A stretch of DNA of 64,000 nt from Flavobacterium sharifuzzamanii (lineage in GTDB: Bacteria > Bacteroidota > Bacteroidia > Flavobacteriales > Flavobacteriaceae): positions 434,001 through 498,000 of the forward strand of contig NZ_QJGZ01000040.1 in NCBI RefSeq assembly GCF_003254585.1, in the 5' to 3' direction. Shown here piece by piece: positions 1 to 64,000 of the stretch (its first letter is position 1; the number at the start of each line of letters is the position of its first letter). A model generated the notes under the pieces. It saw nothing but the letters and a program-made list of their open reading frames with translations. It had not been told where the DNA came from and made no database searches. The translations under genes were made by a program, and so were the position numbers.

Positions 1-2
1 GG

Positions 3-995
3 TTACCTTATATTTTCTTTAGTGACAACGTAAATAAAAATAAACCACAAGTTTATAAAGATCAGAATCTAAGAATCAACGCAAGTAATTTATGCAGTGA
101 GATTATGCTTCCGTCTACACATGACGAATCATTTATTTGCTGTCTTTCTTCAATGAATTTAGAATTGTATGAAGAATGGAAAGATACTGAAGCAGTAAAA
201 TTAGCGATCTTTTTCTTAGATGCCGTTTTACAAGAATTTATCGAAAAAACAGAAGGCAACTATTACCTTTCTGCAGCTAATAAATTTGCTAAAAGACACC
301 GTGCACTTGGTTTAGGAGTTTTAGGATGGCATTCGTATTTGCAGAAAAACATGATTCCGTTTGAAGGAATGGAAGCTAAAATGAAAACAACAGAGATTTT
401 CAAACATATAAGTGACAAAGCTGATAAAGCAAGTCAAGAGTTGGCTAGAATTTATGGAGAACCAGAATTATTAAAAGGTTACGGAAGACGTAATACAACC
501 ACAATGGCAATTGCTCCAACGACATCTTCTTCTGCTATTTTAGGACAGACTTCGCCAGGAATTGAACCTTTTAGCAGTAATTATTATAAAGCTGGATTGA
601 GTAAAGGTAATTTCATGCGTAAAAATAAATATCTTAAAAAATTGCTTGAAGAAAAAGGGCTGGATAATGAAGAAGTTTGGAGAGGAATTATGCTAAACGG
701 CGGTAGTGTGCAGCATATGGAACAATTGACTCAACAGGAAAAAGACGTTTTTAAAACATTTAAAGAAATCAGTCAGTTAGAAATTGTACAGCAAGCAGGA
801 ATTCGTCAGAAATTTGTTGATCAAGGGCAAAGTTTAAATCTTAATATTCCAGCAGAATTGGCGATTAAAGATGTAAACCGTTTAATGATAGAAGCTTGGC
901 AGCAAGGCGTTAAAAGTTTGTACTACCAAAGAAGCCAGAGTGTTTCTAAAGAATTAGTAACAAGTCTTGTTTCTTGCAGCAGCTGTGAATCATAA
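3..995 (+). CDS. nrdA: Ribonucleoside-diphosphate reductase, alpha subunit (3' part)
   Basis: This is the C-terminal part of the class I ribonucleotide reductase catalytic subunit, which makes dNDPs from NDPs; the gene begins before the window. The frame is open from base 3. It contains the active-site triplet NLCSEI (Asn at 87, thiyl-radical Cys at 93, Glu at 99), the adjacent CCLSSMNL segment, the radical-transfer tyrosines in SLYYQRSQ near the end, and the C-terminal redox pair CSSC that is regenerated by thioredoxin or glutaredoxin. The internal ATG at 105 is not the start, because conserved sequence precedes it. A strong hairpin terminator follows directly. The family assignment is secure from these motifs. 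Confidence 0.95.
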   Translation, partial: LPYIFFSDNVNKNKPQVYKDQNLRINASNLCSEIMLPSTHDESFICCLSSMNLELYEEWKDTEAVKLAIFFLDAVLQEFIEKTEGNYYLSAANKFAKRHRALGLGVLGWHSYLQKNMIPFEGMEAKMKTTEIFKHISDKADKASQELARIYGEPELLKGYGRRNTTTMAIAPTTSSSAILGQTSPGIEPFSSNYYKAGLSKGNFMRKNKYLKKLLEEKGLDNEEVWRGIMLNGGSVQHMEQLTQQEKDVFKTFKEISQLEIVQQAGIRQKFVDQGQSLNLNIPAELAIKDVNRLMIEAWQQGVKSLYYQRSQSVSKELVTSLVSCSSCES

Positions 996-1000
996 AAATC

Positions 1001-1034
1001 AAAAGCCGAATCTAAATTAAGATTCGGCTTTTTT
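1001..1034 (+). terminator. Intrinsic terminator after nrdA
   Basis: A 13-bp perfect stem (arms 1001-1013 and 1020-1032, core AGCCGAATCT) with a 6-base loop is followed by a T run. It lies 6 bases after the nrdA stop codon. Confidence 0.9.
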
Positions 1035-1103
1035 ATTTTTCGTACAGTTTGTCATGTCGACGAAGGAGACATCTCCGCAAGTAACTCCGCAATCAAACTA
1101 AAC

Positions 1104-1676
1104 TTAAACCTTAGACTTCAATCTACTCAAAGTTTCCTGAGAAATATTGATATAAGAAGCCACAATTTTATTCGGTAATCTTTTTACAATAGCAGGGTTT
1201 ATTTTTAAAAGCTGATTATATCTCTCCAAAGCATCCATAGTCGTAAATGACATTAAACGATTGGCATTATTTACATACGCTTTTTCTAAATAATTGCTGT
1301 AAAACTTACGCCATTGCGGAACAATTTCCATTAAATGATTAAAATCTTCATGAGAAATACTCAGCAATTCCGATTTCTCAACAACCTGAATATTTTCAAG
1401 CGCTGGCATTTTTGTTATAAAACTGACTAAAGCCGTAGCAAACTGGTTTTCGAATGCAATATATCGTGTGGCGTCTTTTCCTTCTTCATTAATAAAAAAG
1501 ATGCGCAAACAGCCTTTTGCAACAAAAAAAGTCTCCTGACTGATTTGACCTTGAGCCAGCAAAATTTCATTTTTTCCTTTTTTAATAAGCTTAAAATAGG
1601 AGAGAATGATTTCTAAATCTTCATCAGAAACGTCTATGCTTTTTCGAATTGAATTGCCAAGCTGTTTGTATATCAT
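1104..1676 (-). CDS. Crp/Fnr-family transcriptional regulator
   Basis: A 190-residue regulator with an N-terminal cyclic-nucleotide-binding-like beta-barrel (about residues 20-110, with the typical FFVAKGCLRIFF strand pair) and a short C-terminal helix-turn-helix ending in ISQETLSRLKSK. No FNR-type cysteine cluster is visible, so oxygen sensing through Fe-S is unlikely. The ligand cannot be told from sequence; many Bacteroidetes members of this class have lost cAMP-binding residues. Its ATG follows the ribB stop codon with no base between them, so the two are almost certainly one transcript. This suggests, as inference, that the regulator responds to a state in which extra flavin is needed. 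Confidence 0.85.
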   Translation of the reverse strand: MIYKQLGNSIRKSIDVSDEDLEIILSYFKLIKKGKNEILLAQGQISQETFFVAKGCLRIFFINEEGKDATRYIAFENQFATALVSFITKMPALENIQVVEKSELLSISHEDFNHLMEIVPQWRKFYSNYLEKAYVNNANRLMSFTTMDALERYNQLLKINPAIVKRLPNKIVASYINISQETLSRLKSKV

Positions 1677-2339
1677 TTAATTGTAATCTCTAACGAATTT
1701 GCGGTAATAGATAATATCTTCAATAGATAAAACCACTAAATTGTGTTCTTGTGCAAAGCTAATGATTTTGTCTAGTTTAGCCATGCTTCCGTCTTCGTTC
1801 ATCAATTCGCAAAGAACAGCTTCGGGTTGCAAACCTGCTAATTTCATTAAATCTACACTTCCTTCAGTATGACCATTTCTTCCTAAAACACCTTTGTCGT
1901 TTGCTCTAAGAGGGAAAATATGTCCAGGTTTTGCTAAATTTTGCGGTTTTGCATTTGTTGCAATTGCAGTTTTTATAGTTGTTATTCTGTCTTTTGCAGA
2001 AACTCCTGTTGTCACACCATTTTTTGCTTCAATGGTAATGGTGAAAGGAGTCTGAAAACTACTAGTATTTTCTTTTACCATATAGGGAAGTTGCAATTCG
2101 TCTGCTTTTTCATTCGTTAGACAAAGGCAGACAATGCCGCTACATTCTCGAATCATTAGTGCCATATCTTGAACGTTTATGTGTTGTGCAGAAAATATAA
2201 GATCGCCTTCATTTTCTCGATTTTCATCATCGGTTACCAAGACGCCTTTTCCACTTCTAAGCTGTTCCAAGGCATTTTCAACACGCTCTTTACTTGAAAT
2301 TCCAAATTGTATTAACGGACTTAATTCTGTACTTATCAT
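1677..2339 (-). CDS. ribB: 3,4-dihydroxy-2-butanone-4-phosphate synthase
   Basis: Converts ribulose 5-phosphate into 3,4-dihydroxy-2-butanone 4-phosphate and formate, supplying the four-carbon unit of riboflavin. The 220-residue protein carries the acidic metal/substrate loop [11 protein letters not shown] near residue 38 and the [11 protein letters not shown] signature near residue 153. It is a stand-alone RibB; no GTP cyclohydrolase II (RibA) domain is attached. It is the first gene of a two-gene operon with the following Crp/Fnr regulator. No FMN riboswitch consensus was seen in the 175 bases upstream. An extra, separately controlled ribB copy is common in Bacteroidetes, and this may be one, but the rest of the rib pathway is not in the window. 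Confidence 0.95.
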
Positions 2340-2365
2340 AAAACCTTTTTAGAAATAATAAGAAG

Positions 2366-2373
2366 CAAATCTA
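2366..2373 (-). promoter_or_regulatory. Possible -7 box of the ribB promoter
   Basis: On the minus strand TAGATTTG fits the Bacteroidetes -7 consensus TAnnTTTG and lies about 26 bases before the ribB ATG. The nearest upstream TTG is only 14 bases away, closer than the usual 17-23, so the call is tentative. Confidence 0.4.
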
Positions 2374-2514
2374 AAGCTGATTAGAACCAAAAAGTTTGAT
2401 ATAAGTCAATAAATTGATATTCTATTTTTTTAATGCTAATTTAATTAAGTTGTCATAAAATCTTAATTTAGTACCCAAATTCCATAACCCAGAATCAATA
2501 AATACCGCCAATAA

Positions 2515-4119
2515 ATGGAGAATATTACCGTAATCATTATGCTGCTTTTCGGTGTAGCTTTTCTTAGTCTTGTTAGTAAAAGATATAATTTCCCAATTCC
2601 GATTGTTTTGGTTTTATGTGGTGTTGTCATTAGCGCTGTACCTGGACTTCCTGTAATAGCTTTGAGTCCAGAAATAGTGTTTGTTATATTCCTGCCGCCT
2701 CTTTTGTATCATGCTGCGTGGCATACCAGCTGGTCCGATTTTAAACAGTCCATTCGTCCGATAACTTTTGCAGCTGTAGGTTTGGTCTTTTTTACAACAG
2801 GATTAGTTGCTGTTTTTGCACATTGGCTGATAGAAGATATGTCTTGGCCGTTAGCTTTTTTGCTTGGAGCAATCGTTTCGCCTCCTGATGCAGTTTCGGC
2901 AACTGCTATTACAAAAGGCTTAGGACTTAATCCGAGATTAATTGCTATTCTAGAAGGAGAAAGTTTAGTAAATGATGCAAGCGGTCTTGTGGCATATAAA
3001 TATGCTCTGACGGCAATTACAGCAGGGAATTTTGTGTTATGGCAGGCAGGATTAAATTTTGTCTTAATGTCTGCTTTGGGTATAGGAATTGGTTTGGTTG
3101 TTGGTTTTATCATGTATTATATCCATAAAAGATTTGTTTGCGATGATATAATCGAAGTAACACTTACATTGTTGACGCCATTTGCTTCTTATCTGCTTGC
3201 AGAACATTTTGAAGGTTCGGGAGTTTTGGCTGTGGTAACGACAGGTCTTTTTCTCGCAGCGAGATCAGGAACCATTTTTTCTCATGAAAGCCGAATTATG
3301 ACGAATACAATTTGGGATGTTCTTAATAATATTCTGAACGGTTTGATTTTTATTTTAATCGGACTTCAGTTGAGGCAAATAATTGCTGGAATCAGTAATT
3401 ATTCCGGGAATTCGTTATTTATCTGGGGAGCAGTTATAAGTATAGTAGTTATTTTAGTTCGCTTCTTATGGGTTATCCCTGCAACGATGATTCCAAGAAT
3501 GCTTAGTAAAAGGATTCGTGAGAAAGAAGCTTTTGATTATCGCAATATGATCATTTTTGGATGGTCGGGAATGCGTGGCGTGGTTTCTATGGCTGCAGCG
3601 TTGGCACTTCCGTTGATGTTGAATAAAACAGAAGAGTTTCCACTTCGAAATTTGATTATATACTTAGTTTTCTGCGTAATACTTTCAACTTTGGTTATAC
3701 AAGGTCTTACACTTCCGTGGCTAATTAAGAAGCTAAAAATTGAGCGTTATTCGATACTTGCAGAAGAATATAATATTCGAAATGTAATTGTTTCAGAAAC
3801 TATTGCTCATATAGAAGATAATTTCTCTTTACTGAATGATGAGTTGCTTCATAATATTAAAAGTAAATATGAAGTAAAATTTAACCGACTTCAAAAGACA
3901 GAACTTCCAGCTAATTTCTTTGGAAATGGTAAACTTCTTGGCGGTGAAATTTTTAATGATTTCACTAAAATCCAAATTGATCTGCTGAATGTAGAACGTG
4001 CAAAATTAGAATCGATGCATAAATTTGGTTCTGTCAACGAAGAAATCTTTCGCAAAATAGAAAAAGAACTCGATTTGGAAGAAACGCGTTTATGGATGGA
4101 AATGTATGAGGAAAACTAA
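2515..4119 (+). CDS. CPA1-family Na+/H+ antiporter
   Basis: An inner-membrane monovalent cation/proton antiporter (NhaP/YjcE type) that exports Na+ for H+ in pH and salt homeostasis. The 534-residue protein has about 12 hydrophobic segments in the first 410 residues and a soluble, charged C-terminal tail of about 120 residues. Family motifs are visible: GAIVSPPDAVSATAI (antiporter signature with the ion-binding Asp), GESLVNDASGLV (ND motif) and GWSGMRGVVSMAAALALP near residue 360. It is transcribed divergently from ribB and converges with the MutS-like gene. Transported ion preference (Na+ or K+) cannot be read from sequence. Confidence 0.9.
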   Translation: MENITVIIMLLFGVAFLSLVSKRYNFPIPIVLVLCGVVISAVPGLPVIALSPEIVFVIFLPPLLYHAAWHTSWSDFKQSIRPITFAAVGLVFFTTGLVAVFAHWLIEDMSWPLAFLLGAIVSPPDAVSATAITKGLGLNPRLIAILEGESLVNDASGLVAYKYALTAITAGNFVLWQAGLNFVLMSALGIGIGLVVGFIMYYIHKRFVCDDIIEVTLTLLTPFASYLLAEHFEGSGVLAVVTTGLFLAARSGTIFSHESRIMTNTIWDVLNNILNGLIFILIGLQLRQIIAGISNYSGNSLFIWGAVISIVVILVRFLWVIPATMIPRMLSKRIREKEAFDYRNMIIFGWSGMRGVVSMAAALALPLMLNKTEEFPLRNLIIYLVFCVILSTLVIQGLTLPWLIKKLKIERYSILAEEYNIRNVIVSETIAHIEDNFSLLNDELLHNIKSKYEVKFNRLQKTELPANFFGNGKLLGGEIFNDFTKIQIDLLNVERAKLESMHKFGSVNEEIFRKIEKELDLEETRLWMEMYEEN

Positions 4120-4194
4120 TTATGAGTTATGAATGTTTTTAACACATAGTAAATAATTCATAATTCATAATTCATAATTCATAACTCATAATTA
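4117..4194. terminator. Bidirectional terminator-like inverted repeat with TTCATAA tandem units
   Basis: Two perfect 18-bp arms (4117-4134 and 4177-4194) form an inverted repeat that spans both stop codons of the convergent genes. The right arm overlaps a run of five 7-bp units (TTCATAA four times, then CTCATAA) at 4157-4191. The stem is AT-rich and lacks a clear T run, so it may work as a simple barrier or bidirectional terminator. Confidence 0.6.
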
Positions 4195-5964
4195 AATAAC
4201 TCCCATTTTCTGCATTAAGAATGTAGCACTTTTGTTTTTACAGATTCCGTTGCGGAGTTTATAATCGAAATGCAAATCATTGTTTTGAATCTCAACTTCG
4301 AAACATTGATTGGTTAAAATTTCAGGATATTCATTTGTAGTCAAACAAACTTCAATGTCGTGCGTTGCGATTGCACCGATGGCTTTTTTAGAAATTATTT
4401 TCTTCACCACTTCAATTGTACCGTTTCTTTTATCATCAGAGTTCGTACCTCTTAAAATTTCATCTAATAAAACAAAAGCAGGCTGGTTCTCAAGTTCATC
4501 CATGATTTGTTTTAAGCGTTTGATTTCAGCAAAAAAATAAGATTCACTATCCGATAAAGAATCAGATAATCGCATTGAAACTAGGACTGGCAATGGATGT
4601 ACTTTAGCTTCTGATGCACAAACTGCTGAACCTATTCCGCTCAATACCATGTTAATACCTAAACTTCTCAAAAATGTACTTTTTCCTGACATGTTTGAAC
4701 CAGTCAAAATCACAAATGATTGAGGGTGAAATTGCGTGTCATTTCCAACTCTTGTTGCAGGATTGAGTAACGGATGGCTTAGATTTTTAAATTCAATTTT
4801 ATAATCGGAATTGATTTCAGGGAAAACGAAATCTTCATTGTTATACGCTAAATTTGCTAGACTACTTAACGCTTCAATTTCCCCAATAATAGAAACCCAA
4901 TGATTCATTTCTGAAGCATAATCTTCTTTCCATTTTAATAATGCTTTTAAAACATGCAGATTGAATAAGAATGTTCCGTTGAATAAAGTGGCTGTTACAA
5001 AGTTATTTATTGTATCCATTCTTGAAAACAGCTCAGAAAGCTGCTTTAAATGCTGGCTTGCTTTCGCATTCTTGAAATTCAATTGTTCTTGTAAATGAAG
5101 TAGCTTTTTGGACTGGAAAGATTCTTTTTCAATTTTTTCAATCAATAAACTGTATTGTTTTATGATGTTAGCGACATTATCAGCTTTTGCTATTTCCGAT
5201 TGAATTCTCTTTACGGCTCTTCCCAAAACAATTAAATTGGCAATAAAGACGTACGTTAAATAAGAAAGAATAATAGTTTTTGATGTGATAAAATACGCTG
5301 CCAGAAATCCAAAAAATGTTACTGGAAGAATAAATGATAATGCAACTAAAACTTTAGGTAATGAGTTATTTGTAAAAGAAGTCCAATGTTTTATTGCTTC
5401 ATAAGATTGTTTGGAATCTTGACTTAAAATTGCCAAAGCCTGAAATTCCTGTCTCCAATCAATTTTTGATTTTAATTCGTTTATAGCTTCCTGATTTTCT
5501 AAAATTTCGGTTTCAGGCAGCGTATGAAGTAATAACTCAGCAAGTGTTTTCTTTCCAATAAAAGAGGCTGTTCTGTTTAGATTTTGAAATAAAGAATGAT
5601 CTCCAAAAATATCCAGATCATAAGCATAAGGATGATGGAAATCGATAAATTCAGCTCCGTTTTCAAAAGGTGTTTTTTCCCTTTTCAGAAAAGCAATTTC
5701 ATTCTGATTAATTTTTAAAAGTGTTTCTGCAAGCAATCTTTGAAATGAAACTCGCGAATGTATTCTCATAAAAAAAATAAAACCAGCAAAAGATAAAACA
5801 GCTAGAATAACATAAAGTATTTGATCTGTCTTGATGTAATAAAACATAAAAATCAAGAAAAGAAAAATACTTGATAGCCTCAAAAGGCTTATGCTGTTGT
5901 ATTTTTTATTGGTTTTATTATAGAGTTCTGAGTATTTTGCAACGTTGTTTGGATATGCTTTCAT
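4192..5964 (-). CDS. Membrane-anchored MutS-family ATPase
   Basis: A 590-residue protein whose C-terminal third is the MutS ATPase domain: Walker A GSNMSGKST near residue 418 and Walker B FVLLDEILRGTNSDD near residue 495, followed by the switch His in ATHDIE. It lacks the mismatch-recognition and connector domains of MutS1. It carries two N-terminal hydrophobic segments (about residues 30-70) and two more near residues 200-245, so it is probably an inner-membrane protein with a cytoplasmic clamp/ATPase. Such short MutS relatives are common in Bacteroidetes and their job is unknown; canonical mismatch repair should not be assumed. It stands alone, converging with the antiporter gene. Confidence 0.85.
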   Translation of the reverse strand: MKAYPNNVAKYSELYNKTNKKYNSISLLRLSSIFLFLIFMFYYIKTDQILYVILAVLSFAGFIFFMRIHSRVSFQRLLAETLLKINQNEIAFLKREKTPFENGAEFIDFHHPYAYDLDIFGDHSLFQNLNRTASFIGKKTLAELLLHTLPETEILENQEAINELKSKIDWRQEFQALAILSQDSKQSYEAIKHWTSFTNNSLPKVLVALSFILPVTFFGFLAAYFITSKTIILSYLTYVFIANLIVLGRAVKRIQSEIAKADNVANIIKQYSLLIEKIEKESFQSKKLLHLQEQLNFKNAKASQHLKQLSELFSRMDTINNFVTATLFNGTFLFNLHVLKALLKWKEDYASEMNHWVSIIGEIEALSSLANLAYNNEDFVFPEINSDYKIEFKNLSHPLLNPATRVGNDTQFHPQSFVILTGSNMSGKSTFLRSLGINMVLSGIGSAVCASEAKVHPLPVLVSMRLSDSLSDSESYFFAEIKRLKQIMDELENQPAFVLLDEILRGTNSDDKRNGTIEVVKKIISKKAIGAIATHDIEVCLTTNEYPEILTNQCFEVEIQNNDLHFDYKLRNGICKNKSATFLMQKMGVI

Positions 5965-6026
5965 TCTATTATTTTGCTTGAACTACAAATATAGCTTTTA
6001 AGTCACAAAATCATCAATATTGTTGT

Positions 6027-6860
6027 TTAATCTTCGTGCATAACCAATATCGGAATGGTAACTTCTTTGGCTATTTTTTTTGAAAAACTAGAATCAAAAA
6101 GGCTCTCAAAGAAAGAACGTTTGTGCGTTATAGTAGTCAGAATATCAATGTCTTTGTATAACACAAAATCAAGGATGGTTTCTTTTACATCATCACTTGG
6201 CAGAACTAAAAACTCAACATTTTCTCCAGTGAATTCTTTTTCAAATTCTTTTCTGATTTCCTCCGTAACATCAGAATTAGATGTTTTTACATATAAACTT
6301 TTAACCTTAGCATCAGTTTTTTTTGCAATTTTCAAGACTTTTTTCAGTTCTTTTTTGTCTTTCTCTCGATATCGAGTAGTAAAACCAATTGTTTTTACTT
6401 TCTTGTATTTAGCATCGATAGGAACACATAAAACAGGAACTTCAACTCCTGAAATCACAGATTCAGTATTAGAACCTGTGAAGAATTTTGTCCAGTCAGA
6501 AGCGCTATTGGTTCCCATTATAACAAAATCAACGTTATCTTCTTCGACTGCGTTTTTAAGATTATAAATAAGATCACCATCCATTAAACGGTGTTTGATC
6601 ACAATATCTTCTAGATTACGTTCAGCTGCAATAGTTCGTAGTTTCGGAATTTCATCCTTAAACGTTTCAAATTTTGCTAGCTCGATTGAACTATATATAG
6701 AAGCATAATTCTCTGGGAAGAATTGGCTGTCGTAAACAGGAATCTCGAATGTATGAAGTAAGATCAATTCGGCGTTTACAACTTTAGCAAATTCTAAAGC
6801 ATGAACAAATGCGTTGGTAGCAGCGTCAGAGAAATCGGTTGGAAATAGTATCTTTTTCAT
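6027..6860 (-). CDS. Universal stress protein, tandem UspA domains
   Basis: A soluble stress protein of about 277 residues with two Usp folds: MKKILFPTDFSDAATNA opens the first, ending with VIMGTNSASD and ITGSNTESVI-like nucleotide-loop sequence, and a second, more divergent copy follows (GFTTRYREKDKKE to ILVMHED). The start is placed at the ATG ending at 6860, not at the upstream ATG ending at 6899, because the upstream one lies inside a near-perfect promoter and would add 13 residues absent from the fold. The gene is monocistronic. UspA proteins bind ATP or AMP and aid survival in starvation; the exact role here is unknown. Confidence 0.9.
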   Translation of the reverse strand: MKKILFPTDFSDAATNAFVHALEFAKVVNAELILLHTFEIPVYDSQFFPENYASIYSSIELAKFETFKDEIPKLRTIAAERNLEDIVIKHRLMDGDLIYNLKNAVEEDNVDFVIMGTNSASDWTKFFTGSNTESVISGVEVPVLCVPIDAKYKKVKTIGFTTRYREKDKKELKKVLKIAKKTDAKVKSLYVKTSNSDVTEEIRKEFEKEFTGENVEFLVLPSDDVKETILDFVLYKDIDILTTITHKRSFFESLFDSSFSKKIAKEVTIPILVMHED

Positions 6861-6886
6861 CGTATTTAAGATTAAGGTTTGTCTCT

Positions 6887-6915
6887 CAAATTTACTCATT
6901 CTACGAAGAAAACAA
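6887..6915 (-). promoter_or_regulatory. Promoter of the universal stress gene (-33 TTG, -7 TAAATTTG)
   Basis: On the minus strand TTG (6913-6915) is separated by 18 bases from TAAATTTG (6887-6894), a full match to the Bacteroidetes TTG / TAnnTTTG promoter with standard spacing. Transcription would start near 6880, about 20 bases before the chosen ATG, which is why the longer reading of the gene is rejected. Confidence 0.75.
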
Positions 6916-7029
6916 CCTGATATTTATCAGTATTTTAACACTTAATGATTTATTAATCTTAATTAATCGGAAGATTTCTTGTTTGATTGGAGTAACATTG
7001 CCATAGAAAAGAATTTGAGCGTTTTTTTA

Positions 7030-7037
7030 TACCTTTG
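7030..7037 (+). promoter_or_regulatory. -7 box of mnmE
   Basis: TACCTTTG matches TAnnTTTG and lies only 4 bases before the mnmE ATG at 7042, implying a leaderless or nearly leaderless mRNA. A -33 TTG at standard spacing is not evident. Confidence 0.5.
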
Positions 7038-7041
7038 CAGC

Positions 7042-8442
7042 ATGATAAATCAAGATTCTATAGTTGCTTTGGCTACGCCTTCGGGAGCTGGAGCTATCGC
7101 CATAATTCGTATTTCTGGAGCCGAAGCCATCACAATTGGCAATTCGGTATTTAAATCTATTAAGAACAAAGATTTAACAAAACAGAAAACGCATACACTT
7201 CATTTAGGACATATTGTAGACGGAAGCAAAACATTAGACGAAGTATTGGTTTCTGTTTTTAAAGGTCCAAATTCTTATACAGGAGAAGATACGATTGAAA
7301 TTTCTTGCCACGGATCAACATATATTCAGCAGCAGATTATTCAATTATTGCTTAGAAATGGCTGTAGAATGGCCGATGCGGGTGAATTTACATTAAGAGC
7401 TTTCTTAAATGGAAAATTGGATTTGTCTCAGGCAGAAGCCGTTGCAGATTTGATTTCGTCAGACAATGAAGCTTCTCATCAAATCGCGATGCAGCAAATG
7501 CGTGGCGGATTCAGTAATGAGATTGCTAAACTTAGAGAAGAACTTTTAAATTTTGCTTCTTTGATAGAATTAGAATTGGATTTTGCAGAAGAAGATGTAG
7601 AGTTTGCAGACCGAACACAATTTCATGAATTATTAAATAGAATTGAATTTGTTTTAAAACGTTTAATTGATTCGTTTGCCGTTGGAAATGTAATTAAAAA
7701 CGGAATTCCGGTTGCAATTGTAGGTGAACCAAACGTTGGAAAATCGACTTTACTTAATGCTTTATTAAACGAAGAACGCGCGATTGTTTCTGACATAGCT
7801 GGAACTACGCGTGATACTATTGAAGACGAATTGGTAATTGGCGGTATCGGATTTAGATTTATTGATACAGCTGGAATTCGTGATACAAAAGATGTTGTAG
7901 AAAGTATCGGAATCAAGAAAACTTTCGAAAAAATAGATCAGGCTCAAGTTGTAATTTATTTGTTTGACGGATTAAAGTTTCAGACATCAAGTTCTGAATT
8001 TGTATATGAAATTGAACAGATCAAAAATAAATATCCGCTAAAACCACTGCTTATTGTGGTGAACAAAAAGGATATTCTGTCTGCTGATGAAGTAGCAAAT
8101 ATTACCAATCAGTTAGAAAATTTAAATGCGAAACTGTTATTGATTTCGGCGAAAGAAAAAATAGGAGTAGAAGACTTAAAGAATGAATTGTTGTCTTTTG
8201 TGAATACAGGAGCGCTTCGTAATAATGAAACGATTGTAACCAATACAAGACATTATGATTCGTTACTAAAAGCTTTAGATGAAATTCAGAAAGTAAAATT
8301 TGGTTTAGAATCAGGTCTTTCAAGCGATCTTATGGCGCTTGATATTCGCGAAGCTTTATATCAATTCGGATTGATTACAGGACAAGTTTCCAATGACGAG
8401 TTGCTGGGGAATATTTTTGCTAATTTCTGTATTGGCAAGTAG
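7042..8442 (+). CDS. mnmE: tRNA uridine-5-carboxymethylaminomethyl modification GTPase MnmE
   Basis: MnmE with MnmG modifies the wobble uridine (U34) of certain tRNAs. The 466-residue protein has the N-terminal folate-binding domain (IVALATPSGAGAIAIIRISG), a helical domain, the inserted G domain (GEPNVGKSTL, DIAGTTRD, DTAGIRD, NKKD) and the C-terminal catalytic tail FCIGK whose Cys is essential. The start is set at 7042 because homology begins there and a -7 box lies just before it; an in-frame ATG at 6979 would add 21 unrelated residues. The 3' end of this gene abuts integrase genes and may be the integration target. A terminator follows at 8475. Confidence 0.95.
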   Translation: MINQDSIVALATPSGAGAIAIIRISGAEAITIGNSVFKSIKNKDLTKQKTHTLHLGHIVDGSKTLDEVLVSVFKGPNSYTGEDTIEISCHGSTYIQQQIIQLLLRNGCRMADAGEFTLRAFLNGKLDLSQAEAVADLISSDNEASHQIAMQQMRGGFSNEIAKLREELLNFASLIELELDFAEEDVEFADRTQFHELLNRIEFVLKRLIDSFAVGNVIKNGIPVAIVGEPNVGKSTLLNALLNEERAIVSDIAGTTRDTIEDELVIGGIGFRFIDTAGIRDTKDVVESIGIKKTFEKIDQAQVVIYLFDGLKFQTSSSEFVYEIEQIKNKYPLKPLLIVVNKKDILSADEVANITNQLENLNAKLLLISAKEKIGVEDLKNELLSFVNTGALRNNETIVTNTRHYDSLLKALDEIQKVKFGLESGLSSDLMALDIREALYQFGLITGQVSNDELLGNIFANFCIGK

Positions 8443-8474
8443 AAGGAACAAAGAAACGCAAAACAAAAAACAAC

Positions 8475-8519
8475 AAAAAGAGTTAAGGTGTTGGTAATTA
8501 ACATTTTGACTCTTTTTTT
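8475..8519 (+). terminator. Intrinsic terminator after mnmE
   Basis: AAAAAGAGT (8475-8483) pairs with ACTCTTTTT (8509-8517), extended by three weaker pairs, and is followed by T residues. Confidence 0.6.
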
Positions 8520-8562
8520 ATTGATTTTTATTTTGGAATATTTGGTATTGCTTTGCTTAAAT

Positions 8563-8580
8563 CTGTACCTTATTTGTACC
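8563..8580 (+). repeat. 18-bp TGYRCC-type motif, copy 1
   Basis: CTGTACCTTATTTGTACC contains two TGTACC-like halves 11 bases apart. The same 18-base layout occurs at 43057-43074 and 50190-50207, both near tRNA-like T-loop fragments. Here it lies upstream of the integrase and overlaps the large palindrome, so it may be part of a recombinase binding site. Confidence 0.5.
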
Positions 8581-8600
8581 TCGGATTTCGAGGTACAAAT
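8572..8600. repeat. Perfect palindrome upstream of the integrase operon (candidate att core or operator)
   Basis: Arms ATTTGTACCTCG (8572-8583) and CGAGGTACAAAT (8589-8600) are exact inverted repeats around a 5-base centre. Paired 11-13-bp arms around a short spacer are the usual core of a tyrosine recombinase site, and the integrase gene starts about 780 bases downstream. It could instead be an operator for the HTH protein. Confidence 0.55.
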
Positions 8601-8819
8601 TTTGTGACAAAACGGGATAAATGATGGCACAAATGTACATTTTGCTGAGGTTTTCAAAGATTGGATTTCTGGAGGAGAAATTAGCAAATATGTTATTTTT
8701 TGAGCATATCGTTTGTCCTGTGCCCCTTTATTTTGGCAAGACAGATTCCAGAGTTTGGAAAGTAATTATGGAAGTTCGAAGGACATTTAAGTGCAGTAGG
8801 AAACTTAAAATTAAAAATT

Positions 8820-9389
8820 ATGGGTTCAAACATTAGGATTTCCAAAATCTGTCAGTTCTGTAATAGTGAATTTACAGCAAAGACAATTAAAACAAAATTT
8901 TGCTCGTTAACCTGCGGAAGCAAGAATTACAAGAAGAGAAGCAGCGAAAAAAAGAAAGAGGCCAGACGGCAAGAAATGAAATCCATGAATGACGCAGGTA
9001 TCGAGCAGCTGGAAAAACTTGAAATTTTCACTATTGATGAAGCATGTCTTTTTATGGGAGTAAGCAGGAGGACGCTTTATAGGGTAATTTCAAGGAATGA
9101 AATTGCCATTAGTAAAATTGGAGCTAAAACTATTATAAGACGTTCGGACATTGATAGTTTTTTTGAATGGTTGTACGAAAGCAGAAAAAATGAAGAAACT
9201 GTTCAGAAATTTCCAGGAATTGAGCACTGCTATACAATTTCTGAAATACAGAAGACGGTGAATATTTCTCCTGCTGCTTTATACGGCATTTTGCTGAGAG
9301 CAAGGATTGAAAAATACAGTGTAGGCAGGTTTGTTTATGTTTCCAAAAGAGATGTTGATTTATTATTTAACATTCAGAGCCATGAGTAA
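8820..9389 (+). CDS. Zinc-finger/HTH excisionase-like DNA-binding protein
   Basis: A 189-residue DNA-binding protein with an N-terminal zinc-ribbon-like motif (Cys 11, 14, 28, 32), a charged linker (about 35-60) and two helix-turn-helix segments of the MerR/excisionase type (HTH_17): FTIDEACLFMGVSRRTLYRVI near residue 70 and YTISEIQKTVNISPAALYGIL near residue 140. Its stop overlaps the start of the integrase by 8 bases (ATGAGTAA), so the two are translationally coupled. This gene pair is typical of Bacteroidetes mobile elements, where the HTH protein is thought to direct excision or regulate the integrase. The role as excisionase is inference from position and fold. Confidence 0.8.
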   Translation: MGSNIRISKICQFCNSEFTAKTIKTKFCSLTCGSKNYKKRSSEKKKEARRQEMKSMNDAGIEQLEKLEIFTIDEACLFMGVSRRTLYRVISRNEIAISKIGAKTIIRRSDIDSFFEWLYESRKNEETVQKFPGIEHCYTISEIQKTVNISPAALYGILLRARIEKYSVGRFVYVSKRDVDLLFNIQSHE

Positions 9390-10524
9390 AAGTATCGTAA
9401 CACTCAGAAAGAAAGCTATTTCTCAGAGAAGAATGTCTCTCTATTTGGATTTCTATCCTCCCGTGTGGGATTCAAGAACAAACGACTACACCAGACGCGA
9501 GTTTTTGAAACTCTATATATATCAGAAACCGGCAGATCAGTATCAGAAGCTGTCAAATTCTGAAAATCTGCATACGGCTGAACTGATCCGTGCAAGAAGA
9601 CAGAATGAAATCAATAAATCGGAGATCTATTCTCCATTTGAAAAAGAACAGCTGCAGATTCAGGCTCGCGGAAACGAATCATTTCTCCAATACTATAAAA
9701 AGCTAGGAGAGAAAAAAACAGGAAATAATCTATCTATATGGAACTGTGCTATAGCGCACTTTGAAGCATTTTTAAATGGAAATGATCTGCTGTTTAAAGA
9801 TGTTACGGTTACAGTCATTGAAGACTTCAGGGATTATCTTCTCAAAGCAAGAAGCATGAGGAAGAATAATAAACAGATTTCTCGCAATACTGCGCTTTCC
9901 TATTACAATAAAATAAAAACAACTCTAAAAGGGGCGTATAAAGAAGATAAACTAAGAACAGATATAAACGCAAAAATTGGATCCATTAAAGAAATGGAAT
10001 CCCAGCGCAATTTTATGACTATTGAAGAGACCCGAAAACTTTTTTCTACTCCCTGTCCAAATTCCTTAGTGCGTAAAATTTCGATGTTTTCTGTATTGAC
10101 AGGAATACGTTATGTAGATATTGCGAAGCTGCTCTGGTCTGAGGTCCATTACATTGAAAATGATGGCTACTATATCATATTCCGCCAGAAAAAAACTCAA
10201 GGAGCAGAAACAATGCCTATTTCTGATGAAGCTTTTGAACTGCTTGGAAAAAGAAAAGGTGAAAAGGAATTGGTGTTTAAAGGATTAAATAAATGGGATG
10301 TTGACCGGGTACTTCCAGTATGGGTAGCATTATCAGGCATTAATAAGCATATTACCTTTCACTGCTTTAGGCATACTTATGCTACGCTCCAGCTGACTGC
10401 GGGAACAGATATTTTTACCATTTCAAAAATGCTAGGACATAGGAGCGTTAAGACCACGCAGGTTTATGTAAAGGTGATTGACCAGAAAAAAAGGGATGCC
10501 GCAAACAGAATATCATTAGGATAA
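9382..10524 (+). CDS. Tyrosine-type site-specific integrase
   Basis: A 380-residue tyrosine recombinase that would integrate and excise the element. An N-terminal arm-binding region and SAM-like core-binding domain (about 90-200) precede the catalytic domain with all key residues: Arg243 (TGIRYVDIAKL), His327 and Arg330 (HCFRHTYATL), His353 (LGHRSV) and nucleophile Tyr362 (TTQVYVKV). The start at 9382 is chosen because it overlaps the upstream gene in the usual ATGAGTAA fashion and gives MSKSIVTLRKKAIS, a standard opening of this family; the longer reading from 9331 only re-reads the upstream gene. It appears intact. A terminator follows at 10540. Confidence 0.92.
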   Translation: MSKSIVTLRKKAISQRRMSLYLDFYPPVWDSRTNDYTRREFLKLYIYQKPADQYQKLSNSENLHTAELIRARRQNEINKSEIYSPFEKEQLQIQARGNESFLQYYKKLGEKKTGNNLSIWNCAIAHFEAFLNGNDLLFKDVTVTVIEDFRDYLLKARSMRKNNKQISRNTALSYYNKIKTTLKGAYKEDKLRTDINAKIGSIKEMESQRNFMTIEETRKLFSTPCPNSLVRKISMFSVLTGIRYVDIAKLLWSEVHYIENDGYYIIFRQKKTQGAETMPISDEAFELLGKRKGEKELVFKGLNKWDVDRVLPVWVALSGINKHITFHCFRHTYATLQLTAGTDIFTISKMLGHRSVKTTQVYVKVIDQKKRDAANRISLG

Positions 10525-10539
10525 TATTTAGAAATAAAG

Positions 10540-10570
10540 CAAGCCTTATTAATTAGTAAGGCTTGTTTTT
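10540..10570 (+). terminator. Intrinsic terminator after the integrase
   Basis: CAAGCCTTA (10540-10548) and TAAGGCTTG (10557-10565) form a 9-bp stem followed by five T residues. Confidence 0.85.
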
Positions 10571-10643
10571 AAAAATACTGAAAGTTTAAAATTTGTTTTA
10601 CAGTTAAATTAATATGTATTAACTAAAAATTGTTGTTTAAAAT

Positions 10644-10922
10644 TTACAAGTTTTGCAATAAATTATTCCTTCGGGAGAGAGTTTTTTTTTTCTGCCTAAT
10701 TTTAGTAGGATTGTGAATATTTTGATCCAATTGATCATCTTTTACGATTTGATCGCTTTCCGAATCTTTTAAAAAATGCTTCACTCTTGCTTCAGCCAAA
10801 ATTCTTAAAAAAGATAATATTTCCGTAGCTTCTTCTAGGGTTACATTCATCCCTTCGTCAGTTAACATTTTTAATGCTTTTTCAGGTGTAATTTTTCCAC
10901 GCTGATTTTCATTGTATTCCAT
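10644..10922 (-). CDS. Small hypothetical protein next to the integrase
   Basis: A 92-residue charged protein not assigned to a named family. Residues 10-50 (KITPEKALKMLTDEGM and VTLEEATEILSFL) look like a small helical domain, and the C-terminal 40 residues are very rich in Lys, Asp and Gln. Similar short 'TPE-A-K-L--EG--V-LEEA--IL-FL' proteins are often seen beside integrases in Bacteroidetes, so it is probably a real accessory gene of the mobile element. It is transcribed towards the integrase. Function unknown; no catalytic motif is visible. Confidence 0.65.
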   Translation of the reverse strand: MEYNENQRGKITPEKALKMLTDEGMNVTLEEATEILSFLRILAEARVKHFLKDSESDQIVKDDQLDQNIHNPTKIRQKKKTLSRRNNLLQNL

Positions 10923-11352
10923 TTCTTTATCTTTTTACTGTTGTATGTAATGTAAAGATAATCAATTGTTTATGAAGGATGTGTAATGGTTTGGTTTGTA
11001 TAGTAAGGGGACCCTTACTGAACAATTTACAAACCATTTTATGAATGATTTAAAGAAATTGGCTTATTTTTCGATTGATTTGTAAGATAATTATTTTAAG
11101 TTTTTATTACAGAGCGGTTTGTATGTATCGTAAGGGTTAAATGTTAGAATGCGTTAAATAATTCCATGCATTTTTATTTCTACTAAAGAATTTTTTTGAT
11201 GGGAATATGGTTGCATGGCCTGATAAATTATTAGAGATAAAACTAAAATAATATTTTTAGAAAATGCACATCAAAATTTGTTGATGATAGAATTTCAACC
11301 TATCAAAAAATTCAAAAAACAGATTTTATTATTGTTTTGGATCTAATATAAG
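10923..11352. other. Intergenic stretch holding repeat copy A
   Basis: No gene is visible. The stretch contains repeat copy A (10985-11140); the remaining 200 bases are AT-rich and hold no clear signal. Confidence 0.6.
10985..11140. repeat. Dispersed repeat, copy A
   Basis: Bases 11011-11140 match 42639-42770 (copy D) very closely, the first 50 bases being identical, and match 34666-34797 (copy C) less closely. The ends are inverted: ACCCTTAC...ACAAACC at the left and GGTTTGTA...GTAAGGGT at the right. In this copy an extra inverted half (GGTTTGTATAGTAAGGG, 10993-11009) lies to the left, giving a near-palindrome AGTAAGGG-GA-CCCTTACT. The similarity fades after 11155. Confidence 0.8.
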
Positions 11353-12660
11353 CTATTGATTTTTATAATGCTTTAAATTGACAGCGTTAAAAGAATATGA
11401 AATCATTAAATAGCTCCAAAAAGCAAGTTTATTGTCATCTTGTATTTTTGGCAAATATTCCATAGCGTTTGTTGATTTATAAAAAGAAAAGGCGTAATTA
11501 ATTTCCAGTTCTTTGGCAGGAAAGTATTTCACAGAAAGATCACTTTCATATCCAAGAAACTTTGTCATTTTTTGACCCAAATTATTTAGAAGAGGATATT
11601 GAGTATAAAAAAGGTGAAAATCAGAACGAAGAGATAGTTTACTATTTATGGGAATTACAGTAAATAGATAAGGATTTACTAAACCTTTTCCGTTAACGTC
11701 GGTAGGAAAACGGGTAAAGACATTCATATTTCCATTGAACTTCCATGTCACGCCATATAAGACATCAAAATCTCCGGAATTATTAGGTTGTATATTAGGA
11801 CTGCTGCCACTAATTATTTCAGCACCTAAACGCCAAGTAGATTTTAAGAAAGACGATTTAACCTCAGGTTGAAAATAGTAAGATAATAATTTTTGACCTT
11901 TTGAATTATGCCCAAACTGTAAATATGAATTTAAAGTATAATACCATTGTTTTGTTTTAAATTCTATTCTTCCACCTGTTGTTGCACGAGTATACAATTT
12001 CCCTGAAATTGTGTTTTCTAAAAAATCAATAGCATTCAATGAGGTAAATAAAAATCCATGATTGTTATTGTAGCTGAGATTATTTACAAGCAGATACTTA
12101 TATTTATTCGCTGCGACAGGAGAGTAGGCTGGCTCAAATTCAGTACCGTAGTTTCTGGTAAATAAAAAGAAAAAATCATTAGAGAAATATTTTGAGGATT
12201 TCATTATCCGTATTCCTTCATGAGATCTACCTTGTTGTGCCCAGGGTGCATCAGAGAATAATCTGCCATTATCTAATAAAACACTTTGCCTTCCCAATCG
12301 TATATTTAAAGATTTGAACTTAGTCTCAAAATACAATTGATAAAAATTAATACTTCCTACTTTCGAAGCGTTGTTGTTTTCATCCCAAAGATGAATTTCC
12401 TGTAAATCTGATTTTATAAGCCATTTTTCTCTAGCATATAGCATAGAAAATCTGTTTCTCTGGGTGATATAAAAGTAAGGATCAATTGAATCGTTGGGAG
12501 GAAGGTTGTAATTTGAAGTGTATTCGGCTCTTGGTCTTATTTCAATATTCATTAAGAACTGCCGGGAAAAGCTATCCTTCTGTTGTGCAGATAATTGAAG
12601 AATAAATAAAAGAAAGGAAAGTAGTAATAGATTTTTTTTTGCAGGGCTTTTTATAATCAT
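11353..12660 (-). CDS. Alginate-export-type outer-membrane porin
   Basis: A 435-residue predicted outer-membrane beta-barrel with a signal peptide (about residues 1-25, ending LSAQQ). It has the hallmarks of the alginate_exp/AlgE-like porin family: an early RPRAEYTSNY strand, ITQRNRFSMLYAREKW, and RLGRQSVLLDNGRLF followed by HEGIRI. Alternating hydrophobic strands run to the last residues. The substrate is unknown; in Bacteroidetes such porins are often linked to small organic molecules and not to alginate. It is divergent from the TetR gene, and a half-site of the TetR operator (GTATATTT, 12703-12710) lies in its upstream region, so it may be under TetR control. Confidence 0.8.
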   Translation of the reverse strand: MIIKSPAKKNLLLLSFLLFILQLSAQQKDSFSRQFLMNIEIRPRAEYTSNYNLPPNDSIDPYFYITQRNRFSMLYAREKWLIKSDLQEIHLWDENNNASKVGSINFYQLYFETKFKSLNIRLGRQSVLLDNGRLFSDAPWAQQGRSHEGIRIMKSSKYFSNDFFFLFTRNYGTEFEPAYSPVAANKYKYLLVNNLSYNNNHGFLFTSLNAIDFLENTISGKLYTRATTGGRIEFKTKQWYYTLNSYLQFGHNSKGQKLLSYYFQPEVKSSFLKSTWRLGAEIISGSSPNIQPNNSGDFDVLYGVTWKFNGNMNVFTRFPTDVNGKGLVNPYLFTVIPINSKLSLRSDFHLFYTQYPLLNNLGQKMTKFLGYESDLSVKYFPAKELEINYAFSFYKSTNAMEYLPKIQDDNKLAFWSYLMISYSFNAVNLKHYKNQ

Positions 12661-12784
12661 ACTTCTTTTGTCCTATAGATTTAGTGTATAAAAGTAATAA
12701 TAGTATATTTATTTACAATACAATCAGGTAAGTTTGATAAAAATTATTTATTTAAAAAAAAAAACATTTCTATTCCGTATTTCT

Positions 12785-12806
12785 AAATATACTTTTTAGT
12801 ATATTT
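12785..12806. promoter_or_regulatory. TetR operator over its own promoter
   Basis: Arms AAATATAC (12785-12792) and GTATATTT (12799-12806) flank a 6-base centre. The right arm overlaps a TAnnTTTG -7 box (TATATTTG, 12800-12807) placed 18 bases before the tetR start, so binding would block transcription. The same half-sites recur before the SDR gene. Confidence 0.75.
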
Positions 12807-12825
12807 GTTCCCTAATTAATTATTA

Positions 12826-13416
12826 ATGCTTAGTAAGGCCGAAAGAACAAAACAATTTATACTTGAAACTGCGGTACCTCTTTATAATGAAAAAGGTATT
12901 TCGGGAGTTAATATCGATGATATCCTGGAAGCTACAAAACTTACAAAGGGCTGCCTTTATGGTCATTTTGAAAATAAAGAAGATTTATCTGAACAGGTGA
13001 TTGATTTGTCCTTGAAAATGGTTTCAGACAGAATTAGAGCTGCAGTTTATCAGGCAAAAACAATTAAAGGCAAAGTGTTTGCATTTTTGGATTTTTATAA
13101 AGACCCAATTGAAACCTATATTTCCGGTGGTTGCCCGATACTTAATACTGCCGTCGAAGCAGATGATAATTATCCGCTTATAAAAGAAAAAGTTGCCAAA
13201 GTATTTAGAAGTGGTCAGCAGGAATTAGCAGGTTTACTTCAGGAAGGAATTAATATTGGGGAGTTTTCCACTAAACTTGATCCTATTGTCTTTGCTTTTA
13301 AATTAGTCGCATCGGTTGAAGGTGGTATCGTAATGTGCAGAGTTATGGGGACAGCAAAACCAATGCAGGGACTTATCAAAAGCTTAAAGTCTGAATTAGA
13401 ACAATATAAAATATAA
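12826..13416 (+). CDS. TetR-family transcriptional repressor
   Basis: A 196-residue repressor with an N-terminal TetR helix-turn-helix (KAERTKQFILETAVPLYNEK to TKGCLYGHFENKEDL, residues 3-50) and a ligand-binding C-terminal domain containing GGCPILNTAVEADD, a motif of the subgroup that controls nearby oxidoreductases. Palindromic operators lie over its own promoter and again in front of the following SDR/oxidoreductase pair, so it probably represses itself and that operon until an inducer binds. The inducer is unknown; the target enzymes suggest a quinone, carbonyl or other electrophile. Confidence 0.88.
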   Translation: MLSKAERTKQFILETAVPLYNEKGISGVNIDDILEATKLTKGCLYGHFENKEDLSEQVIDLSLKMVSDRIRAAVYQAKTIKGKVFAFLDFYKDPIETYISGGCPILNTAVEADDNYPLIKEKVAKVFRSGQQELAGLLQEGINIGEFSTKLDPIVFAFKLVASVEGGIVMCRVMGTAKPMQGLIKSLKSELEQYKI

Positions 13417-13431
13417 TTTTTTTTTGAGTAA

Positions 13432-13477
13432 AAATATACTAAAAAGTATATCGCGAAATATACTAAAAAGTCTAAAA
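13432..13477. promoter_or_regulatory. Tandem TetR operators before the SDR operon
   Basis: AAATATAC-6-GTATATCG (13432-13453) and AAATATAC-6-GTCTAAAA (13456-13477) repeat the tetR operator with the centre TAAAAA. They are 24 bases apart centre to centre, roughly two helical turns, and lie 40-85 bases before the SDR start. Confidence 0.7.
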
Positions 13478-13516
13478 AGGTGAAGTTTATAAAAATAATT
13501 CTTTAAATAAAGTATA

Positions 13517-14284
13517 ATGGAGATACAAGGCAAAACAATATTAATAACCGGCGGAGCATCCGGCATTGGACTTGAAGCCGCAAAACAGTTCTTGGCTATC
13601 GGTGCTAAAGTAATCGTCACAGGAAGGAGTCGTGCCAAACTTGATGCTGTTAAGAAAGCAAACCCTGCTATCATAACAATTCAAAGTGATGTCGCCAATA
13701 ATGAAGAGGTAAAATTTCTTTTTAACAAAATACAAGAACTGGGCGGTATCGATATTTTGTATAATAATGCGGCCGTACTGGTACCACCGTCAAATTTTGG
13801 TATTGCCAATGACAAACATTCCGAAGGTGCTGCCTACGAAATGGAAGTGAATTATATTGGGGTTATAAGACTTAATAACATGTTTATGGACATGCTGCAA
13901 TCAAGAAAAGAAGCAGCGATAATAAATACGACATCAATATTGAGCCAAGCTCCGTCATTAATTGAAGCTACTTATTCTTCTTCTAAAACTGCATTGGCTT
14001 TTTATACTGTGTCACTTCGAGAACATTTGAAAATTATAGGAAGTAATTTGAAAATATTTGAACTGGTCCCGCCGCTTGTAGCTACAGAAATGACTGTAGA
14101 CCGGAAAGATAAAAAAATATCCGTTGAAGAAATGGTCAGAGGCCTTATCGTCGGGCTTCAAAAAGAACATTATACAATACGTGTGGGCGATGCAAAACTG
14201 TTTAGCCTGATAAACAGGTTTTTCCCAAAAACCGCCTTTAAATTAATTAATCCCAAGAAAAGCCACCAACTTTTAAAAAACTAA
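13517..14284 (+). CDS. Short-chain dehydrogenase/reductase
   Basis: A 255-residue NAD(P)-dependent SDR with the cofactor motif TGGASGIG (residues 11-18), NNAA after strand beta-4, and the catalytic Tyr153-Lys157 pair in YSSSK. The overall form is like DltE/YbbO-type SDRs acting on carbonyl compounds. The gene follows two TetR operators and is one base from the next gene, an MDR oxidoreductase, so the two form an operon. Substrate unknown. NNAA replaces the more frequent NNAG, which is common in this subgroup. Confidence 0.88.
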   Translation: MEIQGKTILITGGASGIGLEAAKQFLAIGAKVIVTGRSRAKLDAVKKANPAIITIQSDVANNEEVKFLFNKIQELGGIDILYNNAAVLVPPSNFGIANDKHSEGAAYEMEVNYIGVIRLNNMFMDMLQSRKEAAIINTTSILSQAPSLIEATYSSSKTALAFYTVSLREHLKIIGSNLKIFELVPPLVATEMTVDRKDKKISVEEMVRGLIVGLQKEHYTIRVGDAKLFSLINRFFPKTAFKLINPKKSHQLLKN

Positions 14285-14285
14285 T

Positions 14286-15293
14286 ATGAAAGCATTTATC
14301 ATAAATAAATATACTAAAGGGGCTCTTCAGCTTGCAGATGTTCCAACTCCTGTTGTAGGTAACAGCGATGTTTTGATTGAGGTCTATTCAGCAGGGGTTA
14401 ATCTTCTGGATTCAAAAATTAAAACTGGAGAATTTAAATTGATTCTTCCCTATAAACTGCCTATGATTCTGGGGCATGATGTATCAGGTATCGTTGCGAA
14501 AGTGGGAAAAAATGTCAAGAAATTTAAAGTTGGGGACAAGGTATATTCCCGTCCTGCAGATTACCATGTAGGAACCTTTGCTGAGTATATCTCTGTAAAT
14601 GAGAAAGATGTGGCAATTAAGCCTAAAAATATTTCAATGAACCAGGCCGCTTCTATTCCATTGGTGGCACTAACGGCATGGCAGGCGCTGGTTGAGCGTG
14701 CAGATTTAAAAAATGGGCAGAAAGTATTCATACAAGCCGGTTCAGGAGGTGTGGGGACAGTAGCTATACAGCTGGCCAAATATCTTGGTGCACTCGTTGC
14801 CACAACTGCCAGTAATAAGAGCTTTGAATTGCTTAAAAACCTTGGTGCTGATGTACTGATCGATTACAAAACACATGATTTTGAACATATACTTAAAGAT
14901 TATGATGCTGTATTAAACAGCCAAGATCAAAAAACACTTGAAAAATCATTAAACATTTTAAAGCCAGGCGGTAAGATCATTTCTATTTCAGGACCGCCGA
15001 CACCTGAATTTGCTAAAGAGATGGTTTTGCCATGGTATGTTAAAATGATTACAATGCTGCTTAGTTTTGGCATAAGAAATAAAGCTCAAAAGAAACATGT
15101 GAACTTTAGTTTCCTATTTATGAGGGCTGAAGGGAGTCAGTTACAGGAAATTACAAAACTTATTGAAGCTGAAATTATTGAGCCAATAGTAGATAAAGTA
15201 TTTGCTTTTGAACAAACAAATGAAGCGCTGGAATATGTAGAAGGCGGCCGTGCAAAAGGTAAAGTTGTAATACAGATAAAGAGTGAGAAATAG
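14286..15293 (+). CDS. NADP-dependent quinone oxidoreductase-like MDR enzyme
   Basis: A 335-residue medium-chain dehydrogenase/reductase of the zinc-free quinone oxidoreductase type. The N-terminal GroES-like domain carries GHDVSGIVAKVG and GDKVYSRP; the Rossmann domain has QAGSGGVGTVAIQLAKYLGA near residue 155 and KPGGKIISISGPP. No structural zinc cysteine set is visible. It starts two bases after the SDR stop. Together the SDR and MDR probably reduce reactive carbonyls or quinones under TetR control. Ends with a hairpin terminator at 15308. Confidence 0.9.
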   Translation: MKAFIINKYTKGALQLADVPTPVVGNSDVLIEVYSAGVNLLDSKIKTGEFKLILPYKLPMILGHDVSGIVAKVGKNVKKFKVGDKVYSRPADYHVGTFAEYISVNEKDVAIKPKNISMNQAASIPLVALTAWQALVERADLKNGQKVFIQAGSGGVGTVAIQLAKYLGALVATTASNKSFELLKNLGADVLIDYKTHDFEHILKDYDAVLNSQDQKTLEKSLNILKPGGKIISISGPPTPEFAKEMVLPWYVKMITMLLSFGIRNKAQKKHVNFSFLFMRAEGSQLQEITKLIEAEIIEPIVDKVFAFEQTNEALEYVEGGRAKGKVVIQIKSEK

Positions 15294-15307
15294 TAAATAC
15301 AGGGAGT

Positions 15308-15334
15308 AAAACCTCATTGATTAATGCAGGTTTT
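15308..15334 (+). terminator. Terminator after the oxidoreductase gene
   Basis: AAAACCT (15308-15314) pairs with AGGTTTT (15328-15334), with a further CATT/AATG pairing inside and one bulged base. The T run is short, so it is of moderate strength. Confidence 0.6.
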
Positions 15335-15370
15335 GCTCTCAGGCTATCATAAGTTTTTTAATCGCTTCGA

Positions 15371-16285
15371 ATGCAGAAAATTAGCAAGAGTCCAAATAAT
15401 ACTACTGAGTATCATCTGAATCAATATCAGCAGAATCTGCCAAGGTTTTCTGTGTACGAAATTGATAATTATTTAAAAAGATATGATAAAAAAAGAAGGA
15501 AAGTTCATGCCGAAAAGCACTATCAGATCATTTGGTTTAAAAAGGGGAATGGAAGATATTTCGTTAATTTCAAAGCATACGATGTTGACCAGAATACTCT
15601 TTTCTTTCTCACTAAAGATGATGTTCATTATTTCGACAGGAATACTAATTACATAGGAATCTTGATTCAGTTCAATGAAGAGTTCCTGATTCAGAATAAC
15701 AAGGATATTGCCTTTTTTTCGAAGCACAGCCTTTTGAATAATCACAAACAGCCTGCTTGTTCACTTACCCGAGATGATGCCTTTATTTTAGAAGAATATT
15801 TAAAGCTGATCAAAAATGAATTGAAAGATAAAAATCAAACCAGTCATGAAGAGCTATTAAGGTCTTACCTCAAAGCATTTCTCATTCAGGTTCAGTACAG
15901 ATGGGAAAAAGCAAATCTACATGACGGGCGCCGGATTTTGCCTGAGGATAAAAAGCAGCAGCAATTAATAAAATTTGTTGATCTGGTAGAGGAAAATTAT
16001 AAAAAAGATCTAAAAGTCTCCCAATACGCAGATCTCATGCAGATCTCATCCAAGACATTATCGGGTCTTACCAGTCAATTGTTAGATAAAAGTCCTTCGG
16101 AAATTATTTGTGAAAGGATTGTAGCAGAAGCAAAAAGAATGCTCCTTGATACTAATTACAATATCAGTAAAATTGGCTATTGTCTGGGTTTTGATGATGA
16201 CTCTTATTTTGTAAAATATTTTAAAAAACATACGAGTGTTTCACCTTTGGATTTCAGGAAGTTCAGCTTAAAAGAAATATCTTAA
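15371..16285 (+). CDS. AraC-family transcriptional regulator
   Basis: A 304-residue regulator with an N-terminal cupin-like sensing domain (HYQIIWFKKGNGRYFVNF, about residues 45-130) and a C-terminal AraC double HTH (about 200-300) ending in the typical IGYCLGFDDDSYFVKYFKK and SPLDFRK. It lies 78 bases after the TetR-controlled operon, behind a terminator, so it is probably its own transcript. The target is not known; candidates are the neighbouring envelope genes or oxidoreductases. The inducer cannot be predicted. Confidence 0.9.
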   Translation: MQKISKSPNNTTEYHLNQYQQNLPRFSVYEIDNYLKRYDKKRRKVHAEKHYQIIWFKKGNGRYFVNFKAYDVDQNTLFFLTKDDVHYFDRNTNYIGILIQFNEEFLIQNNKDIAFFSKHSLLNNHKQPACSLTRDDAFILEEYLKLIKNELKDKNQTSHEELLRSYLKAFLIQVQYRWEKANLHDGRRILPEDKKQQQLIKFVDLVEENYKKDLKVSQYADLMQISSKTLSGLTSQLLDKSPSEIICERIVAEAKRMLLDTNYNISKIGYCLGFDDDSYFVKYFKKHTSVSPLDFRKFSLKEIS

Positions 16286-16319
16286 TAATAAGCATTAACC
16301 ACATCTATTAAAGTGAAGA

Positions 16320-17102
16320 TTAAAATCCACTGCTTCCATCATCGACACTAGTTTTATTACGCTTAAACGGCTTAGCAATATTTGAAAAAAAATCATTAAA
16401 TATAAAATTAAGCTGGAATGCATTAACGAGCTGATCAGCTGTTTCTCTGGGCATTACTTCGCGAGAATACGAAGGTTCAATTTGGATATCATTATTAAGA
16501 GATAATCCCAAACCGACAGTGAAGCGGTTGCGGTCAAAAAAATCAGGACCGCTGACAGCACTTTTGGTTTTAAAAAAGACTTCATCAGATGCAAATGCGT
16601 AAATTGGTATTTTATTTATTTTCAAATAATTTATTGGACAAACAGCTTTTACTTGAAATCGAAACCGCTCAACTGCCTCATAATTTGAATTTTCATTCTC
16701 CAGATGCCTGTCCTCAAATCTGGCCCTTAAATTTACTTTAAAACTTTCTTTTGTAAATAAGCTGTAAGTTGCCTGAAGGGCACTTCTGAATTCCGGAGGT
16801 TTTTCCTGATTCAATTCCGGTACATTTTTATTGTGAAAATAAGCGTAAAATATAGACAGCTTCCATCTTGGTGCAGGATAATAGTGAGCCCAGGCTCTTA
16901 AGTATACCTGTGTAATATTATGAAACATATTTGGATCATCAGGTATACTGCTTGAACTTAGACCAGCATCAATTTCAAGTACCCAGTTTTGGCTCAGGTC
17001 TTTAGTAAATGCATATTCATTCCAAAACTGGCTTAAATTATCAGATTGGCTATAAATGGATGAATAAACTAAAATGAGTGCAACCGAGATTTTCTTTCTC
17101 AT
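16320..17102 (-). CDS. DUF2490 family outer-membrane beta-barrel protein
   Basis: A 260-residue predicted outer-membrane barrel with an N-terminal signal peptide (residues 1-19, ending SIYSQS). The body alternates strands such as NWVLEIDAGLSSSS, YLRAWAHYYP and FKVNLRARFEDRH, and includes FRFQVKAVCPIN and NRFTVGLGL as seen in DUF2490 proteins. Function is unknown; these proteins are structurally similar to small porins or barrel lipases. It converges with the AraC gene and has no operon partner. Confidence 0.75.
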   Translation of the reverse strand: MRKKISVALILVYSSIYSQSDNLSQFWNEYAFTKDLSQNWVLEIDAGLSSSSIPDDPNMFHNITQVYLRAWAHYYPAPRWKLSIFYAYFHNKNVPELNQEKPPEFRSALQATYSLFTKESFKVNLRARFEDRHLENENSNYEAVERFRFQVKAVCPINYLKINKIPIYAFASDEVFFKTKSAVSGPDFFDRNRFTVGLGLSLNNDIQIEPSYSREVMPRETADQLVNAFQLNFIFNDFFSNIAKPFKRNKTSVDDGSSGF

Positions 17103-17216
17103 ATTATTATAATAAAATCATTGCAACCATTTTAAAACCGATCTGTAAAATAGACTGATTGAATAGCTTTTATAGATTATATTTTAAAATATGACGTATT
17201 GGTTGCTATTTGAAGA

Positions 17217-17247
17217 TAAAAAAAGAGGCTCCCCAAAGCCTCTTTTA
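17217..17247 (-). terminator. Terminator of the small secreted protein gene
   Basis: AAAGAGGCT (17222-17230) pairs with AGCCTCTTT (17237-17245) around a 6-base loop. An A run at 17217-17221 gives the U tract on the minus strand, just after the stop codon at 17250. Confidence 0.85.
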
Positions 17248-17249
17248 AA

Positions 17250-17720
17250 TTAATGTTTACCATTTCCTTTTCCCTTGCCATTTCCATTATGGTTTCCATT
17301 ATCATGGTGGCTTTTATCTTTATTGCTTCCTTTTCCTGGCTTTTGTCCTATTGTTTTTTGAGGTTTTCCTTTATAGCCCTTTGCATATTTTACTTTATGG
17401 GATTTAAAGCTGTCGTAAGGCCTGTCTCCTCTGTAATCAGTCAGTACTACTTTATATTCGTTATAAAGATCATAGTTTCGATAGGCAGAGGGAAGTGATC
17501 TGGTTCGAACCCATTTTCCGTTATTGAGATAAACATAGTTCGAAGTGCTTACATCGTAATAGGTTTCAAGATCCGGCAGATAATAATAACGGGCATCCGC
17601 ATAACCGGCAGGTCCCCAGGCAGGAGGTGTTCCTATGTTTACATTTACTGATACCTGAGCCTGAACGTAACCAAATGAAAGGAATAATACCCCGATCAAA
17701 AAAAATTTTAAAGTTTTCAT
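17250..17720 (-). CDS. Small secreted protein with basic Gly/Asn/Lys-rich tail
   Basis: A 156-residue exported protein. The start at 17720 gives MKTLKFFLIGVLFLSFG followed by an Ala-Gln cleavage site; the longer reading from 17762 puts 14 polar residues before the signal and is rejected. The mature region has GTPPAWGPAGYADARYYYLP and YVYLNNGKWVR segments, a pattern common in small periplasmic Bacteroidetes proteins, then a tail of about 45 residues made of Lys, Gly, Asn and His (KGKGNGKH). The tail might bind metal or anionic polymer. Function unknown. Confidence 0.75.
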   Translation of the reverse strand: MKTLKFFLIGVLFLSFGYVQAQVSVNVNIGTPPAWGPAGYADARYYYLPDLETYYDVSTSNYVYLNNGKWVRTRSLPSAYRNYDLYNEYKVVLTDYRGDRPYDSFKSHKVKYAKGYKGKPQKTIGQKPGKGSNKDKSHHDNGNHNGNGKGKGNGKH

Positions 17721-17870
17721 GATTTTACTTTTTAATTCATTACTGCATTTGGATAAAAACAATAAACATGCCGTAAATTCATATCCATTATACCTGTTTT
17801 GATTATGTGTTATTTATATTTTATATTGATGCTGATAATATCAGATGTCATATTGGTAGTTCTGGTATAA

Positions 17871-18644
17871 GGTTCTGTCGCATCTGGGAATAACTTTTAT
17901 CTTTAGAATTTTAAACCGATTAAAAGATGAATACTAAAGGTCATTGTTATCCAAAATACATAATTCTTCAGGCAGTATATTTCAAGCTAAGATTTACACT
18001 TAGTTACCGTGATGTTGAAGAACTAATGAAGATTAGAGGAGTCATTGTGGATCATGCGACGATTCAGCGTTGGGTTTACAAGTTTGCACCTTTGCTTGAG
18101 GCAGAAATGAAGAAGAGAAAAGGCAGAGTGGTGGAGAGTTGGAGATTGGATGAGACCTACATCAAAGTAAAAGGTATTTGGTGTTATTTATATAGGGCAG
18201 TAGATAAATTAGGCAATACGGTTGATTTTCTTTTGACCAGAAAAAGACAAAGAATGAGTGCGCAGTCATTTCTAATTAAAGCAATTAGTAATAACTACAG
18301 ACCAAGAGTAGTAAACATTGATAAAAGCGGTTCTAATACTGCCGCTATCAAAGTCTATAACAAACGTTCATTCACAAAGATTAAAATCCGGCAGTGTAAA
18401 TATCTCAACAATATTGTCGAACAGAACCATCGATTTATAAAATGGAGGATACAAAATGGGTTAGGCTTTAAAAGTTTTGAATCGGCAAGACGAACATTGA
18501 GCGGAATTGAAGTTGTGCATATGCTGAGAAAGAATCAAATGGTTAGACCAGGGATAACTATGTTTAAATCATTCTGTAAATTGGCGGGCTAACTTTTAAA
18601 TTACTTCAATTTTTATATTTGATTCTGACAGATGCGACAGAACC
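17871..18644 (+). mobile_element. IS6-family insertion sequence
   Basis: A 774-bp element with perfect 16-bp terminal inverted repeats GGTTCTGTCGCATCTG at 17871-17886 and, inverted, at 18629-18644. It encodes one intact transposase. The flanking octamers (17863-17870 TGGTATAA and 18645-18652 TAAAACAT) differ, so there is no target duplication, as expected after recombination or an adjacent deletion. Its right end lies exactly inside dispersed repeat copy B. Confidence 0.92.
17927..18592 (+). CDS. IS6-family transposase (DDE)
   Basis: A 221-residue transposase of the IS6/IS26 group. The N-terminal part has the family helix-turn-helix (TLSYRDVEELMKIRGV then DHATIQRWVYKFAP), followed by the DDE catalytic triad: Asp75 in RLDETYIKVKG, Asp132 in NIDKSG, Glu165 in IVEQNHR. 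The downstream Lys/Arg-rich segment RFIKWRIQNGLGFKSFESA is typical. Length is normal for the family and there are no frameshifts, so the element may still be active, moving by cointegrate formation. Confidence 0.93.
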   Translation: MNTKGHCYPKYIILQAVYFKLRFTLSYRDVEELMKIRGVIVDHATIQRWVYKFAPLLEAEMKKRKGRVVESWRLDETYIKVKGIWCYLYRAVDKLGNTVDFLLTRKRQRMSAQSFLIKAISNNYRPRVVNIDKSGSNTAAIKVYNKRSFTKIKIRQCKYLNNIVEQNHRFIKWRIQNGLGFKSFESARRTLSGIEVVHMLRKNQMVRPGITMFKSFCKLAG

Positions 18645-18858
18645 TAAAACATTATGTATATTTAAATTTATTAAGATGTAATAGCTTTTTACAAAATTCT
18701 TGAAAATAAAATTTGGTACTATGTAAAGAGAACGGGTTAGTTTTTTGTAAAATTATATAATAATTTGGAGATTATTCAAATCAAAATTTGGTCGGATATT
18801 AGAGTTTTTAAACCGCTTTAACCTAATTAGAAGATAATTATTTATGCATTTTATTGCA
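18645..18858. repeat. Dispersed repeat, copy B (left part removed by the IS)
   Basis: From TAAAACAT directly after the IS end, the sequence follows copy D (42781-42982) and copy C (34810-35000): for instance ATTTAAATTTATTAAG, TTTTTACAAAATTCTTGAAA and ATTCAAATCAAAATTTGGT. The left two thirds of the repeat, including the palindromic core, are missing, and the sequence left of the IS does not match it. Confidence 0.85.
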
Positions 18859-18880
18859 ATGAGGAGAGCAGGATTCGAAC
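18859..18880 (-). repeat. tRNA 3'-end-like fragment next to repeat B
   Basis: Read on the minus strand it gives GTTCGAATC (T-loop) followed by CTGCTCTCCTCAT, as in the T-arm and acceptor of a tRNA, but no D-arm or anticodon part is present. The same 22 bases occur at 42983-43004, again beside the end of the dispersed repeat. Such fragments are usual remains of integration into tRNA 3' ends. Confidence 0.6.
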
Positions 18881-19170
18881 CTTACGCCCGGAACCCGCGT
18901 ATTTCCTGCGTTTGTTGTTTTTTAACCTCTTTTACCACGATTTTACATTGAACTTTACTGAAATGTTGGCAAAGAAAATTTGTTGATTATAATAATGAGA
19001 AAATTATGAGGTGTCATTGTTAAAACTTAAAAGTTTAATTTTATCTTTACAATCATATACGCACTTCTTACTTGTCATAACAAAATAATCCTTCCTAATT
19101 ATTTTGGCAAGTTACTAGTTTAAGAAGGTATTTTCGAAACTCACTTTCATTTAGATAAACTTATAATTTC

Positions 19171-21909
19171 ATGTTTCACACTGTAAAATATATTTTGCTG
19201 CTTTTTTTGGCATCATCAACTTTAATTTCCTGCAAACAAAAACTGGACGATAAAATAAAAGTTGGATTCTCTCAGGCTATGACTACTGATGATTGGCGTA
19301 AACAAATGAACAGTTCAATGAAGATTGAAGCTTCATTGCGGCCTGAGGTAGATTTAACTATAAAAGATGCCAATAACAATATCGAGAAACAGATAGAAGA
19401 TATTGAAAGATTCATATCTAATAAAGTTGATGTTATTATTGTCTCTCCAATTCAATCTAAACCTTTGACTGCAGTTGTAGAAAAATCAATAAAGGCAGGA
19501 ATTCCTGTTCTTGTTGTTGATCGAAAAATCGAGGGAGAAAGTTATAATGCTTACCTCGGAGCTGATAATATTGAAATTGGCAGAATTGCTGCCCGATATA
19601 TTATTTCGCACAGCAAAGGCTCTGGTAAGATTATAGAAATAACAGGAGCAAACGGTTCTTCACCAGCATACGAGCGAAGCCTTGGTTTTGAACAGATTAT
19701 AAATGAAAATAAACATTTCAGAGTCGATAATATTATTCATGGCAATTGGGAAGGAGAATCTGTTAAAGAGCCTTTAAAAACTATTCTTTCGCAAAACTCT
19801 GACATCGAATATATTTTCGCCCATAATGACCGTATGGCTTTAAGTGCCTGGGAAACTGCCAAAACTGTTGGATTAGAAAAGAAAATCAAATTTATTGGTG
19901 TTGACGGACTCAATACAGTAAATGGGGGGATAGAATTGGTGAAGAGCGGAGTTTTAGACGGTACAATTCTATATCCGACGGGAGGAAATGAAGCGTTGAA
20001 ATTGGCCTTAAAAATGTACTATAAAGAAGCAATTGCCAAAAATAATATTCTCAACACAATTGTAATAGACAAGAATAATGCTGAAATTATCGAAAATCAA
20101 ATGGATAAAGTCGATCAGCAGCAAACAGTTATTGAGTCGCAGCAGGGAGCGATAAAAGTTCAGGAAAGAGAATATGCTTCGCAGAATAATTTGGTACGAC
20201 TGCTTAGCTTTTTTCTTGTAATTATTTTGAGTTTAACGATTTACAGCATTTATTCTACCATTTCGATTTCAAAAAAGAAAAAACAACTGGAAAGAATCAA
20301 TCAAACGGTAATCGACCAAAATAATGAAATTCAGGAAATGGCGCAGATTGCTGCTAAAAGCAACGAAGCAAAACTGAATTTCTTCACAGGACTTTCACAC
20401 GAATTTAAAACACCTATTACTTTAATAATGAGTTATGTGGAGTCTTTAATCGAAAATGAAAAAATTAAAGGAACTACATTGATTGAAGAAGTGAAATTGA
20501 TTCACAAAAACTCAAACAGATTACTGCGTTTGATCAATCAATTACTGGATTTCAGGAAAATTGAAGAACAGAAATTCACGCTAAGAGCTTCCAATACTAA
20601 GATTTATGATTTTACAAATGAAGTCATGGCCAATTTTAAAGGCGAAGCTGCCCGAAGAAATATTGATTTTCAATTAGTCTCTAAAAACAAAAATCTAGAG
20701 TTGTTTATTGATAGGGAGCTCATGGATAAGGTGTATTTTAATTTGCTTTCAAACGCTTTTAAATTTACTCCGGACAACGGAAAAATTAGTATTTCGATTA
20801 TCGAAAATCAGGACAACACAGTTAAAATTAGTTTTAAAGATTCCGGAATTGGGATTCCGGAAAATGAATTGTCTAACGTTTTTAATCCGTTTTTCAGGGC
20901 TTCAAATAATAATAAGAATAGTTCGGGAATTGGTCTTCATCTCTCAAAAGAATTTGTGCTTTTGCATCAGGGAACGATTGAATTGAAATCAAAACAAGGA
21001 AGCGAATTCGTAATTACGTTATTGAAAGGAGTAAGCCATTTACAGCCTTCTGAAATTATAAATAAAGCTGAAAAACTAACTATAACACCAAATTTAATTA
21101 CAGATAATCTTGAAATAGAATCTGATATAAAACAAGTAAATGTAATTTCTGAATCAGAAAAACATACCCTTTTGGTTATAGAAGACAATATAGATTTGGT
21201 TGCCTTTTTAAAGGCTAAATTATCTAGTGAATATGTCGTCTATACTTCTGACGGAAGCGACGCTATTGAAAAAGCAATGGAAATTGTTCCTGATATCATC
21301 ATTTGCGACATTAATTTGATAGACAAAGACGGTTACGAAATTAGTAAGGAATTGAAAAAAGATTTACGTTCGTCACATATTCCAATTATTATTTTAACGG
21401 CCCAGAGCAACAAAGAATCTGTTTTAAAAGGATTGCAAAGTGGAGTAGATCAGTATCTAACGAAGCCTTTTAGCCTGTCTATTTTAAAACAATCTATATC
21501 AAGCCTGCTTTTCAACAGAGAAAAGCTTCGTTATTATTATACGAATAATATTTATCGTGTTGAACCTGAGTCGAAATTTGGCAATCAGGAACAATCCTTT
21601 ATTACCAAAATGAATGACATTATTAAAAAAAATGTCGAAAACCCTAAATTCTCTGTTGAAGATTTAGCCGATAAACTTGGAGTTTCGAGAGTTCAGTTGT
21701 ATCGCAAGGTAAAAGCAATTATCGGAATTAATATCAGCGACCATATCAATAATGTAAAATTAGAGAAGGCGGCAGAACTTTTAAAGTCAAATAATATGAA
21801 TATTTCTGAAATTGCGTACTCACTTGGATTCTCTTCTCCCAATTATTTTTCTACAGCTTTTAAGAATAAATTTGGAATTTCACCAAAGGAATACAAATCC
21901 TTAAATTGA
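19171..21909 (+). CDS. Hybrid two-component sensor-regulator (fructan-locus HTCS)
   Basis: A 912-residue one-protein signalling system: N-terminal signal/lipobox-like segment, a periplasmic sugar-binding-protein-like sensor (about residues 30-300), a coiled linker, a transmembrane helix (about 343-365), HisKA with His410 in SHEFKTP, HATPase_c, a receiver with Asp713 in ICDINLID, and an AraC-type HTH (about 810-912). The periplasmic-binding-protein sensor distinguishes it from the more common Reg_prop HTCS type and is the form found in the Bacteroides thetaiotaomicron fructan locus (BT1754), which binds fructose. It sits at the head of the GH32/SusCD cluster and probably activates it on sensing fructose in the periplasm. 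Confidence 0.93.
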   Translation: MFHTVKYILLLFLASSTLISCKQKLDDKIKVGFSQAMTTDDWRKQMNSSMKIEASLRPEVDLTIKDANNNIEKQIEDIERFISNKVDVIIVSPIQSKPLTAVVEKSIKAGIPVLVVDRKIEGESYNAYLGADNIEIGRIAARYIISHSKGSGKIIEITGANGSSPAYERSLGFEQIINENKHFRVDNIIHGNWEGESVKEPLKTILSQNSDIEYIFAHNDRMALSAWETAKTVGLEKKIKFIGVDGLNTVNGGIELVKSGVLDGTILYPTGGNEALKLALKMYYKEAIAKNNILNTIVIDKNNAEIIENQMDKVDQQQTVIESQQGAIKVQEREYASQNNLVRLLSFFLVIILSLTIYSIYSTISISKKKKQLERINQTVIDQNNEIQEMAQIAAKSNEAKLNFFTGLSHEFKTPITLIMSYVESLIENEKIKGTTLIEEVKLIHKNSNRLLRLINQLLDFRKIEEQKFTLRASNTKIYDFTNEVMANFKGEAARRNIDFQLVSKNKNLELFIDRELMDKVYFNLLSNAFKFTPDNGKISISIIENQDNTVKISFKDSGIGIPENELSNVFNPFFRASNNNKNSSGIGLHLSKEFVLLHQGTIELKSKQGSEFVITLLKGVSHLQPSEIINKAEKLTITPNLITDNLEIESDIKQVNVISESEKHTLLVIEDNIDLVAFLKAKLSSEYVVYTSDGSDAIEKAMEIVPDIIICDINLIDKDGYEISKELKKDLRSSHIPIIILTAQSNKESVLKGLQSGVDQYLTKPFSLSILKQSISSLLFNREKLRYYYTNNIYRVEPESKFGNQEQSFITKMNDIIKKNVENPKFSVEDLADKLGVSRVQLYRKVKAIIGINISDHINNVKLEKAAELLKSNNMNISEIAYSLGFSSPNYFSTAFKNKFGISPKEYKSLN

Positions 21910-22139
21910 TATTGGTTTAAAATTGATACAAATCAGGTATCAATTTTAAACCTTATGTAACAAAAACGAAACTACAAGGTTTTCGTAAATAAATTTTAAA
22001 TCATGTAAAGTCTTGCAAATAAGGGTTTTATGGTTTAGGTGTCAAACTATCAATATTTATAGAAATAAATTGTAACATCATTAAAAATAAGTTGTTTTTT
22101 TTGCAGATATCTTAGCAACAAGTTTTTAATACATGTACA

Positions 22140-23498
22140 ATGAATAAGATATTGATTTGGTCTGTTACTGCTGCACTGGCAGGTTTTCTTTTCGGTTTTG
22201 ATACCGTAGTTATTTCTGGAGCTGATAAACAATTACAGCTTCTATGGCACTCGTCAGATGCCTTTCATGGTTCAGTTGTTATGGCAATGGCATTATGGGG
22301 AACTGTAGTTGGTGCAATCTTTGGAGGAATCCCAACAAATAAAATAGGACGTAAAAAAACATTATTCTGGATTGGGATTTTATATTTCGCTTCAGCAATT
22401 GGTGCCGCTTTCGCTAATGATCCGTTTGTTTTTGCTGCCTTTAGATTTATTGGTGGTTTAGGAGTTGGCGCTTCGACAATTGCTGCTCCTGCTTATGTGT
22501 CAGAAATTGCTCCGGCAGACAAAAGAGGAAGATTGGTTGCTTTGTATCAGTTTAATATTGTATTAGGAATTTTAATTGCTTTTATCTCTAATTACTTTTT
22601 AAAAGATATTGGAGAAAATGCCTGGAGATGGATGATTGGGGTTCAGGCAATTCCTTCTCTTATCTATATTCTTTTTATTTTGACAATTCCGGAAAGTCCG
22701 AGATGGCTTTTGTCTAAAAACCGTGATGAAGAAGCCCGTAAAGTCTTACATACTATTGATCCGTCTGCAAATATTGCCGACTTGATGGATGATTCCCGAG
22801 AAAACGGTGTTACCAAACACGAGAATATTTTCATGAAGAAATACCGTTTCCCTTTGATTCTGGCTTTTTTAATTGCCTTTTTCAATCAGTTTTCGGGAAT
22901 TAATGCATTTCTATATTACGCGCCAAGAATTTTTGAAGAAGCCGGCTTAGGACAAAATACAGCGTTGTTAAGCAGTATCGGAATTGGAGTTACAAATCTT
23001 ATTTTCACCTTAATTGGTGTGGCATTAATCGACAAATTAGGAAGAAAGTTGTTAATGTACATTGGTTCTGTTGGGTATATTATTTCACTCGGATTAGTAT
23101 CGGCTTCTTTCTATTACAATTGGGGAGGTTTATCAGTTCCTATTTTCCTTTTTCTTTTTATTGCTTCACATGCAATTGGTCAGGGCGCGGTCATTTGGGT
23201 TTTTATTTCAGAAATATTTCCAAATCATATTCGCGCATCTGGACAGGCATTTGGAAGTTCAGTGCATTGGGTTCTAGCAGCGATTATTCCGTCTTTAATT
23301 CCGATGTTATTTTCAGAAATCGGACCCGAAGTAGTATTCCTTATTTTTACTTTAATGATGGTTTTACAATTGTTATTTGTAATTTTTCTGATGCCGGAAA
23401 CAAAAGGAATCTCTTTAGAAGCTTTAAGCGAAACACTAACTAAAAAAAATAGCCACAAAAATGAAATCAAAGAAACATCTGCCGTTAGCTCTTTATAG
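22140..23498 (+). CDS. MFS sugar porter (probable fructose importer)
   Basis: A 452-residue inner-membrane sugar:H+ symporter of the MFS sugar-porter family with 12 predicted helices. Family motifs: GFLFGFDTVVISGA near residue 16, NKIGRKKT, RFIGGLGVGAS, PESPRWLLSK, DKLGRKLL and the final PETKGISLE. It would move fructose released by the GH32 enzymes into the cytoplasm for the fructokinase. Its last 38 bases overlap the start of the GH32 gene, so the two are translated together. Substrate is inferred from the locus; the equivalent gene in B. thetaiotaomicron is BT1758. Confidence 0.9.
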   Translation: MNKILIWSVTAALAGFLFGFDTVVISGADKQLQLLWHSSDAFHGSVVMAMALWGTVVGAIFGGIPTNKIGRKKTLFWIGILYFASAIGAAFANDPFVFAAFRFIGGLGVGASTIAAPAYVSEIAPADKRGRLVALYQFNIVLGILIAFISNYFLKDIGENAWRWMIGVQAIPSLIYILFILTIPESPRWLLSKNRDEEARKVLHTIDPSANIADLMDDSRENGVTKHENIFMKKYRFPLILAFLIAFFNQFSGINAFLYYAPRIFEEAGLGQNTALLSSIGIGVTNLIFTLIGVALIDKLGRKLLMYIGSVGYIISLGLVSASFYYNWGGLSVPIFLFLFIASHAIGQGAVIWVFISEIFPNHIRASGQAFGSSVHWVLAAIIPSLIPMLFSEIGPEVVFLIFTLMMVLQLLFVIFLMPETKGISLEALSETLTKKNSHKNEIKETSAVSSL

Positions 23499-25074
23499 TG
23501 CTGCCTTACTGTCGATAGTAGGATTAAAACCGTCTTCTGCAACTGCACAAACTGCTGCCGTAACTGTATCGAACACAGCGGAAGAACAAATGTATCGACC
23601 AAATTTTCATTTTACGCCAAAAAAAGGCTGGATGAACGATCCTAACGGAATGTTCTTCTCCAATGGATATTATCATTTGTTTTACCAGCATTATCCTGAT
23701 GGAAACACATGGGGACCAATGCATTGGGGACATGCTATTTCTAAAGATTTAATTAAATGGGAAGAGCAGCCAATTGCGCTTTATCCGGATAAAGACAAGT
23801 ATATCTTCTCCGGAAGTGCTGTTGTCGACACGCACAACACATCTGGATTAGGAACTGGAAATACAGCACCGATTGTTGCCATTTATACTTTGCATGATAT
23901 GACAAAGGAGAAGGCAGGCAAAATTGATGTGGAACAGCAGGATATTGCTTTTTCTAATGATAATGGTTTTACATGGCAGAAATTTGAGGAAGGAAATCCT
24001 GTCGTGAAAAATCCTGGAATTAGAGATTTTAGAGATCCAAAAGTATCTTGGGATGAAACTCATAAACAATGGATCATGGCTTTGGCAGCACAGGATCGTA
24101 TACATTTTTACAAATCATCGAATTTGAAAAACTGGGAATTTGCATCTGAATTTGGAAAAAATATTGGTGCTCATGGTGGTGTTTGGGAATGTCCTGATTT
24201 CTTCGAAATAAAAGTAGAAGGAACAAAAGAAACAAAATGGGTTTTAATCGTAAATCTAAATCCAGGAGGACCAAACGGAGGTTCTGGAGTTCAATATTTT
24301 GTTGGAGATTTTGACGGAAAAACTTTCACGATGGATCAAAGTTTTGCCGAAAGAGTAAATAACGAAAAAGCAGTTTGGGCAGATTATGGAAAAGATAATT
24401 ATGCCGGAGTAACCTGGAATAATGTTCCAACTTCAGACGGAAGAAGACTGTTTATCGGATGGATGTCAAACTGGGAATATGCACAACAAGTTCCAACAAC
24501 GACATGGAGAAGCAGTACAACAATTCCGCGCGAATTGAAATTGGTAAAAAAAGGAAACCATTATAATTTGGTTAGCACGCCGGTAAAAGAAATCAATAAT
24601 TATGTTGCTAAAACTATTAAGGCAAAAAGTTTAAACGGTAAAGAAATTAATTTAATTGAAAGCGGAAAAGCAGATTTAACGCAGACAGTTGTTAGCTTAG
24701 ACTTAAAAAACTTAAAACAGGAAGATTACACTTTTACACTTTCAAATACAAATGGAGAATCTTTAAGTTTTGGTTTAAACAACAAAGAAAATTACTTATT
24801 TGTTGATCGTTCTAAAGCCGGTAAAACTGATTTCTCAGATAAGTTTGCCTTACCAATAAGCAAAGCATTTTTGGAAGGAAGCCAAAAAAGTGTCGCTTTT
24901 AAAATTATTCTGGATAAAACATCAATTGAAATATTCTACAATAATGGCGAGAAAGTAATGACGGAAATCTTTTTTCTAAACAAACCATTTACTTCACTTT
25001 CGATTGCTTCAAAAGAGAAAATAGAAGTAAATAATATAATAATTCAGGAATTAAATGTCTCAAAAAGCCATTAG
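23461..25074 (+). CDS. GH32 fructan hydrolase (exo-type fructanase/invertase)
   Basis: A 537-residue exported glycoside hydrolase of family 32 that releases fructose from beta-fructans or sucrose. It has an N-terminal signal (ending near SSATAQ), a five-bladed propeller with nucleophile Asp60 in WMNDPNG, transition-state stabiliser Asp192 in FRDP and acid/base Glu243 in WECPD, and a C-terminal beta-sandwich (about 385-535). No lipobox Cys is present, so a periplasmic location is likely. It overlaps the MFS gene by 38 bases. Linkage specificity (beta-2,6 or beta-2,1) cannot be told from sequence. Confidence 0.93.
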   Translation: MKSKKHLPLALYSAALLSIVGLKPSSATAQTAAVTVSNTAEEQMYRPNFHFTPKKGWMNDPNGMFFSNGYYHLFYQHYPDGNTWGPMHWGHAISKDLIKWEEQPIALYPDKDKYIFSGSAVVDTHNTSGLGTGNTAPIVAIYTLHDMTKEKAGKIDVEQQDIAFSNDNGFTWQKFEEGNPVVKNPGIRDFRDPKVSWDETHKQWIMALAAQDRIHFYKSSNLKNWEFASEFGKNIGAHGGVWECPDFFEIKVEGTKETKWVLIVNLNPGGPNGGSGVQYFVGDFDGKTFTMDQSFAERVNNEKAVWADYGKDNYAGVTWNNVPTSDGRRLFIGWMSNWEYAQQVPTTTWRSSTTIPRELKLVKKGNHYNLVSTPVKEINNYVAKTIKAKSLNGKEINLIESGKADLTQTVVSLDLKNLKQEDYTFTLSNTNGESLSFGLNNKENYLFVDRSKAGKTDFSDKFALPISKAFLEGSQKSVAFKIILDKTSIEIFYNNGEKVMTEIFFLNKPFTSLSIASKEKIEVNNIIIQELNVSKSH

Positions 25075-25260
25075 GAAAGAATAGCAGAATTATTTTTTCT
25101 TCTTAAAAAAATCCACAGCTAAAGCTTGTAAATACTCGAAAGATTTTCCTTTCTGACCTTTTATGCTTTGTCCTGAAAATTATCGGTTGCTTATCGCAAG
25201 CGAAATAGATAATCATGTAATTAACCAAGTAAATTTAAACTAACTAAAACCACTAACCTC

Positions 25261-28200
25261 ATGAAAAGTAAAATTATTTATTTTCTGTTTTTCTTCTTTC
25301 CGGTGCTGATGATGACAGCTCAGGAAAATGGAGTAAAGGGAACGGTATTTTCGGCAGATGACGGAATGCCGCTTCCAGGAGCAACCGTACTTATTTCAGG
25401 TACAAATACCAGTACAGTCACCGATTTTGACGGCAATTTTTCCTTCGGAAATATAAATTCAGATGCTGTACTTGTCGTTTCCTTTATAGGATACGCACCA
25501 CAATCGATTTCAGTTAAAGGGCAAAAAATAATCAATATAATGCTGAAAGTAGACAACAATCAATTGAATGAAGTTGTCGTAACGGGATATTCGAAACAAA
25601 AGAAAACGGATATTACAGGAGCGGTTGCCGTTGTGAATATGAAGGAAGTCATGAAACAGCCGGAACCAAACCCAATAAAAGCTTTGCAGGGAAGAATTGC
25701 CGGAGTAAAAGTATCGTCTGATGGTTCGCCAAGCGGTGGAAATACAAAAGTGGTCATTCGCGGTGTTGGAACTTTGAACAACACAGACCCGCTTTACGTT
25801 ATTGACGGAATGCCGACAAAATCCGGAATGCATGAACTGAATCCGAATGATATCGAAACCATTCAGGTTTTGAAAGATGCTTCTTCTGCCAGTATTTATG
25901 GTTCCAGAGCTTCAAACGGTGTCATTATCATTACAACCAAAAAAGGAAAAGAAGGCAAAATGAGAATCAATTTCAGCACCTATGCTTCCTTTTCTGATTA
26001 TTCTAGAAAGTTGGATGTCCTAAATGCAAACCAGTTTGGGCAGGCACTTTGGCAGGCGAATATCAACGACGGATTGAATCCGAATAATAATAATCTGCGT
26101 TACCAATTTGACTGGTCAGTAAACAACAATAAACCGCAGTTGAACAAAGTTTTGGTTCCGGAATATTTAGATGCTCAGCAAACGCTAAAATCTTCAAATA
26201 CCGATTGGTATGATGCGATTTCCCAGACAGGAGTTGCCAATTCCTATGATTTGTCTGTTTCAAATGCTTCTGAGAAAGGGAATTATGTTTTCTCTTTAGG
26301 ATATTACGGAAATGAAGGGGTGGTAAAAACCACAGATTTCGAAAGAATTTCTGCCAGAATGAACAGTTCATACAAGTACTTTGACGGAAAATTAGTCATT
26401 GGCGAAAATTTCAGTTTAAACCGTACAAACGAAGTTACTGATCCGGGCGTTTTAGATCCTGCACTTAGAGCTTTGCCGATTATTCCGGTGCATACTGTAG
26501 ACGGAATAGGTTGGGGAGGACCTGTTGGGGGAATGAACGACAGACAAAATCCGGTTCGACTTTTAGAATATAATAAAGATAACAAATACGATTATTTGCG
26601 CCTTTTTGGTAACGCTTACGCGGATTTGGAAATCATTAAAAACCTGCACATCAAAACCAGTTTCGGAATGGATTATGGTTTTTACAAAAAACGTACGCTG
26701 CAAAGAAGCTACAAATCAGGTTATCTGCAAAACGACCAGACGTCTGTTACAATCGATCAGTCTATCAGCGACAAATGGACTTGGACTAATACTGCGATTT
26801 ATAGTTTAAACTTTGGAAAAAGCAATCTGAATTTAATGGCGGGAACGGAGATGTATAAAGACACTTATGATACAAACACGTTGCGTAAAAATGACTTTTT
26901 GATCGAAACGCCGGATTATATGTATCCGGATGCAGGAACAGGAGAATCTTTTACAAGCGGAACTTCGACCGTATATTCTTTGCTTTCGTATTTTGGAAAA
27001 GCAGATTACGAGTTTGACAATCGTTATCTAGTTTCAGCTACTATTCGCCGTGACGGTTCTTCCCGTTTTGGAAAAAACAATCAGTTTGGGACATTTCCAG
27101 CAGTTTCTGCAGGATGGAGAATCAGTAATGAGAATTTCATAAAAGATAAAATAACTGCTATTTCTGATTTAAAATTAAGAGCAGGATGGGGACAAACGGG
27201 TAATCAGGAAATTAGTAATACAGCGGTTTACTCGTTATATCTGGCAAGTTACGCAGGCGGAAGCCCAACTTGGGCAACTTCTTTTGGAACGGCTTACGAT
27301 ATTGCAGGAAACGGAAACGGATTGCTTCCGTCTGGTTTTATCGCAACACAGTCAGGAAATGATGATTTGAAATGGGAAACTACAACACAGACCAACGTTG
27401 GTTTGGACTTTGGTTTATTCAAGCAAAAACTAAGCGGTTCTGTAGATTATTATATCAAAAAAACAGATGATATTTTGGTATTGCCACCGTATTTAGGAGT
27501 TATAGGAGAAGGTGGAAACCGTTGGGTAAACGGAGCTTCTATGGAAAATAAAGGTTGGGAATTTTCTTTGGGGTATCATGACGAAACTTCATTTGGATTG
27601 AAATATGATATTTCAGGAAATATTTCAGCAAACAAAAATAAAATCACAAAACTGCCGGATGAAGTAAAAAACAATTATGGAGGAAACGGACTGGATGATA
27701 ATATTTTAGGGCGACCAATCAATTCAATGTACGGATATGTTACTGATGGATTGTTTACAAGTCAGGATCAAGTGGACAACTCGGCAATTCAGGAAGGAAA
27801 AGGACTTGGTAGAATTCGTTACAAAGACTTAAATGGCGACGGAACAATTACGGATAAAGACCGCACGTGGATCGGAAATCCAAATCCGGGATTGTTGTAC
27901 GGAATTAATTTAAACTTGTCTTATAAAAACTTTGATTTCACCACTTTCTGGGAAGGTGCAAGCGACGTGGATGTTATCAATAATACTAAATATCAGACTG
28001 ATTTCTGGAGCGTAGATGATGTGGGATCAAACAAAGGAACACGTCTGCTGAATGCATGGTCTTTAGACAATCCAAATTCTACAATCCCTGCGCTGACAAC
28101 TGTTGATAGAAATGCAGAGTCTAGATTTTCAACTTATTACGTAGAAAATGGAAATTATCTTAAACTTAGAGTTTTGCAGTTTGGATATAGTTTTCCTAAA

Positions 28201-28365
28201 GAATTACTGAAGAAATTGAATATGGAAAGTTTTAGACTTTACATCAGCGGACAGAATTTGTTGATTATTGATGCTAAAAGCTTCACAGGAGTTGATCCGG
28301 AAAATGCTGGTTTTGGATATCCTCAGCCGACAACTTTTACTGCTGGTCTTAATTTTACTTTATAA
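25261..28365 (+). CDS. SusC-like TonB-dependent fructan transporter
   Basis: A 1034-residue outer-membrane TonB-dependent transporter. In order: signal peptide (ending MMTAQE), carboxypeptidase-D-regulatory-like domain (about 25-100, GVKGTVFSADDGMPLPGATV), the region NEVVVTGYSKQKKTDITGAV, plug domain with SSASIYGSRASNGVIIITTK, and a 22-strand barrel ending in the aromatic-rich FTAGLNFTL. With the SusD protein encoded 15 bases downstream it would import fructo-oligosaccharides. The 186-base gap before the gene probably holds the promoter controlled by the HTCS. Confidence 0.95.
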   Translation: MKSKIIYFLFFFFPVLMMTAQENGVKGTVFSADDGMPLPGATVLISGTNTSTVTDFDGNFSFGNINSDAVLVVSFIGYAPQSISVKGQKIINIMLKVDNNQLNEVVVTGYSKQKKTDITGAVAVVNMKEVMKQPEPNPIKALQGRIAGVKVSSDGSPSGGNTKVVIRGVGTLNNTDPLYVIDGMPTKSGMHELNPNDIETIQVLKDASSASIYGSRASNGVIIITTKKGKEGKMRINFSTYASFSDYSRKLDVLNANQFGQALWQANINDGLNPNNNNLRYQFDWSVNNNKPQLNKVLVPEYLDAQQTLKSSNTDWYDAISQTGVANSYDLSVSNASEKGNYVFSLGYYGNEGVVKTTDFERISARMNSSYKYFDGKLVIGENFSLNRTNEVTDPGVLDPALRALPIIPVHTVDGIGWGGPVGGMNDRQNPVRLLEYNKDNKYDYLRLFGNAYADLEIIKNLHIKTSFGMDYGFYKKRTLQRSYKSGYLQNDQTSVTIDQSISDKWTWTNTAIYSLNFGKSNLNLMAGTEMYKDTYDTNTLRKNDFLIETPDYMYPDAGTGESFTSGTSTVYSLLSYFGKADYEFDNRYLVSATIRRDGSSRFGKNNQFGTFPAVSAGWRISNENFIKDKITAISDLKLRAGWGQTGNQEISNTAVYSLYLASYAGGSPTWATSFGTAYDIAGNGNGLLPSGFIATQSGNDDLKWETTTQTNVGLDFGLFKQKLSGSVDYYIKKTDDILVLPPYLGVIGEGGNRWVNGASMENKGWEFSLGYHDETSFGLKYDISGNISANKNKITKLPDEVKNNYGGNGLDDNILGRPINSMYGYVTDGLFTSQDQVDNSAIQEGKGLGRIRYKDLNGDGTITDKDRTWIGNPNPGLLYGINLNLSYKNFDFTTFWEGASDVDVINNTKYQTDFWSVDDVGSNKGTRLLNAWSLDNPNSTIPALTTVDRNAESRFSTYYVENGNYLKLRVLQFGYSFPKELLKKLNMESFRLYISGQNLLIIDAKSFTGVDPENAGFGYPQPTTFTAGLNFTL

Positions 28366-28380
28366 CAAAAGATTAAAAAA

Positions 28381-30072
28381 ATGAAAAAAATATTATATAT
28401 CGCAGGATTTGCAGTGATGGGTTTCTTGGCTTCCTGTTCCGATTTTTTAGAAAATGATCCGCGTGGTGTGTTGTCAGAAGAAGATATTGTTACGCCTCAG
28501 TCGGTTGAAGGATTTATGAATGCAGCGTATGCACAGTTAGGAAATGATCATTACGATTCTCCGTACAGTTTGTGGCCTTTTGGTAATGTTCGTTCAGATG
28601 ATGCTTATAAAGGAGGAAGCGGTACAAACGATATTCAGGATTTTCACTTTTTTGAAGTCTCAAATAATATCCGTCCGGATTTTGGAGAATTGGATAGTTT
28701 CTGGTATATCAGTTATGTTGGTATTTCAAGAGCCAATAAAGCGTTGAAAGCTTTGGAACAAATCTCAGAAGCAGATTATCCGTTGAAGAAAACGAGAATG
28801 GCTGAAATGCGTTTCTTGAGAGGGCATTTTTATTTTATGCTGAAAATCATGTTTAGAAATGTACCTTATATCACAGAAGATGTTCCGGTAGAAGATTATA
28901 AAACGATTTCAAACAAAGCACTTTCAAATGAAGAACTTTGGAATAAAATTGCTGAAGATTTTCAGGCTGCAGCCGATAATTTGCCAGATACACAGCCACA
29001 GGTGGGGCGTGCCACTAAAAAAGCAGCTTATGCTTATTTGGCAAAAACAAGATTGTACCAGGCGTACACACAGGATGAAACATTCAAAGTTACAGGTATA
29101 AACCAGCAGCATCTGCAGGAAGTAATTGCGGCAACAGATAATGTAATCGGAAAAGCTTCTTTAGAACCTGATTTTGCAAACAACTTCCTGCCGGGAACTT
29201 ACGAAAATGGACCGGAATCTATTTTCTCAATTCAGTTCTCTGATAACGATGGAACGCTTTACGGAAGATTGAATTTCTCAGACGTTCTTTCAACGCCACA
29301 AGGTTTAGGCTGTTGTGATTTTCATAAGCCAAGTCAGAATTTAGTTAATGCTTTTAAAACCGGTGCAAACGGTCTGCCTGAATTTGATACTTACAATAAC
29401 GAAGATTTTGATTATAAAAATATAGACGCCAATACTGTTGATCCGAGATTGTATCATACAGTTGCGATGCCAGGTCTGCCTTATAAATATGACCCTGAAT
29501 TTCTGTATGTTGAAGCTTGGGTAAGATCTCCGGGAACCTATGGCTATTTTGCTTCTTTAAAGGAAAATGTTGCCCCAAATTGCAGTTGTGTTGTAAATAT
29601 TGATCCGTTTTACGGAAATTCAAAAAACAGAATTCAGATTCGTTATGCTGATGTGATTTTAATGCGTGCCGAAGCTTTGATTGAATTAGGAAGACAATCT
29701 GAAGCTTTGCCGTTAATTAATCAAATCAGAGAAAGGGCAGCACAAAGTACAGGAAGACTGCCTTACGTGAAAAACTTCAAAATCAATACCTATGTAGATG
29801 GAGGCAATTGCAACTGGACACAGGATTTTGCCCGCAAAGCTTTACGTTGGGAACGTCGTTTAGAATTGGCTATGGAAGGAAGCCGATTTTTTGACCTTGT
29901 TCGCTGGGGAATTACAGATCAGGTGATGAATGACTTTTATGCAAAAGAAAAAACAAAACGTACGTATTATCAGGATGCTTTTTTTGATGCGCATAAAGAA
30001 GAGTATTGCCCAATTCCGTTGAAGCAAATTAATTTCAGCCAGGGATTGTACAAACAAAATCCAGGCTATTAA
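28381..30072 (+). CDS. SusD-like surface glycan-binding lipoprotein
   Basis: A 563-residue outer-membrane lipoprotein, lipidated at Cys19 (FLASC) with a following acidic residue, which fits surface export. The RagB/SusD fold is shown by the TPR-like helices and the C-terminal signature RWERRLELAMEGSRFFDLVRWG. It caps the SusC barrel and binds fructan chains. It follows susC closely and precedes a second surface lipoprotein gene. Confidence 0.95.
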   Translation: MKKILYIAGFAVMGFLASCSDFLENDPRGVLSEEDIVTPQSVEGFMNAAYAQLGNDHYDSPYSLWPFGNVRSDDAYKGGSGTNDIQDFHFFEVSNNIRPDFGELDSFWYISYVGISRANKALKALEQISEADYPLKKTRMAEMRFLRGHFYFMLKIMFRNVPYITEDVPVEDYKTISNKALSNEELWNKIAEDFQAAADNLPDTQPQVGRATKKAAYAYLAKTRLYQAYTQDETFKVTGINQQHLQEVIAATDNVIGKASLEPDFANNFLPGTYENGPESIFSIQFSDNDGTLYGRLNFSDVLSTPQGLGCCDFHKPSQNLVNAFKTGANGLPEFDTYNNEDFDYKNIDANTVDPRLYHTVAMPGLPYKYDPEFLYVEAWVRSPGTYGYFASLKENVAPNCSCVVNIDPFYGNSKNRIQIRYADVILMRAEALIELGRQSEALPLINQIRERAAQSTGRLPYVKNFKINTYVDGGNCNWTQDFARKALRWERRLELAMEGSRFFDLVRWGITDQVMNDFYAKEKTKRTYYQDAFFDAHKEEYCPIPLKQINFSQGLYKQNPGY

Positions 30073-30091
30073 TCTTTAAAAAATCAGCAAT

Positions 30092-31489
30092 ATGAAAAAA
30101 GCTTTAAATAAATATTGGACCAAAGTGTCTATAGTATTGGCAATGATTTTTATGGTTACTGCCTGCGAGAACAGTTTTGAAACTGGCGGATTTGATGTGA
30201 GTTCGCCTTCAAATGTACTTTCATTCAAACTAAATGGAGTTTCAGGAAGCATTGATCAGGAGACAGGAAAAATTACTGTTGTAATGCCTTACGGATCTGA
30301 CATAACAGCGATAAAACCGGAAGTTGTTTTTGAAGAAGGAGCTACTTCCAATCCGGAATTAAATTCAGCAATGAATTTTACAAATCCGGTAAAATTCAGA
30401 GTGGTTAATGGCAATTTATATAAAGATTATACTGTAACAACAACCGTTTTGAGTCCGATTAAGAGTTTTAAGATAAATGGTGTTGCAGCTACTGTAAACG
30501 ATATTAATAAAACGATTAATATGACTTTGCCTGAAGATACTGATTTAAGAGCGCTTAAGCCAGTAATCGAAGTTACAACGGGTGTTACAATTTCACCTGC
30601 TTCGGGCGCAACAATTGATTTTACAAATGCAGTCACTTTTGTAATAACATCGAATGGAAAAAGCGTTAATTACACTTCAAATGTTGGAGTTCCGGTTACA
30701 GGATTAACAGTTGCATTTTTAGGAACTGCGGCTACAAGATCAGGAATCACAAATATGGATGAAGTTACAGCATCAAACTGGTTATTTGATAATTTCCCGG
30801 GAGCTAAATATATTTCTTTCGAAAGTATACAAAACGGTGCAGATTTAAGTGATATCGACGTCATTTGGTGGCACTTTGATTCGGCTGCAAACTTGCCTTC
30901 TGTGGCTTATAATCCTGCGGTTACAAACGCACTTAAAAATTTCAGAACAAATGGAGGAAACTTGCTTTTGACTTCTTTTGCTTCGCAATATGTTGATGCT
31001 TTAGGAATTGTTCCGTCAGGAAAAGGACCGAATAATGTTTTTGGCGATTTTCCTCCAAATGGATTTGTAGACGGAAATTCATGGGGAATGTCATTCGTTG
31101 GTCATGAAGGTCATCCAATCTTTCAGGGTTTAACCACTTTTGAAGCTGGAAAAGCCAATTTATTACAAAGCGGAACTTTCAGATTAAATCATACAGCGTG
31201 GTGGTTTTTACCGGAATGGGGAGGCTACAATAATGGAGAAGGTTGGAGAAACCAAACAGGAGGAACCAATCTGGCAAGTGAAGCTTGGGATAATGAACTG
31301 AACGGAAGAGTTACCATTGCAGAATTTCCAAATACAAGTACGAATAAAAATGTAATTGTAATTTCTATGGGAGCTTACGATTGGTACAACGAAACCAATA
31401 GCAGCGGAGTGCCAAGTCAGGCCAATGAGTTTATAACAAACATCAGACTATTGACGCAAAACAGTATCAATTATCTAGCGGCAAAATAA
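30092..31489 (+). CDS. DUF4960-type surface lipoprotein of the fructan locus
   Basis: A 465-residue lipoprotein (lipobox VTAC, Cys25). Two DUF5018-like beta-sandwich repeats follow (about residues 40-120 and 125-200), each opening with SFKLNGV / SFKINGV and closing with FTNPVKFRV / FTNAVTFVI. The C-terminal 260 residues resemble DUF4960, with a glutamine-amidotransferase-like strand pattern (IDVIWWHFD) but no nucleophilic Cys. Proteins of this layout are found mainly next to GH32 enzymes and probably bind fructan at the cell surface. The family link is from memory of domain context and is moderately sure. Confidence 0.75.
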   Translation: MKKALNKYWTKVSIVLAMIFMVTACENSFETGGFDVSSPSNVLSFKLNGVSGSIDQETGKITVVMPYGSDITAIKPEVVFEEGATSNPELNSAMNFTNPVKFRVVNGNLYKDYTVTTTVLSPIKSFKINGVAATVNDINKTINMTLPEDTDLRALKPVIEVTTGVTISPASGATIDFTNAVTFVITSNGKSVNYTSNVGVPVTGLTVAFLGTAATRSGITNMDEVTASNWLFDNFPGAKYISFESIQNGADLSDIDVIWWHFDSAANLPSVAYNPAVTNALKNFRTNGGNLLLTSFASQYVDALGIVPSGKGPNNVFGDFPPNGFVDGNSWGMSFVGHEGHPIFQGLTTFEAGKANLLQSGTFRLNHTAWWFLPEWGGYNNGEGWRNQTGGTNLASEAWDNELNGRVTIAEFPNTSTNKNVIVISMGAYDWYNETNSSGVPSQANEFITNIRLLTQNSINYLAAK

Positions 31490-31509
31490 ATCACTTTGAA
31501 TTTAATAAA

Positions 31510-33066
31510 ATGAAATATAGAAATATAATAACAATCGCCTTCGTTTTCTTTTCACTGGCTTCATGCAGTCAGGATGAAACGTATATTGGAGGTTCGATTT
31601 CAGGAGGCAATTCTGAAATAACAAGTGTTTTTCCTGTTCCGCCCGCGCAATGGATGGGCGCAAACGACCCATATTACAGTGCGGGTTATACAGGAGATAT
31701 TATGCCTTTTTTCGATAACGGAAAATTTCATATTTATTTTCTGCATGATGCACAGAATAAACCTGCTGGAAAAGGATTTCATGATATTCATGAATATCAA
31801 AGTACAGATTTGGCACATTTTACTTATGAAGGTCAAACCATTCCATATGGTACAACGCTTGAACCTGATTTTGGTATTGGCACAGGATCAGTTGTCAAAG
31901 TGGGCAATCTTTATTATTTCTATTACACAGGGCACAATGAAACTCCGGCTTTTGTACAATCGAATGCAAGAGAAAGTGTGTTATGTGCAACCAGCAGCGA
32001 TTTGAAAAAATGGACAAAGGTTCCATCTTTTAAAATTATAGCTCCGGCGGGATATTACAACTATGATTTCAGAGATCCGCATGTGTTTTATAATGATGAA
32101 TTGAAAAAATATTCAATGTTAGTAAGTACACAAACAGAACCTGAAAGAAAAGCCGTTTTGTTACATTTTACAAGCGCTGATCCTGGATCAGGAAAATGGG
32201 ATGTTCAAGCTCCAATTTATACCACAACGCCTGAAGATAATTATCTGATGATGGAATGTGCGGATATTTTCAAAATGGGAAGCAATTGGTATTTAATTTT
32301 TTCTGAGAATTGGAGTGGCAATAAAGGAACGCATTACAGAATTTCATCATCAATAACTGGTCCATGGACAAAACCGGAAAATGACAGAATTGATGGAGAA
32401 TACTTTTACGCAGGAAAAACGGCTTCTGACGGAAATAAAAGATATGTTTTTGGATGGAATGCCAGAAAAACGCCTGATAATGATTTAGGAAATAAAGATT
32501 GGGCAGGGAATATGGTTATCCATGAATTGATTCAGAATTCAGATGGAACTTTAGGAACTCAGTCGCCGAAATCGGTTAAGGATTTATTTTCGAAAAAGAA
32601 TACTACTGCAGAAGTAGATGCAATTTCATCTAATGCAACAGCCAATAATGGAACTTATTCTTTATCGGGAGAAACAGAAAAAGCAATGGTTACTTTTAAA
32701 AGCGTTGGAAAGAAAGTCAAAATAAAAGCCGAAGTTACTTTAGCGAAAGCTAGTGGAACAACTGGATTTGTTTTTCATACCAATGATACAGGAAGTTACT
32801 ATAAAGTGGTTTTGGATATTGCTAATAGTAAAATAAGCGGTTATAATTCGGCTTCGCAGGAAGTAACCCGTTTACCATTTGTATTTCAGACGAATGTAAA
32901 ATATGACGTTGAAATAATTACTGAAGGAAGTGTTGTCGTAGTTTGCATAAACGGAAAAGCGGCGCTCACAAATCGCGTTTACGGAAGAGACAAAAATAAA
33001 TGGGGTTTAATTGCTGAAGGACAAACGAGCACAATCTCGAATCTTCATATAACCCAGCCTGAATAA
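31510..33066 (+). CDS. GH32-type lipoprotein with variant nucleophile motif
   Basis: A 518-residue lipoprotein (lipobox SLASC, Cys19) with a GH32 propeller and a C-terminal beta-sandwich (about 350-515). The stabiliser Asp189 (FRDP) and acid/base Glu249 (MECAD) are conserved, but the normal WMNDPNG is replaced by WMGANDPYYSAGYTGDIMP. By its spacing to DNGKFHIYFLHD, Asp63 in GDIMP most likely fills the nucleophile position, with Asp53 as the alternative. Surface lipidation suggests it cuts polymer outside the cell, like the endo-levanase BT1760. It follows the surface-binding lipoprotein gene in the operon. Activity is inferred. Confidence 0.82.
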   Translation: MKYRNIITIAFVFFSLASCSQDETYIGGSISGGNSEITSVFPVPPAQWMGANDPYYSAGYTGDIMPFFDNGKFHIYFLHDAQNKPAGKGFHDIHEYQSTDLAHFTYEGQTIPYGTTLEPDFGIGTGSVVKVGNLYYFYYTGHNETPAFVQSNARESVLCATSSDLKKWTKVPSFKIIAPAGYYNYDFRDPHVFYNDELKKYSMLVSTQTEPERKAVLLHFTSADPGSGKWDVQAPIYTTTPEDNYLMMECADIFKMGSNWYLIFSENWSGNKGTHYRISSSITGPWTKPENDRIDGEYFYAGKTASDGNKRYVFGWNARKTPDNDLGNKDWAGNMVIHELIQNSDGTLGTQSPKSVKDLFSKKNTTAEVDAISSNATANNGTYSLSGETEKAMVTFKSVGKKVKIKAEVTLAKASGTTGFVFHTNDTGSYYKVVLDIANSKISGYNSASQEVTRLPFVFQTNVKYDVEIITEGSVVVVCINGKAALTNRVYGRDKNKWGLIAEGQTSTISNLHITQPE

Positions 33067-33089
33067 GAACAATAATAAAATATTTTAGA

Positions 33090-33995
33090 ATGAATAACGG
33101 AAAAAACCTTAAGGCGGTGGCATACGGAGAGGTACTTTGGGATGTTTTTGCTAATGAAAAAAAGATTGGCGGAGCACCATTGAATGTTGCCCTGCGCATG
33201 AAAACGCTGGGTTGCGAAGTGGCCATGATAAGCTGTGTAGGAAATGATGAAGACGGAAAAGCAATAAAAGATCAGGTGAAAAAACTGGGGCTTGAAACCG
33301 ATACAATCGTAGTTTCAGAAGATTTTCCGACTGGTTTGGTCAATGTTGCCTTAAATGAGCGTGGATCGGCAACTTATGAAATCAGTTATCCGTCTGCTTG
33401 GGATAAGATTGAATTGAATGATCTGGCGAGAAATTCAGTTGCTAATGCTGATGTTTTAATTTATGGCAGTTTAGTTTGCCGTGATGACGTTTCAAGGCTG
33501 GCATTGGAAGAAATGCTGCAAAAGAAAGTCTATAAGGTTTTTGATGTGAATTTAAGAAAACCACATTATACGTATGAAATCCTGAACCAGCTTATGCAAT
33601 CGGCTGATTTTATAAAGTTTAATGATGAGGAATTGTTAGAAATTACTGCGGCCATGGGCTCACCTTTTACAAATCTGGAAGAAAATATGAATTTTATAGC
33701 TGAAAGAAGCAAAGTAAAGGGAATGTGTGTAACAAGAGGCAAACACGGAGCTTTGCTGATGTGGGAAGGCCGACTTTATGAAAATGGGGGATATCCTGTC
33801 GAGGTTGCCGACACGGTAGGTGCAGGAGATTCATTTCTGGCGGCTTTGATAGCTTCATTATTAAGTGGAAAAGCCCCTCAGTATTCAATTGATTTTGCTT
33901 GTGCAGTTGGTGCATTAGTGGCTGAATCTCCTGGAGCTAATCCTGAAATTTCGTTTTCCAGAATTAAAAAAATGATGTTAAAAATTAAAATTTAA
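33090..33995 (+). CDS. PfkB-family fructokinase
   Basis: A 301-residue cytoplasmic carbohydrate kinase of the PfkB/ribokinase family. The N-terminal glycine-rich GGAPLNVALRMKTLGC and the C-terminal anion-hole motif DTVGAGDSFLAAL with catalytic Asp247 are present. It is the last gene of the fructan operon and would make fructose 6-phosphate from imported fructose. It corresponds to BT1757 in B. thetaiotaomicron. A terminator follows at 34192. Confidence 0.92.
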   Translation: MNNGKNLKAVAYGEVLWDVFANEKKIGGAPLNVALRMKTLGCEVAMISCVGNDEDGKAIKDQVKKLGLETDTIVVSEDFPTGLVNVALNERGSATYEISYPSAWDKIELNDLARNSVANADVLIYGSLVCRDDVSRLALEEMLQKKVYKVFDVNLRKPHYTYEILNQLMQSADFIKFNDEELLEITAAMGSPFTNLEENMNFIAERSKVKGMCVTRGKHGALLMWEGRLYENGGYPVEVADTVGAGDSFLAALIASLLSGKAPQYSIDFACAVGALVAESPGANPEISFSRIKKMMLKIKI

Positions 33996-34191
33996 CTTTT
34001 ATGAAATTTAAATGGAATATGAGTTGTCTAAACCAAAATTCTTGCAGTTAGTGTTGTTAACAATAATAAGTTTAATATCGCTTATGAGGGTCTTATATTT
34101 TTTTAAAATCTGAATTTTATTAAATACTGTAAGTTTTTCGAATTTTGTTTAAGTTTTTAATTACTTAATTTAAGTATTTGTTTTTTGAAGT

Positions 34192-34223
34192 AAAGCCTGA
34201 TATCTTTTAGATATTAGGCTTTT
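34192..34223 (+). terminator. Terminator of the fructan operon
   Basis: AAAGCCTGATATCT (34192-34205) pairs with AGATATTAGGCTTT (34209-34222) with one G-T pair and a 3-base loop, about 200 bases after the fructokinase stop. Confidence 0.7.
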
Positions 34224-34309
34224 ATCGTAATATTATAAAATTTGGAAGTAAATACATGCAGGATATGCATTGGATTTCGGGAAAGTAATATAAGCCAATA
34301 AGAAGGAAG

Positions 34310-34465
34310 GTAAACTGATTTTGTATGGATAATACCACCATCGATAACCAGATGCCAATTCAACAGTCATAGCCCTTACCAAAGCCTCCCATGGCTCCGT
34401 CTATGTCCGAAGCCGCTGATCATCCTGATCCCGGACGTGCATTGGCGATTTCTTCAATTTCCATA
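34310..34465 (-). pseudogene. Gene debris with a preserved start (MEIEEIANARPGSG, stop)
   Basis: On the minus strand an ATG at 34465 opens MEIEEIANARPGSG and then meets a stop; the reading continues in open segments (SAASDIDGAMGGFGKGYDC) broken by stops. The patch is much richer in G+C than its surroundings. The first codons also survive at repeat D as GTG-GAA-ATT-GAA-GAA. No family could be recognised. Confidence 0.4.
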
Positions 34466-35000
34466 AACTTAAATTAATGTTAAGATGAAGGTAATGATTT
34501 TTTGTAATACCAATGTTTACAGTGTTTTAAAGATAGTTTGTATACTGTAGAGTTAACTTAATTGGATTTACAAACCATTCACATTATGAGTTAAAGTGGA
34601 TTAAATTATGTGAAAAAGTATAAAAAAAACGCTAAAACTGATGTTTTAACGTTTTTTTAAGAGTGACCCCTACGATACAAATTTCAAACCATTTTATCCA
34701 AGATTTAAAGAAATTAGCCTATTTTCAAGTAAATTTGTAAGATATTTTTTTGTTTTTTAAATCAAGAGTGGTTTGTATGTCCTGTAGAGGTTAAAAGTTA
34801 AAAAATGTTAAAACAGAGGGACATTTAAATTTATTTAAGTTGTAATAATTTTTATAAAATTCTTGAAAATAAAATTTAGTATTGACTAAAGAAAACAAGT
34901 TATTTTTTTAGTAAAATTATAAAATAATGTGCAGATTATTCCAATCAAAATTTGGTGAGGATATTAGAGTTAACATTGTGCTTTAATATAATCAGAATGA
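34452..35000. repeat. Dispersed repeat, copy C
   Basis: Matches copy D (42421-42965) along its full length. It contains several copies of GGTTTGTA or its complement (34535, 34567, 34681, 34770), a hairpin, the 130-base palindromic core (34666-34797), and a tail shared with copies B and D. It separates the fructan locus from the DJ-1 cluster. Confidence 0.85.
34622..34658. terminator. Hairpin inside repeat C
   Basis: AAAAAACGCTAAAAC and GTTTTAACGTTTTTT form a stem with a 4-base loop and one mismatch, flanked by A and T runs, so it could end transcription from both sides. The same hairpin with a changed loop is at 42593-42630. Confidence 0.6.
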
Positions 35001-35286
35001 AATTTTGTTAGACATTTGATTTGTTAGTTTTCTGTACAAATAAAAATATTTAATTTAACTCATTAATTGTCGCTCGATTGGGGTTAAAAATTGATTTATT
35101 TCTTTTCATTCAATTTTTGTTTGCATATCCAAATATCAATGTTCCTCATATTACAAGCAAATTACTTTCGGACTCGTTTTTTACAATTAAAATTTCAACA
35201 ACAGAGATTATGTTATAACTTCAGTTGATTAGGTTACTTCTGCTTTGCATTTAAGACGGAACTTTGTATCATCAAAAAGAGATATT

Positions 35287-36003
35287 ATGAACACATTGAA
35301 ATTATTAATTATTGTTACTGGGATTAATATGTATGACGATGGCCAATTGCCAACTGGTCTATGGCTCAGTGAACTTACCCATATCTATGATAAAGCTAAA
35401 GAGCAAGGGTTTGAAATTACCATAGCAAGTCCAAACGGTGGAGATACACCGATTGATCCTGAAAGTTTAAGACCTTTAGTTTTGGATAAAGTATCTAAAG
35501 GATATTGGAATAATATTCAATTTAGAGAAGAATTAAAGCACACCAAAAGTTTAATAGAAGTATCAAAACAAGAATTTGATTGTGTTTATTTAGCAGGTGG
35601 ACATGGGACTATGTATGATTTTCCAAATGATACTATTCTACAAAAAATCATTAAAGATCATTTTGAGAACAATAAAAAAGTGGCTGCGATTTGTCACGGT
35701 GTAGGCGGATTGTTGAATGTTAAACTTTCCAATGGCGACTATTTGATAAAAGACAAAAAGATAACTGGATTTAATTGGTTTGAAGAAAGTCTTGCCGGAC
35801 GAAAAAAGAAAGTTCCATTTAATCTTGAAGCAGCATTAAAGGAAAGAAACTCCGATTATAGAAAAGCTTTCATTCCTATGACTTCAAAAGTAGTTGTTGA
35901 CGGTAATTTAATTACTGGTCAAAATCCTTTTAGCTCTAAAGAAATGGCAAAAGTAGTAATGGAAGAACTTGAAAAAATTAAAACAAACTCAGAAACTAAA
36001 TAA
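35287..36003 (+). CDS. DJ-1/PfpI superfamily protein (Hsp31-like)
   Basis: A 238-residue protein of the DJ-1/PfpI superfamily, class I glutamine-amidotransferase fold, with nucleophile-elbow Cys136 in AICHGVGG and the upstream acidic residue in the IASPNGGDTPIDPES segment. Hsp31-like members act as glyoxalase III or stress chaperones. The start at 35287 is used because it opens the first beta strand (TLKLLIIVTG); the earlier ATG at 35245 adds 14 residues without homology. It heads a cluster of aldehyde- and redox-related genes, which fits detoxification of reactive carbonyls. Confidence 0.88.
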   Translation: MNTLKLLIIVTGINMYDDGQLPTGLWLSELTHIYDKAKEQGFEITIASPNGGDTPIDPESLRPLVLDKVSKGYWNNIQFREELKHTKSLIEVSKQEFDCVYLAGGHGTMYDFPNDTILQKIIKDHFENNKKVAAICHGVGGLLNVKLSNGDYLIKDKKITGFNWFEESLAGRKKKVPFNLEAALKERNSDYRKAFIPMTSKVVVDGNLITGQNPFSSKEMAKVVMEELEKIKTNSETK

Positions 36004-36015
36004 AACTATAACACA

Positions 36016-37065
36016 GTGAAAAAGATAAAAATCATATTTTTTGTAGTTGTCCTTGGTGTAATTCTACTTTTTACTCCCGGCTTCTTTCTAAGCAATGCCG
36101 TCATTAACACTGCATCTGCAAATTCAAATCTGAAAGCAATAAATAACGATTCAATAGCTAAAAACGATACCATTATTGAATTGGCGGGTCATAAACTATC
36201 TGTTTTAAAAGGCGGTATGTTTGACAGATTCCATTCCAATTCCCTCCTTTCAGTAGTAGCACAGGAACGACCTGATATAGATTTAAGCTGGTTCAAAACC
36301 CTTCATAAAGAAAAAAAGGATGTTGGCTTTATCACATATTCGCCAAACTTCTATTATAGCAATAGTAGTATTACAGCTATTTATACAGCAGATATGAGCA
36401 AAATAAAAGAACTGCTTCCTACGGAAGTAAACGAATTGGTCAAACCGATTTCTTATACACCCGGTAGAGGATTGATCGCTATTACTTCCTATGCTTACCA
36501 TTTTTGTGATAATGATTCATACAATGAACTCTCTATCTCTATTGTAACCACTAAACCAAATAAAAGTAATTGGGGACTGATTTCTTTAATGGGTGAAGTA
36601 AATGACAAAAGTCTATGGGGTTATGTGTTGAAATTGCCTGTTAATACCGAATTAGCAAGAGTTCGTGGAAAAGTTGGATATAATTTACCAAAATGGTTAA
36701 TCCCAATTGATTATAATACTGATGGAAGCAATGTAACTTTCACTTATTACGATGAAAAAGGGAATTTAGATTTTTCAATGACAGGTAAAAAATTAGAGGT
36801 TACCAATTCAATACCTGAAATTAACCGTTCGAATTTTATCAATCTTAATACAAAAGGCCAGTTAACACACGGTTACAGTGATGTAAGAGCAATAAAAAAA
36901 GCAACAAGCAAAAAGGCTGAAGATATTCAATTTAATCTTTCAGATGGTCCGTTATCAGCCTTTATCAAATCATTGGAACTTAAAAAATTAGTTCGCTATG
37001 ATTACCAACCGGAATTTCAAGCAGCTTTATACACACCTGAATTAGTGACTGAAAACAATAAATAA
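36016..37065 (+). CDS. Membrane-anchored acetoacetate-decarboxylase-like protein
   Basis: A 349-residue protein starting with GTG. An N-terminal hydrophobic anchor (about residues 5-30) precedes an acetoacetate-decarboxylase-like fold, shown by SITAIYTADMSKIKELLP, the YHFCDNDSYNELSISIVT strand pair and the LPKWLIPIDY segment. The active-site Lys of true decarboxylases could not be placed with certainty, so activity is unproven. It starts 12 bases after the DJ-1 gene and is in the same operon. It may bind or transform small keto acids or lipids at the membrane. Confidence 0.65.
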   Translation: MKKIKIIFFVVVLGVILLFTPGFFLSNAVINTASANSNLKAINNDSIAKNDTIIELAGHKLSVLKGGMFDRFHSNSLLSVVAQERPDIDLSWFKTLHKEKKDVGFITYSPNFYYSNSSITAIYTADMSKIKELLPTEVNELVKPISYTPGRGLIAITSYAYHFCDNDSYNELSISIVTTKPNKSNWGLISLMGEVNDKSLWGYVLKLPVNTELARVRGKVGYNLPKWLIPIDYNTDGSNVTFTYYDEKGNLDFSMTGKKLEVTNSIPEINRSNFINLNTKGQLTHGYSDVRAIKKATSKKAEDIQFNLSDGPLSAFIKSLELKKLVRYDYQPEFQAALYTPELVTENNK

Positions 37066-37092
37066 TTCAACTCATTTTTAAAAATTAAGGAA

Positions 37093-38454
37093 ATGGAATT
37101 CGCTAAAATATTTCAATCGCAGAAGGAGTTCTTCAACACTCATCAAACAAAAGATGTGGCGTTTAGAAAGGAAACTTTACTAAAGTTGAAAGATATTTTG
37201 AAAGGAAACGAACAACAACTATACGATGCGATTTACAAAGATTTTCGCAAAGGTACTTTCGATACTTTTTTAACTGAACTTAATTTAGTTCATAAAGAAA
37301 TCAACTTTTTTTTGAAAAATTTAGATAAGCTTGCTAGACCCAAAAAAGTAAAAACGGCTCTCAGTTTACAACCCGGAAGCAGTCATATTTATGCAGACCC
37401 TTTGGGCGTAACTTTGGTAATTGGGGCGTGGAACTATCCTTATCAATTGACTTTAGTTCCTTTGATTACATCCATTGCAGCCGGAAATACTTGTGTTGTA
37501 AAACCAAGTGAATTACCCGAAAATACAATGCGCCTTTTGGCGGAATTAATCAATACTAATTTCCCTTCCAATTATTTGTATGTTGCTGAAGGCGGCATAC
37601 CGGAAACAACCGAGTTATTGAAATTGCGGTGGAACAAAATTTTCTTTACAGGAAGTCCAAAAGTAGGGCAGATTGTGTATGAAGCAGCAGCGAAAAACTT
37701 GGTCCCCGTAACGTTAGAATTAGGAGGTAAATCGCCTGCTATTGTAACAAAGACAGCCAATTTAGAAGTGGCCGCAAAACGTATCGTTTGGGGTAAATTT
37801 TTAAACGGTGGTCAAACTTGTATAGCACCTGATTATTTACTGGTTGAAGAATCCGTCAAAGACAAATTTTTGCAATTGTTAAAAGATAAAATTGAAGAAA
37901 CTGGATATATAGATGGTGCAGAGCACTATACAAGTATAATCAATAAAAGAAATTATGACAGAATATTAAGTCTGATTACTCCTGGTAAAATATTTTGTGG
38001 AGGGAAACATAATGAAGAAATGCTTTACATTGAGCCCACAGTCCTGACCAATGTAACGTATAATGATGCTGTCATGCAGGAAGAAATTTTTGGTCCGGTT
38101 TTGCCAGTGGTTTCCTTTAAAAATTATGATGAAGCTCTTGAAAAAATCATTAATGGAGAAAAACCTTTGGCAGCCTATCTTTTTACAAATAATGATGATG
38201 AGAAAGATAAACTACTAAACAGAGTTTCCTTTGGTGGTGGTTGCATCAATGATACGTTGATGCAGATTACAAGTGATTATCTTCCTTTTGGCGGAGTTGG
38301 AAATTCCGGGATTGGTCATTATCACGGTGAATTCGGATTTTTGACATTCTCACATCAAAAATCAGTAATAGAGAAAACAACTTGGGGCGAGCCCGATTGG
38401 AAATATCCGCCTTATTCAGATAAAAAAATGAAGTGGCTAAAAAGGGTAATGTAA
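37093..38454 (+). CDS. NAD(P)-dependent aldehyde dehydrogenase, class 3 type
   Basis: A 453-residue aldehyde dehydrogenase of the short class 3 / fatty-aldehyde type. Visible are the cofactor and catalytic motifs PWNYP-like AWNYPYQLTL, FTGSPKVG, VTLELGGKSP with the base Glu, and nucleophile Cys243 in GGQTC. The C-terminal LPFGGVGNSGIGHYHG is typical of the class. It oxidises aldehydes to acids. It lies 27 bases after the previous gene in the same direction, supporting an aldehyde-detoxifying operon. Confidence 0.93.
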   Translation: MEFAKIFQSQKEFFNTHQTKDVAFRKETLLKLKDILKGNEQQLYDAIYKDFRKGTFDTFLTELNLVHKEINFFLKNLDKLARPKKVKTALSLQPGSSHIYADPLGVTLVIGAWNYPYQLTLVPLITSIAAGNTCVVKPSELPENTMRLLAELINTNFPSNYLYVAEGGIPETTELLKLRWNKIFFTGSPKVGQIVYEAAAKNLVPVTLELGGKSPAIVTKTANLEVAAKRIVWGKFLNGGQTCIAPDYLLVEESVKDKFLQLLKDKIEETGYIDGAEHYTSIINKRNYDRILSLITPGKIFCGGKHNEEMLYIEPTVLTNVTYNDAVMQEEIFGPVLPVVSFKNYDEALEKIINGEKPLAAYLFTNNDDEKDKLLNRVSFGGGCINDTLMQITSDYLPFGGVGNSGIGHYHGEFGFLTFSHQKSVIEKTTWGEPDWKYPPYSDKKMKWLKRVM

Positions 38455-38542
38455 CAGAGATAATGTTACAACAACCCATAACAGAGTTACGTCTATCACT
38501 ATGATAATACTGAACTTTGTAGTAGAATTTAAAACTAAAAAA

Positions 38543-39475
38543 ATGCAAGTAATATTAGGAGCCAACGGTCAAATTGGCGAAGAATTAGCAAGAGAATTGA
38601 AGAGAAATTATACTTCAGAGATAAGAATCGTAAGCAGAGAAGCAAAGAAAGTTAATGATACAGATATAGTATTTTCTGCTGATTTATCTAATAAAAAAAG
38701 TGCTATTGAAGCTGTAAAAGGAAGTGAGATTGCTTATTTTACTTTAGGGCTTCCTATTAGTTCTGCCTTATGGGAAAAACAATTTCCTCTCATTCTACGA
38801 AATGTCATTGATGCCTGTAAAATCAACGGAACAAAATTGGTTTTTTTTGACAATACTTATATGTACCCACAGGATGGTCGTTTGCTCACTGAAGAAACCC
38901 TTTTCGATCCAGTTGGAAGAAAAGGAAAAGTAAGAAGAGAAATGGCTGAAATGGTTTTGAAAGAAATAGAATCAGGTGAACTCGAAGCGGTTATTTGTCG
39001 TGCACCAGAATTTTATGGACCTGGTAAAACACAGAGTGTAACCAATACTTTGATTTTTAATAGTATAAAGGAAAATAAAAAATTGAAGGTGCCTTTGAGA
39101 GATGATAAATTGAGAAGTTTAATTTGGACGCCAGATGCAAGTAGGGCAACAGCTTTAATTGGTAATACACCTGATGCTTTCGGTCAAACTTGGCATTTGC
39201 CGATTGATGATAACATGTTAAATTATAATCAGTTTATCAATCTGGCATCAAAAATTTATGGAAAAAAATTGCAATATTCAGTTGTACCAAAATTTGTTTT
39301 TAAAATTGGCGCAAGATTTAATGAAAGAGTGAAAGAATTGCAGGAATTACTTCCAAGATATAAATATGATAATTTATTCGACGATTCAAAGTTTAAAAAG
39401 CGTTTTCCTGAATTTCAGGTGACAACATACAAACAAGGCATCGAACAAATTAAGAATGAAAAATTATTAAAATAA
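38543..39475 (+). CDS. NAD(P)-binding epimerase/dehydratase-like protein
   Basis: A 310-residue extended-SDR protein with the Rossmann motif GANGQIGEELARE at the N terminus, VFFDNTYMYP near residue 100 and RAPEFYGPGKT, as in sugar-nucleotide epimerases and NmrA-like reductases. The usual YxxxK pair is not evident, since the Tyr in TYMYP is not followed by the standard Lys, so the reaction is uncertain. The start at 38543 begins the Rossmann strand; the earlier reading from 38501 adds 14 residues. GAACTTTG at about 38512 resembles a -7 box, so it may have its own promoter. Confidence 0.8.
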   Translation: MQVILGANGQIGEELARELKRNYTSEIRIVSREAKKVNDTDIVFSADLSNKKSAIEAVKGSEIAYFTLGLPISSALWEKQFPLILRNVIDACKINGTKLVFFDNTYMYPQDGRLLTEETLFDPVGRKGKVRREMAEMVLKEIESGELEAVICRAPEFYGPGKTQSVTNTLIFNSIKENKKLKVPLRDDKLRSLIWTPDASRATALIGNTPDAFGQTWHLPIDDNMLNYNQFINLASKIYGKKLQYSVVPKFVFKIGARFNERVKELQELLPRYKYDNLFDDSKFKKRFPEFQVTTYKQGIEQIKNEKLLK

Positions 39476-39492
39476 AAAATTGTAACTTAGTG

Positions 39493-40428
39493 ATGTATAA
39501 GTCAGAATTTCAACAAATGAAAACTCCTTCAAAAGTTTCATCAATAAGTGCATTACATCAATTTTTAGGATTAAAAAGCCCTTCTAATCCGTTGATCAGT
39601 GTATTTAATTTTGATGACGTAAAGTTGGAGCCTGAAACAATTTTAAGCACCATAACAACTGATTTTTATGTGGTTGCTCTTAAAAAAGAGTGTGCAGGAG
39701 GCAAATGTAAATATGGCCAGCAATATTATGATTTTGATGAGGGAATAATGTACTTTATAGCTCCGCATCAAGTATTACAGTTTGAAGATGTTCTTCTTAA
39801 TGGTGTTAAAGGATTTGTTGCGGTAATACATCCCGATTTTTTGCAGGGATACAACTTGGCTGCCGTAGTTAGAGACTATGGCTACTTTTCATATTCAACC
39901 AGTGAAGCTTTATTTCTATCTGAAAAGGAAGAAAAATCGATAATGGACATAATTGAAAATATCAGTAGTGAGATTGATGCCAACATGGATTCATTTACTC
40001 AGGATTTATTAGTGTCTAATATCGATTTGCTTCTGAAGTATTGCAATCGTTTTTACAACCGTCAGTTTTTGACAAGAAAAAAAGCCAATAACGATTTACT
40101 TAGTAAATTGGAAAATGTACTTGATAGTTATTTCAAAAATGACAAATTGGAGAAAGATGGCATTCCTACGGTTCAATATGTTGCTAACGAATTACACCTA
40201 AGTCCTAATTATTTAAGCGATATGTTAAGAGTTCACACAGGACAAACAACCCAGCAGCATATTCAGAATAGAATTATCGAAAAATCAAAAGAACTGCTCT
40301 CTACCACTTCTTTGTCAGTTTCTGAAATTGCTTATCATTTAGGTTTTGAACACCCTCAGTCTTTTCACCGCTTGTTTAAAAACAGAACCTCTGTTTCGCC
40401 TTTAGAGTTCAGACAATCATTTAATTAA
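39493..40428 (+). CDS. AraC-family transcriptional regulator of the stress cluster
   Basis: A 311-residue regulator: N-terminal cupin-like sensing region (about 50-130), helical linker and a C-terminal AraC HTH pair (about 215-310) with YVANELHLSPNYLSDMLR and SEIAYHLGFEHPQSFHRLFK. Cys residues in KKECAGGKCKYG (near residue 70) could make it redox- or electrophile-sensitive; this is inference. It is placed between the epimerase-like and nitroreductase genes and probably controls the cluster. ATG at 39493 is preferred to the adjacent GTG at 39490. Confidence 0.9.
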   Translation: MYKSEFQQMKTPSKVSSISALHQFLGLKSPSNPLISVFNFDDVKLEPETILSTITTDFYVVALKKECAGGKCKYGQQYYDFDEGIMYFIAPHQVLQFEDVLLNGVKGFVAVIHPDFLQGYNLAAVVRDYGYFSYSTSEALFLSEKEEKSIMDIIENISSEIDANMDSFTQDLLVSNIDLLLKYCNRFYNRQFLTRKKANNDLLSKLENVLDSYFKNDKLEKDGIPTVQYVANELHLSPNYLSDMLRVHTGQTTQQHIQNRIIEKSKELLSTTSLSVSEIAYHLGFEHPQSFHRLFKNRTSVSPLEFRQSFN

Positions 40429-40445
40429 TGCTATTTAAAATAACG

Positions 40446-41174
40446 ATGAATTTAACTGAAATATTAAATTTTAGACGTTCCGTTCGGGTTTATGATAAAG
40501 AAAAACCTATTGATGAAGAAAAGGTAAAAGAATGCTTAGAATTGGCAACTTTGGCTCCAAATAGTTCCAATATGCAATTATGGGAGTTTCATCATATAAC
40601 AAAACCAGAATTATTAAAACAAGTATCTAAGGCTTGTCTAGACCAAACTGCAACTTCAACAGCTTCACAAATTGTAATTTTTGTAACCAGAAGAGATTTA
40701 TTTCGAAAGAGAGCGAAATTTGTTTTAGATTTTGAAAAAGGGAATATTCGCCGGAATAGCCCGCAAGAACGTCAAGAGAAAAGAATTAAGGATCGTGAAT
40801 TATACTATGGTAAAATAATGCCTTTACTCTATTCGCGTTTTTTTGGGCTACTTGGAATTTTCAGGATAATTTTAACAAAGATTATTGGATTATTCAGGAC
40901 TATTACAAGAGAAGTATCTGAGAATGATATGAGAGTAGTTGTTCATAAATCATGTGCTTTGGCAGCTCAAACTTTTATGATTGCAATGGCTAATGAAGGG
41001 TATGATACCTGCCCTTTAGAAGGTTTTGACAGTAAAGTTTTAAAGGGCATTTTAAAATTGCCTCAAAGTGCCGAAATTAATATGGTAGTTTCATGTGGAA
41101 TTAGAAAAGAAAATGAAGGCATCTGGGGAGAAAGATACAGAGTTCCTTTTGAAGAAGTATATATAAGAAATTAA
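40446..41174 (+). CDS. Nitroreductase-family flavoprotein
   Basis: A 242-residue FMN-dependent NAD(P)H oxidoreductase. The N-terminal LNFRRSVRVYDKE and LATLAPNSSNMQLWEF segments form the FMN phosphate site, and MANEGYDTCPLEGFD lies near residue 190. An insert of about 40 basic and hydrophobic residues (ERQEKRIKDRELYYGK to FRTITREV) is longer than in typical nitroreductases. Substrates may be nitroaromatics, quinones or enones. The start at 40446 is favoured because homology begins there; the reading from 40428 overlaps the AraC stop. Confidence 0.85.
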   Translation: MNLTEILNFRRSVRVYDKEKPIDEEKVKECLELATLAPNSSNMQLWEFHHITKPELLKQVSKACLDQTATSTASQIVIFVTRRDLFRKRAKFVLDFEKGNIRRNSPQERQEKRIKDRELYYGKIMPLLYSRFFGLLGIFRIILTKIIGLFRTITREVSENDMRVVVHKSCALAAQTFMIAMANEGYDTCPLEGFDSKVLKGILKLPQSAEINMVVSCGIRKENEGIWGERYRVPFEEVYIRN

Positions 41175-41350
41175 TTTTCAAATATATATTTCAACCAGAG
41201 ATTTGGTTACACACTTATTTGATTCAGTTACACAATCTTGCCAATTTATCAGGAAATTTGTTAGTGATAAGTTTTATCAAAATCTAAGTCAAGAATAAAA
41301 ATTACTTAGAGCACTTTGTTTAAAAATATTAATCATTAAAATTTACTATT

Positions 41351-42331
41351 ATGGCACAACCAATTCCAGCAGAAAAAGACCCTCAAATCCTCTTACAAAT
41401 TAGAGATTTTTTAAATGCTCTAAATAACAGTGGTGGCAGACCATTGGAAACAATGACGCCTCAAGACGCAAGACAAGTACTGATAGATGCTCAAAAGTCA
41501 GTAGAATTTGATTATTCAGATATTGTTGAATCCGAAAGAGAAATTACACAAGATGGTTATACAGTAAATATTCATATTGTAAAACCTGCCGATGCAGTTT
41601 CTGAAAAACTACCAGTATTTATGTTTACACATGGTGGTGGATGGATATTAGGGGATTATCCTACCCACAGGAGATTGGTAAGGGACTTAGTCGTAAATAG
41701 TGGGGCAGCAGCAGTTTTTACAGACTATACACCATCGCCTGAAGCTAAATATCCAACCGCTATTAATCAAATTTATGCGGCTACAAAATGGGTTTCAGAA
41801 AATGGAGACCAGATAGGAGTAGATGGTAAAAATATGGCGGCCGCCGGAAACAGCGTTGGCGGAAATATGACTGCTGTACTTTGTCTTATGGCAAAAGATA
41901 AAGGTGGCCCTGAAATAAAATTCCAATTACTTTTATGGCCAGTAACAGATGCTGATTTTACACGTGAATCTTGGCAAAAATATGCTGAAGGCAGATTCTT
42001 AACAGCAAGCTTAATGAAATGGATGTGGGATAACTATACTACAGATTTAGGGCAAAGAAAAGAATACTATGCTACCCCGTTCAGTGCTTCAATTGAAAAA
42101 TTGAAAGGATTGCCACCTGCATTAGTACAATTAGCCGAGAATGATATTCTTTTTGATGAAGGATTAGCTTATGCCCGTAAGTTAGATGAGGCTGGTGTTC
42201 CTACAACAATTCAAACCTTTAACGGATTTATCCATGATTATGGTTTGTTAAACCCATTAGATCATATTGATGCGGTTAAATTTTCATCTGAACAAGCTGC
42301 CTTGGGCTTAAAAAAGGCTTTATTTAGTTAG
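41351..42331 (+). CDS. Alpha/beta hydrolase, HSL-type esterase
   Basis: A 326-residue esterase of the hormone-sensitive-lipase group (family IV). The oxyanion-hole motif HGGGW, the nucleophile elbow GNSVGG with Ser168, the acid in AENDILFDEG and the catalytic His in GFIHDYG are all present. No signal peptide, so cytoplasmic. It probably hydrolyses short-chain esters. It lies 176 bases after the nitroreductase gene and ends the block, followed by a strong terminator. Confidence 0.92.
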   Translation: MAQPIPAEKDPQILLQIRDFLNALNNSGGRPLETMTPQDARQVLIDAQKSVEFDYSDIVESEREITQDGYTVNIHIVKPADAVSEKLPVFMFTHGGGWILGDYPTHRRLVRDLVVNSGAAAVFTDYTPSPEAKYPTAINQIYAATKWVSENGDQIGVDGKNMAAAGNSVGGNMTAVLCLMAKDKGGPEIKFQLLLWPVTDADFTRESWQKYAEGRFLTASLMKWMWDNYTTDLGQRKEYYATPFSASIEKLKGLPPALVQLAENDILFDEGLAYARKLDEAGVPTTIQTFNGFIHDYGLLNPLDHIDAVKFSSEQAALGLKKALFS

Positions 42332-42349
42332 TAAAACTTAAAAATGTGT

Positions 42350-42385
42350 AGAGGTCAGCTCATAGTTGCTGGCCTCTTTTTTTTT
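42350..42385 (+). terminator. Terminator of the DJ-1/aldehyde cluster
   Basis: AGAGGTCAGC (42350-42359) pairs with GCTGGCCTCT (42368-42377, one G-T pair) and is followed by a run of T. Confidence 0.9.
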
Positions 42386-42420
42386 ATGATTAGTCGGATA
42401 TTTTCCTCAATACTTCTCTT

Positions 42421-42965
42421 CTTCAATTTCCACAAACTTAAATTATTGTTAATATAGAGATAATGGATTTGTTGCAAATGTAGTGTTTACAATGTTTTAC
42501 TGGTGGTTTGTGTCCAGTGGTGTTAACTTGATAGGATTTACAAATCTCTCTTTTTTAGATGTAAAAGATGGTTAAATAGTGTAGAAAGGACATAAAAAAA
42601 ACGCTAAAACCTAAGTTTTAACGTTTTCTTAAGAAGTGACCCTTACTGAACAATTTACAAACCATTTTATGAATGATTTAAAGAAATTAGCCTATTTTCA
42701 AGTGAATTTGTAAGATAATTATTTTAAATTTTTATTTGTAAACGGTTTGTATGTATCGTAAGGGTAAAACGTTAAAAAATGTTAAAACATATGTGTATTT
42801 AAATTTATTAAGACGTAATAGCTTTTTATATAATTCCTGAAAATAAATTTGGTACTGGGTTAGTTTTTAGTAAAATTATATAATAATTTTGAGATTATTC
42901 AAATCAAAATTTGGTCGGGATATTAAACTTTTTAAACCGCTTTAATCTAATTAGTAGATAATTAT
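42421..42965. repeat. Dispersed repeat, copy D
   Basis: The most complete copy: truncated gene start on the minus strand (GTGGAAATTGAAGAAG), iterons of GGTTTGT, a hairpin (42593-42630), the 130-base palindromic core (42639-42770) shared with copies A and C, and a 200-base tail shared with B and C. It closes the DJ-1 block and is followed by the tRNA-like fragment. Confidence 0.85.
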
Positions 42966-42982
42966 GTATGCATTTATTAGGG

Positions 42983-43004
42983 ATGAGGAGAGCAGGATTC
43001 GAAC
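42983..43004 (-). repeat. tRNA 3'-end-like fragment next to repeat D
   Basis: Identical over 22 bases to 18859-18880. On the minus strand it reads as T-loop plus acceptor of a tRNA without the rest of the gene. Confidence 0.6.
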
Positions 43005-43056
43005 TATATGTGTTGAAACCCGTCTACGCTACGTTTTTATAAATGTCTTGAACCAA

Positions 43057-43074
43057 GTGCACCGATTCTGCACC
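43057..43074 (+). repeat. 18-bp TGYRCC-type motif, copy 2
   Basis: GTGCACCGATTCTGCACC differs at one base from copy 3 (50190) and keeps the layout of copy 1 (8563). It lies 53 bases past the tRNA-like fragment. Confidence 0.55.
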
Positions 43075-43472
43075 AAATTCAATTTTTTACTTTTTCAATA
43101 TTAAAACATTCACAAAGCTTTAAAAACTACCGAATTAACAGGAAGTAGTAGTAATCTTTTTTTGTATCACAAATATATTAAAAATTGTGGATTCTAAAAT
43201 CATTTGACCAAGCTTTTAAAAATCGCCATTAACATTGATCTAAATTTTTTGAAGTAGGAATGCAGTTCAAATTCATGTCAAAATTTAGGGTGATTGATTT
43301 CTGCAGGCTGCAATCTTAAATTTTAGTAGCAAAAAGGTATCAACTCCTATAAACTAGACAACTACTATTTTTCACTTTTATAATTTGTAGCTTTTTTAAG
43401 TTTTAATTGTAGCTTTTTTAACACGCACTAAAAAACAAAAGAATAGTTTTACAATTTAAAACTAATCCATTT

Positions 43473-44906
43473 ATGAGAAGAAAACTACAATTGCAATTTC
43501 TAATTTGTCAAAATTGTTTCAAATTAAAAACTATTTTCTATTTTATTATCTTATCTTCGATCCAAAGCCTGTTTGCTCAAACAGAAACTGAAGATGTTCT
43601 AAATGGCATCTGGAAAATGAGAGGATATGGAAAAATTATAACTATTAATGACACCGCAGTAAACAGCTACGAAACAACATCTATTTCATGTACACTAAGT
43701 TCTCAATTGAAAAGAAATGATATTTTGCAATTGGGAACTATTAAAAGAGTGGATCAAAATTTGCTTACCATTACGCAGGGTATCAAAATATACACACTAG
43801 ATAAAATAAGTGAACTGCCAAACACCGCTGAATGTAATGTAGCAAAACTCGAGGACCCTAATTATAATTTTGATGTTTTTTGGAATATGATGAATGAAAA
43901 TTATCCTTTTTTTAGCGAGCGAAAAATGGATTGGCTCAGCATAAAGGAAAAATATTCAGGCAAAATCAAAAATAAAACTCAGTTACGTCATACTTTGAAA
44001 AGTATAATCAAACAGTTAAATGATGGGCATACAACCTTGATTGTACCTAAAGAAAATAGTGCATTTCCCCATTACAGAACAAATCATAAAACAGCCGTTT
44101 TAGAAAATGAAATTTTAGGACGTTATGTCAAGAATCCAATAAGATTTGGAACGAGTATTAAGGGTAATGGTCTGTTAAACTATGGAATCACTGAAAATAA
44201 TATAGGTTATATACAGATAAACAATATGTTGTTTTTTTCTGATAAGTACAAAAATCCTGATGCACTTTCAGGATATGATTATTTATTCGGTTACCTGAAC
44301 GCATCCGAAAGTAATCCTAATCATTTTGAAGATGAAAAAAGCGGAATTAGAACGCTAATGGGGAAAATCATCAAAGAGTTACAGGGAACAAATGCCGTAA
44401 TTATAGATTTGCGTTTCAATTCAGGAGGCTATGATTTGGTGTCATTAGAAATACTAAGGCATTTTATTGCCGAAGAAACTAAATTATATTCCAAAAAAGC
44501 CAAGTTGTTAAACGGTTATACAGAACCGGAGTTTGTTTCTATTTTACCTGCTGACACAACATATAATAAACCAGTTTTTCTTCTCACAAGCCATCAGACT
44601 GCCAGCGCTCCGGAAGTATTATCTCTTGGTTCAATTGCAATACAAAATATTACGCGCATAGGATCTAATACTGAAGGTATATTTTCTGATATTTTAGAAA
44701 AAAAATTGCCTAATGGCTGGATATTGAACCTTTCCAATGAAATTTACCAAGATATTAATGGAACTTGTTATGAAAGCATAGGAATTCCCCCAAATAAAAA
44801 AATAAACTATTCCCATAACGAAAATGTCTTTATTAGAAAATTAAAGAAAAAAATAGATAATGGAGATGAAGCTATTGAAATGGTGTTTAAATTGATTGAC
44901 AAATAA
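43473..44906 (+). CDS. S41-family peptidase (tail-specific protease type)
   Basis: A 477-residue exported serine peptidase with an N-terminal signal segment (about residues 18-36, ending SLFAQ). The S41 core holds LNDGHTTL, DLRFNSGGYD and the nucleophile Ser378 in TASAPE. A Lys expected about four turns later is not clearly placed. No PDZ domain is evident, so it is nearer to the peptidase-like Bacteroidetes group than to CtpA. It stands alone between repeat D and a tRNA scar. Role unknown; envelope protein turnover is plausible. Confidence 0.85.
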   Translation: MRRKLQLQFLICQNCFKLKTIFYFIILSSIQSLFAQTETEDVLNGIWKMRGYGKIITINDTAVNSYETTSISCTLSSQLKRNDILQLGTIKRVDQNLLTITQGIKIYTLDKISELPNTAECNVAKLEDPNYNFDVFWNMMNENYPFFSERKMDWLSIKEKYSGKIKNKTQLRHTLKSIIKQLNDGHTTLIVPKENSAFPHYRTNHKTAVLENEILGRYVKNPIRFGTSIKGNGLLNYGITENNIGYIQINNMLFFSDKYKNPDALSGYDYLFGYLNASESNPNHFEDEKSGIRTLMGKIIKELQGTNAVIIDLRFNSGGYDLVSLEILRHFIAEETKLYSKKAKLLNGYTEPEFVSILPADTTYNKPVFLLTSHQTASAPEVLSLGSIAIQNITRIGSNTEGIFSDILEKKLPNGWILNLSNEIYQDINGTCYESIGIPPNKKINYSHNENVFIRKLKKKIDNGDEAIEMVFKLIDK

Positions 44907-44985
44907 ATTACTTCCAAAAGACAGTTAATTAGTAATGTCATGTTTAGTAAACAGATTTGAGAGTGATTCAAATTGATTGAAAGTA

Positions 44986-45015
44986 AAAAAGCTTCAGAGA
45001 AATCTGAAGCTTTTT
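44986..45015. terminator. Strong hairpin beside the tRNA scar
   Basis: A perfect 13-bp stem (AAAAAGCTTCAGA, 44986-44998, with its complement 45003-45015) with a GAAA-like 4-base loop works in both directions. Read on the minus strand it follows the tRNA-like 3' end at once, as a native tRNA terminator would. Confidence 0.85.
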
Positions 45016-45018
45016 AAA

Positions 45019-45044
45019 TGGTAGCGAGAGAGGGTTTGAATCTG
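45019..45044 (-). repeat. tRNA 3'-end fragment (att scar)
   Basis: On the minus strand it reads GATTCAAACCCTCTC then TCGCTACCA: T-loop, T-stem, acceptor and CCA-like end of a tRNA, with its terminator next. Anticodon and D-arm are absent, so it is a remnant and not a gene. Confidence 0.6.
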
Positions 45045-45189
45045 TATATTTCTGGAGACTTTTATCCCGACAGAATCTAATTATTTAGCAATTCTCGGGC
45101 TTCCGTATCGACATTGGCACTAGTGATAAATTCTTATAATTTCGCTTATGTTGTGGGCTTTTCGCACTAATCTTGCAGTGAGTGTTATT

Positions 45190-45490
45190 TTGCGCGATCA
45201 GAAGAAACTGCTTTTGTGGATCTGAAAAATGAGACACGTCTTCTCGAGAGGAAATATTTCAGAATTTTCCCTGATGAATCCCTTTCAATTTCTAACTCTT
45301 TGATCTGCTTCCGCAGTTTCGGCAGTTCATTTTTATGTGATATTTCAGCTAAAGTCTTTATTGTGGTAAATCTGCCTTCCTAGTAAATGTGCCTTCCTGT
45401 AAAGCTTCTTCCAATACTGCAGATTACTTGTGCTGATATTGAGCTCTCTTGCCTACTCACTCGCTCTTTCGCAGTGGATGCTCATGGTAG
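45190..45490 (-). pseudogene. Decayed IS3-family transposase orfA
   Basis: Minus-strand translation gives RELNISTSNLQYWKKLYRKA and then, after an in-frame stop, KNELPKLRKQIKELEIERD, which match the helix-turn-helix end and the leucine-zipper start of IS3 OrfA proteins. The final KKALAIFSK-type motif is disrupted (SSGKILKYFLSRR). Stops break the frame and orfB is absent, so the gene is dead. Confidence 0.75.
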
Positions 45491-45877
45491 CGGTCAGAAT
45501 CTTAAAATTCAAAGTAAACATTTTCTTCTTATTTTTCATACTTTTAAAATTGGAAGATATAAAGTTAGTTGCCAGTGAGAAACTTTAGGCATAATATCCT
45601 ACTTTTTACATTTTCAGGTAAACACTATTTAAGCTTTCGCAAGGTTTCATCTGCACATTTATAGCATAAAAAACAGAAGGGTAAGCTCGTATTAAAATCG
45701 ACATAGCTTTTACGGTAAAATAGGACGAAGCTCCAAATTTTGGAGTCTGTAAGTTTTACATTTTCAAAAAAAATGGTTTCAGATTATAATTTGCAACACC
45801 ATATTGTTATGAATGTGCCGCGCTTTAATGGTTACTTCTTATTTTTATAATGATACTAATTTATAAATGTTGTACTT

Positions 45878-47485
45878 ATGAAAAAAAATGCCTTATCAAT
45901 AGTTTTAACAAGTTTACTGCTGCTGTTATTTTTTAGCGCTGAAGCACAGTCCAAAAAGAAACCTAATATCATAATGTTGATTTCTGACGATACAGGATGG
46001 GGAGACCTTGGTGTTTATGGAGGAGGTGAGTCGCGTGGAATGCCTACTCCTAATCTGGATAAGATGGCCAAAGAAGGAATGCAGTTCTGGGAGTTCTACG
46101 GACAGCCGAGCTGTACGCCCGGAAGAGCGGCAATGATAACTGGACGTATTCCAAACCGAAGCGGTATGACTACGGTGGCTTTCCAAGGTCAGGGCGGAGG
46201 TCTTCCGGCTGGAGAATGGACTCTGGCTTCCGTTTTAAAGAAAGCGAATTACAAAACGTATTTTTCTGGAAAATGGCATTTGGGAGAAGCAGATTATGCA
46301 ATGCCGACAGCACATGGTTTTGATAAAATGCAGAATGTAGTGTTGTATCATTTAAATGCATATACATATGCCTTTCAGTCATGGAATCCTGATATGACCC
46401 CGGAAATGCTGGCATTCTTTAAGAAAGTAACTACAGGTGTATTAGAAGGTGAAGCTGGAGGAAAAGTAAGGGAAGTTTCTAAAGTCACCGAAGAGAATAT
46501 AGCCGAACTTGATATGATGATGACAGAAAATGTTTTGAAACAGCTTGATGGTTATGCAGCTGCAAAGGACCCGTTTTTTATGTGCGTAAACTTTGCTAAA
46601 AACCATCAGCCTAACCTGCCATCAAAACAGTTTAAAGGAAAATCCCCGGGAGCAAGCAAATATGCAGACTGCGTTATGGAGATGGACTATAATGTAGGGC
46701 GCGTAATGGATGAAATTAAGAAACTGGGTATTGCAGATAACACCATTGTAATTTATACTGTTGATAATGGAGCATGGCAGGACGTGCATCCTGACGCCGG
46801 ATATACGCCTTTTAGAGGTTCAAAAGGAACAGACAGAGAAGGAGGAAGCCGAGTTCCTGCAATTGCATGGTGGCCTGGACAGATCGAAGCAGGGAAACAA
46901 AATCATGATATTGTTGGCGGCCTTGACCTGATGGCAACCTTTGCCAGTCTTGCCGGTGTTGAGCTTCCTAAAAATGACAGAGAAGGCAAGCCTATGGTTT
47001 TTGACAGTTATGATATGTCTAATGTATTATTCCAAAAAGGAAAACCGCTTCGCAATAACTGGTATTATTTCACGGAATCTGAATTATCTCCTGGTGCAGT
47101 TCGAGTAAGCCACTTCAAAGCAGTATATAACACGAGAGGTGATAATGGAGCTCAGGCAGGAAGTGATGCGCCTGGACAACAACTGGGTTGGAGAGGTGAT
47201 GAAACTTATGTTGCAACTGTGCCGGCCATATATGATCTATGGCAGGATCCGCAGGAGCGATATGATTTGTTTATGAACAGCTTTACAGAAAAAACATGGA
47301 CACTTCCAGTTTTCAATAAAGCCATTCAGGATCTTATGAAAACATATATCCAGTATCCTCCACGACCTCTGCAGGGAGAAGTTTATTTAGGGAATGAAAC
47401 TATAACAAGGTTCAGAAATATTCAGGAGGCGAAAAAATTAATGGAAGAAAAAGGCATGAAACTGCCTGAAGATGTCAAATATTAA
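45878..47485 (+). CDS. Arylsulfatase (S1 family, formylglycine type)
   Basis: A 535-residue exported sulfatase: signal peptide (ending FSAEAQ), metal-binding KPNIIMLISDDTGWGDLG, and the activation motif Cys79-T-P-G-R-A-A with downstream TGR, where the Cys is turned into formylglycine. The KWHLGEADYAMPTAHGFD region completes the active site. It would release sulfate from an organic sulfate ester in the periplasm. The matching formylglycine-generating enzyme is not in the window. It heads an apparent group with a HAD phosphatase and an outer-membrane barrel, though a terminator lies between it and the next gene. Confidence 0.93.
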   Translation: MKKNALSIVLTSLLLLLFFSAEAQSKKKPNIIMLISDDTGWGDLGVYGGGESRGMPTPNLDKMAKEGMQFWEFYGQPSCTPGRAAMITGRIPNRSGMTTVAFQGQGGGLPAGEWTLASVLKKANYKTYFSGKWHLGEADYAMPTAHGFDKMQNVVLYHLNAYTYAFQSWNPDMTPEMLAFFKKVTTGVLEGEAGGKVREVSKVTEENIAELDMMMTENVLKQLDGYAAAKDPFFMCVNFAKNHQPNLPSKQFKGKSPGASKYADCVMEMDYNVGRVMDEIKKLGIADNTIVIYTVDNGAWQDVHPDAGYTPFRGSKGTDREGGSRVPAIAWWPGQIEAGKQNHDIVGGLDLMATFASLAGVELPKNDREGKPMVFDSYDMSNVLFQKGKPLRNNWYYFTESELSPGAVRVSHFKAVYNTRGDNGAQAGSDAPGQQLGWRGDETYVATVPAIYDLWQDPQERYDLFMNSFTEKTWTLPVFNKAIQDLMKTYIQYPPRPLQGEVYLGNETITRFRNIQEAKKLMEEKGMKLPEDVKY

Positions 47486-47505
47486 TTCACAGCTAATCTA
47501 AACTG

Positions 47506-47541
47506 AAAAAAAAGGTGGGATTAAAAATTTCACCTTTTTTT
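47506..47541 (+). terminator. Terminator after the arylsulfatase gene
   Basis: AAAAAAGGTG and CACCTTTTTT form a 10-bp or longer stem (47506-47517 with 47531-47541). Confidence 0.8.
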
Positions 47542-47583
47542 GAATCAAGACTTTTTTAATCCGAAACATTTATATAAAATAAG

Positions 47584-48639
47584 ATGAAAAAGACAATAAA
47601 AACTACAGGATGTAAACTGGCACTTATCTGGTTATTAATGGCACTAGCTGCAGGCTGTAAAAAAGAAACGTTAAAAGATCAGAATAAAGATAGGCCGGCC
47701 CAAGAGATCTCATCTGAGAATAATTCTCCTCTGAGCTCATGGAACGATACAAAAGTAAAACAGGACATCATTGCCTATGTAAAAGATGTAACCAATACAG
47801 AAAGCCCTAATTTTATACCTGTAAAGGACCGCATCGCAACTTTTGACAATGACGGAACTTTATGGGCTGAACAGCCTTTTTATTTCCAACTTTTCTTCGC
47901 CTTGGATCAGGTCAAAGCCCTAGCTCCCAAACATCCGGAATGGAAAAGCAAGCAGCCTTTTAAAGCAGTGCTGGAAAATAATATGGGGGAACTGATGAAG
48001 CAGGGCAAAGCTGGATTGATGCAGATTGTAGCCGTCAGCCATGCAGGAATGTCTACCGATGAATTCGAGGATAGCGTGGGCAAATGGATCAGCACGGCGA
48101 AGCATCCGACAAAGAAAAAACTTTACAAAGAACTCATTTACCAGCCTATGCTTGAATTGGTTAAATATCTACAGGATAACCATTTCAAAGTATTTATCGT
48201 TTCTGGGGGCGGTATTGATTTCATGCGCGCATGGGCTGAGGAAGTCTACGGAATCCCAAAAGACCAGATTGTGGGCAGCACACTTCAGGCAAAATATGAC
48301 TACAACAATGGCAAACCGGTGATAACAAAACTGCCTGCCCTGGATTTTAATGATGACAAAGAGGGAAAACCAGTTGCAATAGAAAAGTATATTGGAAAAA
48401 AACCGGTTTTCGCGGCAGGAAATTCAGACGGGGACCTTCAGATGCTACAGTGGGCCGCTTCCAATAAATACAAGAATTTTGAATTGTATGTCCACCATAC
48501 AGATTCTATCCGCGAATGGGCATATGACAGAAAATCTCCGGTGGGGACACTCAATAAAGGGCTTGATGAGGGAAAGGCTAAAAATTGGGCTTTTGCAGAC
48601 ATGAAAAACGATTGGAAAGTGATTTTTCCGGGCAATTAA
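47584..48639 (+). CDS. HAD-superfamily phosphatase lipoprotein
   Basis: A 351-residue exported lipoprotein (lipobox LAAGC, Cys25) with a haloacid-dehalogenase fold. Motif I is FDNDGTLWAE with nucleophile Asp88 and acid/base Asp90, motif II is FIVSGGGIDF, and motif IV is GNSDGDLQML. A helical cap of about 90 residues lies between motifs I and II. It probably acts as a phosphatase in the periplasm or on the outer membrane. It is often found with arylsulfatase and barrel genes, as here. Substrate unknown. Confidence 0.88.
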   Translation: MKKTIKTTGCKLALIWLLMALAAGCKKETLKDQNKDRPAQEISSENNSPLSSWNDTKVKQDIIAYVKDVTNTESPNFIPVKDRIATFDNDGTLWAEQPFYFQLFFALDQVKALAPKHPEWKSKQPFKAVLENNMGELMKQGKAGLMQIVAVSHAGMSTDEFEDSVGKWISTAKHPTKKKLYKELIYQPMLELVKYLQDNHFKVFIVSGGGIDFMRAWAEEVYGIPKDQIVGSTLQAKYDYNNGKPVITKLPALDFNDDKEGKPVAIEKYIGKKPVFAAGNSDGDLQMLQWAASNKYKNFELYVHHTDSIREWAYDRKSPVGTLNKGLDEGKAKNWAFADMKNDWKVIFPGN

Positions 48640-48656
48640 TTGTTAAAAGGTGAGCT

Positions 48657-49511
48657 ATGAAATTAAAAATATTTAACCAGGAAGCAAAAGGCGCAAGAGA
48701 TTATGCAGCGTTATTAGTGATGCTATTCGCGGGGTGCATTGTTGGGGCTGCTCAGGAAACAGAAGAAAACAAGGAATCGCAGAGCGGTGCCACTTCGGTA
48801 AAACTATCACAGGAAGTGATGAATCCCACCACTTTAGCCTGGCAGCTGCAATTGGAAGAATATGCAATATTTAAGACTGAGGGACAGGATGGATTCGCAC
48901 AAAATTTTCGTTTCAGGGGGATCATTCCTTTGAAAGAAGGATTTTTAATTAAAGTGCCGCAGCTGATAAGGGTCATTACTTTTTTAAATACGGCGCCAGA
49001 CGGCAAAACCGGATTGGGCGATCTGACTTTGAACCAGTTTTTTCTCCTCACCAAGAAAGACTGGGGGGAGTTTGGTGCGGGATGGAATATTCAGATCCCT
49101 ACAAGAACCGACGACCAGCTTGGTTCTCCCCAGTGGAGTATCGGTCCGGCTTTCACAGTTACTTTCACAGATCTTGGAAAATGGCAGATGTACTGGATAT
49201 GGGAAAATTTTTTCTCCATATCTGGAAATGACAAGTATGGTTCTTCCGCTTATGCCGTCTTGCAGCCAAATGTCTTCTATACATGGGCAAATGGGGTTTA
49301 TGCTGGGATTGAACCCGAATGGCAGATCGACTATAAGACGGGAAAAGTGGCTATACCGATGGATTTCAGGGTTGGATATATATGGTCGGGCAAATTAAAG
49401 TATAATGCTTATATCGAACCTGAAGTTATGGCTTATAGATCCGACGGTTATCCGAGAAATTCTTCAAATTTTGGAGTTAGATTAGGATTTAGATGGTATC
49501 TGCCAATGTAA
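48657..49511 (+). CDS. Outer-membrane beta-barrel, phenol-degradation (MetA)-transporter-like
   Basis: A 284-residue predicted outer-membrane barrel with an N-terminal hydrophobic signal (about 15-33, ending GAAQE). It alternates strands such as WQLQLEEYAIFK, GDLTLNQFFLL, GWNIQIPTRT and FRVGYIWSGKLKYN, and ends with the C-terminal aromatic FRWYLPM that fits Bam recognition. It resembles the 'transporter' family seen in phenol-degradation operons. It starts 17 bases after the HAD gene and probably brings the substrate or its product through the outer membrane. Confidence 0.72.
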   Translation: MKLKIFNQEAKGARDYAALLVMLFAGCIVGAAQETEENKESQSGATSVKLSQEVMNPTTLAWQLQLEEYAIFKTEGQDGFAQNFRFRGIIPLKEGFLIKVPQLIRVITFLNTAPDGKTGLGDLTLNQFFLLTKKDWGEFGAGWNIQIPTRTDDQLGSPQWSIGPAFTVTFTDLGKWQMYWIWENFFSISGNDKYGSSAYAVLQPNVFYTWANGVYAGIEPEWQIDYKTGKVAIPMDFRVGYIWSGKLKYNAYIEPEVMAYRSDGYPRNSSNFGVRLGFRWYLPM

Positions 49512-49565
49512 AATCTATCTAATTAGCAGTATTAAATTTAAATATTTTTAAAAACAAACAAACAT

Positions 49566-49928
49566 ATGGGTAATATGTTTCACAAACTAACAAAGGTAGA
49601 AAAAGAAGAATGCTTAGTAAAAATAGAATTTTACACGAATTCCAAAAAGCTTTTTTTGAATAAAGATTTCTGCCTGGCCCAGCTATCGGAAGAAACAGGA
49701 ATTACCGGGCATAAAATTTCTTATCTGATTAATGCTGAGTTTAGGTTAAATTTTAATGATTATGTAAATTTAAAAAGAATTCAATACCTGCTGGAAAACA
49801 TAAATGCCCCTATATTAAAGAATCTATCTATTGAAAAAATGTCGCTTATTTGTGGATTTGGCTCCCGAGCAAGCTGTTTTAGGGCATTGCGCAAACATAA
49901 GGGCAAATCTTTAAAACATTTTAAATAG
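49566..49928 (+). CDS. Stand-alone AraC-type HTH protein
   Basis: A 120-residue protein made of little more than an AraC-family HTH (FCLAQLSEETGITGHKISYL and IEKMSLICGFGSRASCFRAL). No sensor domain is attached. Such minimal HTH proteins are often DNA-binding partners or remnants of longer regulators. It lies 54 bases after the barrel gene, so it may regulate the sulfatase group. The start is set at 49566. Confidence 0.78.
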   Translation: MGNMFHKLTKVEKEECLVKIEFYTNSKKLFLNKDFCLAQLSEETGITGHKISYLINAEFRLNFNDYVNLKRIQYLLENINAPILKNLSIEKMSLICGFGSRASCFRALRKHKGKSLKHFK

Positions 49929-50468
49929 GTTCTCATCTCTCATAATATTTCTTTTATTAAGTTGGATCAGAGATAAATCAATTTTAAAGGCTCGGTAGAA
50001 CAGTAATAAAACTGGCTACAACTACCTTAATTTGTAACTGTTTCATAGAATGGGTTCTTTGTACGTAATGCTAAGACACGAACTCTTTTATTTATGTTAT
50101 TGTACGGAGCTAAAGAAGTTGTAGTAATGATTCGAACTTAAGGCTTCAAGTGATTGTTAGACAGTGTTTTCGATTTCATTTTGAAATAGGTGCGCCGATT
50201 CTGCACCTGGAGAAAGGAGCGGTAATTTAGTTGGAACCTCTTACTGCTGAAGAATATCATAAATGAGAAGGATTATCTTAGACCCACTACATTGCTTTCA
50301 AGCTTTTCAAATTTTGTCAAACCCTTTTGTCCTAGTCATTTTATGTCCGTTATTTAAACTTTTTAGACTGTATTTCGAATAGATATTTTATAAAACCTTC
50401 CAGTGAAATTGTAATATTTTTACAGCTGGTGTTTTTTAAATTTAGTGTAAAATTTAAAAACGAAGATT
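49929..50468. other. Non-coding stretch before ku with T-loop-like sequence and 18-bp motif
   Basis: No gene is visible. GATTCGAAC (50129-50137, T-loop-like) and the 18-bp motif (50190-50207) lie 60 bases apart, like the pair near 43,000. Base composition rises in G+C after this stretch, so it may be the edge of another element. Confidence 0.55.
50190..50207 (+). repeat. 18-bp TGYRCC-type motif, copy 3
   Basis: GTGCGCCGATTCTGCACC differs from copy 2 at one base. Confidence 0.55.
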
Positions 50469-51245
50469 ATGAGATCAATATGGACAGGTTCGGTGAGTTT
50501 TGGATTGATAAATATTCCAATCAAGATCTTTTCAGCAGTAGAAGAGAGCAGTCTGGATATGGACATGCTGGATAAAAAAGACCATGCCAATATCAAATTC
50601 AAACGTGTAAATGAAGAAACGGGCAAAGAAGTCGATTTTGCCAATATAGTTAAAGGATATAAGCTTAATGATAAATACGTGATACTCGAAGATGCCGATT
50701 TTGAAGCGGCAGATGCCATCAAGACCAAAACCATCGCTATTGAAAGTTTTGTTCTTGAAAGCGAAATACAGAGTATTTATTATGAACAGCCATACTATCT
50801 GGAACCAGACAAAGGCGCGATGAATGCCTATGGCCTGCTTCGTGATGCATTGCAGGCTTCGGGCAAAGTCGGGCTTACCCGTTTTGTATTGCGAAATAAA
50901 GAGAGCTTGGCTATTCTAAAGCCTTACAATGATGTCATTGTGCTGAACAGGATCCGCTTTGAACAGGAAATAAGAAGCACAAGCGAACTCAAACTGCCTC
51001 CTGTTTCCAAGAAAGCCACAAAAGAAATGGACATGGCTGAAAAGCTTATCGGCCAGCTTACCGAAAAATTTGATATTACGGGATTTAAAGATGAATACAC
51101 AGCCAAGCTGCTGGATATCATTAAAAAGAAATCCAAAGGCCAGGTCCGCAAAGCTTCCACTAAACTCAAAGTAGTCCACAAGCAGAGCGATGATTTAATG
51201 GAAATGCTCAAAGCAAGTTTGGAGAACAAGAAAAAATCATCTTAA
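50469..51245 (+). CDS. ku: Ku DNA end-binding protein
   Basis: A 258-residue bacterial Ku, the ring-shaped dimer that binds double-strand breaks and recruits LigD for non-homologous end joining. It opens with the standard [20 protein letters not shown] and keeps the [11 protein letters not shown] and VKGYKL segments of the beta-barrel core. A basic C-terminal tail ([19 protein letters not shown]) suits DNA and LigD contact. Its stop overlaps the stop of the convergent ligD gene by 4 bases. G+C is higher than the region to the left. Confidence 0.95.
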
Positions 51246-53803
51246 GGGGTCTGCTGTTTTTCTTCCAGTTTTTTGATGATCTTTTTGATGTCTGCACCAG
51301 ATGATAAGACCGGCTGCCATAAGTCTCCTTTTTTCTCAAAACGTTTCAGCACATTTTTAATGGTGAATTGCGAAGGATGCAGTTTTTGGGTGACCTCACT
51401 CCATTGCAATGGTGTTGAGACAGTGGCGCCAGGTTTTGGACGCGCCGAGTAAGGGGCGGCAAGAGTCTGTCCCCGTCGGTTTTGAAGATAATCAATATAT
51501 AATCTGTTTTTTCTCTTTTTTATGCTTCGTTCGGTTGTAGTACTGTCAGGAAGCCTTCCCTGAATCTCCCTTGCAAGCAATTCTCCCAGTATCTTAATGG
51601 AATCATAATCGTATTTCGCGCCAAGCGGAATATAAATATGAAGGCCTGTCGCTCCGGAAGTCTTGCACAGGCATTCGGTCTCCAGTTCATCCATGAGCTC
51701 TTTTACGGTTTGGGCCGTCTGCACCACTATTGAAAAATCGGATGAGGATGCAGGATCCAGATCCATAACCAGCCAGTCGGGATTCTGGATGTGATCAATT
51801 GTTGAATTCCAGGGATTCATTTCAATGCATCCAAGATTGGCCATGTACAGCAGTGTCTCTTTGTTATTGCAGATCAGGTAATCTATATTTTCATTATTGG
51901 ATTCTGAAAAGATTTTTTTGGTTTTAAGCCATTTTGGCGTTTTGTCAAGATCAATATCCTTTTGGTAAAAAGAAGGCGCATCAATCCCGTTGGGAAAGCG
52001 GTTCATTGATTCGGGACGGTCTTTCAGATAGGGAAGGATCAGATCCGAGACTTCATTGTAGTACTGCACAATTTCCCCTTTGGTGATTCCGTCTTTTGGA
52101 AAATAAATCTTGTTCTGATTGGTCAGATGCAGGGTTGTTTTTCCAATTTTCATCTCGTAGTCATTTTCCGTTTTATGCTTTTTCAATTCTTCCATTTTTC
52201 CTTCTTTAGGCGGTGTAACTGCATTTTCTGCCTGGGGGGATGAAAGCTGCACTTCAGCCGCTTTTTTATCCATTCTGAGTCCCAGATAAACTGGATGCCG
52301 CAGATGCCGGTCCTGCGTCCATTCCGAGTATTTGACTTGACAGACCAATTTGGGTTTTACCCATTGGATCTTATCCCTTAGGGGCACTTTTTCCTGCAGC
52401 GGCGAGGCTGGAGCAAAATAAGGTTTGAGTTTTCCGTACAGCTCTTTTAAGACCGATTCCGTAAAACCCGTTCCGCATTTGCCGATGTACTGCAGCTGTT
52501 TTCCCTTGTATTGCCCCAGAAGTATTGCTCCAAAGTATTTTCTTGAATTTTTAGGCTCGGTAATGCCTATGATAATGGCTTCCTCTTCACTTGCAAGTTT
52601 TATTTTGAGCCACTCATTGCTTCTTTTTCCTGGCAGATAATGGCTGTCCGCTTTTTTTGCCATTATTCCTTCGCTTTTATTTTTTCTGGCTTTTTCAAGC
52701 TGTTCAGTTCCGTTTCCGACAGTATGCCCGGAATAGAAAATATTCGAAAATGAATATTTGTTCAATAGGAGCTTCAGAAGTTCTTTTCTTTCCAAAAGGG
52801 ATAATCCGGTAAGGTCATTGCCATCCAGGTGCAGCAGGTCAAAAACATAGTATTTCAGGTTTCCGATCTCCGTTTTAAGATAATTCTGCAGCATCTGAAA
52901 GTCGGCCCTGCCTGAAGCATCTTCAACGACAGCCTCGCCGTCCAGAACGACAGTGTGGTCTATCTTGGACAACTTTTCAGCTATAGGTTTGAATGCAATG
53001 TCAAAAGATATTTTATTGCGGCTGTAAAGCTGGATTTTGTCAGCGTTTACAACTGCAATGGTGCGGTATCCGTCATATTTGTTTTCAAAAATCCACTGCT
53101 GGTCATCAAAAGGCTTTTCGATGGATCCTGCGAGCATGGGCTTAATAAAATGCACTGCTTCTGATTTTTCTTCAGGCTTTTTTTTTGTTGCGGCGGCAGT
53201 CTGCTGTTTTTTGGATTTTTCAGCTGCTTTTTTAGAATTTACCTGAAGCTCTTCCAGAGTCCTTTTGGAAACTACGGATTTATTTTTTTTCAGAACATCT
53301 TCCTCTGCGGCGTACTTATCCTGCTTTTTGATCAGCAGCCATGCATTCTCCTGTTTTCCGTGAAGCTTTACCAGAGAGAATTCCCCTTTCAGTTTTTTCC
53401 CTTTCAATACAAAACTGAGCCTGCCTTTTTTAAGATCCGCCAGCAGCTGTTTTTCGTTGTTGGGTGTCTGCTGATCAGAAGTATAAGTTCCGTTATCCCA
53501 TACAATTACGTTTCCGGCTCCGTAGTTTCCTTCAGGGATTGTTCCTTCAAAATCCTTATAGCTGTAGGGATGGTCTTCCACCATCTTGGCAAGGCGTTTT
53601 ACCTGCGGGTCCATCGAAGGCCCTTTTGGGACCGCCCAGCTTTTGAGCACTCCGTCCATCTCCAGCCTAAAATCATAATGCAGATGGGAGGCGGCATGCT
53701 TCTGGACCACAAAAATCAATTCTCCTGCTGATTTTGCAGGCGTGCCTTTTGGCTCGCGGGTCTGCTTGAAATCCCTTTTCTGGTTGTATTTAGATAGTGA
53801 CAT
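51242..53803 (-). CDS. ligD: ATP-dependent DNA ligase D
   Basis: An 853-residue three-domain repair enzyme in the order phosphoesterase, ligase, polymerase. The 3'-phosphoesterase domain (about 25-160) has [20 protein letters not shown]; the Lys-rich linker runs to about 205; the adenylating ligase has Lys242 in ENKYDGYR and the OB-fold after about 400; the primase-like polymerase (about 560-840) has the metal-binding VMDLDPA. It seals breaks bound by Ku and can fill in and clean ends. Convergent with ku, with the final stop bases shared. Confidence 0.95.
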
Positions 53804-54278
53804 ACGATTTTATCAGAATTAAAAGTGTTAATGTAATGGAGTATAATACCCTTGCCGTGATGGCAAATAACATATGGGCGAAGAACAGCTGGATGTAATA
53901 GCCCTTAACATCAATCTGGGGATTGTACTGCGTCATTTCGAAGATGAACATCCAGCTGAGGATCCCCAGTATGCCGCTGGCGGCGCCCAGAAGCAGAACC
54001 CCTTGCGGGGAGAGCAGCTCGGGATAGTCCAGCCATAGGAAATGGTAGCCAAGAACAAACAGGAACCCTATTGCATAATGGGATATCCATCCCAATATTT
54101 TTGCCTTCTCTGCTGCAATTTTAATTTTCATCCTGTCAATAGCGTAGCCCAGCAGGACAGGTTCTTTATACAGCTCCCTGAATTTTTTGGACATCGCATA
54201 GCTGAACAAGGTCATGGCCGATGTCGCGCCTGCCGAAACTAAAAGTATTTCTAAAAGTGTATAGATCACGTCCTGCAA
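53790..54278 (-). CDS. Small membrane protein upstream of ligD
   Basis: A 162-residue protein with four predicted membrane helices (about 5-27, 65-87, 92-113 and 132-155) and no named family recognised. It overlaps the ligD start by 14 bases, so it is co-transcribed and coupled to ligD. Polar residues inside the helices are few, and no catalytic motif is seen. A role in stress protection is only an inference from its neighbours. Confidence 0.75.
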   Translation of the reverse strand: MQDVIYTLLEILLVSAGATSAMTLFSYAMSKKFRELYKEPVLLGYAIDRMKIKIAAEKAKILGWISHYAIGFLFVLGYHFLWLDYPELLSPQGVLLLGAASGILGILSWMFIFEMTQYNPQIDVKGYYIQLFFAHMLFAITARVLYSITLTLLILIKSYVTI

Positions 54279-54521
54279 TTTTTAATGGGTTGCACCAAAT
54301 TTACGAACCGGACTGCCTTTTTTATTTATACCATTGGAATTTAGAACTTATATAATTACAAGATAAGTGGTTGTATTTCAGCTGCTGTGGGTGTAAATGT
54401 TGTAAAGGTTGGATTGAATTGTGTACGGCTTTTTTCGCATGGCAGTCTAACTTTGTGACACTGCTAAAAATTCTCCCTGAGATCTTCAGGAATTCGTAAT
54501 ACAATTAAAATCAAAAGAAAA

Positions 54522-56669
54522 ATGAAAGATTCAAAAAAAACAAACCAGGACAGCAATGATGGCAAACAGAAGGATCTGGATGCAGACCGATCCAATGCCG
54601 AGGGACAGTTTCTGACGACCGACCAGGGCGTTAGAATCAACGACGACACCAACTCCCTAAAATCAGGCGAGAGGGGCCCGTCCCTGCTTGAGGACTTTAT
54701 CTTGAGGGAAAAAATCACCCATTTTGACCATGAGCGCATCCCCGAGCGAATTGTCCATGCAAGAGGGTCGGCGGCGCACGGCTATTTTGAGCTTTATAAA
54801 AGCATGGACAGCTATACCAAAGCCGGTTTTCTGAATAATACCAGCATCAAGACGCCTGTATTTGTGCGTTTCTCCACAGTGGCGGGTTCACGCGGCTCTA
54901 CTGATCTTGCCAGGGATGTCCGCGGTTTTGCCGTGAAGTTCTATACCCAGGAAGGCATATTTGATCTGGTGGGAAACAATATGCCGGTCTTTTTTATTCA
55001 GGATGCCATGAAATTTCCCGATCTGATCCATGCCGTCAAGGCAGAACCGCATAATGAGATCCCGCAGGCGGCATCCGCGCACGATACATTCTGGGATTTT
55101 ATCTCCCTGATGCCCGAATCCATGCATATGATCATGTGGGTGATGAGCGACAGGGCCATTCCCAGAAGCCTTCGCATGATGGAGGGCTTCGGGGTGCATA
55201 CTTTCCGTTTTATAAATGAAAAGAACGAATCCCATTTTGTCAAATTCCATTGGAAGCCCAAATTGGGAATCCATTCGGTGGTTTGGGACGAAGCCCAGAA
55301 GATTTCGGGAAAAAATTCCGATTTCCATAAGCTGGACTTATGGCAGGCAATCGAAGACGGCCATTTCCCTGAATGGGAACTGGGGGTTCAGCTCATACCG
55401 GAAAGCGATGAGCATATATTTGATTTTGACCTTTTGGATCCGACCAAACTGGTTCCGGAGGAAATTGTTCCGGTGACCATCATCGGAAAAATGACGCTAA
55501 ACAGGAATCCTGATAATTTCTTTGCCGAGACAGAGCAGGTGGCCTTTCATCCGGGGCACATTGTGCCGGGGATTGATTTCACGAACGATCCACTATTGCA
55601 GGGCCGACTGTTTTCCTATACCGATACCCAGCTGTCCAGGCTGGGAAGCCCCAATTTTCATGAAATCCATATCAACCGCACCATCGCCCCAATGCACAAC
55701 AATCAGCGTGACGGGCATATGCGCCAGGAGATCGCAACGGGCAGGGTAAGCTATCATCCCAATTCGCTTGGCGGGGGCTGTCCTTTTCAAGCAAAAATCG
55801 ATCAGGGCGGCTTCAGTAGTTTCAACGAAAGGGTCGATGCTCAGAAAATACGCGAAAGAAGCGGCAGCTTTTCAGATCATTTCAGCCAGGCTGCCTTGTT
55901 TTACAACAGCCAGACCCCGACCGAGCAGGAACATATCGCGGCGGCCTTGTCCTTTGAGCTTGGAAAAGTGGAAACTCCTGCCATCAGGGAAAGAATGCTG
56001 GGGCTGCTCAATCAGGCAAGCGCGGCACTGGCTGCTAAAGTCGCCAAATCGCTGGGTATGACTGTACCGAAAATACCGGAAAAGCCCATCAACCATGGCG
56101 TGGGAGCCGATGACGCCGGAGCGCATGAACCTGTCAAGGCAAAACAAAGCATAGAGCGCTCGGATGCTTTGAGCATACTTAAAAATCCAAATTCATCCAA
56201 GAGCATCAGCACAAGGCAGATTGCCTTTTTATGCGCAGAGGGCGTAAGCGGGGCTTCGGTAGAAGCAATGAAAGCGGCACTGGAGAAAGAAGGCGCAAAA
56301 GCGGTAATCGTGGCTCCGCATTTAGGAGACATCAAGACTGCCGAGGGTTCTGCAATACCGGCAGACCAGACTTATAAAATCGCGGCTTCCGTTCTTTTTG
56401 ACGGTGTTTTCATCCCGGCAGGCAAGGGAATACTTGAGCTTTCCAAAATCAGGGAAGTGAAAGAATTCCTAAACGATTCCTACAGCCACTGCAAGATCAT
56501 TGCAGGCGAAGCGGAAGGTGCCCAAGTGCTGGGGGACATAAATGATATTGATGAAAAAGACGGCGGCGTCTTGGCCGGCAGTTCCGCGGGAGACAAGAAT
56601 TTGGCGGCGTCCTTTATAAAAGCGCTAGGAAACCACCGTTACTGGGAGCGTGAAAAATCGCTTTCCTAA
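54522..56669 (+). CDS. katE: Monofunctional catalase, HPII (KatE) type
   Basis: A 715-residue large-subunit heme catalase that breaks down hydrogen peroxide. The distal His79 lies in ERIVHARGSAAHG, the Asn in VGNNMPVFF, and the proximal heme-ligand Tyr366 in LFSYTDTQ. The C-terminal 150 residues (from about 560) form the DJ-1/amidotransferase-like domain that marks clade 2 catalases. There is no signal peptide, so it is cytoplasmic. It is transcribed away from ligD and followed by a small charged protein gene and a terminator. Together with Ku and LigD it forms an oxidative-damage package. Confidence 0.96.
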   Translation: MKDSKKTNQDSNDGKQKDLDADRSNAEGQFLTTDQGVRINDDTNSLKSGERGPSLLEDFILREKITHFDHERIPERIVHARGSAAHGYFELYKSMDSYTKAGFLNNTSIKTPVFVRFSTVAGSRGSTDLARDVRGFAVKFYTQEGIFDLVGNNMPVFFIQDAMKFPDLIHAVKAEPHNEIPQAASAHDTFWDFISLMPESMHMIMWVMSDRAIPRSLRMMEGFGVHTFRFINEKNESHFVKFHWKPKLGIHSVVWDEAQKISGKNSDFHKLDLWQAIEDGHFPEWELGVQLIPESDEHIFDFDLLDPTKLVPEEIVPVTIIGKMTLNRNPDNFFAETEQVAFHPGHIVPGIDFTNDPLLQGRLFSYTDTQLSRLGSPNFHEIHINRTIAPMHNNQRDGHMRQEIATGRVSYHPNSLGGGCPFQAKIDQGGFSSFNERVDAQKIRERSGSFSDHFSQAALFYNSQTPTEQEHIAAALSFELGKVETPAIRERMLGLLNQASAALAAKVAKSLGMTVPKIPEKPINHGVGADDAGAHEPVKAKQSIERSDALSILKNPNSSKSISTRQIAFLCAEGVSGASVEAMKAALEKEGAKAVIVAPHLGDIKTAEGSAIPADQTYKIAASVLFDGVFIPAGKGILELSKIREVKEFLNDSYSHCKIIAGEAEGAQVLGDINDIDEKDGGVLAGSSAGDKNLAASFIKALGNHRYWEREKSLS

Positions 56670-56703
56670 CTGCTATTTTTATTAAAATTTAAAACTTACA
56701 GCT

Positions 56704-56901
56704 ATGAAGACAAACAATCAAAATCAGAATCCCGAAAGAAAAGAAGGATCTGACAAGAGAAGGGATATGAGAAAACACGAGTACAAGAATCATGATGAAG
56801 TCCTGACCAACGATGAAAATTATGACGGCAACACCCATAAGTTCAAGGGTAAAGAGCCGGATTTTGATGACAAGCTCCGCAATGAAGAGAAAAGTCAGTA
56901 A
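56704..56901 (+). CDS. Small highly charged protein after catalase
   Basis: A 65-residue protein made almost only of Lys, Arg, Asp, Glu and Asn, with no hydrophobic core, so probably disordered. It lies 34 bases after katE and ends just before a strong terminator, so it shares the transcript. Stress-linked hydrophilin-like proteins have this composition; no function is claimed. Confidence 0.65.
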   Translation: MKTNNQNQNPERKEGSDKRRDMRKHEYKNHDEVLTNDENYDGNTHKFKGKEPDFDDKLRNEEKSQ

Positions 56902-56904
56902 AAT

Positions 56905-56939
56905 AAAAACGTCCCCAGAGGTATCTGGGGACGTTTTTT
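56905..56939 (+). terminator. Terminator after the catalase operon
   Basis: A 15-bp stem built on AAAAACGTCCCCAGA with a 4-base loop and a trailing T run is one of the strongest terminators in the window. Confidence 0.92.
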
Positions 56940-56960
56940 AATGTTATTTTATTTTCCATA

Positions 56961-57080
56961 TCAATATTTTTCAAGTCCAGCCAGGATCAGCCCAACGGTC
57001 CTGTCAGCGGCCATGCGTCCGGCTGTCATGCTTTCAGCAAAAGCGATGCTGCATTTTTTGTTTTCAGGATTTCGGCGCAT
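56961..57080 (-). pseudogene. cinA C-terminal-domain fragment
   Basis: Thirty-nine residues from MRRNPENKK to LEKY include SIAFAESMTAGRMAAD, the nicotinamide-nucleotide amidase active-site signature of CinA C-terminal domains. A stop follows where about 120 further residues should be. It is a remnant left between catalase and the SDR gene. Confidence 0.7.
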
Positions 57081-57133
57081 TTTGATGCTATTTCTGACGG
57101 CATAATGCTTTTTCTGATTTATGGAACTATAAA

Positions 57134-58120
57134 TCAAGAAAGGGGTTTTGGTTTTCCTGCAGCCCAAAGCAGTGCCGCGCCGATTCCGAGTCCGGCAATA
57201 AGGGCATAAGCAAGATTGTGCATGTTTTTCACAGGTGGTCTGCCGTGAATTCTAAGAGGCTCTTTTGAAGGGGCCAGGATATTTCCGGGATCATCCTTCT
57301 TGTCAGTATTGCTGTCCATTCTCATGCGTACTACGGCCGATGCGCCATTATTGATCAGCTTTGGGAACAGCTTATAGGTATGGGTGATGAGAGAGGATCT
57401 GAAATCGGGAAAAACATCTTTTCGGGGATGCTTTGCCAGAGAGACCATAACTGCTGCAGTATCACGAGGATCGGATGCAATCGGTGAGATGTCCATGTCA
57501 AACCCCGAGTATTTGGCGGAATGGAGATTTCCTGTGGAGTTCTGCAGCTGCGGGTATAAATTGCAGATATGGATATTTCTATTGTTCGCTATTTCGCCCT
57601 GCAGGCCTTCCATCATTCCTTTTATCCCATGCTTGGAGGCAGAATAGACGGCACTGTAGGGAGCTGGCATGAAACCGCCGATGGACACATTATTGATCAG
57701 GATTCCATAGTTCTGCCTTTTGAAGATCTTAATGGCATTATAGGCCCCGTGCATGTATCCGAACAGATTGGTCCTCAAGACCTGCTGGTGGATTTCCATT
57801 GGGATTTCCTCGAATCTGCCGCTGGCCATCACTCCGGCATTGTTGACCCAGATGTCAATTTTTCCATTAATTGCCAGGGCCTGCTGGGCAATCTTCTCTA
57901 CGTCCTGCGGGAGAGATACGTCGGCTGAGATGCCGACAGCCTTTACATTAACGCTTCTGCAGTATTCCAGCACCTGCCCAATGCCTTTGGAGCCTCTGGC
58001 GGCGGCCACGATATTGCAGCCCTGCTGCGCAAACGCTTCCACAGCTGCGAGCCCGACGCCGCTGGTTGCCCCGGTGATGACCACCGTTTTTCCTTTGAGA
58101 TTGTATTCTGCCTTTTCCAT
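57134..58120 (-). CDS. Short-chain dehydrogenase with C-terminal membrane anchor
   Basis: A 328-residue SDR: cofactor motif TGATSGVG, NNAGVMASG after beta-4, catalytic YSASK, and NVSIGG. Unlike normal 250-residue SDRs it has an extension of about 70 residues ending in a hydrophobic segment (NLAYALIAGLGIGAALLW) that would anchor it to the membrane. The start at 58120 gives MEKAEYNLKGKTVVITG; the reading from 58189 adds 23 basic residues of doubtful value. It is common near Ku/LigD/catalase gene sets. Substrate unknown. Confidence 0.85.
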   Translation of the reverse strand: MEKAEYNLKGKTVVITGATSGVGLAAVEAFAQQGCNIVAAARGSKGIGQVLEYCRSVNVKAVGISADVSLPQDVEKIAQQALAINGKIDIWVNNAGVMASGRFEEIPMEIHQQVLRTNLFGYMHGAYNAIKIFKRQNYGILINNVSIGGFMPAPYSAVYSASKHGIKGMMEGLQGEIANNRNIHICNLYPQLQNSTGNLHSAKYSGFDMDISPIASDPRDTAAVMVSLAKHPRKDVFPDFRSSLITHTYKLFPKLINNGASAVVRMRMDSNTDKKDDPGNILAPSKEPLRIHGRPPVKNMHNLAYALIAGLGIGAALLWAAGKPKPLS

Positions 58121-58297
58121 TTTTCTTTTATTGGATATTTTTAACGCCTGCCGCACTTTGTCTGGTCTGCGCAGGAGCGGATTTCTCATCTGTTCTTGAA
58201 GAAACCGTCTGGGACGGCCTTTTTTTATCGGATGTCCTTGTGCTGCAGTACTGTTTTTTATTGGATGTTTGCATGTTTTTCTGTGATTGGCTATTTT

Positions 58298-58492
58298 TTA
58301 TTCCGTTTCAGATTCAGTATGGGATTCATCAGCATCAGCAGGGGAACCGCAAGGGAATGAAGTTTCCTCATCCCAGTCTCCCCAGTCTCCTTTATAGGAT
58401 TTGATGCAGACCAGATTGCCGCAAGAGTCAATAAAATACTGGTCTTTGGAAACGGGGCAGGTGTGCCGGGTATGTTCGATTGGAGTTTTCAT
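58298..58492 (-). CDS. Small hypothetical protein, Cys-containing and acidic
   Basis: A 64-residue protein, MKTPIEHTRHTCPVSKDQYF and then GNLVCIKSYKGDWGDWDEE, with an acidic tail. Three Cys and two His in the first half might bind a metal. It is transcribed in the same direction as the SDR gene, 178 bases upstream. Not recognised. Confidence 0.5.
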   Translation of the reverse strand: MKTPIEHTRHTCPVSKDQYFIDSCGNLVCIKSYKGDWGDWDEETSFPCGSPADADESHTESETE

Positions 58493-58741
58493 CTTTTGAT
58501 TGTTTTTGGATGGTAAAGTTACAGCATATAAGATCTGGAAAATTACACCTGAAATTTTTGATTTTATGAAATTTTCATGTCCAACACGCTGTTACTCAAT
58601 AGGATTTGAAGCAATTGAATCTTCTGCATTGTTTTTTTTAACACAGGCGCCCTTTCGATGAAAAGATGAAAGTGTTATCTTTGGGATAAGATTCCCAACC
58701 CATACCGATCTTTTACAATTGAAACAGCGATACAACTACAG

Positions 58742-58963
58742 GTGAGAAAAGATTTGGATGCCCGAGCCCAGCATACCATTCTCAGGCTCAAAGGAAGCCT
58801 GATCTCAAAAGGATATACCGAGATCATACATATCGAGGACCAGGACGAGCAGTACCATATCAATACCTTTGAAACCGCCCAGGAGAAACGCAATGAAGTC
58901 CAGCAGTACATTGCGGCTTTCATAGATCAGGAAAACCTTCTGGACACCATCAGCATCCGATAA
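58742..58963 (+). CDS. Small hypothetical protein
   Basis: A 73-residue soluble protein with an alpha/beta pattern (MRKDLDARAQHTILRLKG, YTEIIHIEDQDEQYHI, QQYIAAFIDQENLL). It has a strong terminator right after its stop, which supports a real gene. No family was recognised. Confidence 0.6.
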   Translation: MRKDLDARAQHTILRLKGSLISKGYTEIIHIEDQDEQYHINTFETAQEKRNEVQQYIAAFIDQENLLDTISIR

Positions 58964-58985
58964 TCAAGACTTCTTGAAAAAACGG

Positions 58986-59015
58986 AGCCCGCCGGCTGCA
59001 AGCCGGCGGGCTTTT
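58986..59015 (+). terminator. G+C-rich terminator after the 73-residue gene
   Basis: AGCCCGCCGGCT and AGCCGGCGGGCT form a perfect 12-bp stem with a 3-base loop, followed by four T. Confidence 0.9.
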
Positions 59016-59030
59016 GATGTCTGTTTTTAC

Positions 59031-59059
59031 AAAAAAAAAGCCGATAGTGCTATCGGCTT
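59031..59059 (-). terminator. Terminator of the pcfJ operon
   Basis: AAGCCGATAG (59038-59047) pairs with CTATCGGCTT (59050-59059) around a 2-base loop; nine A bases at 59031-59039 give the minus-strand U run. It overlaps the pcfJ stop codon. Confidence 0.85.
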
Positions 59060-60363
59060 GCGGTTTTGGCTTTTCTTTTCTTCATCCGTTCCCTGATTTG
59101 ATACAGGTTTTCAGAGAGCAGGCGCATTATCTGCGAATGGTGTTTCGAGGGCTTGTTTTTCAGCCCCCTGCATTGGAGGATTTCCATTTTGGAAAGGGAG
59201 ATTTCGATGGTTTCCACGGACTTTTCGTCGATTTTAGCCGAGAGTATCAGGGAATCCTTTCTATCATAGTACTCGTTGGCAAATACGCAGTGGTGCAGGT
59301 CGTCGCCCTCTGTCATAAAATCCCTTACGTTTTCGATTACGGAAATGCTCAAGTCCTTTTCCGTAAAGAGCAGTCCGAAAAAGCGTTTTTTGTCGCTTGC
59401 GTACCTTTTCTGCGCCTTTTCGATCTCAAGGCGCAGGTCGTGGAGCTTCTTCTTTCTGAGCAGATTCCTTTTTTTCTGCATCAGACGGTCGTGCGCTTCT
59501 GAGAGGTTTTCGGGACAGACGTATAGGGCGCAGGAAAGGTCTTTATTGAAATAGCGCAACAGCTCCAAGTAATCCTCCCATATCTGAACATCAGAAATTT
59601 TATAGCCGTTTCGGATGACGGTTTTGACCGCCTGCCAGTTTCGGCGGATGTCCTGACGGGAAGCGCAGAGGTAATACTGCAATAGGTTCAGCTGTCGGGA
59701 TTTGAGCAGGGTTTCGGCTATGGGGTCGGACAGAAGCGATGAAAACAATAAGTGCGGGGCAATGTCATAGACCGAGGTCTTGAAGCCGTTGCGCCTTAGA
59801 ATCGGAAGCACTTTCATCTGCGGATGGACCCTGTAGGGATTGATATAGAATTTGGCATTGCGGATGAAGTCTTTTGGCTTTATTTCGAGCGGGGAATAGA
59901 ATTTCCATGCATCAAGGGTGGAGGAAAACACGTTGGTTGAGAGCGCAAGGGTGCGCACTTCGCCTTTGGGATTTATCCAATGCTGCATGACCTCTTTGTG
60001 GAAATAGGTCGGCGCAAAGCTCTTTTTCATGTGCTTGTGGGCAATGAACATCCGCACCACCTGAAACCCCGCACAGCTCTCCACTACGGCAAAGTATTCG
60101 GTTTCCTTGAAATGCACCTGATTATAGGGCATCATTTTGAGCTTCCCTTTGCAGGCTGGACAGGTGGTGAACTTGGCGCAGGTGCTTTGGCAGGAGGGTT
60201 TCCAGACGTGGGCGCATTCCAAACAGTAGAATCTGCTTCGTGAAAGCACGCCCCATTTCAGAAAGATGTTCTGCTCCGCCCACGTGAAAACTTCTTCCCT
60301 TATGGGCGCAAGTGAGGCGCTCAGCGCCGTCAATTGCTTTTCGATGATGGTTTTGGGTATCAT
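59050..60363 (-). CDS. pcfJ: PcfJ-domain protein
   Basis: A 437-residue protein with the PcfJ region in its C-terminal half (about 330-425), shown by FMTEGDDLHHCVFANEYYDRK and the MEILQCRGLKNKP segment that follows. The N-terminal part has a zinc-ribbon-like Cys set (CLECAHVW, CAKFTTCPAC). PcfJ proteins are common in conjugative plasmids and elements; their role is not settled, although they go with mobilisation genes. It overlaps pcfK by 4 bases in an operon with an unknown gene and the truncated ssb. Confidence 0.88.
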   Translation of the reverse strand: MIPKTIIEKQLTALSASLAPIREEVFTWAEQNIFLKWGVLSRSRFYCLECAHVWKPSCQSTCAKFTTCPACKGKLKMMPYNQVHFKETEYFAVVESCAGFQVVRMFIAHKHMKKSFAPTYFHKEVMQHWINPKGEVRTLALSTNVFSSTLDAWKFYSPLEIKPKDFIRNAKFYINPYRVHPQMKVLPILRRNGFKTSVYDIAPHLLFSSLLSDPIAETLLKSRQLNLLQYYLCASRQDIRRNWQAVKTVIRNGYKISDVQIWEDYLELLRYFNKDLSCALYVCPENLSEAHDRLMQKKRNLLRKKKLHDLRLEIEKAQKRYASDKKRFFGLLFTEKDLSISVIENVRDFMTEGDDLHHCVFANEYYDRKDSLILSAKIDEKSVETIEISLSKMEILQCRGLKNKPSKHHSQIMRLLSENLYQIRERMKKRKAKTASR

Positions 60364-60749
60364 AGGTCAAAGAGAGTAAGGGCGGTCTGCACCGCAGGTT
60401 TTACATCTTTTCTTGCTGTTGGAACAGGTTCGCTTTTGACAGGCACAGCAGGAATTTCGGGCTGCGTGAAAAGGTCGGCGGGTGCAGGAGGCTGCACCAC
60501 GGCTCTGCAAGCAATCGGAGCAGGCGTGCCGATGGAATCATCGGTGTAGTATTTGACTGCCATGTCAAATATTTCCTGATTGTCAAAGGCGCAGAATCCT
60601 GTTTTTTTGACCTCGCCGAAAATATAGTGCAGACAGCTCTCCAAGTTCTTGGAAGCTTTGGCGTAGTGTGGCGCAAAGGCATCATCGCCCTGCGCCAAAG
60701 TGCCGAGGTAGCCCTCTATGGCATTTTTGAAATTTTCAGAAGCTTTCAT
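60360..60749 (-). CDS. pcfK: PcfK-like protein
   Basis: A 129-residue protein with the PcfK N-terminal segment (MKASENFKNAIEGYLGTLAQ, LESCLHYIFGEVKKTGFCAF and EIFDMAVKYYTDD) and a Pro/Val-rich tail. It is nearly always paired with pcfJ, as here. Function unknown. Confidence 0.85.
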   Translation of the reverse strand: MKASENFKNAIEGYLGTLAQGDDAFAPHYAKASKNLESCLHYIFGEVKKTGFCAFDNQEIFDMAVKYYTDDSIGTPAPIACRAVVQPPAPADLFTQPEIPAVPVKSEPVPTARKDVKPAVQTALTLFDL

Positions 60750-60773
60750 AAGAAGATGTTTAAGTTTGAAAAT

Positions 60774-61133
60774 TCACGCAAAGAGCCTTGAATAGAGGTC
60801 ATAGCAGTATTCCTCGAAGCAGAGCCAGCACACAAAAGTGTAGTGCAGGGTCTGAAAGCGGTTCTCTATCGGTTCGCCGATGGCCTGTTCGAGTTCGGCT
60901 CTTATGTTTTCAAGGTCATCGATATGTTCGATGTAAAATGCTCTGCAGTCATCGTGGTAGATGAATTCCGAAATCATCCCGCTGATGCACCCGCCCTGTT
61001 GCAGGTCAAGAAAAAAGGATTTCAGCTGTTCTTTGCGCTTGCCGTCATAGGAAGTGATGCTTCTAAGGATGATTTTGTTAAAGGCATCGCTTACACGATA
61101 CTCGGAATAAGAAGATTTTTGTAAGGCTTTCAT
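60774..61133 (-). CDS. Hypothetical protein of the pcf operon
   Basis: A 119-residue soluble protein with aromatic and Cys-rich C-terminal half (YTFVCWLCFEEYCYDLYSRLF). It stands 24 bases upstream of pcfK in the same direction and 44 bases from the truncated ssb, so it is part of this operon. Not recognised; proteins of this size in this place are usual in Bacteroidetes conjugative elements. Confidence 0.75.
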   Translation of the reverse strand: MKALQKSSYSEYRVSDAFNKIILRSITSYDGKRKEQLKSFFLDLQQGGCISGMISEFIYHDDCRAFYIEHIDDLENIRAELEQAIGEPIENRFQTLHYTFVCWLCFEEYCYDLYSRLFA

Positions 61134-61177
61134 AATGCAGTATTTAGGCGTGTATAAAAATTAAAAGGAGATAGGAT

Positions 61178-61378
61178 TTAGAAAGGCAGGTCGTCGGGAT
61201 TCTCCGATTCCTCCTGCTTTTTGAGGGCGGGTGCGGGCGCACTATTCTGCGCTTGCGCAAATACGAGTATCTTGATGTCCGAGGTATGAAAGGTCAGTGA
61301 CCCGTGCGCCCGTTCGTCATTTCCGATATAGACATTCAGCCCGATGCGCCCGAAGAGCTGCACCAAGGTTCCGGATGA
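61178..61378 (-). pseudogene. ssb: Single-stranded DNA-binding protein, 5'-truncated
   Basis: Only the last 66 residues remain: SSGTLVQLFGRIGLNVYIGN, FHTSDIKILV, a Pro/Ala-rich linker and the acidic tip DDLPF that binds partner proteins. The first half of the OB-fold is missing; upstream of about 61,378 the sequence turns into antisense traJ. Without a start signal it is probably not made. It would have been the first gene of the pcf operon. Confidence 0.85.
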
Positions 61379-61968
61379 GCGAGGTGCTAAGGGTATTGTT
61401 TGAAGCGGCTGCGCTATGTATAGACACCCTAAGAACATTTCAACTGGTAGTTCTTTCAATCTTGGGACCGCTTGTTTTTGGAATAGCAGTCTTTGATGGA
61501 TTCCAGCACACCCTCACAGTATGGCTGGCAAGGTATATCAATATCTATTTATGGCTTCCTGTTGCCAATATATTTGGAAGTATTATTGGAAAGGTACAAG
61601 AATTAATGCTGAAACTAGATCTTTCCCAGGTTCAAGCGACTGGCGATACTTTCTTCAGCAGAACAGATATTGCATACCTGATATTTTTAATAATAGGCAT
61701 TATTGGCTATTTCACTGTACCCTCAGTGGCTAATTATATAGTGCATGCAGGCGGCGGGGGAGCCTTGGTTCAAAAGACTACGAGTTTATTTGGCGGTTCA
61801 ACCAGTTCGGTTATTTCCAAAGCATCACAAGGAACTACAATGGTTATGGACAGCATGGGTAATGCGGCAGGGAAGATGTCACAGAGTATGTCCACCTCTT
61901 CAGCTTCATCTCCCTATTTTCAAGAGAAAGGAAATTACATGGGTGACAAGCTCAAAGGAAATTCATAA
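61378..61968 (+). pseudogene. traJ: Conjugation protein TraJ, 5'-truncated
   Basis: The last 197 residues of a CTnDOT-type TraJ, beginning SEVLRVLFEAAALCIDTLRT and continuing with the hydrophobic segments LVVLSILGPLVFGIAVFDGF and IYLWLPVANIFGSIIGKV, then a Ser/Gly-rich tail. About the first 130 residues are missing because the gene joins the truncated ssb in the opposite direction. An in-frame ATG at 61375 exists by chance, but a working TraJ is unlikely. It is followed by traK 18 bases on. Confidence 0.85.
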
Positions 61969-61985
61969 TAAACTTAAAAAAACAG

Positions 61986-62609
61986 ATGATGTTTACTAAA
62001 ATGAAGAATATTGATTCAGCTTTTAAATATGTAAGAAGCTTTACAATGCTGGTTATTGCAGGCTGTGTTGTTATCTGTTGTTTTGCGCTTTATAAAAGTT
62101 TCCAGACTGTAGCCAGAATGCAAGACAAGGTTTATATCCTGGCAGCGGGCAAAGCACTAGAAGCGTATGCTTCTGAAAGGAAGGATAATATACCAGTGGA
62201 AGCCAGAGATCATGTCAAAACATTTCACAAATTTTTCTTTACCCTTGACCCTGATGACAAGGTAATTAAAACAAATGTGACGAAGGCATTATATCTGGCT
62301 GATGAAAGTGCAAAAAGAATCTACGACGACCTAAAGGAAAATGGATTCTATTCAGGAGTCATATCAGGAAATATCAGTCAGACTGTACAAATAGACAGCA
62401 TAAACATCGACATAAAAGATTATCCATATCGATTTAAATGTTTTGCCAGACAAAGTATAATTCGAACTACAAGTATTTTAAAAAGAAGTCTAGTCACCGA
62501 AGGAAGCCTTCGAAATGTGTCAAGAAGTGATAATAATCCTCACGGCTTTTTAATCGAACGTTTCAATACTATTGAAAATAAAGACCTCGGTTTAGAAAAC
62601 AGAAAGTAG
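61986..62609 (+). CDS. traK: Conjugative transposon protein TraK
   Basis: A 207-residue protein of the CTnDOT-type TraK family, a VirB8-like inner-membrane part of the mating channel. It has one N-terminal membrane helix (about 22-40) and a periplasmic domain with YILAAGKALEAYASERKDNI, HKFFFTLDPDD and SGVISGNISQTVQIDSINID. Intact and followed at once by traL. Confidence 0.92.
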   Translation: MMFTKMKNIDSAFKYVRSFTMLVIAGCVVICCFALYKSFQTVARMQDKVYILAAGKALEAYASERKDNIPVEARDHVKTFHKFFFTLDPDDKVIKTNVTKALYLADESAKRIYDDLKENGFYSGVISGNISQTVQIDSINIDIKDYPYRFKCFARQSIIRTTSILKRSLVTEGSLRNVSRSDNNPHGFLIERFNTIENKDLGLENRK

Positions 62610-62807
62610 ATGAAATCGCTATTTAAAAAAAGAGAAGCGCCATTTGTATACAACAGATACTATCTGTTTCTACAGGAAAAATGGGTGCGAAAGATGGAGT
62701 TTCTTACGCAAGGATTCTCCAAAAAGCAACTGATTCTTTTCCTGGTATTATTTATTGCATTTAGTTCTGCTTATTTTCTATTTATCGTTTATGAGGCTTT
62801 AAACTGA
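62610..62807 (+). CDS. traL: TraL-like small membrane protein
   Basis: A 65-residue protein starting directly after the traK stop. A basic N-terminal half (KWVRKMEFLTQGFSKKQ) is followed by one membrane helix. Size, helix and position between traK and traM match the short DUF3989/TraL proteins of this conjugation system; sequence alone is weak. Confidence 0.7.
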   Translation: MKSLFKKREAPFVYNRYYLFLQEKWVRKMEFLTQGFSKKQLILFLVLFIAFSSAYFLFIVYEALN

Positions 62808-62880
62808 GATATTTTTCAGTCGGGGAACAGAATGGTAAAGCCTTCAACAATAATTTAATTCATTTTAAAAAGTAAAGACA

Positions 62881-64000
62881 TGGAACAAAAAAATATTTCT
62901 ATGAAAGAAGATAAAAAAAGAAAAATGCTTTTAATGCTGCCATTGATAACTCTTCCCTTCATATCTATTTTGTTTTACACATTAGGTGGAGGAAAGATGA
63001 GTACAGATGCGGCAGAAAATAAAATTAAAAAAGGTTTCAATTTTAATCTGCCCATTCCAAAGTTTAAGGAAGATTCATCTTTAAATAAAATGAGCTATTA
63101 TGACCAGGCGGCGGTAGACTCCATTAAACTGCAGGAACAAATTAAAAAAGATCCGAATTACTCTAATAATAAGTTGCTTGATCAATCTCAGAGTCCATTT
63201 GCTGAATCAGATGTGAGGTTAAAAGATTTTTTAAGTAACGGTCGAGGGCTAAATTCAGAACCGCTGCAGAACAGGAATGAAAAAAAGATATATGAAAAAC
63301 TTCATTTGTTGCAGAAAGCCATCAGTCAGCCATCTACAGTAGACAAGTATGAGCAGGACATGAGCGAGTTTGAGAATTATGGTTCATCTAACGAAGTTTC
63401 TACTCAAATCAAGGACTTAGAAAAAATGATGTCTACTATGGGGGAATCTCAGCCAGATCCCGAACTGCAGCAATTGAGCGGTATGCTTGAAAACATACTC
63501 GATATCCAACATCCTTCAAGAGTTGCGGAAAAGCTGCTTAAAAATTCAGAAAGTAAGAAAGGAAAAGTTTATAACGTAGATAGCAAAAAAGCATCAGTAA
63601 ATATTACTTCACTTCAGGAAAATAAAGCAGAGAACAATTTTCAACAGAATGCTTTTTATACAGTAGAAGATGCAACAAATGGAGATTCTCCTCAAAATGC
63701 ACTGGAAGCATTTGTGCATGAAACCCAGACTGTTGTCAACGGATCAATTATAAAATTAAGACTCGGAGGTGATGCGGTAATTCAGGGTACAGTAATTCCA
63801 AAAAACACTTTCCTATATGGTGTTGCCACTTTGAAAGGGGAAAGACTTGAAATAAAGATAGAAAATCTGCAATACCGAAGCTCAATATTCCCAGTTCAGC
63901 TTGCGGTTTATGATATTGATGGAATGGAAGGGATAAATATTCCAGGTGCAATCGGCAGGGATGTAGCGAAGGCTTCTGCAGACCGTTCAATACAGACTTT
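62881..64000 (+). CDS. traM: Conjugative transposon protein TraM (5' part)
   Basis: The frame is open from ATG at 62881 to the window end (373 residues and more). It has a short basic cytoplasmic start, one membrane helix (MLLMLPLITLPFISILFYTL), a Gln/Asp-rich linker, and the start of the conserved C-terminal domain (VNGSIIKLRLGGDAVIQGTV, GMEGINIPGAIGRDVAK). TraM is VirB10-like and links inner and outer membrane parts of the channel. It continues beyond the window. Confidence 0.9.

Follow-up and report, generated by a model that had tools for sequence, protein, structure and literature searches.

Long repeats between gene blocks in Flavobacterium as probable hybrid attachment sites of tandemly stacked integrative elements

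The recombinase of ICESt1 belongs to the tyrosine type, as does the usual integrase of CTnDOT, and staphylococcal SCC elements form composite arrays that include members devoid of a recombinase and use a protein gene as their target. The closest precedent for the locus analyzed here is provided by the ssrA islands of Dehalococcoides (McMurdie 2011, PMC3146451), which are arranged in tandem at the 3' end of ssrA and some of which have no integration module. Their serine recombinase of about 540 aa adjoins attL, with its gene overlapping attL, and the same paper describes a divergent recombinase C-terminus and suggests that full function of the gene may require a circle or another island beside it (PMC3146451). 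Among the literature matches listed, whose coverage leaves out most subscription journals, no description of the Flavobacterium system was found. For Flavobacterium combined with serine recombinase or integrase and tRNA, a Riemerella island was the only system among the matches listed.

The window is a stretch of 64,000 nucleotides from Flavobacterium sharifuzzamanii; its genome is designated G000, and other G-numbers denote the further Flavobacterium genomes compared. A preliminary description had placed four related sequences (copies A to D) at the edges of gene blocks, and all four are present. A search of this genome with copy C returned these four, no further strong copies and two weak matches at C33:6167 and at C10:503253, the latter within the 3' end of a large serine recombinase (LSR) gene. 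The features of the region are as follows:

6979-8442: MnmE
8820..10524, plus strand: HTH_17 protein and tyrosine integrase, beside MnmE
10644..10922, minus strand: small divergent ORF of 92 aa, no Pfam match
10985..11299, plus strand: copy A, profile match; right half with LSR-tail frame and inverted half-site
11353..17762, unstranded: A-B cargo; Alginate_exp (match below cut-off), TetR, SDR, zinc dehydrogenase, AraC, DUF2490 and one matchless ORF
17871..18644, plus strand: IS6-family insertion sequence (PF13610), terminal repeats GGTTCTGTCGCATCTG, abutting copy B
17927-18592: IS6-family transposase ORF (PF13610)
18645..18881, plus strand: copy B, right half only, left part absent at the IS edge
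18861-18881: tRNA-Tyr-like 3' fragment ending copy B, matched by eye
19171..33995, plus strand: B-C cargo, a fructan-type locus; hybrid two-component regulator, sugar transporter, two GH32 proteins, TonB receptor, SusD, DUF4960 and PfkB
34450..35020, plus strand: copy C, full junction; left half, GTGACC at 34663-34668, right half
35245..42331, plus strand: C-D cargo; DJ-1/PfpI, protein without Pfam match, aldehyde dehydrogenase, epimerase/NmrA, AraC, nitroreductase and alpha/beta hydrolase
42418..43004, plus strand: copy D, full junction; GTGACC at 42636-42641, then right half
42985-43004: tRNA-Tyr-like 3' fragment ending copy D, matched by eye
59050..61968, unstranded: conjugative element remains upstream of the LSR; PcfJ, PcfK and shortened TraJ
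Contig C10:501785-503419, outside the window: LSR, which lies 3.8 kb beyond the window end and points into a junction

A complete copy is composed of a left half with a terminator-like stem, the crossover hexamer GTGACC and a right half, and its length reaches about 570 bases. Copies C and D, for which a match over about 550 bases had been claimed, indeed share 76% identity over about 544 aligned bases, the core of copy A is 87-88% identical to D, and copy B matches the right part of D at 86% identity. The hairpin noted earlier folds well on the minus strand, at -15.2 kcal/mol (z -5.8) in C and -15.9 kcal/mol (z -5.4) in D, and is followed by a U run in both, and the inverted ends of the core (ACCCTTAC..ACAAACC / GGTTTGTA..GTAAGGGT) were also recovered in the window sequence. 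While the four loci of the preliminary description stand, their limits had to be revised: the profile extends A to about 11299, D reaches 43004, and B is present only as a right half, its left part being absent beside the IS6-family insertion, around which no target duplication was seen by eye. In copy A, a symmetric half-site, GGTTTGTATAGTAAGGGG, replaces the terminator type on the left side, and similarity of 86.5% to G083 and G136 begins near the junction; gene 11353-12660 of the following cargo is common to cassettes of both genomes. Partial relatives of the small ORF at 10644-10922 (46-52% identity over 63-64%) adjoin left halves in G114, G063 and G083. In a scored search, a second inverted half-site outscored 95% of shuffles in 23 of the 63 right halves, and therefore this feature is clear in a subset only; in 37 of the 63 the best half-site match lies 100-119 bases from the crossover. 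Copy D matched nothing in plasmid and phage collections, and Rfam returned a single chance-level match on the window (E 0.87).

The repeat was then followed through regions of 17 Flavobacterium genomes that carry it, including the window genome, which were picked for strong matches and not randomly. One direction per region is shared by 77 of 78 repeat matches across 17 repeat-bearing regions, a count that excludes matches less than 150 bp from a better one (e.g., the core's own inverted match). In all 13 regions holding both, tRNA-Arg(ACG) is antiparallel and located at the end toward which the repeats point; tRNA-Arg is absent from 4 of 20 regions, and 20 further short pieces around other matches (18 with the repeat) contained neither tRNA nor LSR. 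In some other genomes the copies are spread over two or more loci, which in G066 and G103 are far apart and on opposite strands. The array of the window lies beside MnmE and the tyrosine integrase, away from tRNA-Arg; the tRNA-Arg of this genome is on contig C2, and no repeat was present in the 60 kb read around that gene.

Among the best 80 of 315 named LSR loci, 66 had a tRNA gene near the LSR end (Arg-ACG 41, Met 11, Val 4, Pro 4, Leu 4 and Arg-TCG 2), opposite in strand to the LSR in all 66 and overlapping or abutting its end in 64; at 37 of the 41 tRNA-Arg(ACG) loci the LSR stop falls inside the tRNA at a constant offset. That this family reads into several tRNA genes may be of interest in the search for new site-specific integrases. 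The element of G063, 62.6 kb from tRNA-Arg to the nearest detected junction, encodes LSR, TraG, TraJ, TraM, relaxase, coupling protein and PcfJ. In the window, similarity of the shortened TraJ breaks at 61372/61373, and G063 has a longer TraJ plus other transfer genes; the last element of G000 has counterparts at tRNA-Arg in G015 (97.5% identity) and G063 (95.0%), in both cases over 7.9 kb. Judged from sequence, the LSR encoded 3.8 kb past the window is likely the enzyme of the array, and it would act on the repeat sites, with excision and transfer presumably following. Two LSR queries detected no LSR in 49 of 58 junction-to-junction intervals, which reach 133 kb and may hide decayed junctions; intervals lacking a detected LSR, the majority, would need to be mobilized in trans or, alongside a neighbour, in cis.

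Comparison between species supports the earlier proposal of a modular island in which blocks were added beside a common recombination sequence. Similarity ends, which were tallied for each partner of a pair and are thus not independent of one another, lie within 20 bp of junctions in 115 of 920 cases (random mean 1.9, maximum 8 in 500 trials), and in 20 of 787 when ends near tRNA junctions are left out (random mean 1.2, maximum 6 in 1000 trials). A synteny end within 50 bp was found at 16 of 64 internal junctions and not at the other 48. The C-D block is found in three genomes, each time beside different neighbours: G000 shares 98.5% identity over 7.5 kb with G053 and G096, which represent two other species, and all three are alike as far as AAGAAGTGACC. 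Past the start of GTGACC, blastn similarity to G000 ends after 6 bp in G096 and 45 bp in G053, whose right half begins like that of G000; beyond the break follows a right half, an HTH/tyrosine-integrase module or tRNA-Arg, depending on the genome, and in G096 similarity of the block ends at the tRNA. The first 450 bp of the block in G000 are more diverged from the other two copies. The fructan block is 84.9% similar to G063 over 15 kb; this similarity stops some 650 bp short of the C crossover and, in G063, some 1.75 kb away from the junction. The LSR ends of G083 and F. hibernum share a 1506-bp stretch of 99.9% identity that terminates 11 bp past the junction. Left and right halves combine in many ways at the crossover and vary independently.

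Taken together, the repeats are very probably hybrid attachment sites of Bacteroidota integrative elements that use an LSR and, mainly, tRNA-Arg(ACG) as target, and that have been stacked in tandem. An element circle would recombine at or beside GTGACC in the 3' end of the tRNA, after which the left end of the element, with its terminator-like stem, would abut the tRNA, and the former tRNA flank would come to lie at the far side of the element, joined to its right end. Each later insertion at this tRNA would displace older ones outward, producing arrays of cargo in one direction split by junctions. At least one element carries the LSR together with conjugation genes. The order of insertions, and the assignment of the stretch from the tRNA to the last junction to one island, would follow from this scheme; such an array could span up to about 160 kb if the entire stretch is one island. 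If correct, this may explain how Flavobacterium gathers exchangeable metabolic blocks (fructan use, aldehyde/redox stress, regulators) beside one tRNA, and GTGACC between two halves could serve as a marker for delimiting blocks.

Homologous recombination between long intergenic repeats, with no site-specific enzyme acting now, might also shuffle blocks. It would suit repeats of this length, the several breaks that lie away from the crossover, the different 5' end of the C-D block in G000 and the 48 of 64 internal junctions without a nearby synteny end; however, there is an excess of breaks within 20 bp of a single hexamer, at which left and right halves are joined in many different pairings, similarity of the G096 block ends at the tRNA and LSR genes sit at junctions, all of which make this explanation unlikely.

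An integron-like array of cassettes, whose attC-type sites would be recognized by a tyrosine integrase such as that at 9331-10524, appears very improbable. Repeats in the same direction between cargo, their imperfect inverted repeat and the integrase adjoining copy A would agree with it, but the anchor is a tRNA in 13 regions and the recombinase at junctions is of the serine type. In addition, a PF00589 match within the array region covered was present only in G000 and G053 among the 16 genomes searched, five of which show just three PF00589 matches. The integrase at 9331-10524 has a relative only in G053 among 15 other regions, so it is probably not the array recombinase and was set aside as a candidate. 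F. hibernum, outside the 16 genomes of the PF00589 search, has a tyrosine integrase beside its single junction. Copies of a MITE or another non-autonomous transposon lying between blocks by chance can hardly be credited, even though the core of about 130 bases has inverted ends and several loci are occupied in some other genomes: the window genome has neither strong scattered copies nor scattered lone cores, each region keeps one direction, position is fixed relative to tRNA and LSR, and the two halves vary independently. Of the preliminary interpretation, the modular island is supported, but the MITE-like element nested in a longer repeat is not, as the core corresponds to the right half of the junction.

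Returning to the attachment sites of LSR elements, the right half contains a reading frame some 25 codons long that shows signs of constraint, so this half is not plainly non-coding as had been supposed. This frame stays in phase with the LSR gene. By eye, the nearest junction is in frame with the tRNA-proximal LSR in G102, G083, G015 and G136, out of frame in G063 and ambiguous in G088, a comparison in which the pairing of the LSR with its own right half is uncertain and intervals are long. As a newer part of the picture, it looks as if only the circle or the interior of an array supplied the rest of the LSR tail. At a tRNA the tail would be the antisense of the tRNA (TSTGFKPVTS-type), and in a circle or array it would be the right half (TEQFTNHFMNDLKKLAYFQVNL-type). 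A tentative and rather doubtful extension is that the LSR gene is open-ended, its C-terminal tail being supplied by sequence across the crossover, such that the tail might report the integration state and could set integration versus excision, and each non-autonomous block might carry and donate a tail. If the attachment-site reading is correct, the question raised for Dehalococcoides in 2011, whether the circle is the only form in which the recombinase is complete, would become testable in a genus with a genetic system, in which G136 is one genome bearing such an array.

Compared with other known systems, the Flavobacterium arrays resemble CTnDOT-type Bacteroidota elements in their TraG, TraJ and TraM domains (Pfam names), relaxase and coupling protein, and differ from them in having an LSR at tRNA-Arg. 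A serine recombinase is shared with staphylococcal SCC (PMC3146451). Composite arrays and recombinase-free members are further parallels; unlike SCC (Ccr family), the Flavobacterium elements target a tRNA and carry conjugation genes, and their anchor is tRNA-Arg rather than the SCC target gene. ICE/CIME accretion of the ICESt1 type likewise combines a conjugative element with cis-mobilisable elements in tandem at shared attachment sites. Correspondingly, directly repeated sites at one gene were found across regions (the window array itself is not at a tRNA), the G063 element has both recombinase and conjugation genes, and members free of a recombinase keep both ends (the 49 of 58 intervals without detected LSR, with other recombinases inside blocks sought by PF00589 alone); unlike ICESt1, the Flavobacterium arrays use a serine recombinase and contain more blocks each. 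With the Dehalococcoides islands, the parallels comprise tandem arrangement at the 3' end of an RNA gene, a serine recombinase overlapping the attachment site and recombinase-free members, whereas in Flavobacterium the target is tRNA-Arg(ACG) instead of ssrA, repeats reach about 570 bases, one element has conjugation genes and, in contrast to the divergent C-terminus of Dehalococcoides, the sequence past the crossover retains a shared frame.

All four repeat copies that the preliminary description had claimed for the window (C10:434001-498000) were found in the sequence, and a genome-wide search of Flavobacterium sharifuzzamanii revealed only these as strong copies, together with two weak matches (C10:503253 and C33:6167, on the contig of the window and on another contig). 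The repeats, which are read here as junctions, and the recombinase genes discussed with them are as follows:

6979-10524: MnmE, then an HTH_17 gene, then a tyrosine integrase
10985..11299: copy A
18645..18881: copy B
34450..35020: copy C
42418..43004: copy D
C10:501785-503419: large serine recombinase (LSR), 544 aa, with Resolvase and Recombinase domains (PF00239, PF07508), 3.8 kb past the window end

A full junction consists of a left half, the crossover GTGACC and a right half, and cargo blocks lie between junctions. In copies C and D, the stem 5' of the crossover shows a good minus-strand fold with a U run after it, as would be expected of a terminator that ends transcripts coming from a minus-strand tRNA. 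Copy B is without the left part and adjoins an IS6-family element (17871-18644), and copy A carries a symmetric half-site pair in place of the usual left half, as if a palindrome of other left halves had recombined. By eye, left halves (e.g., 42490-42555) carry a palindrome like GGTTTGTA..GTTAAC..TTACAAACC, about 125 bases 5' of the crossover, that looks like two facing half-sites.

Of 150 Flavobacterium genomes searched with copy D, with four candidates scored in each, 52 contained a match, in many cases a weak one. The strong matches group by region, but more than one locus is present in some genomes (such as G008, G053, G066, and G103). Copies lying far apart on opposite strands were observed in G066 and G103. 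Twenty regions from 19 genomes, picked for strong repeat matches or an LSR, were read, and a profile search of them yielded 78 matches in 17 regions of 17 genomes (two with a single match), after removal of matches less than 150 bp from a better one; the opposite-strand matches listed before removal sat on top of better ones. Apart from a 22-bit match in G088, all of these matches (77 of 78) were oriented like the rest of their region, and for the uniform regions the chance of such agreement is about 2^-59 if direction is random and copies are independent.

ARAGORN detected tRNA-Arg(ACG) in 16 of the 20 regions, and the tRNA adjoins the adenine phosphoribosyltransferase gene in the eight regions where that gene was clustered, as well as in the window genome. 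In all 13 regions containing both repeat and tRNA, the repeats aim at the tRNA, which lies on the opposite strand. The tRNA-side junction was also matched by the profile in eight of these 13, by its left half only (profile position ≤245 or 246), and the order there is left half, GTGACC and tRNA 3' end; in internal copies, the left half and GTGACC (or a sequence close to it) are followed by a right half, for instance CTTACTGAACAATTTACAAACCATTTTATGAATGATTTAAAG. Among 20 additional short pieces (18 with the repeat), analyzed by profile, ARAGORN and tblastn only, neither tRNA nor LSR was found. In region coordinates, the stretch from the tRNA to the last detected junction runs from 9.6 to 168.6 kb (G063), from 5.2 to 151.2 kb (G136), and from 6.6 to 141 kb (G083). 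Each such stretch may be one island, although it includes long intervals without a detected junction, reaching 133 kb.

The C-D block is shared at 98.5% identity over 7.5 kb with G053 and G096; between those two genomes, its identity is 98.8% over 7.8 kb. Downstream, all three genomes agree up to AAGAAGTGACC and then diverge into a right half (window), an HTH and tyrosine-integrase module (G053), or tRNA-Arg (G096); upstream, agreement between G053 and G096 begins within 13 bp of the crossover, and the window copy is the more diverged over the first 450 bp. For all region pairs, 115 of 920 similarity ends (≥80% identity, ≥600 bp) fell within 20 bp of a junction (random mean 1.9, maximum 8 in 500 trials). 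Without ends near tRNA junctions, 20 of 787 did so (random mean 1.2, maximum 6 in 1000). Both counts take ends from each partner of a pair, and the related genomes in them are non-independent. A similarity end lay within 50 bp of 16 of the 64 internal junctions (63 by motif, plus copy A placed by hand). For the fructan block (copies B to C), the end of similarity to G063 does not coincide precisely with a junction.

The LSR gene on C10 points into a further junction. Relatives at E ≤1e-20 were present in 107 of 299 Flavobacterium genomes. Among 80 named loci, the best of 315, a tRNA was found near the LSR stop (400 bases before to 700 after) in 66, always antiparallel, and in 64 of these it overlaps or abuts the gene; none was found in the other 14. 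The tRNA types at these 66 loci were Arg-ACG (41), Met (11), Val (4), Pro (4), Leu (4), and Arg-TCG (2). At 37 of the 41 Arg-ACG loci, the LSR gene terminates within the tRNA, with its stop codon at an identical offset. A Bacteroidota LSR family (L148-L227) whose members run antisense into tRNA-Arg, -Met, -Val, -Pro, and -Leu genes was also noted, including Sphingobacterium, Niabella, and Sinomicrobium records. An LSR was detected in nine of 58 junction-to-junction intervals (≥800 bp; median 8.0 kb).

The right half continues the frame of GTG and of the LSR gene (e.g., MTLTEQFTNHFMNDLKKLAYFQVNL or MTSTGQITTSFLDDLKKLAFYM) and would form a C-terminal tail of about 25 codons. In 54 distinct sequences, obtained from the 62 of 63 right halves containing the anchor, pN/pS was 0.485 for this frame, as against 1.25 and 1.00 for the two alternatives, and nine of 1000 column shuffles attained 0.485; a second set, selected by a biased text pattern, gave 0.491 (48 of 2000 shuffles). 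In an alignment-only set (56 ungapped of 87 distinct tails), pN/pS was 0.422 versus 1.92 and 0.83 (12 of 2000 shuffles), and 54 of 56 frames were open, compared with 0 and 12. The inner part of the tail was free of frameshifts in 74 of 88 distinct sequences (14 shifted) and in 69 of the 73 better-scoring ones (4 shifted), whereas the whole-tail count, which includes edge gaps, scored 25 of 87 as shifted. The anchor was in phase with the junction GTG in 49 of 62 cases and out of phase in 13, several of the latter, by eye, at junctions with a second left-half type one base shorter; a looser count gave 50 of 71 in phase, with 16 without GTGA. Among LSR genes that continue into a right half, those of the window genome, F. 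hibernum, F. oncorhynchi, and F. chungbukense retain the common tail (the F. chungbukense gene has an internal stop), and those at loci L179 and L226 do not. Coding constraint on the tail is suggestive only, since the shuffle tests fall at about 0.6-2.4% and the sequences are related.

The window array adjoins MnmE and the tyrosine integrase, not tRNA-Arg, and no repeats occur in the 60 kb read around the tRNA-Arg gene on contig C2. In G053, the same module, with HTH_17 gene and tyrosine integrase, abuts the array, which is inverted, with a second HTH gene, relative to the module; in a search of 16 genomes with PF00589, matches inside the array regions read were limited to the window genome and G053. 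A junction of similar kind precedes a tyrosine integrase in F. hibernum and in F. oncorhynchi; in F. hibernum, a small ORF lies between the two and tRNA-Tyr beyond. By eye, the far ends of copies B (18861-18881, 20 of 21 bases) and D (42985-43004, 19 of 20 bases) match the 3' end of that tRNA-Tyr, and the DNA after copy D resembles the F. hibernum stretch (L126) from tyrosine integrase to tRNA-Tyr. Such fragments and the sequence after D hint at a second, tyrosine-integrase system.

Conjugation genes were identified in the 62.6-kb G063 element that separates the tRNA from its nearest detected junction; with ten of its proteins scanned, the element encodes the LSR, TraM, TraJ, a TraG ATPase, a MobA/VirD2-type relaxase, a coupling protein, and PcfJ. 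The window carries a remnant of a G063-type element (PcfJ, PcfK, and a shortened TraJ); at 61372/61373, inside the traJ-like gene, similarity to G063 and G015 shifts sharply from about 86% to 95-97.5%, and here those two genomes continue with other DNA, about 47 and 56 kb long. The last block contains Ku and LigD genes for end-joining repair, followed by a large catalase gene (50469-53803 and 54522-56669).

Tandem islands at ssrA in Dehalococcoides have been described by McMurdie and co-workers, in which the serine recombinase gene overlaps attL and some islands are without an integration module; the authors proposed that this gene may be whole only when the island is a circle or adjoins a second island (PMC3146451). 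The Flavobacterium arrays are a variant of this kind that are located at tRNA-Arg, have conjugation genes in one element and long shared ends, and keep a shared frame across the crossover.
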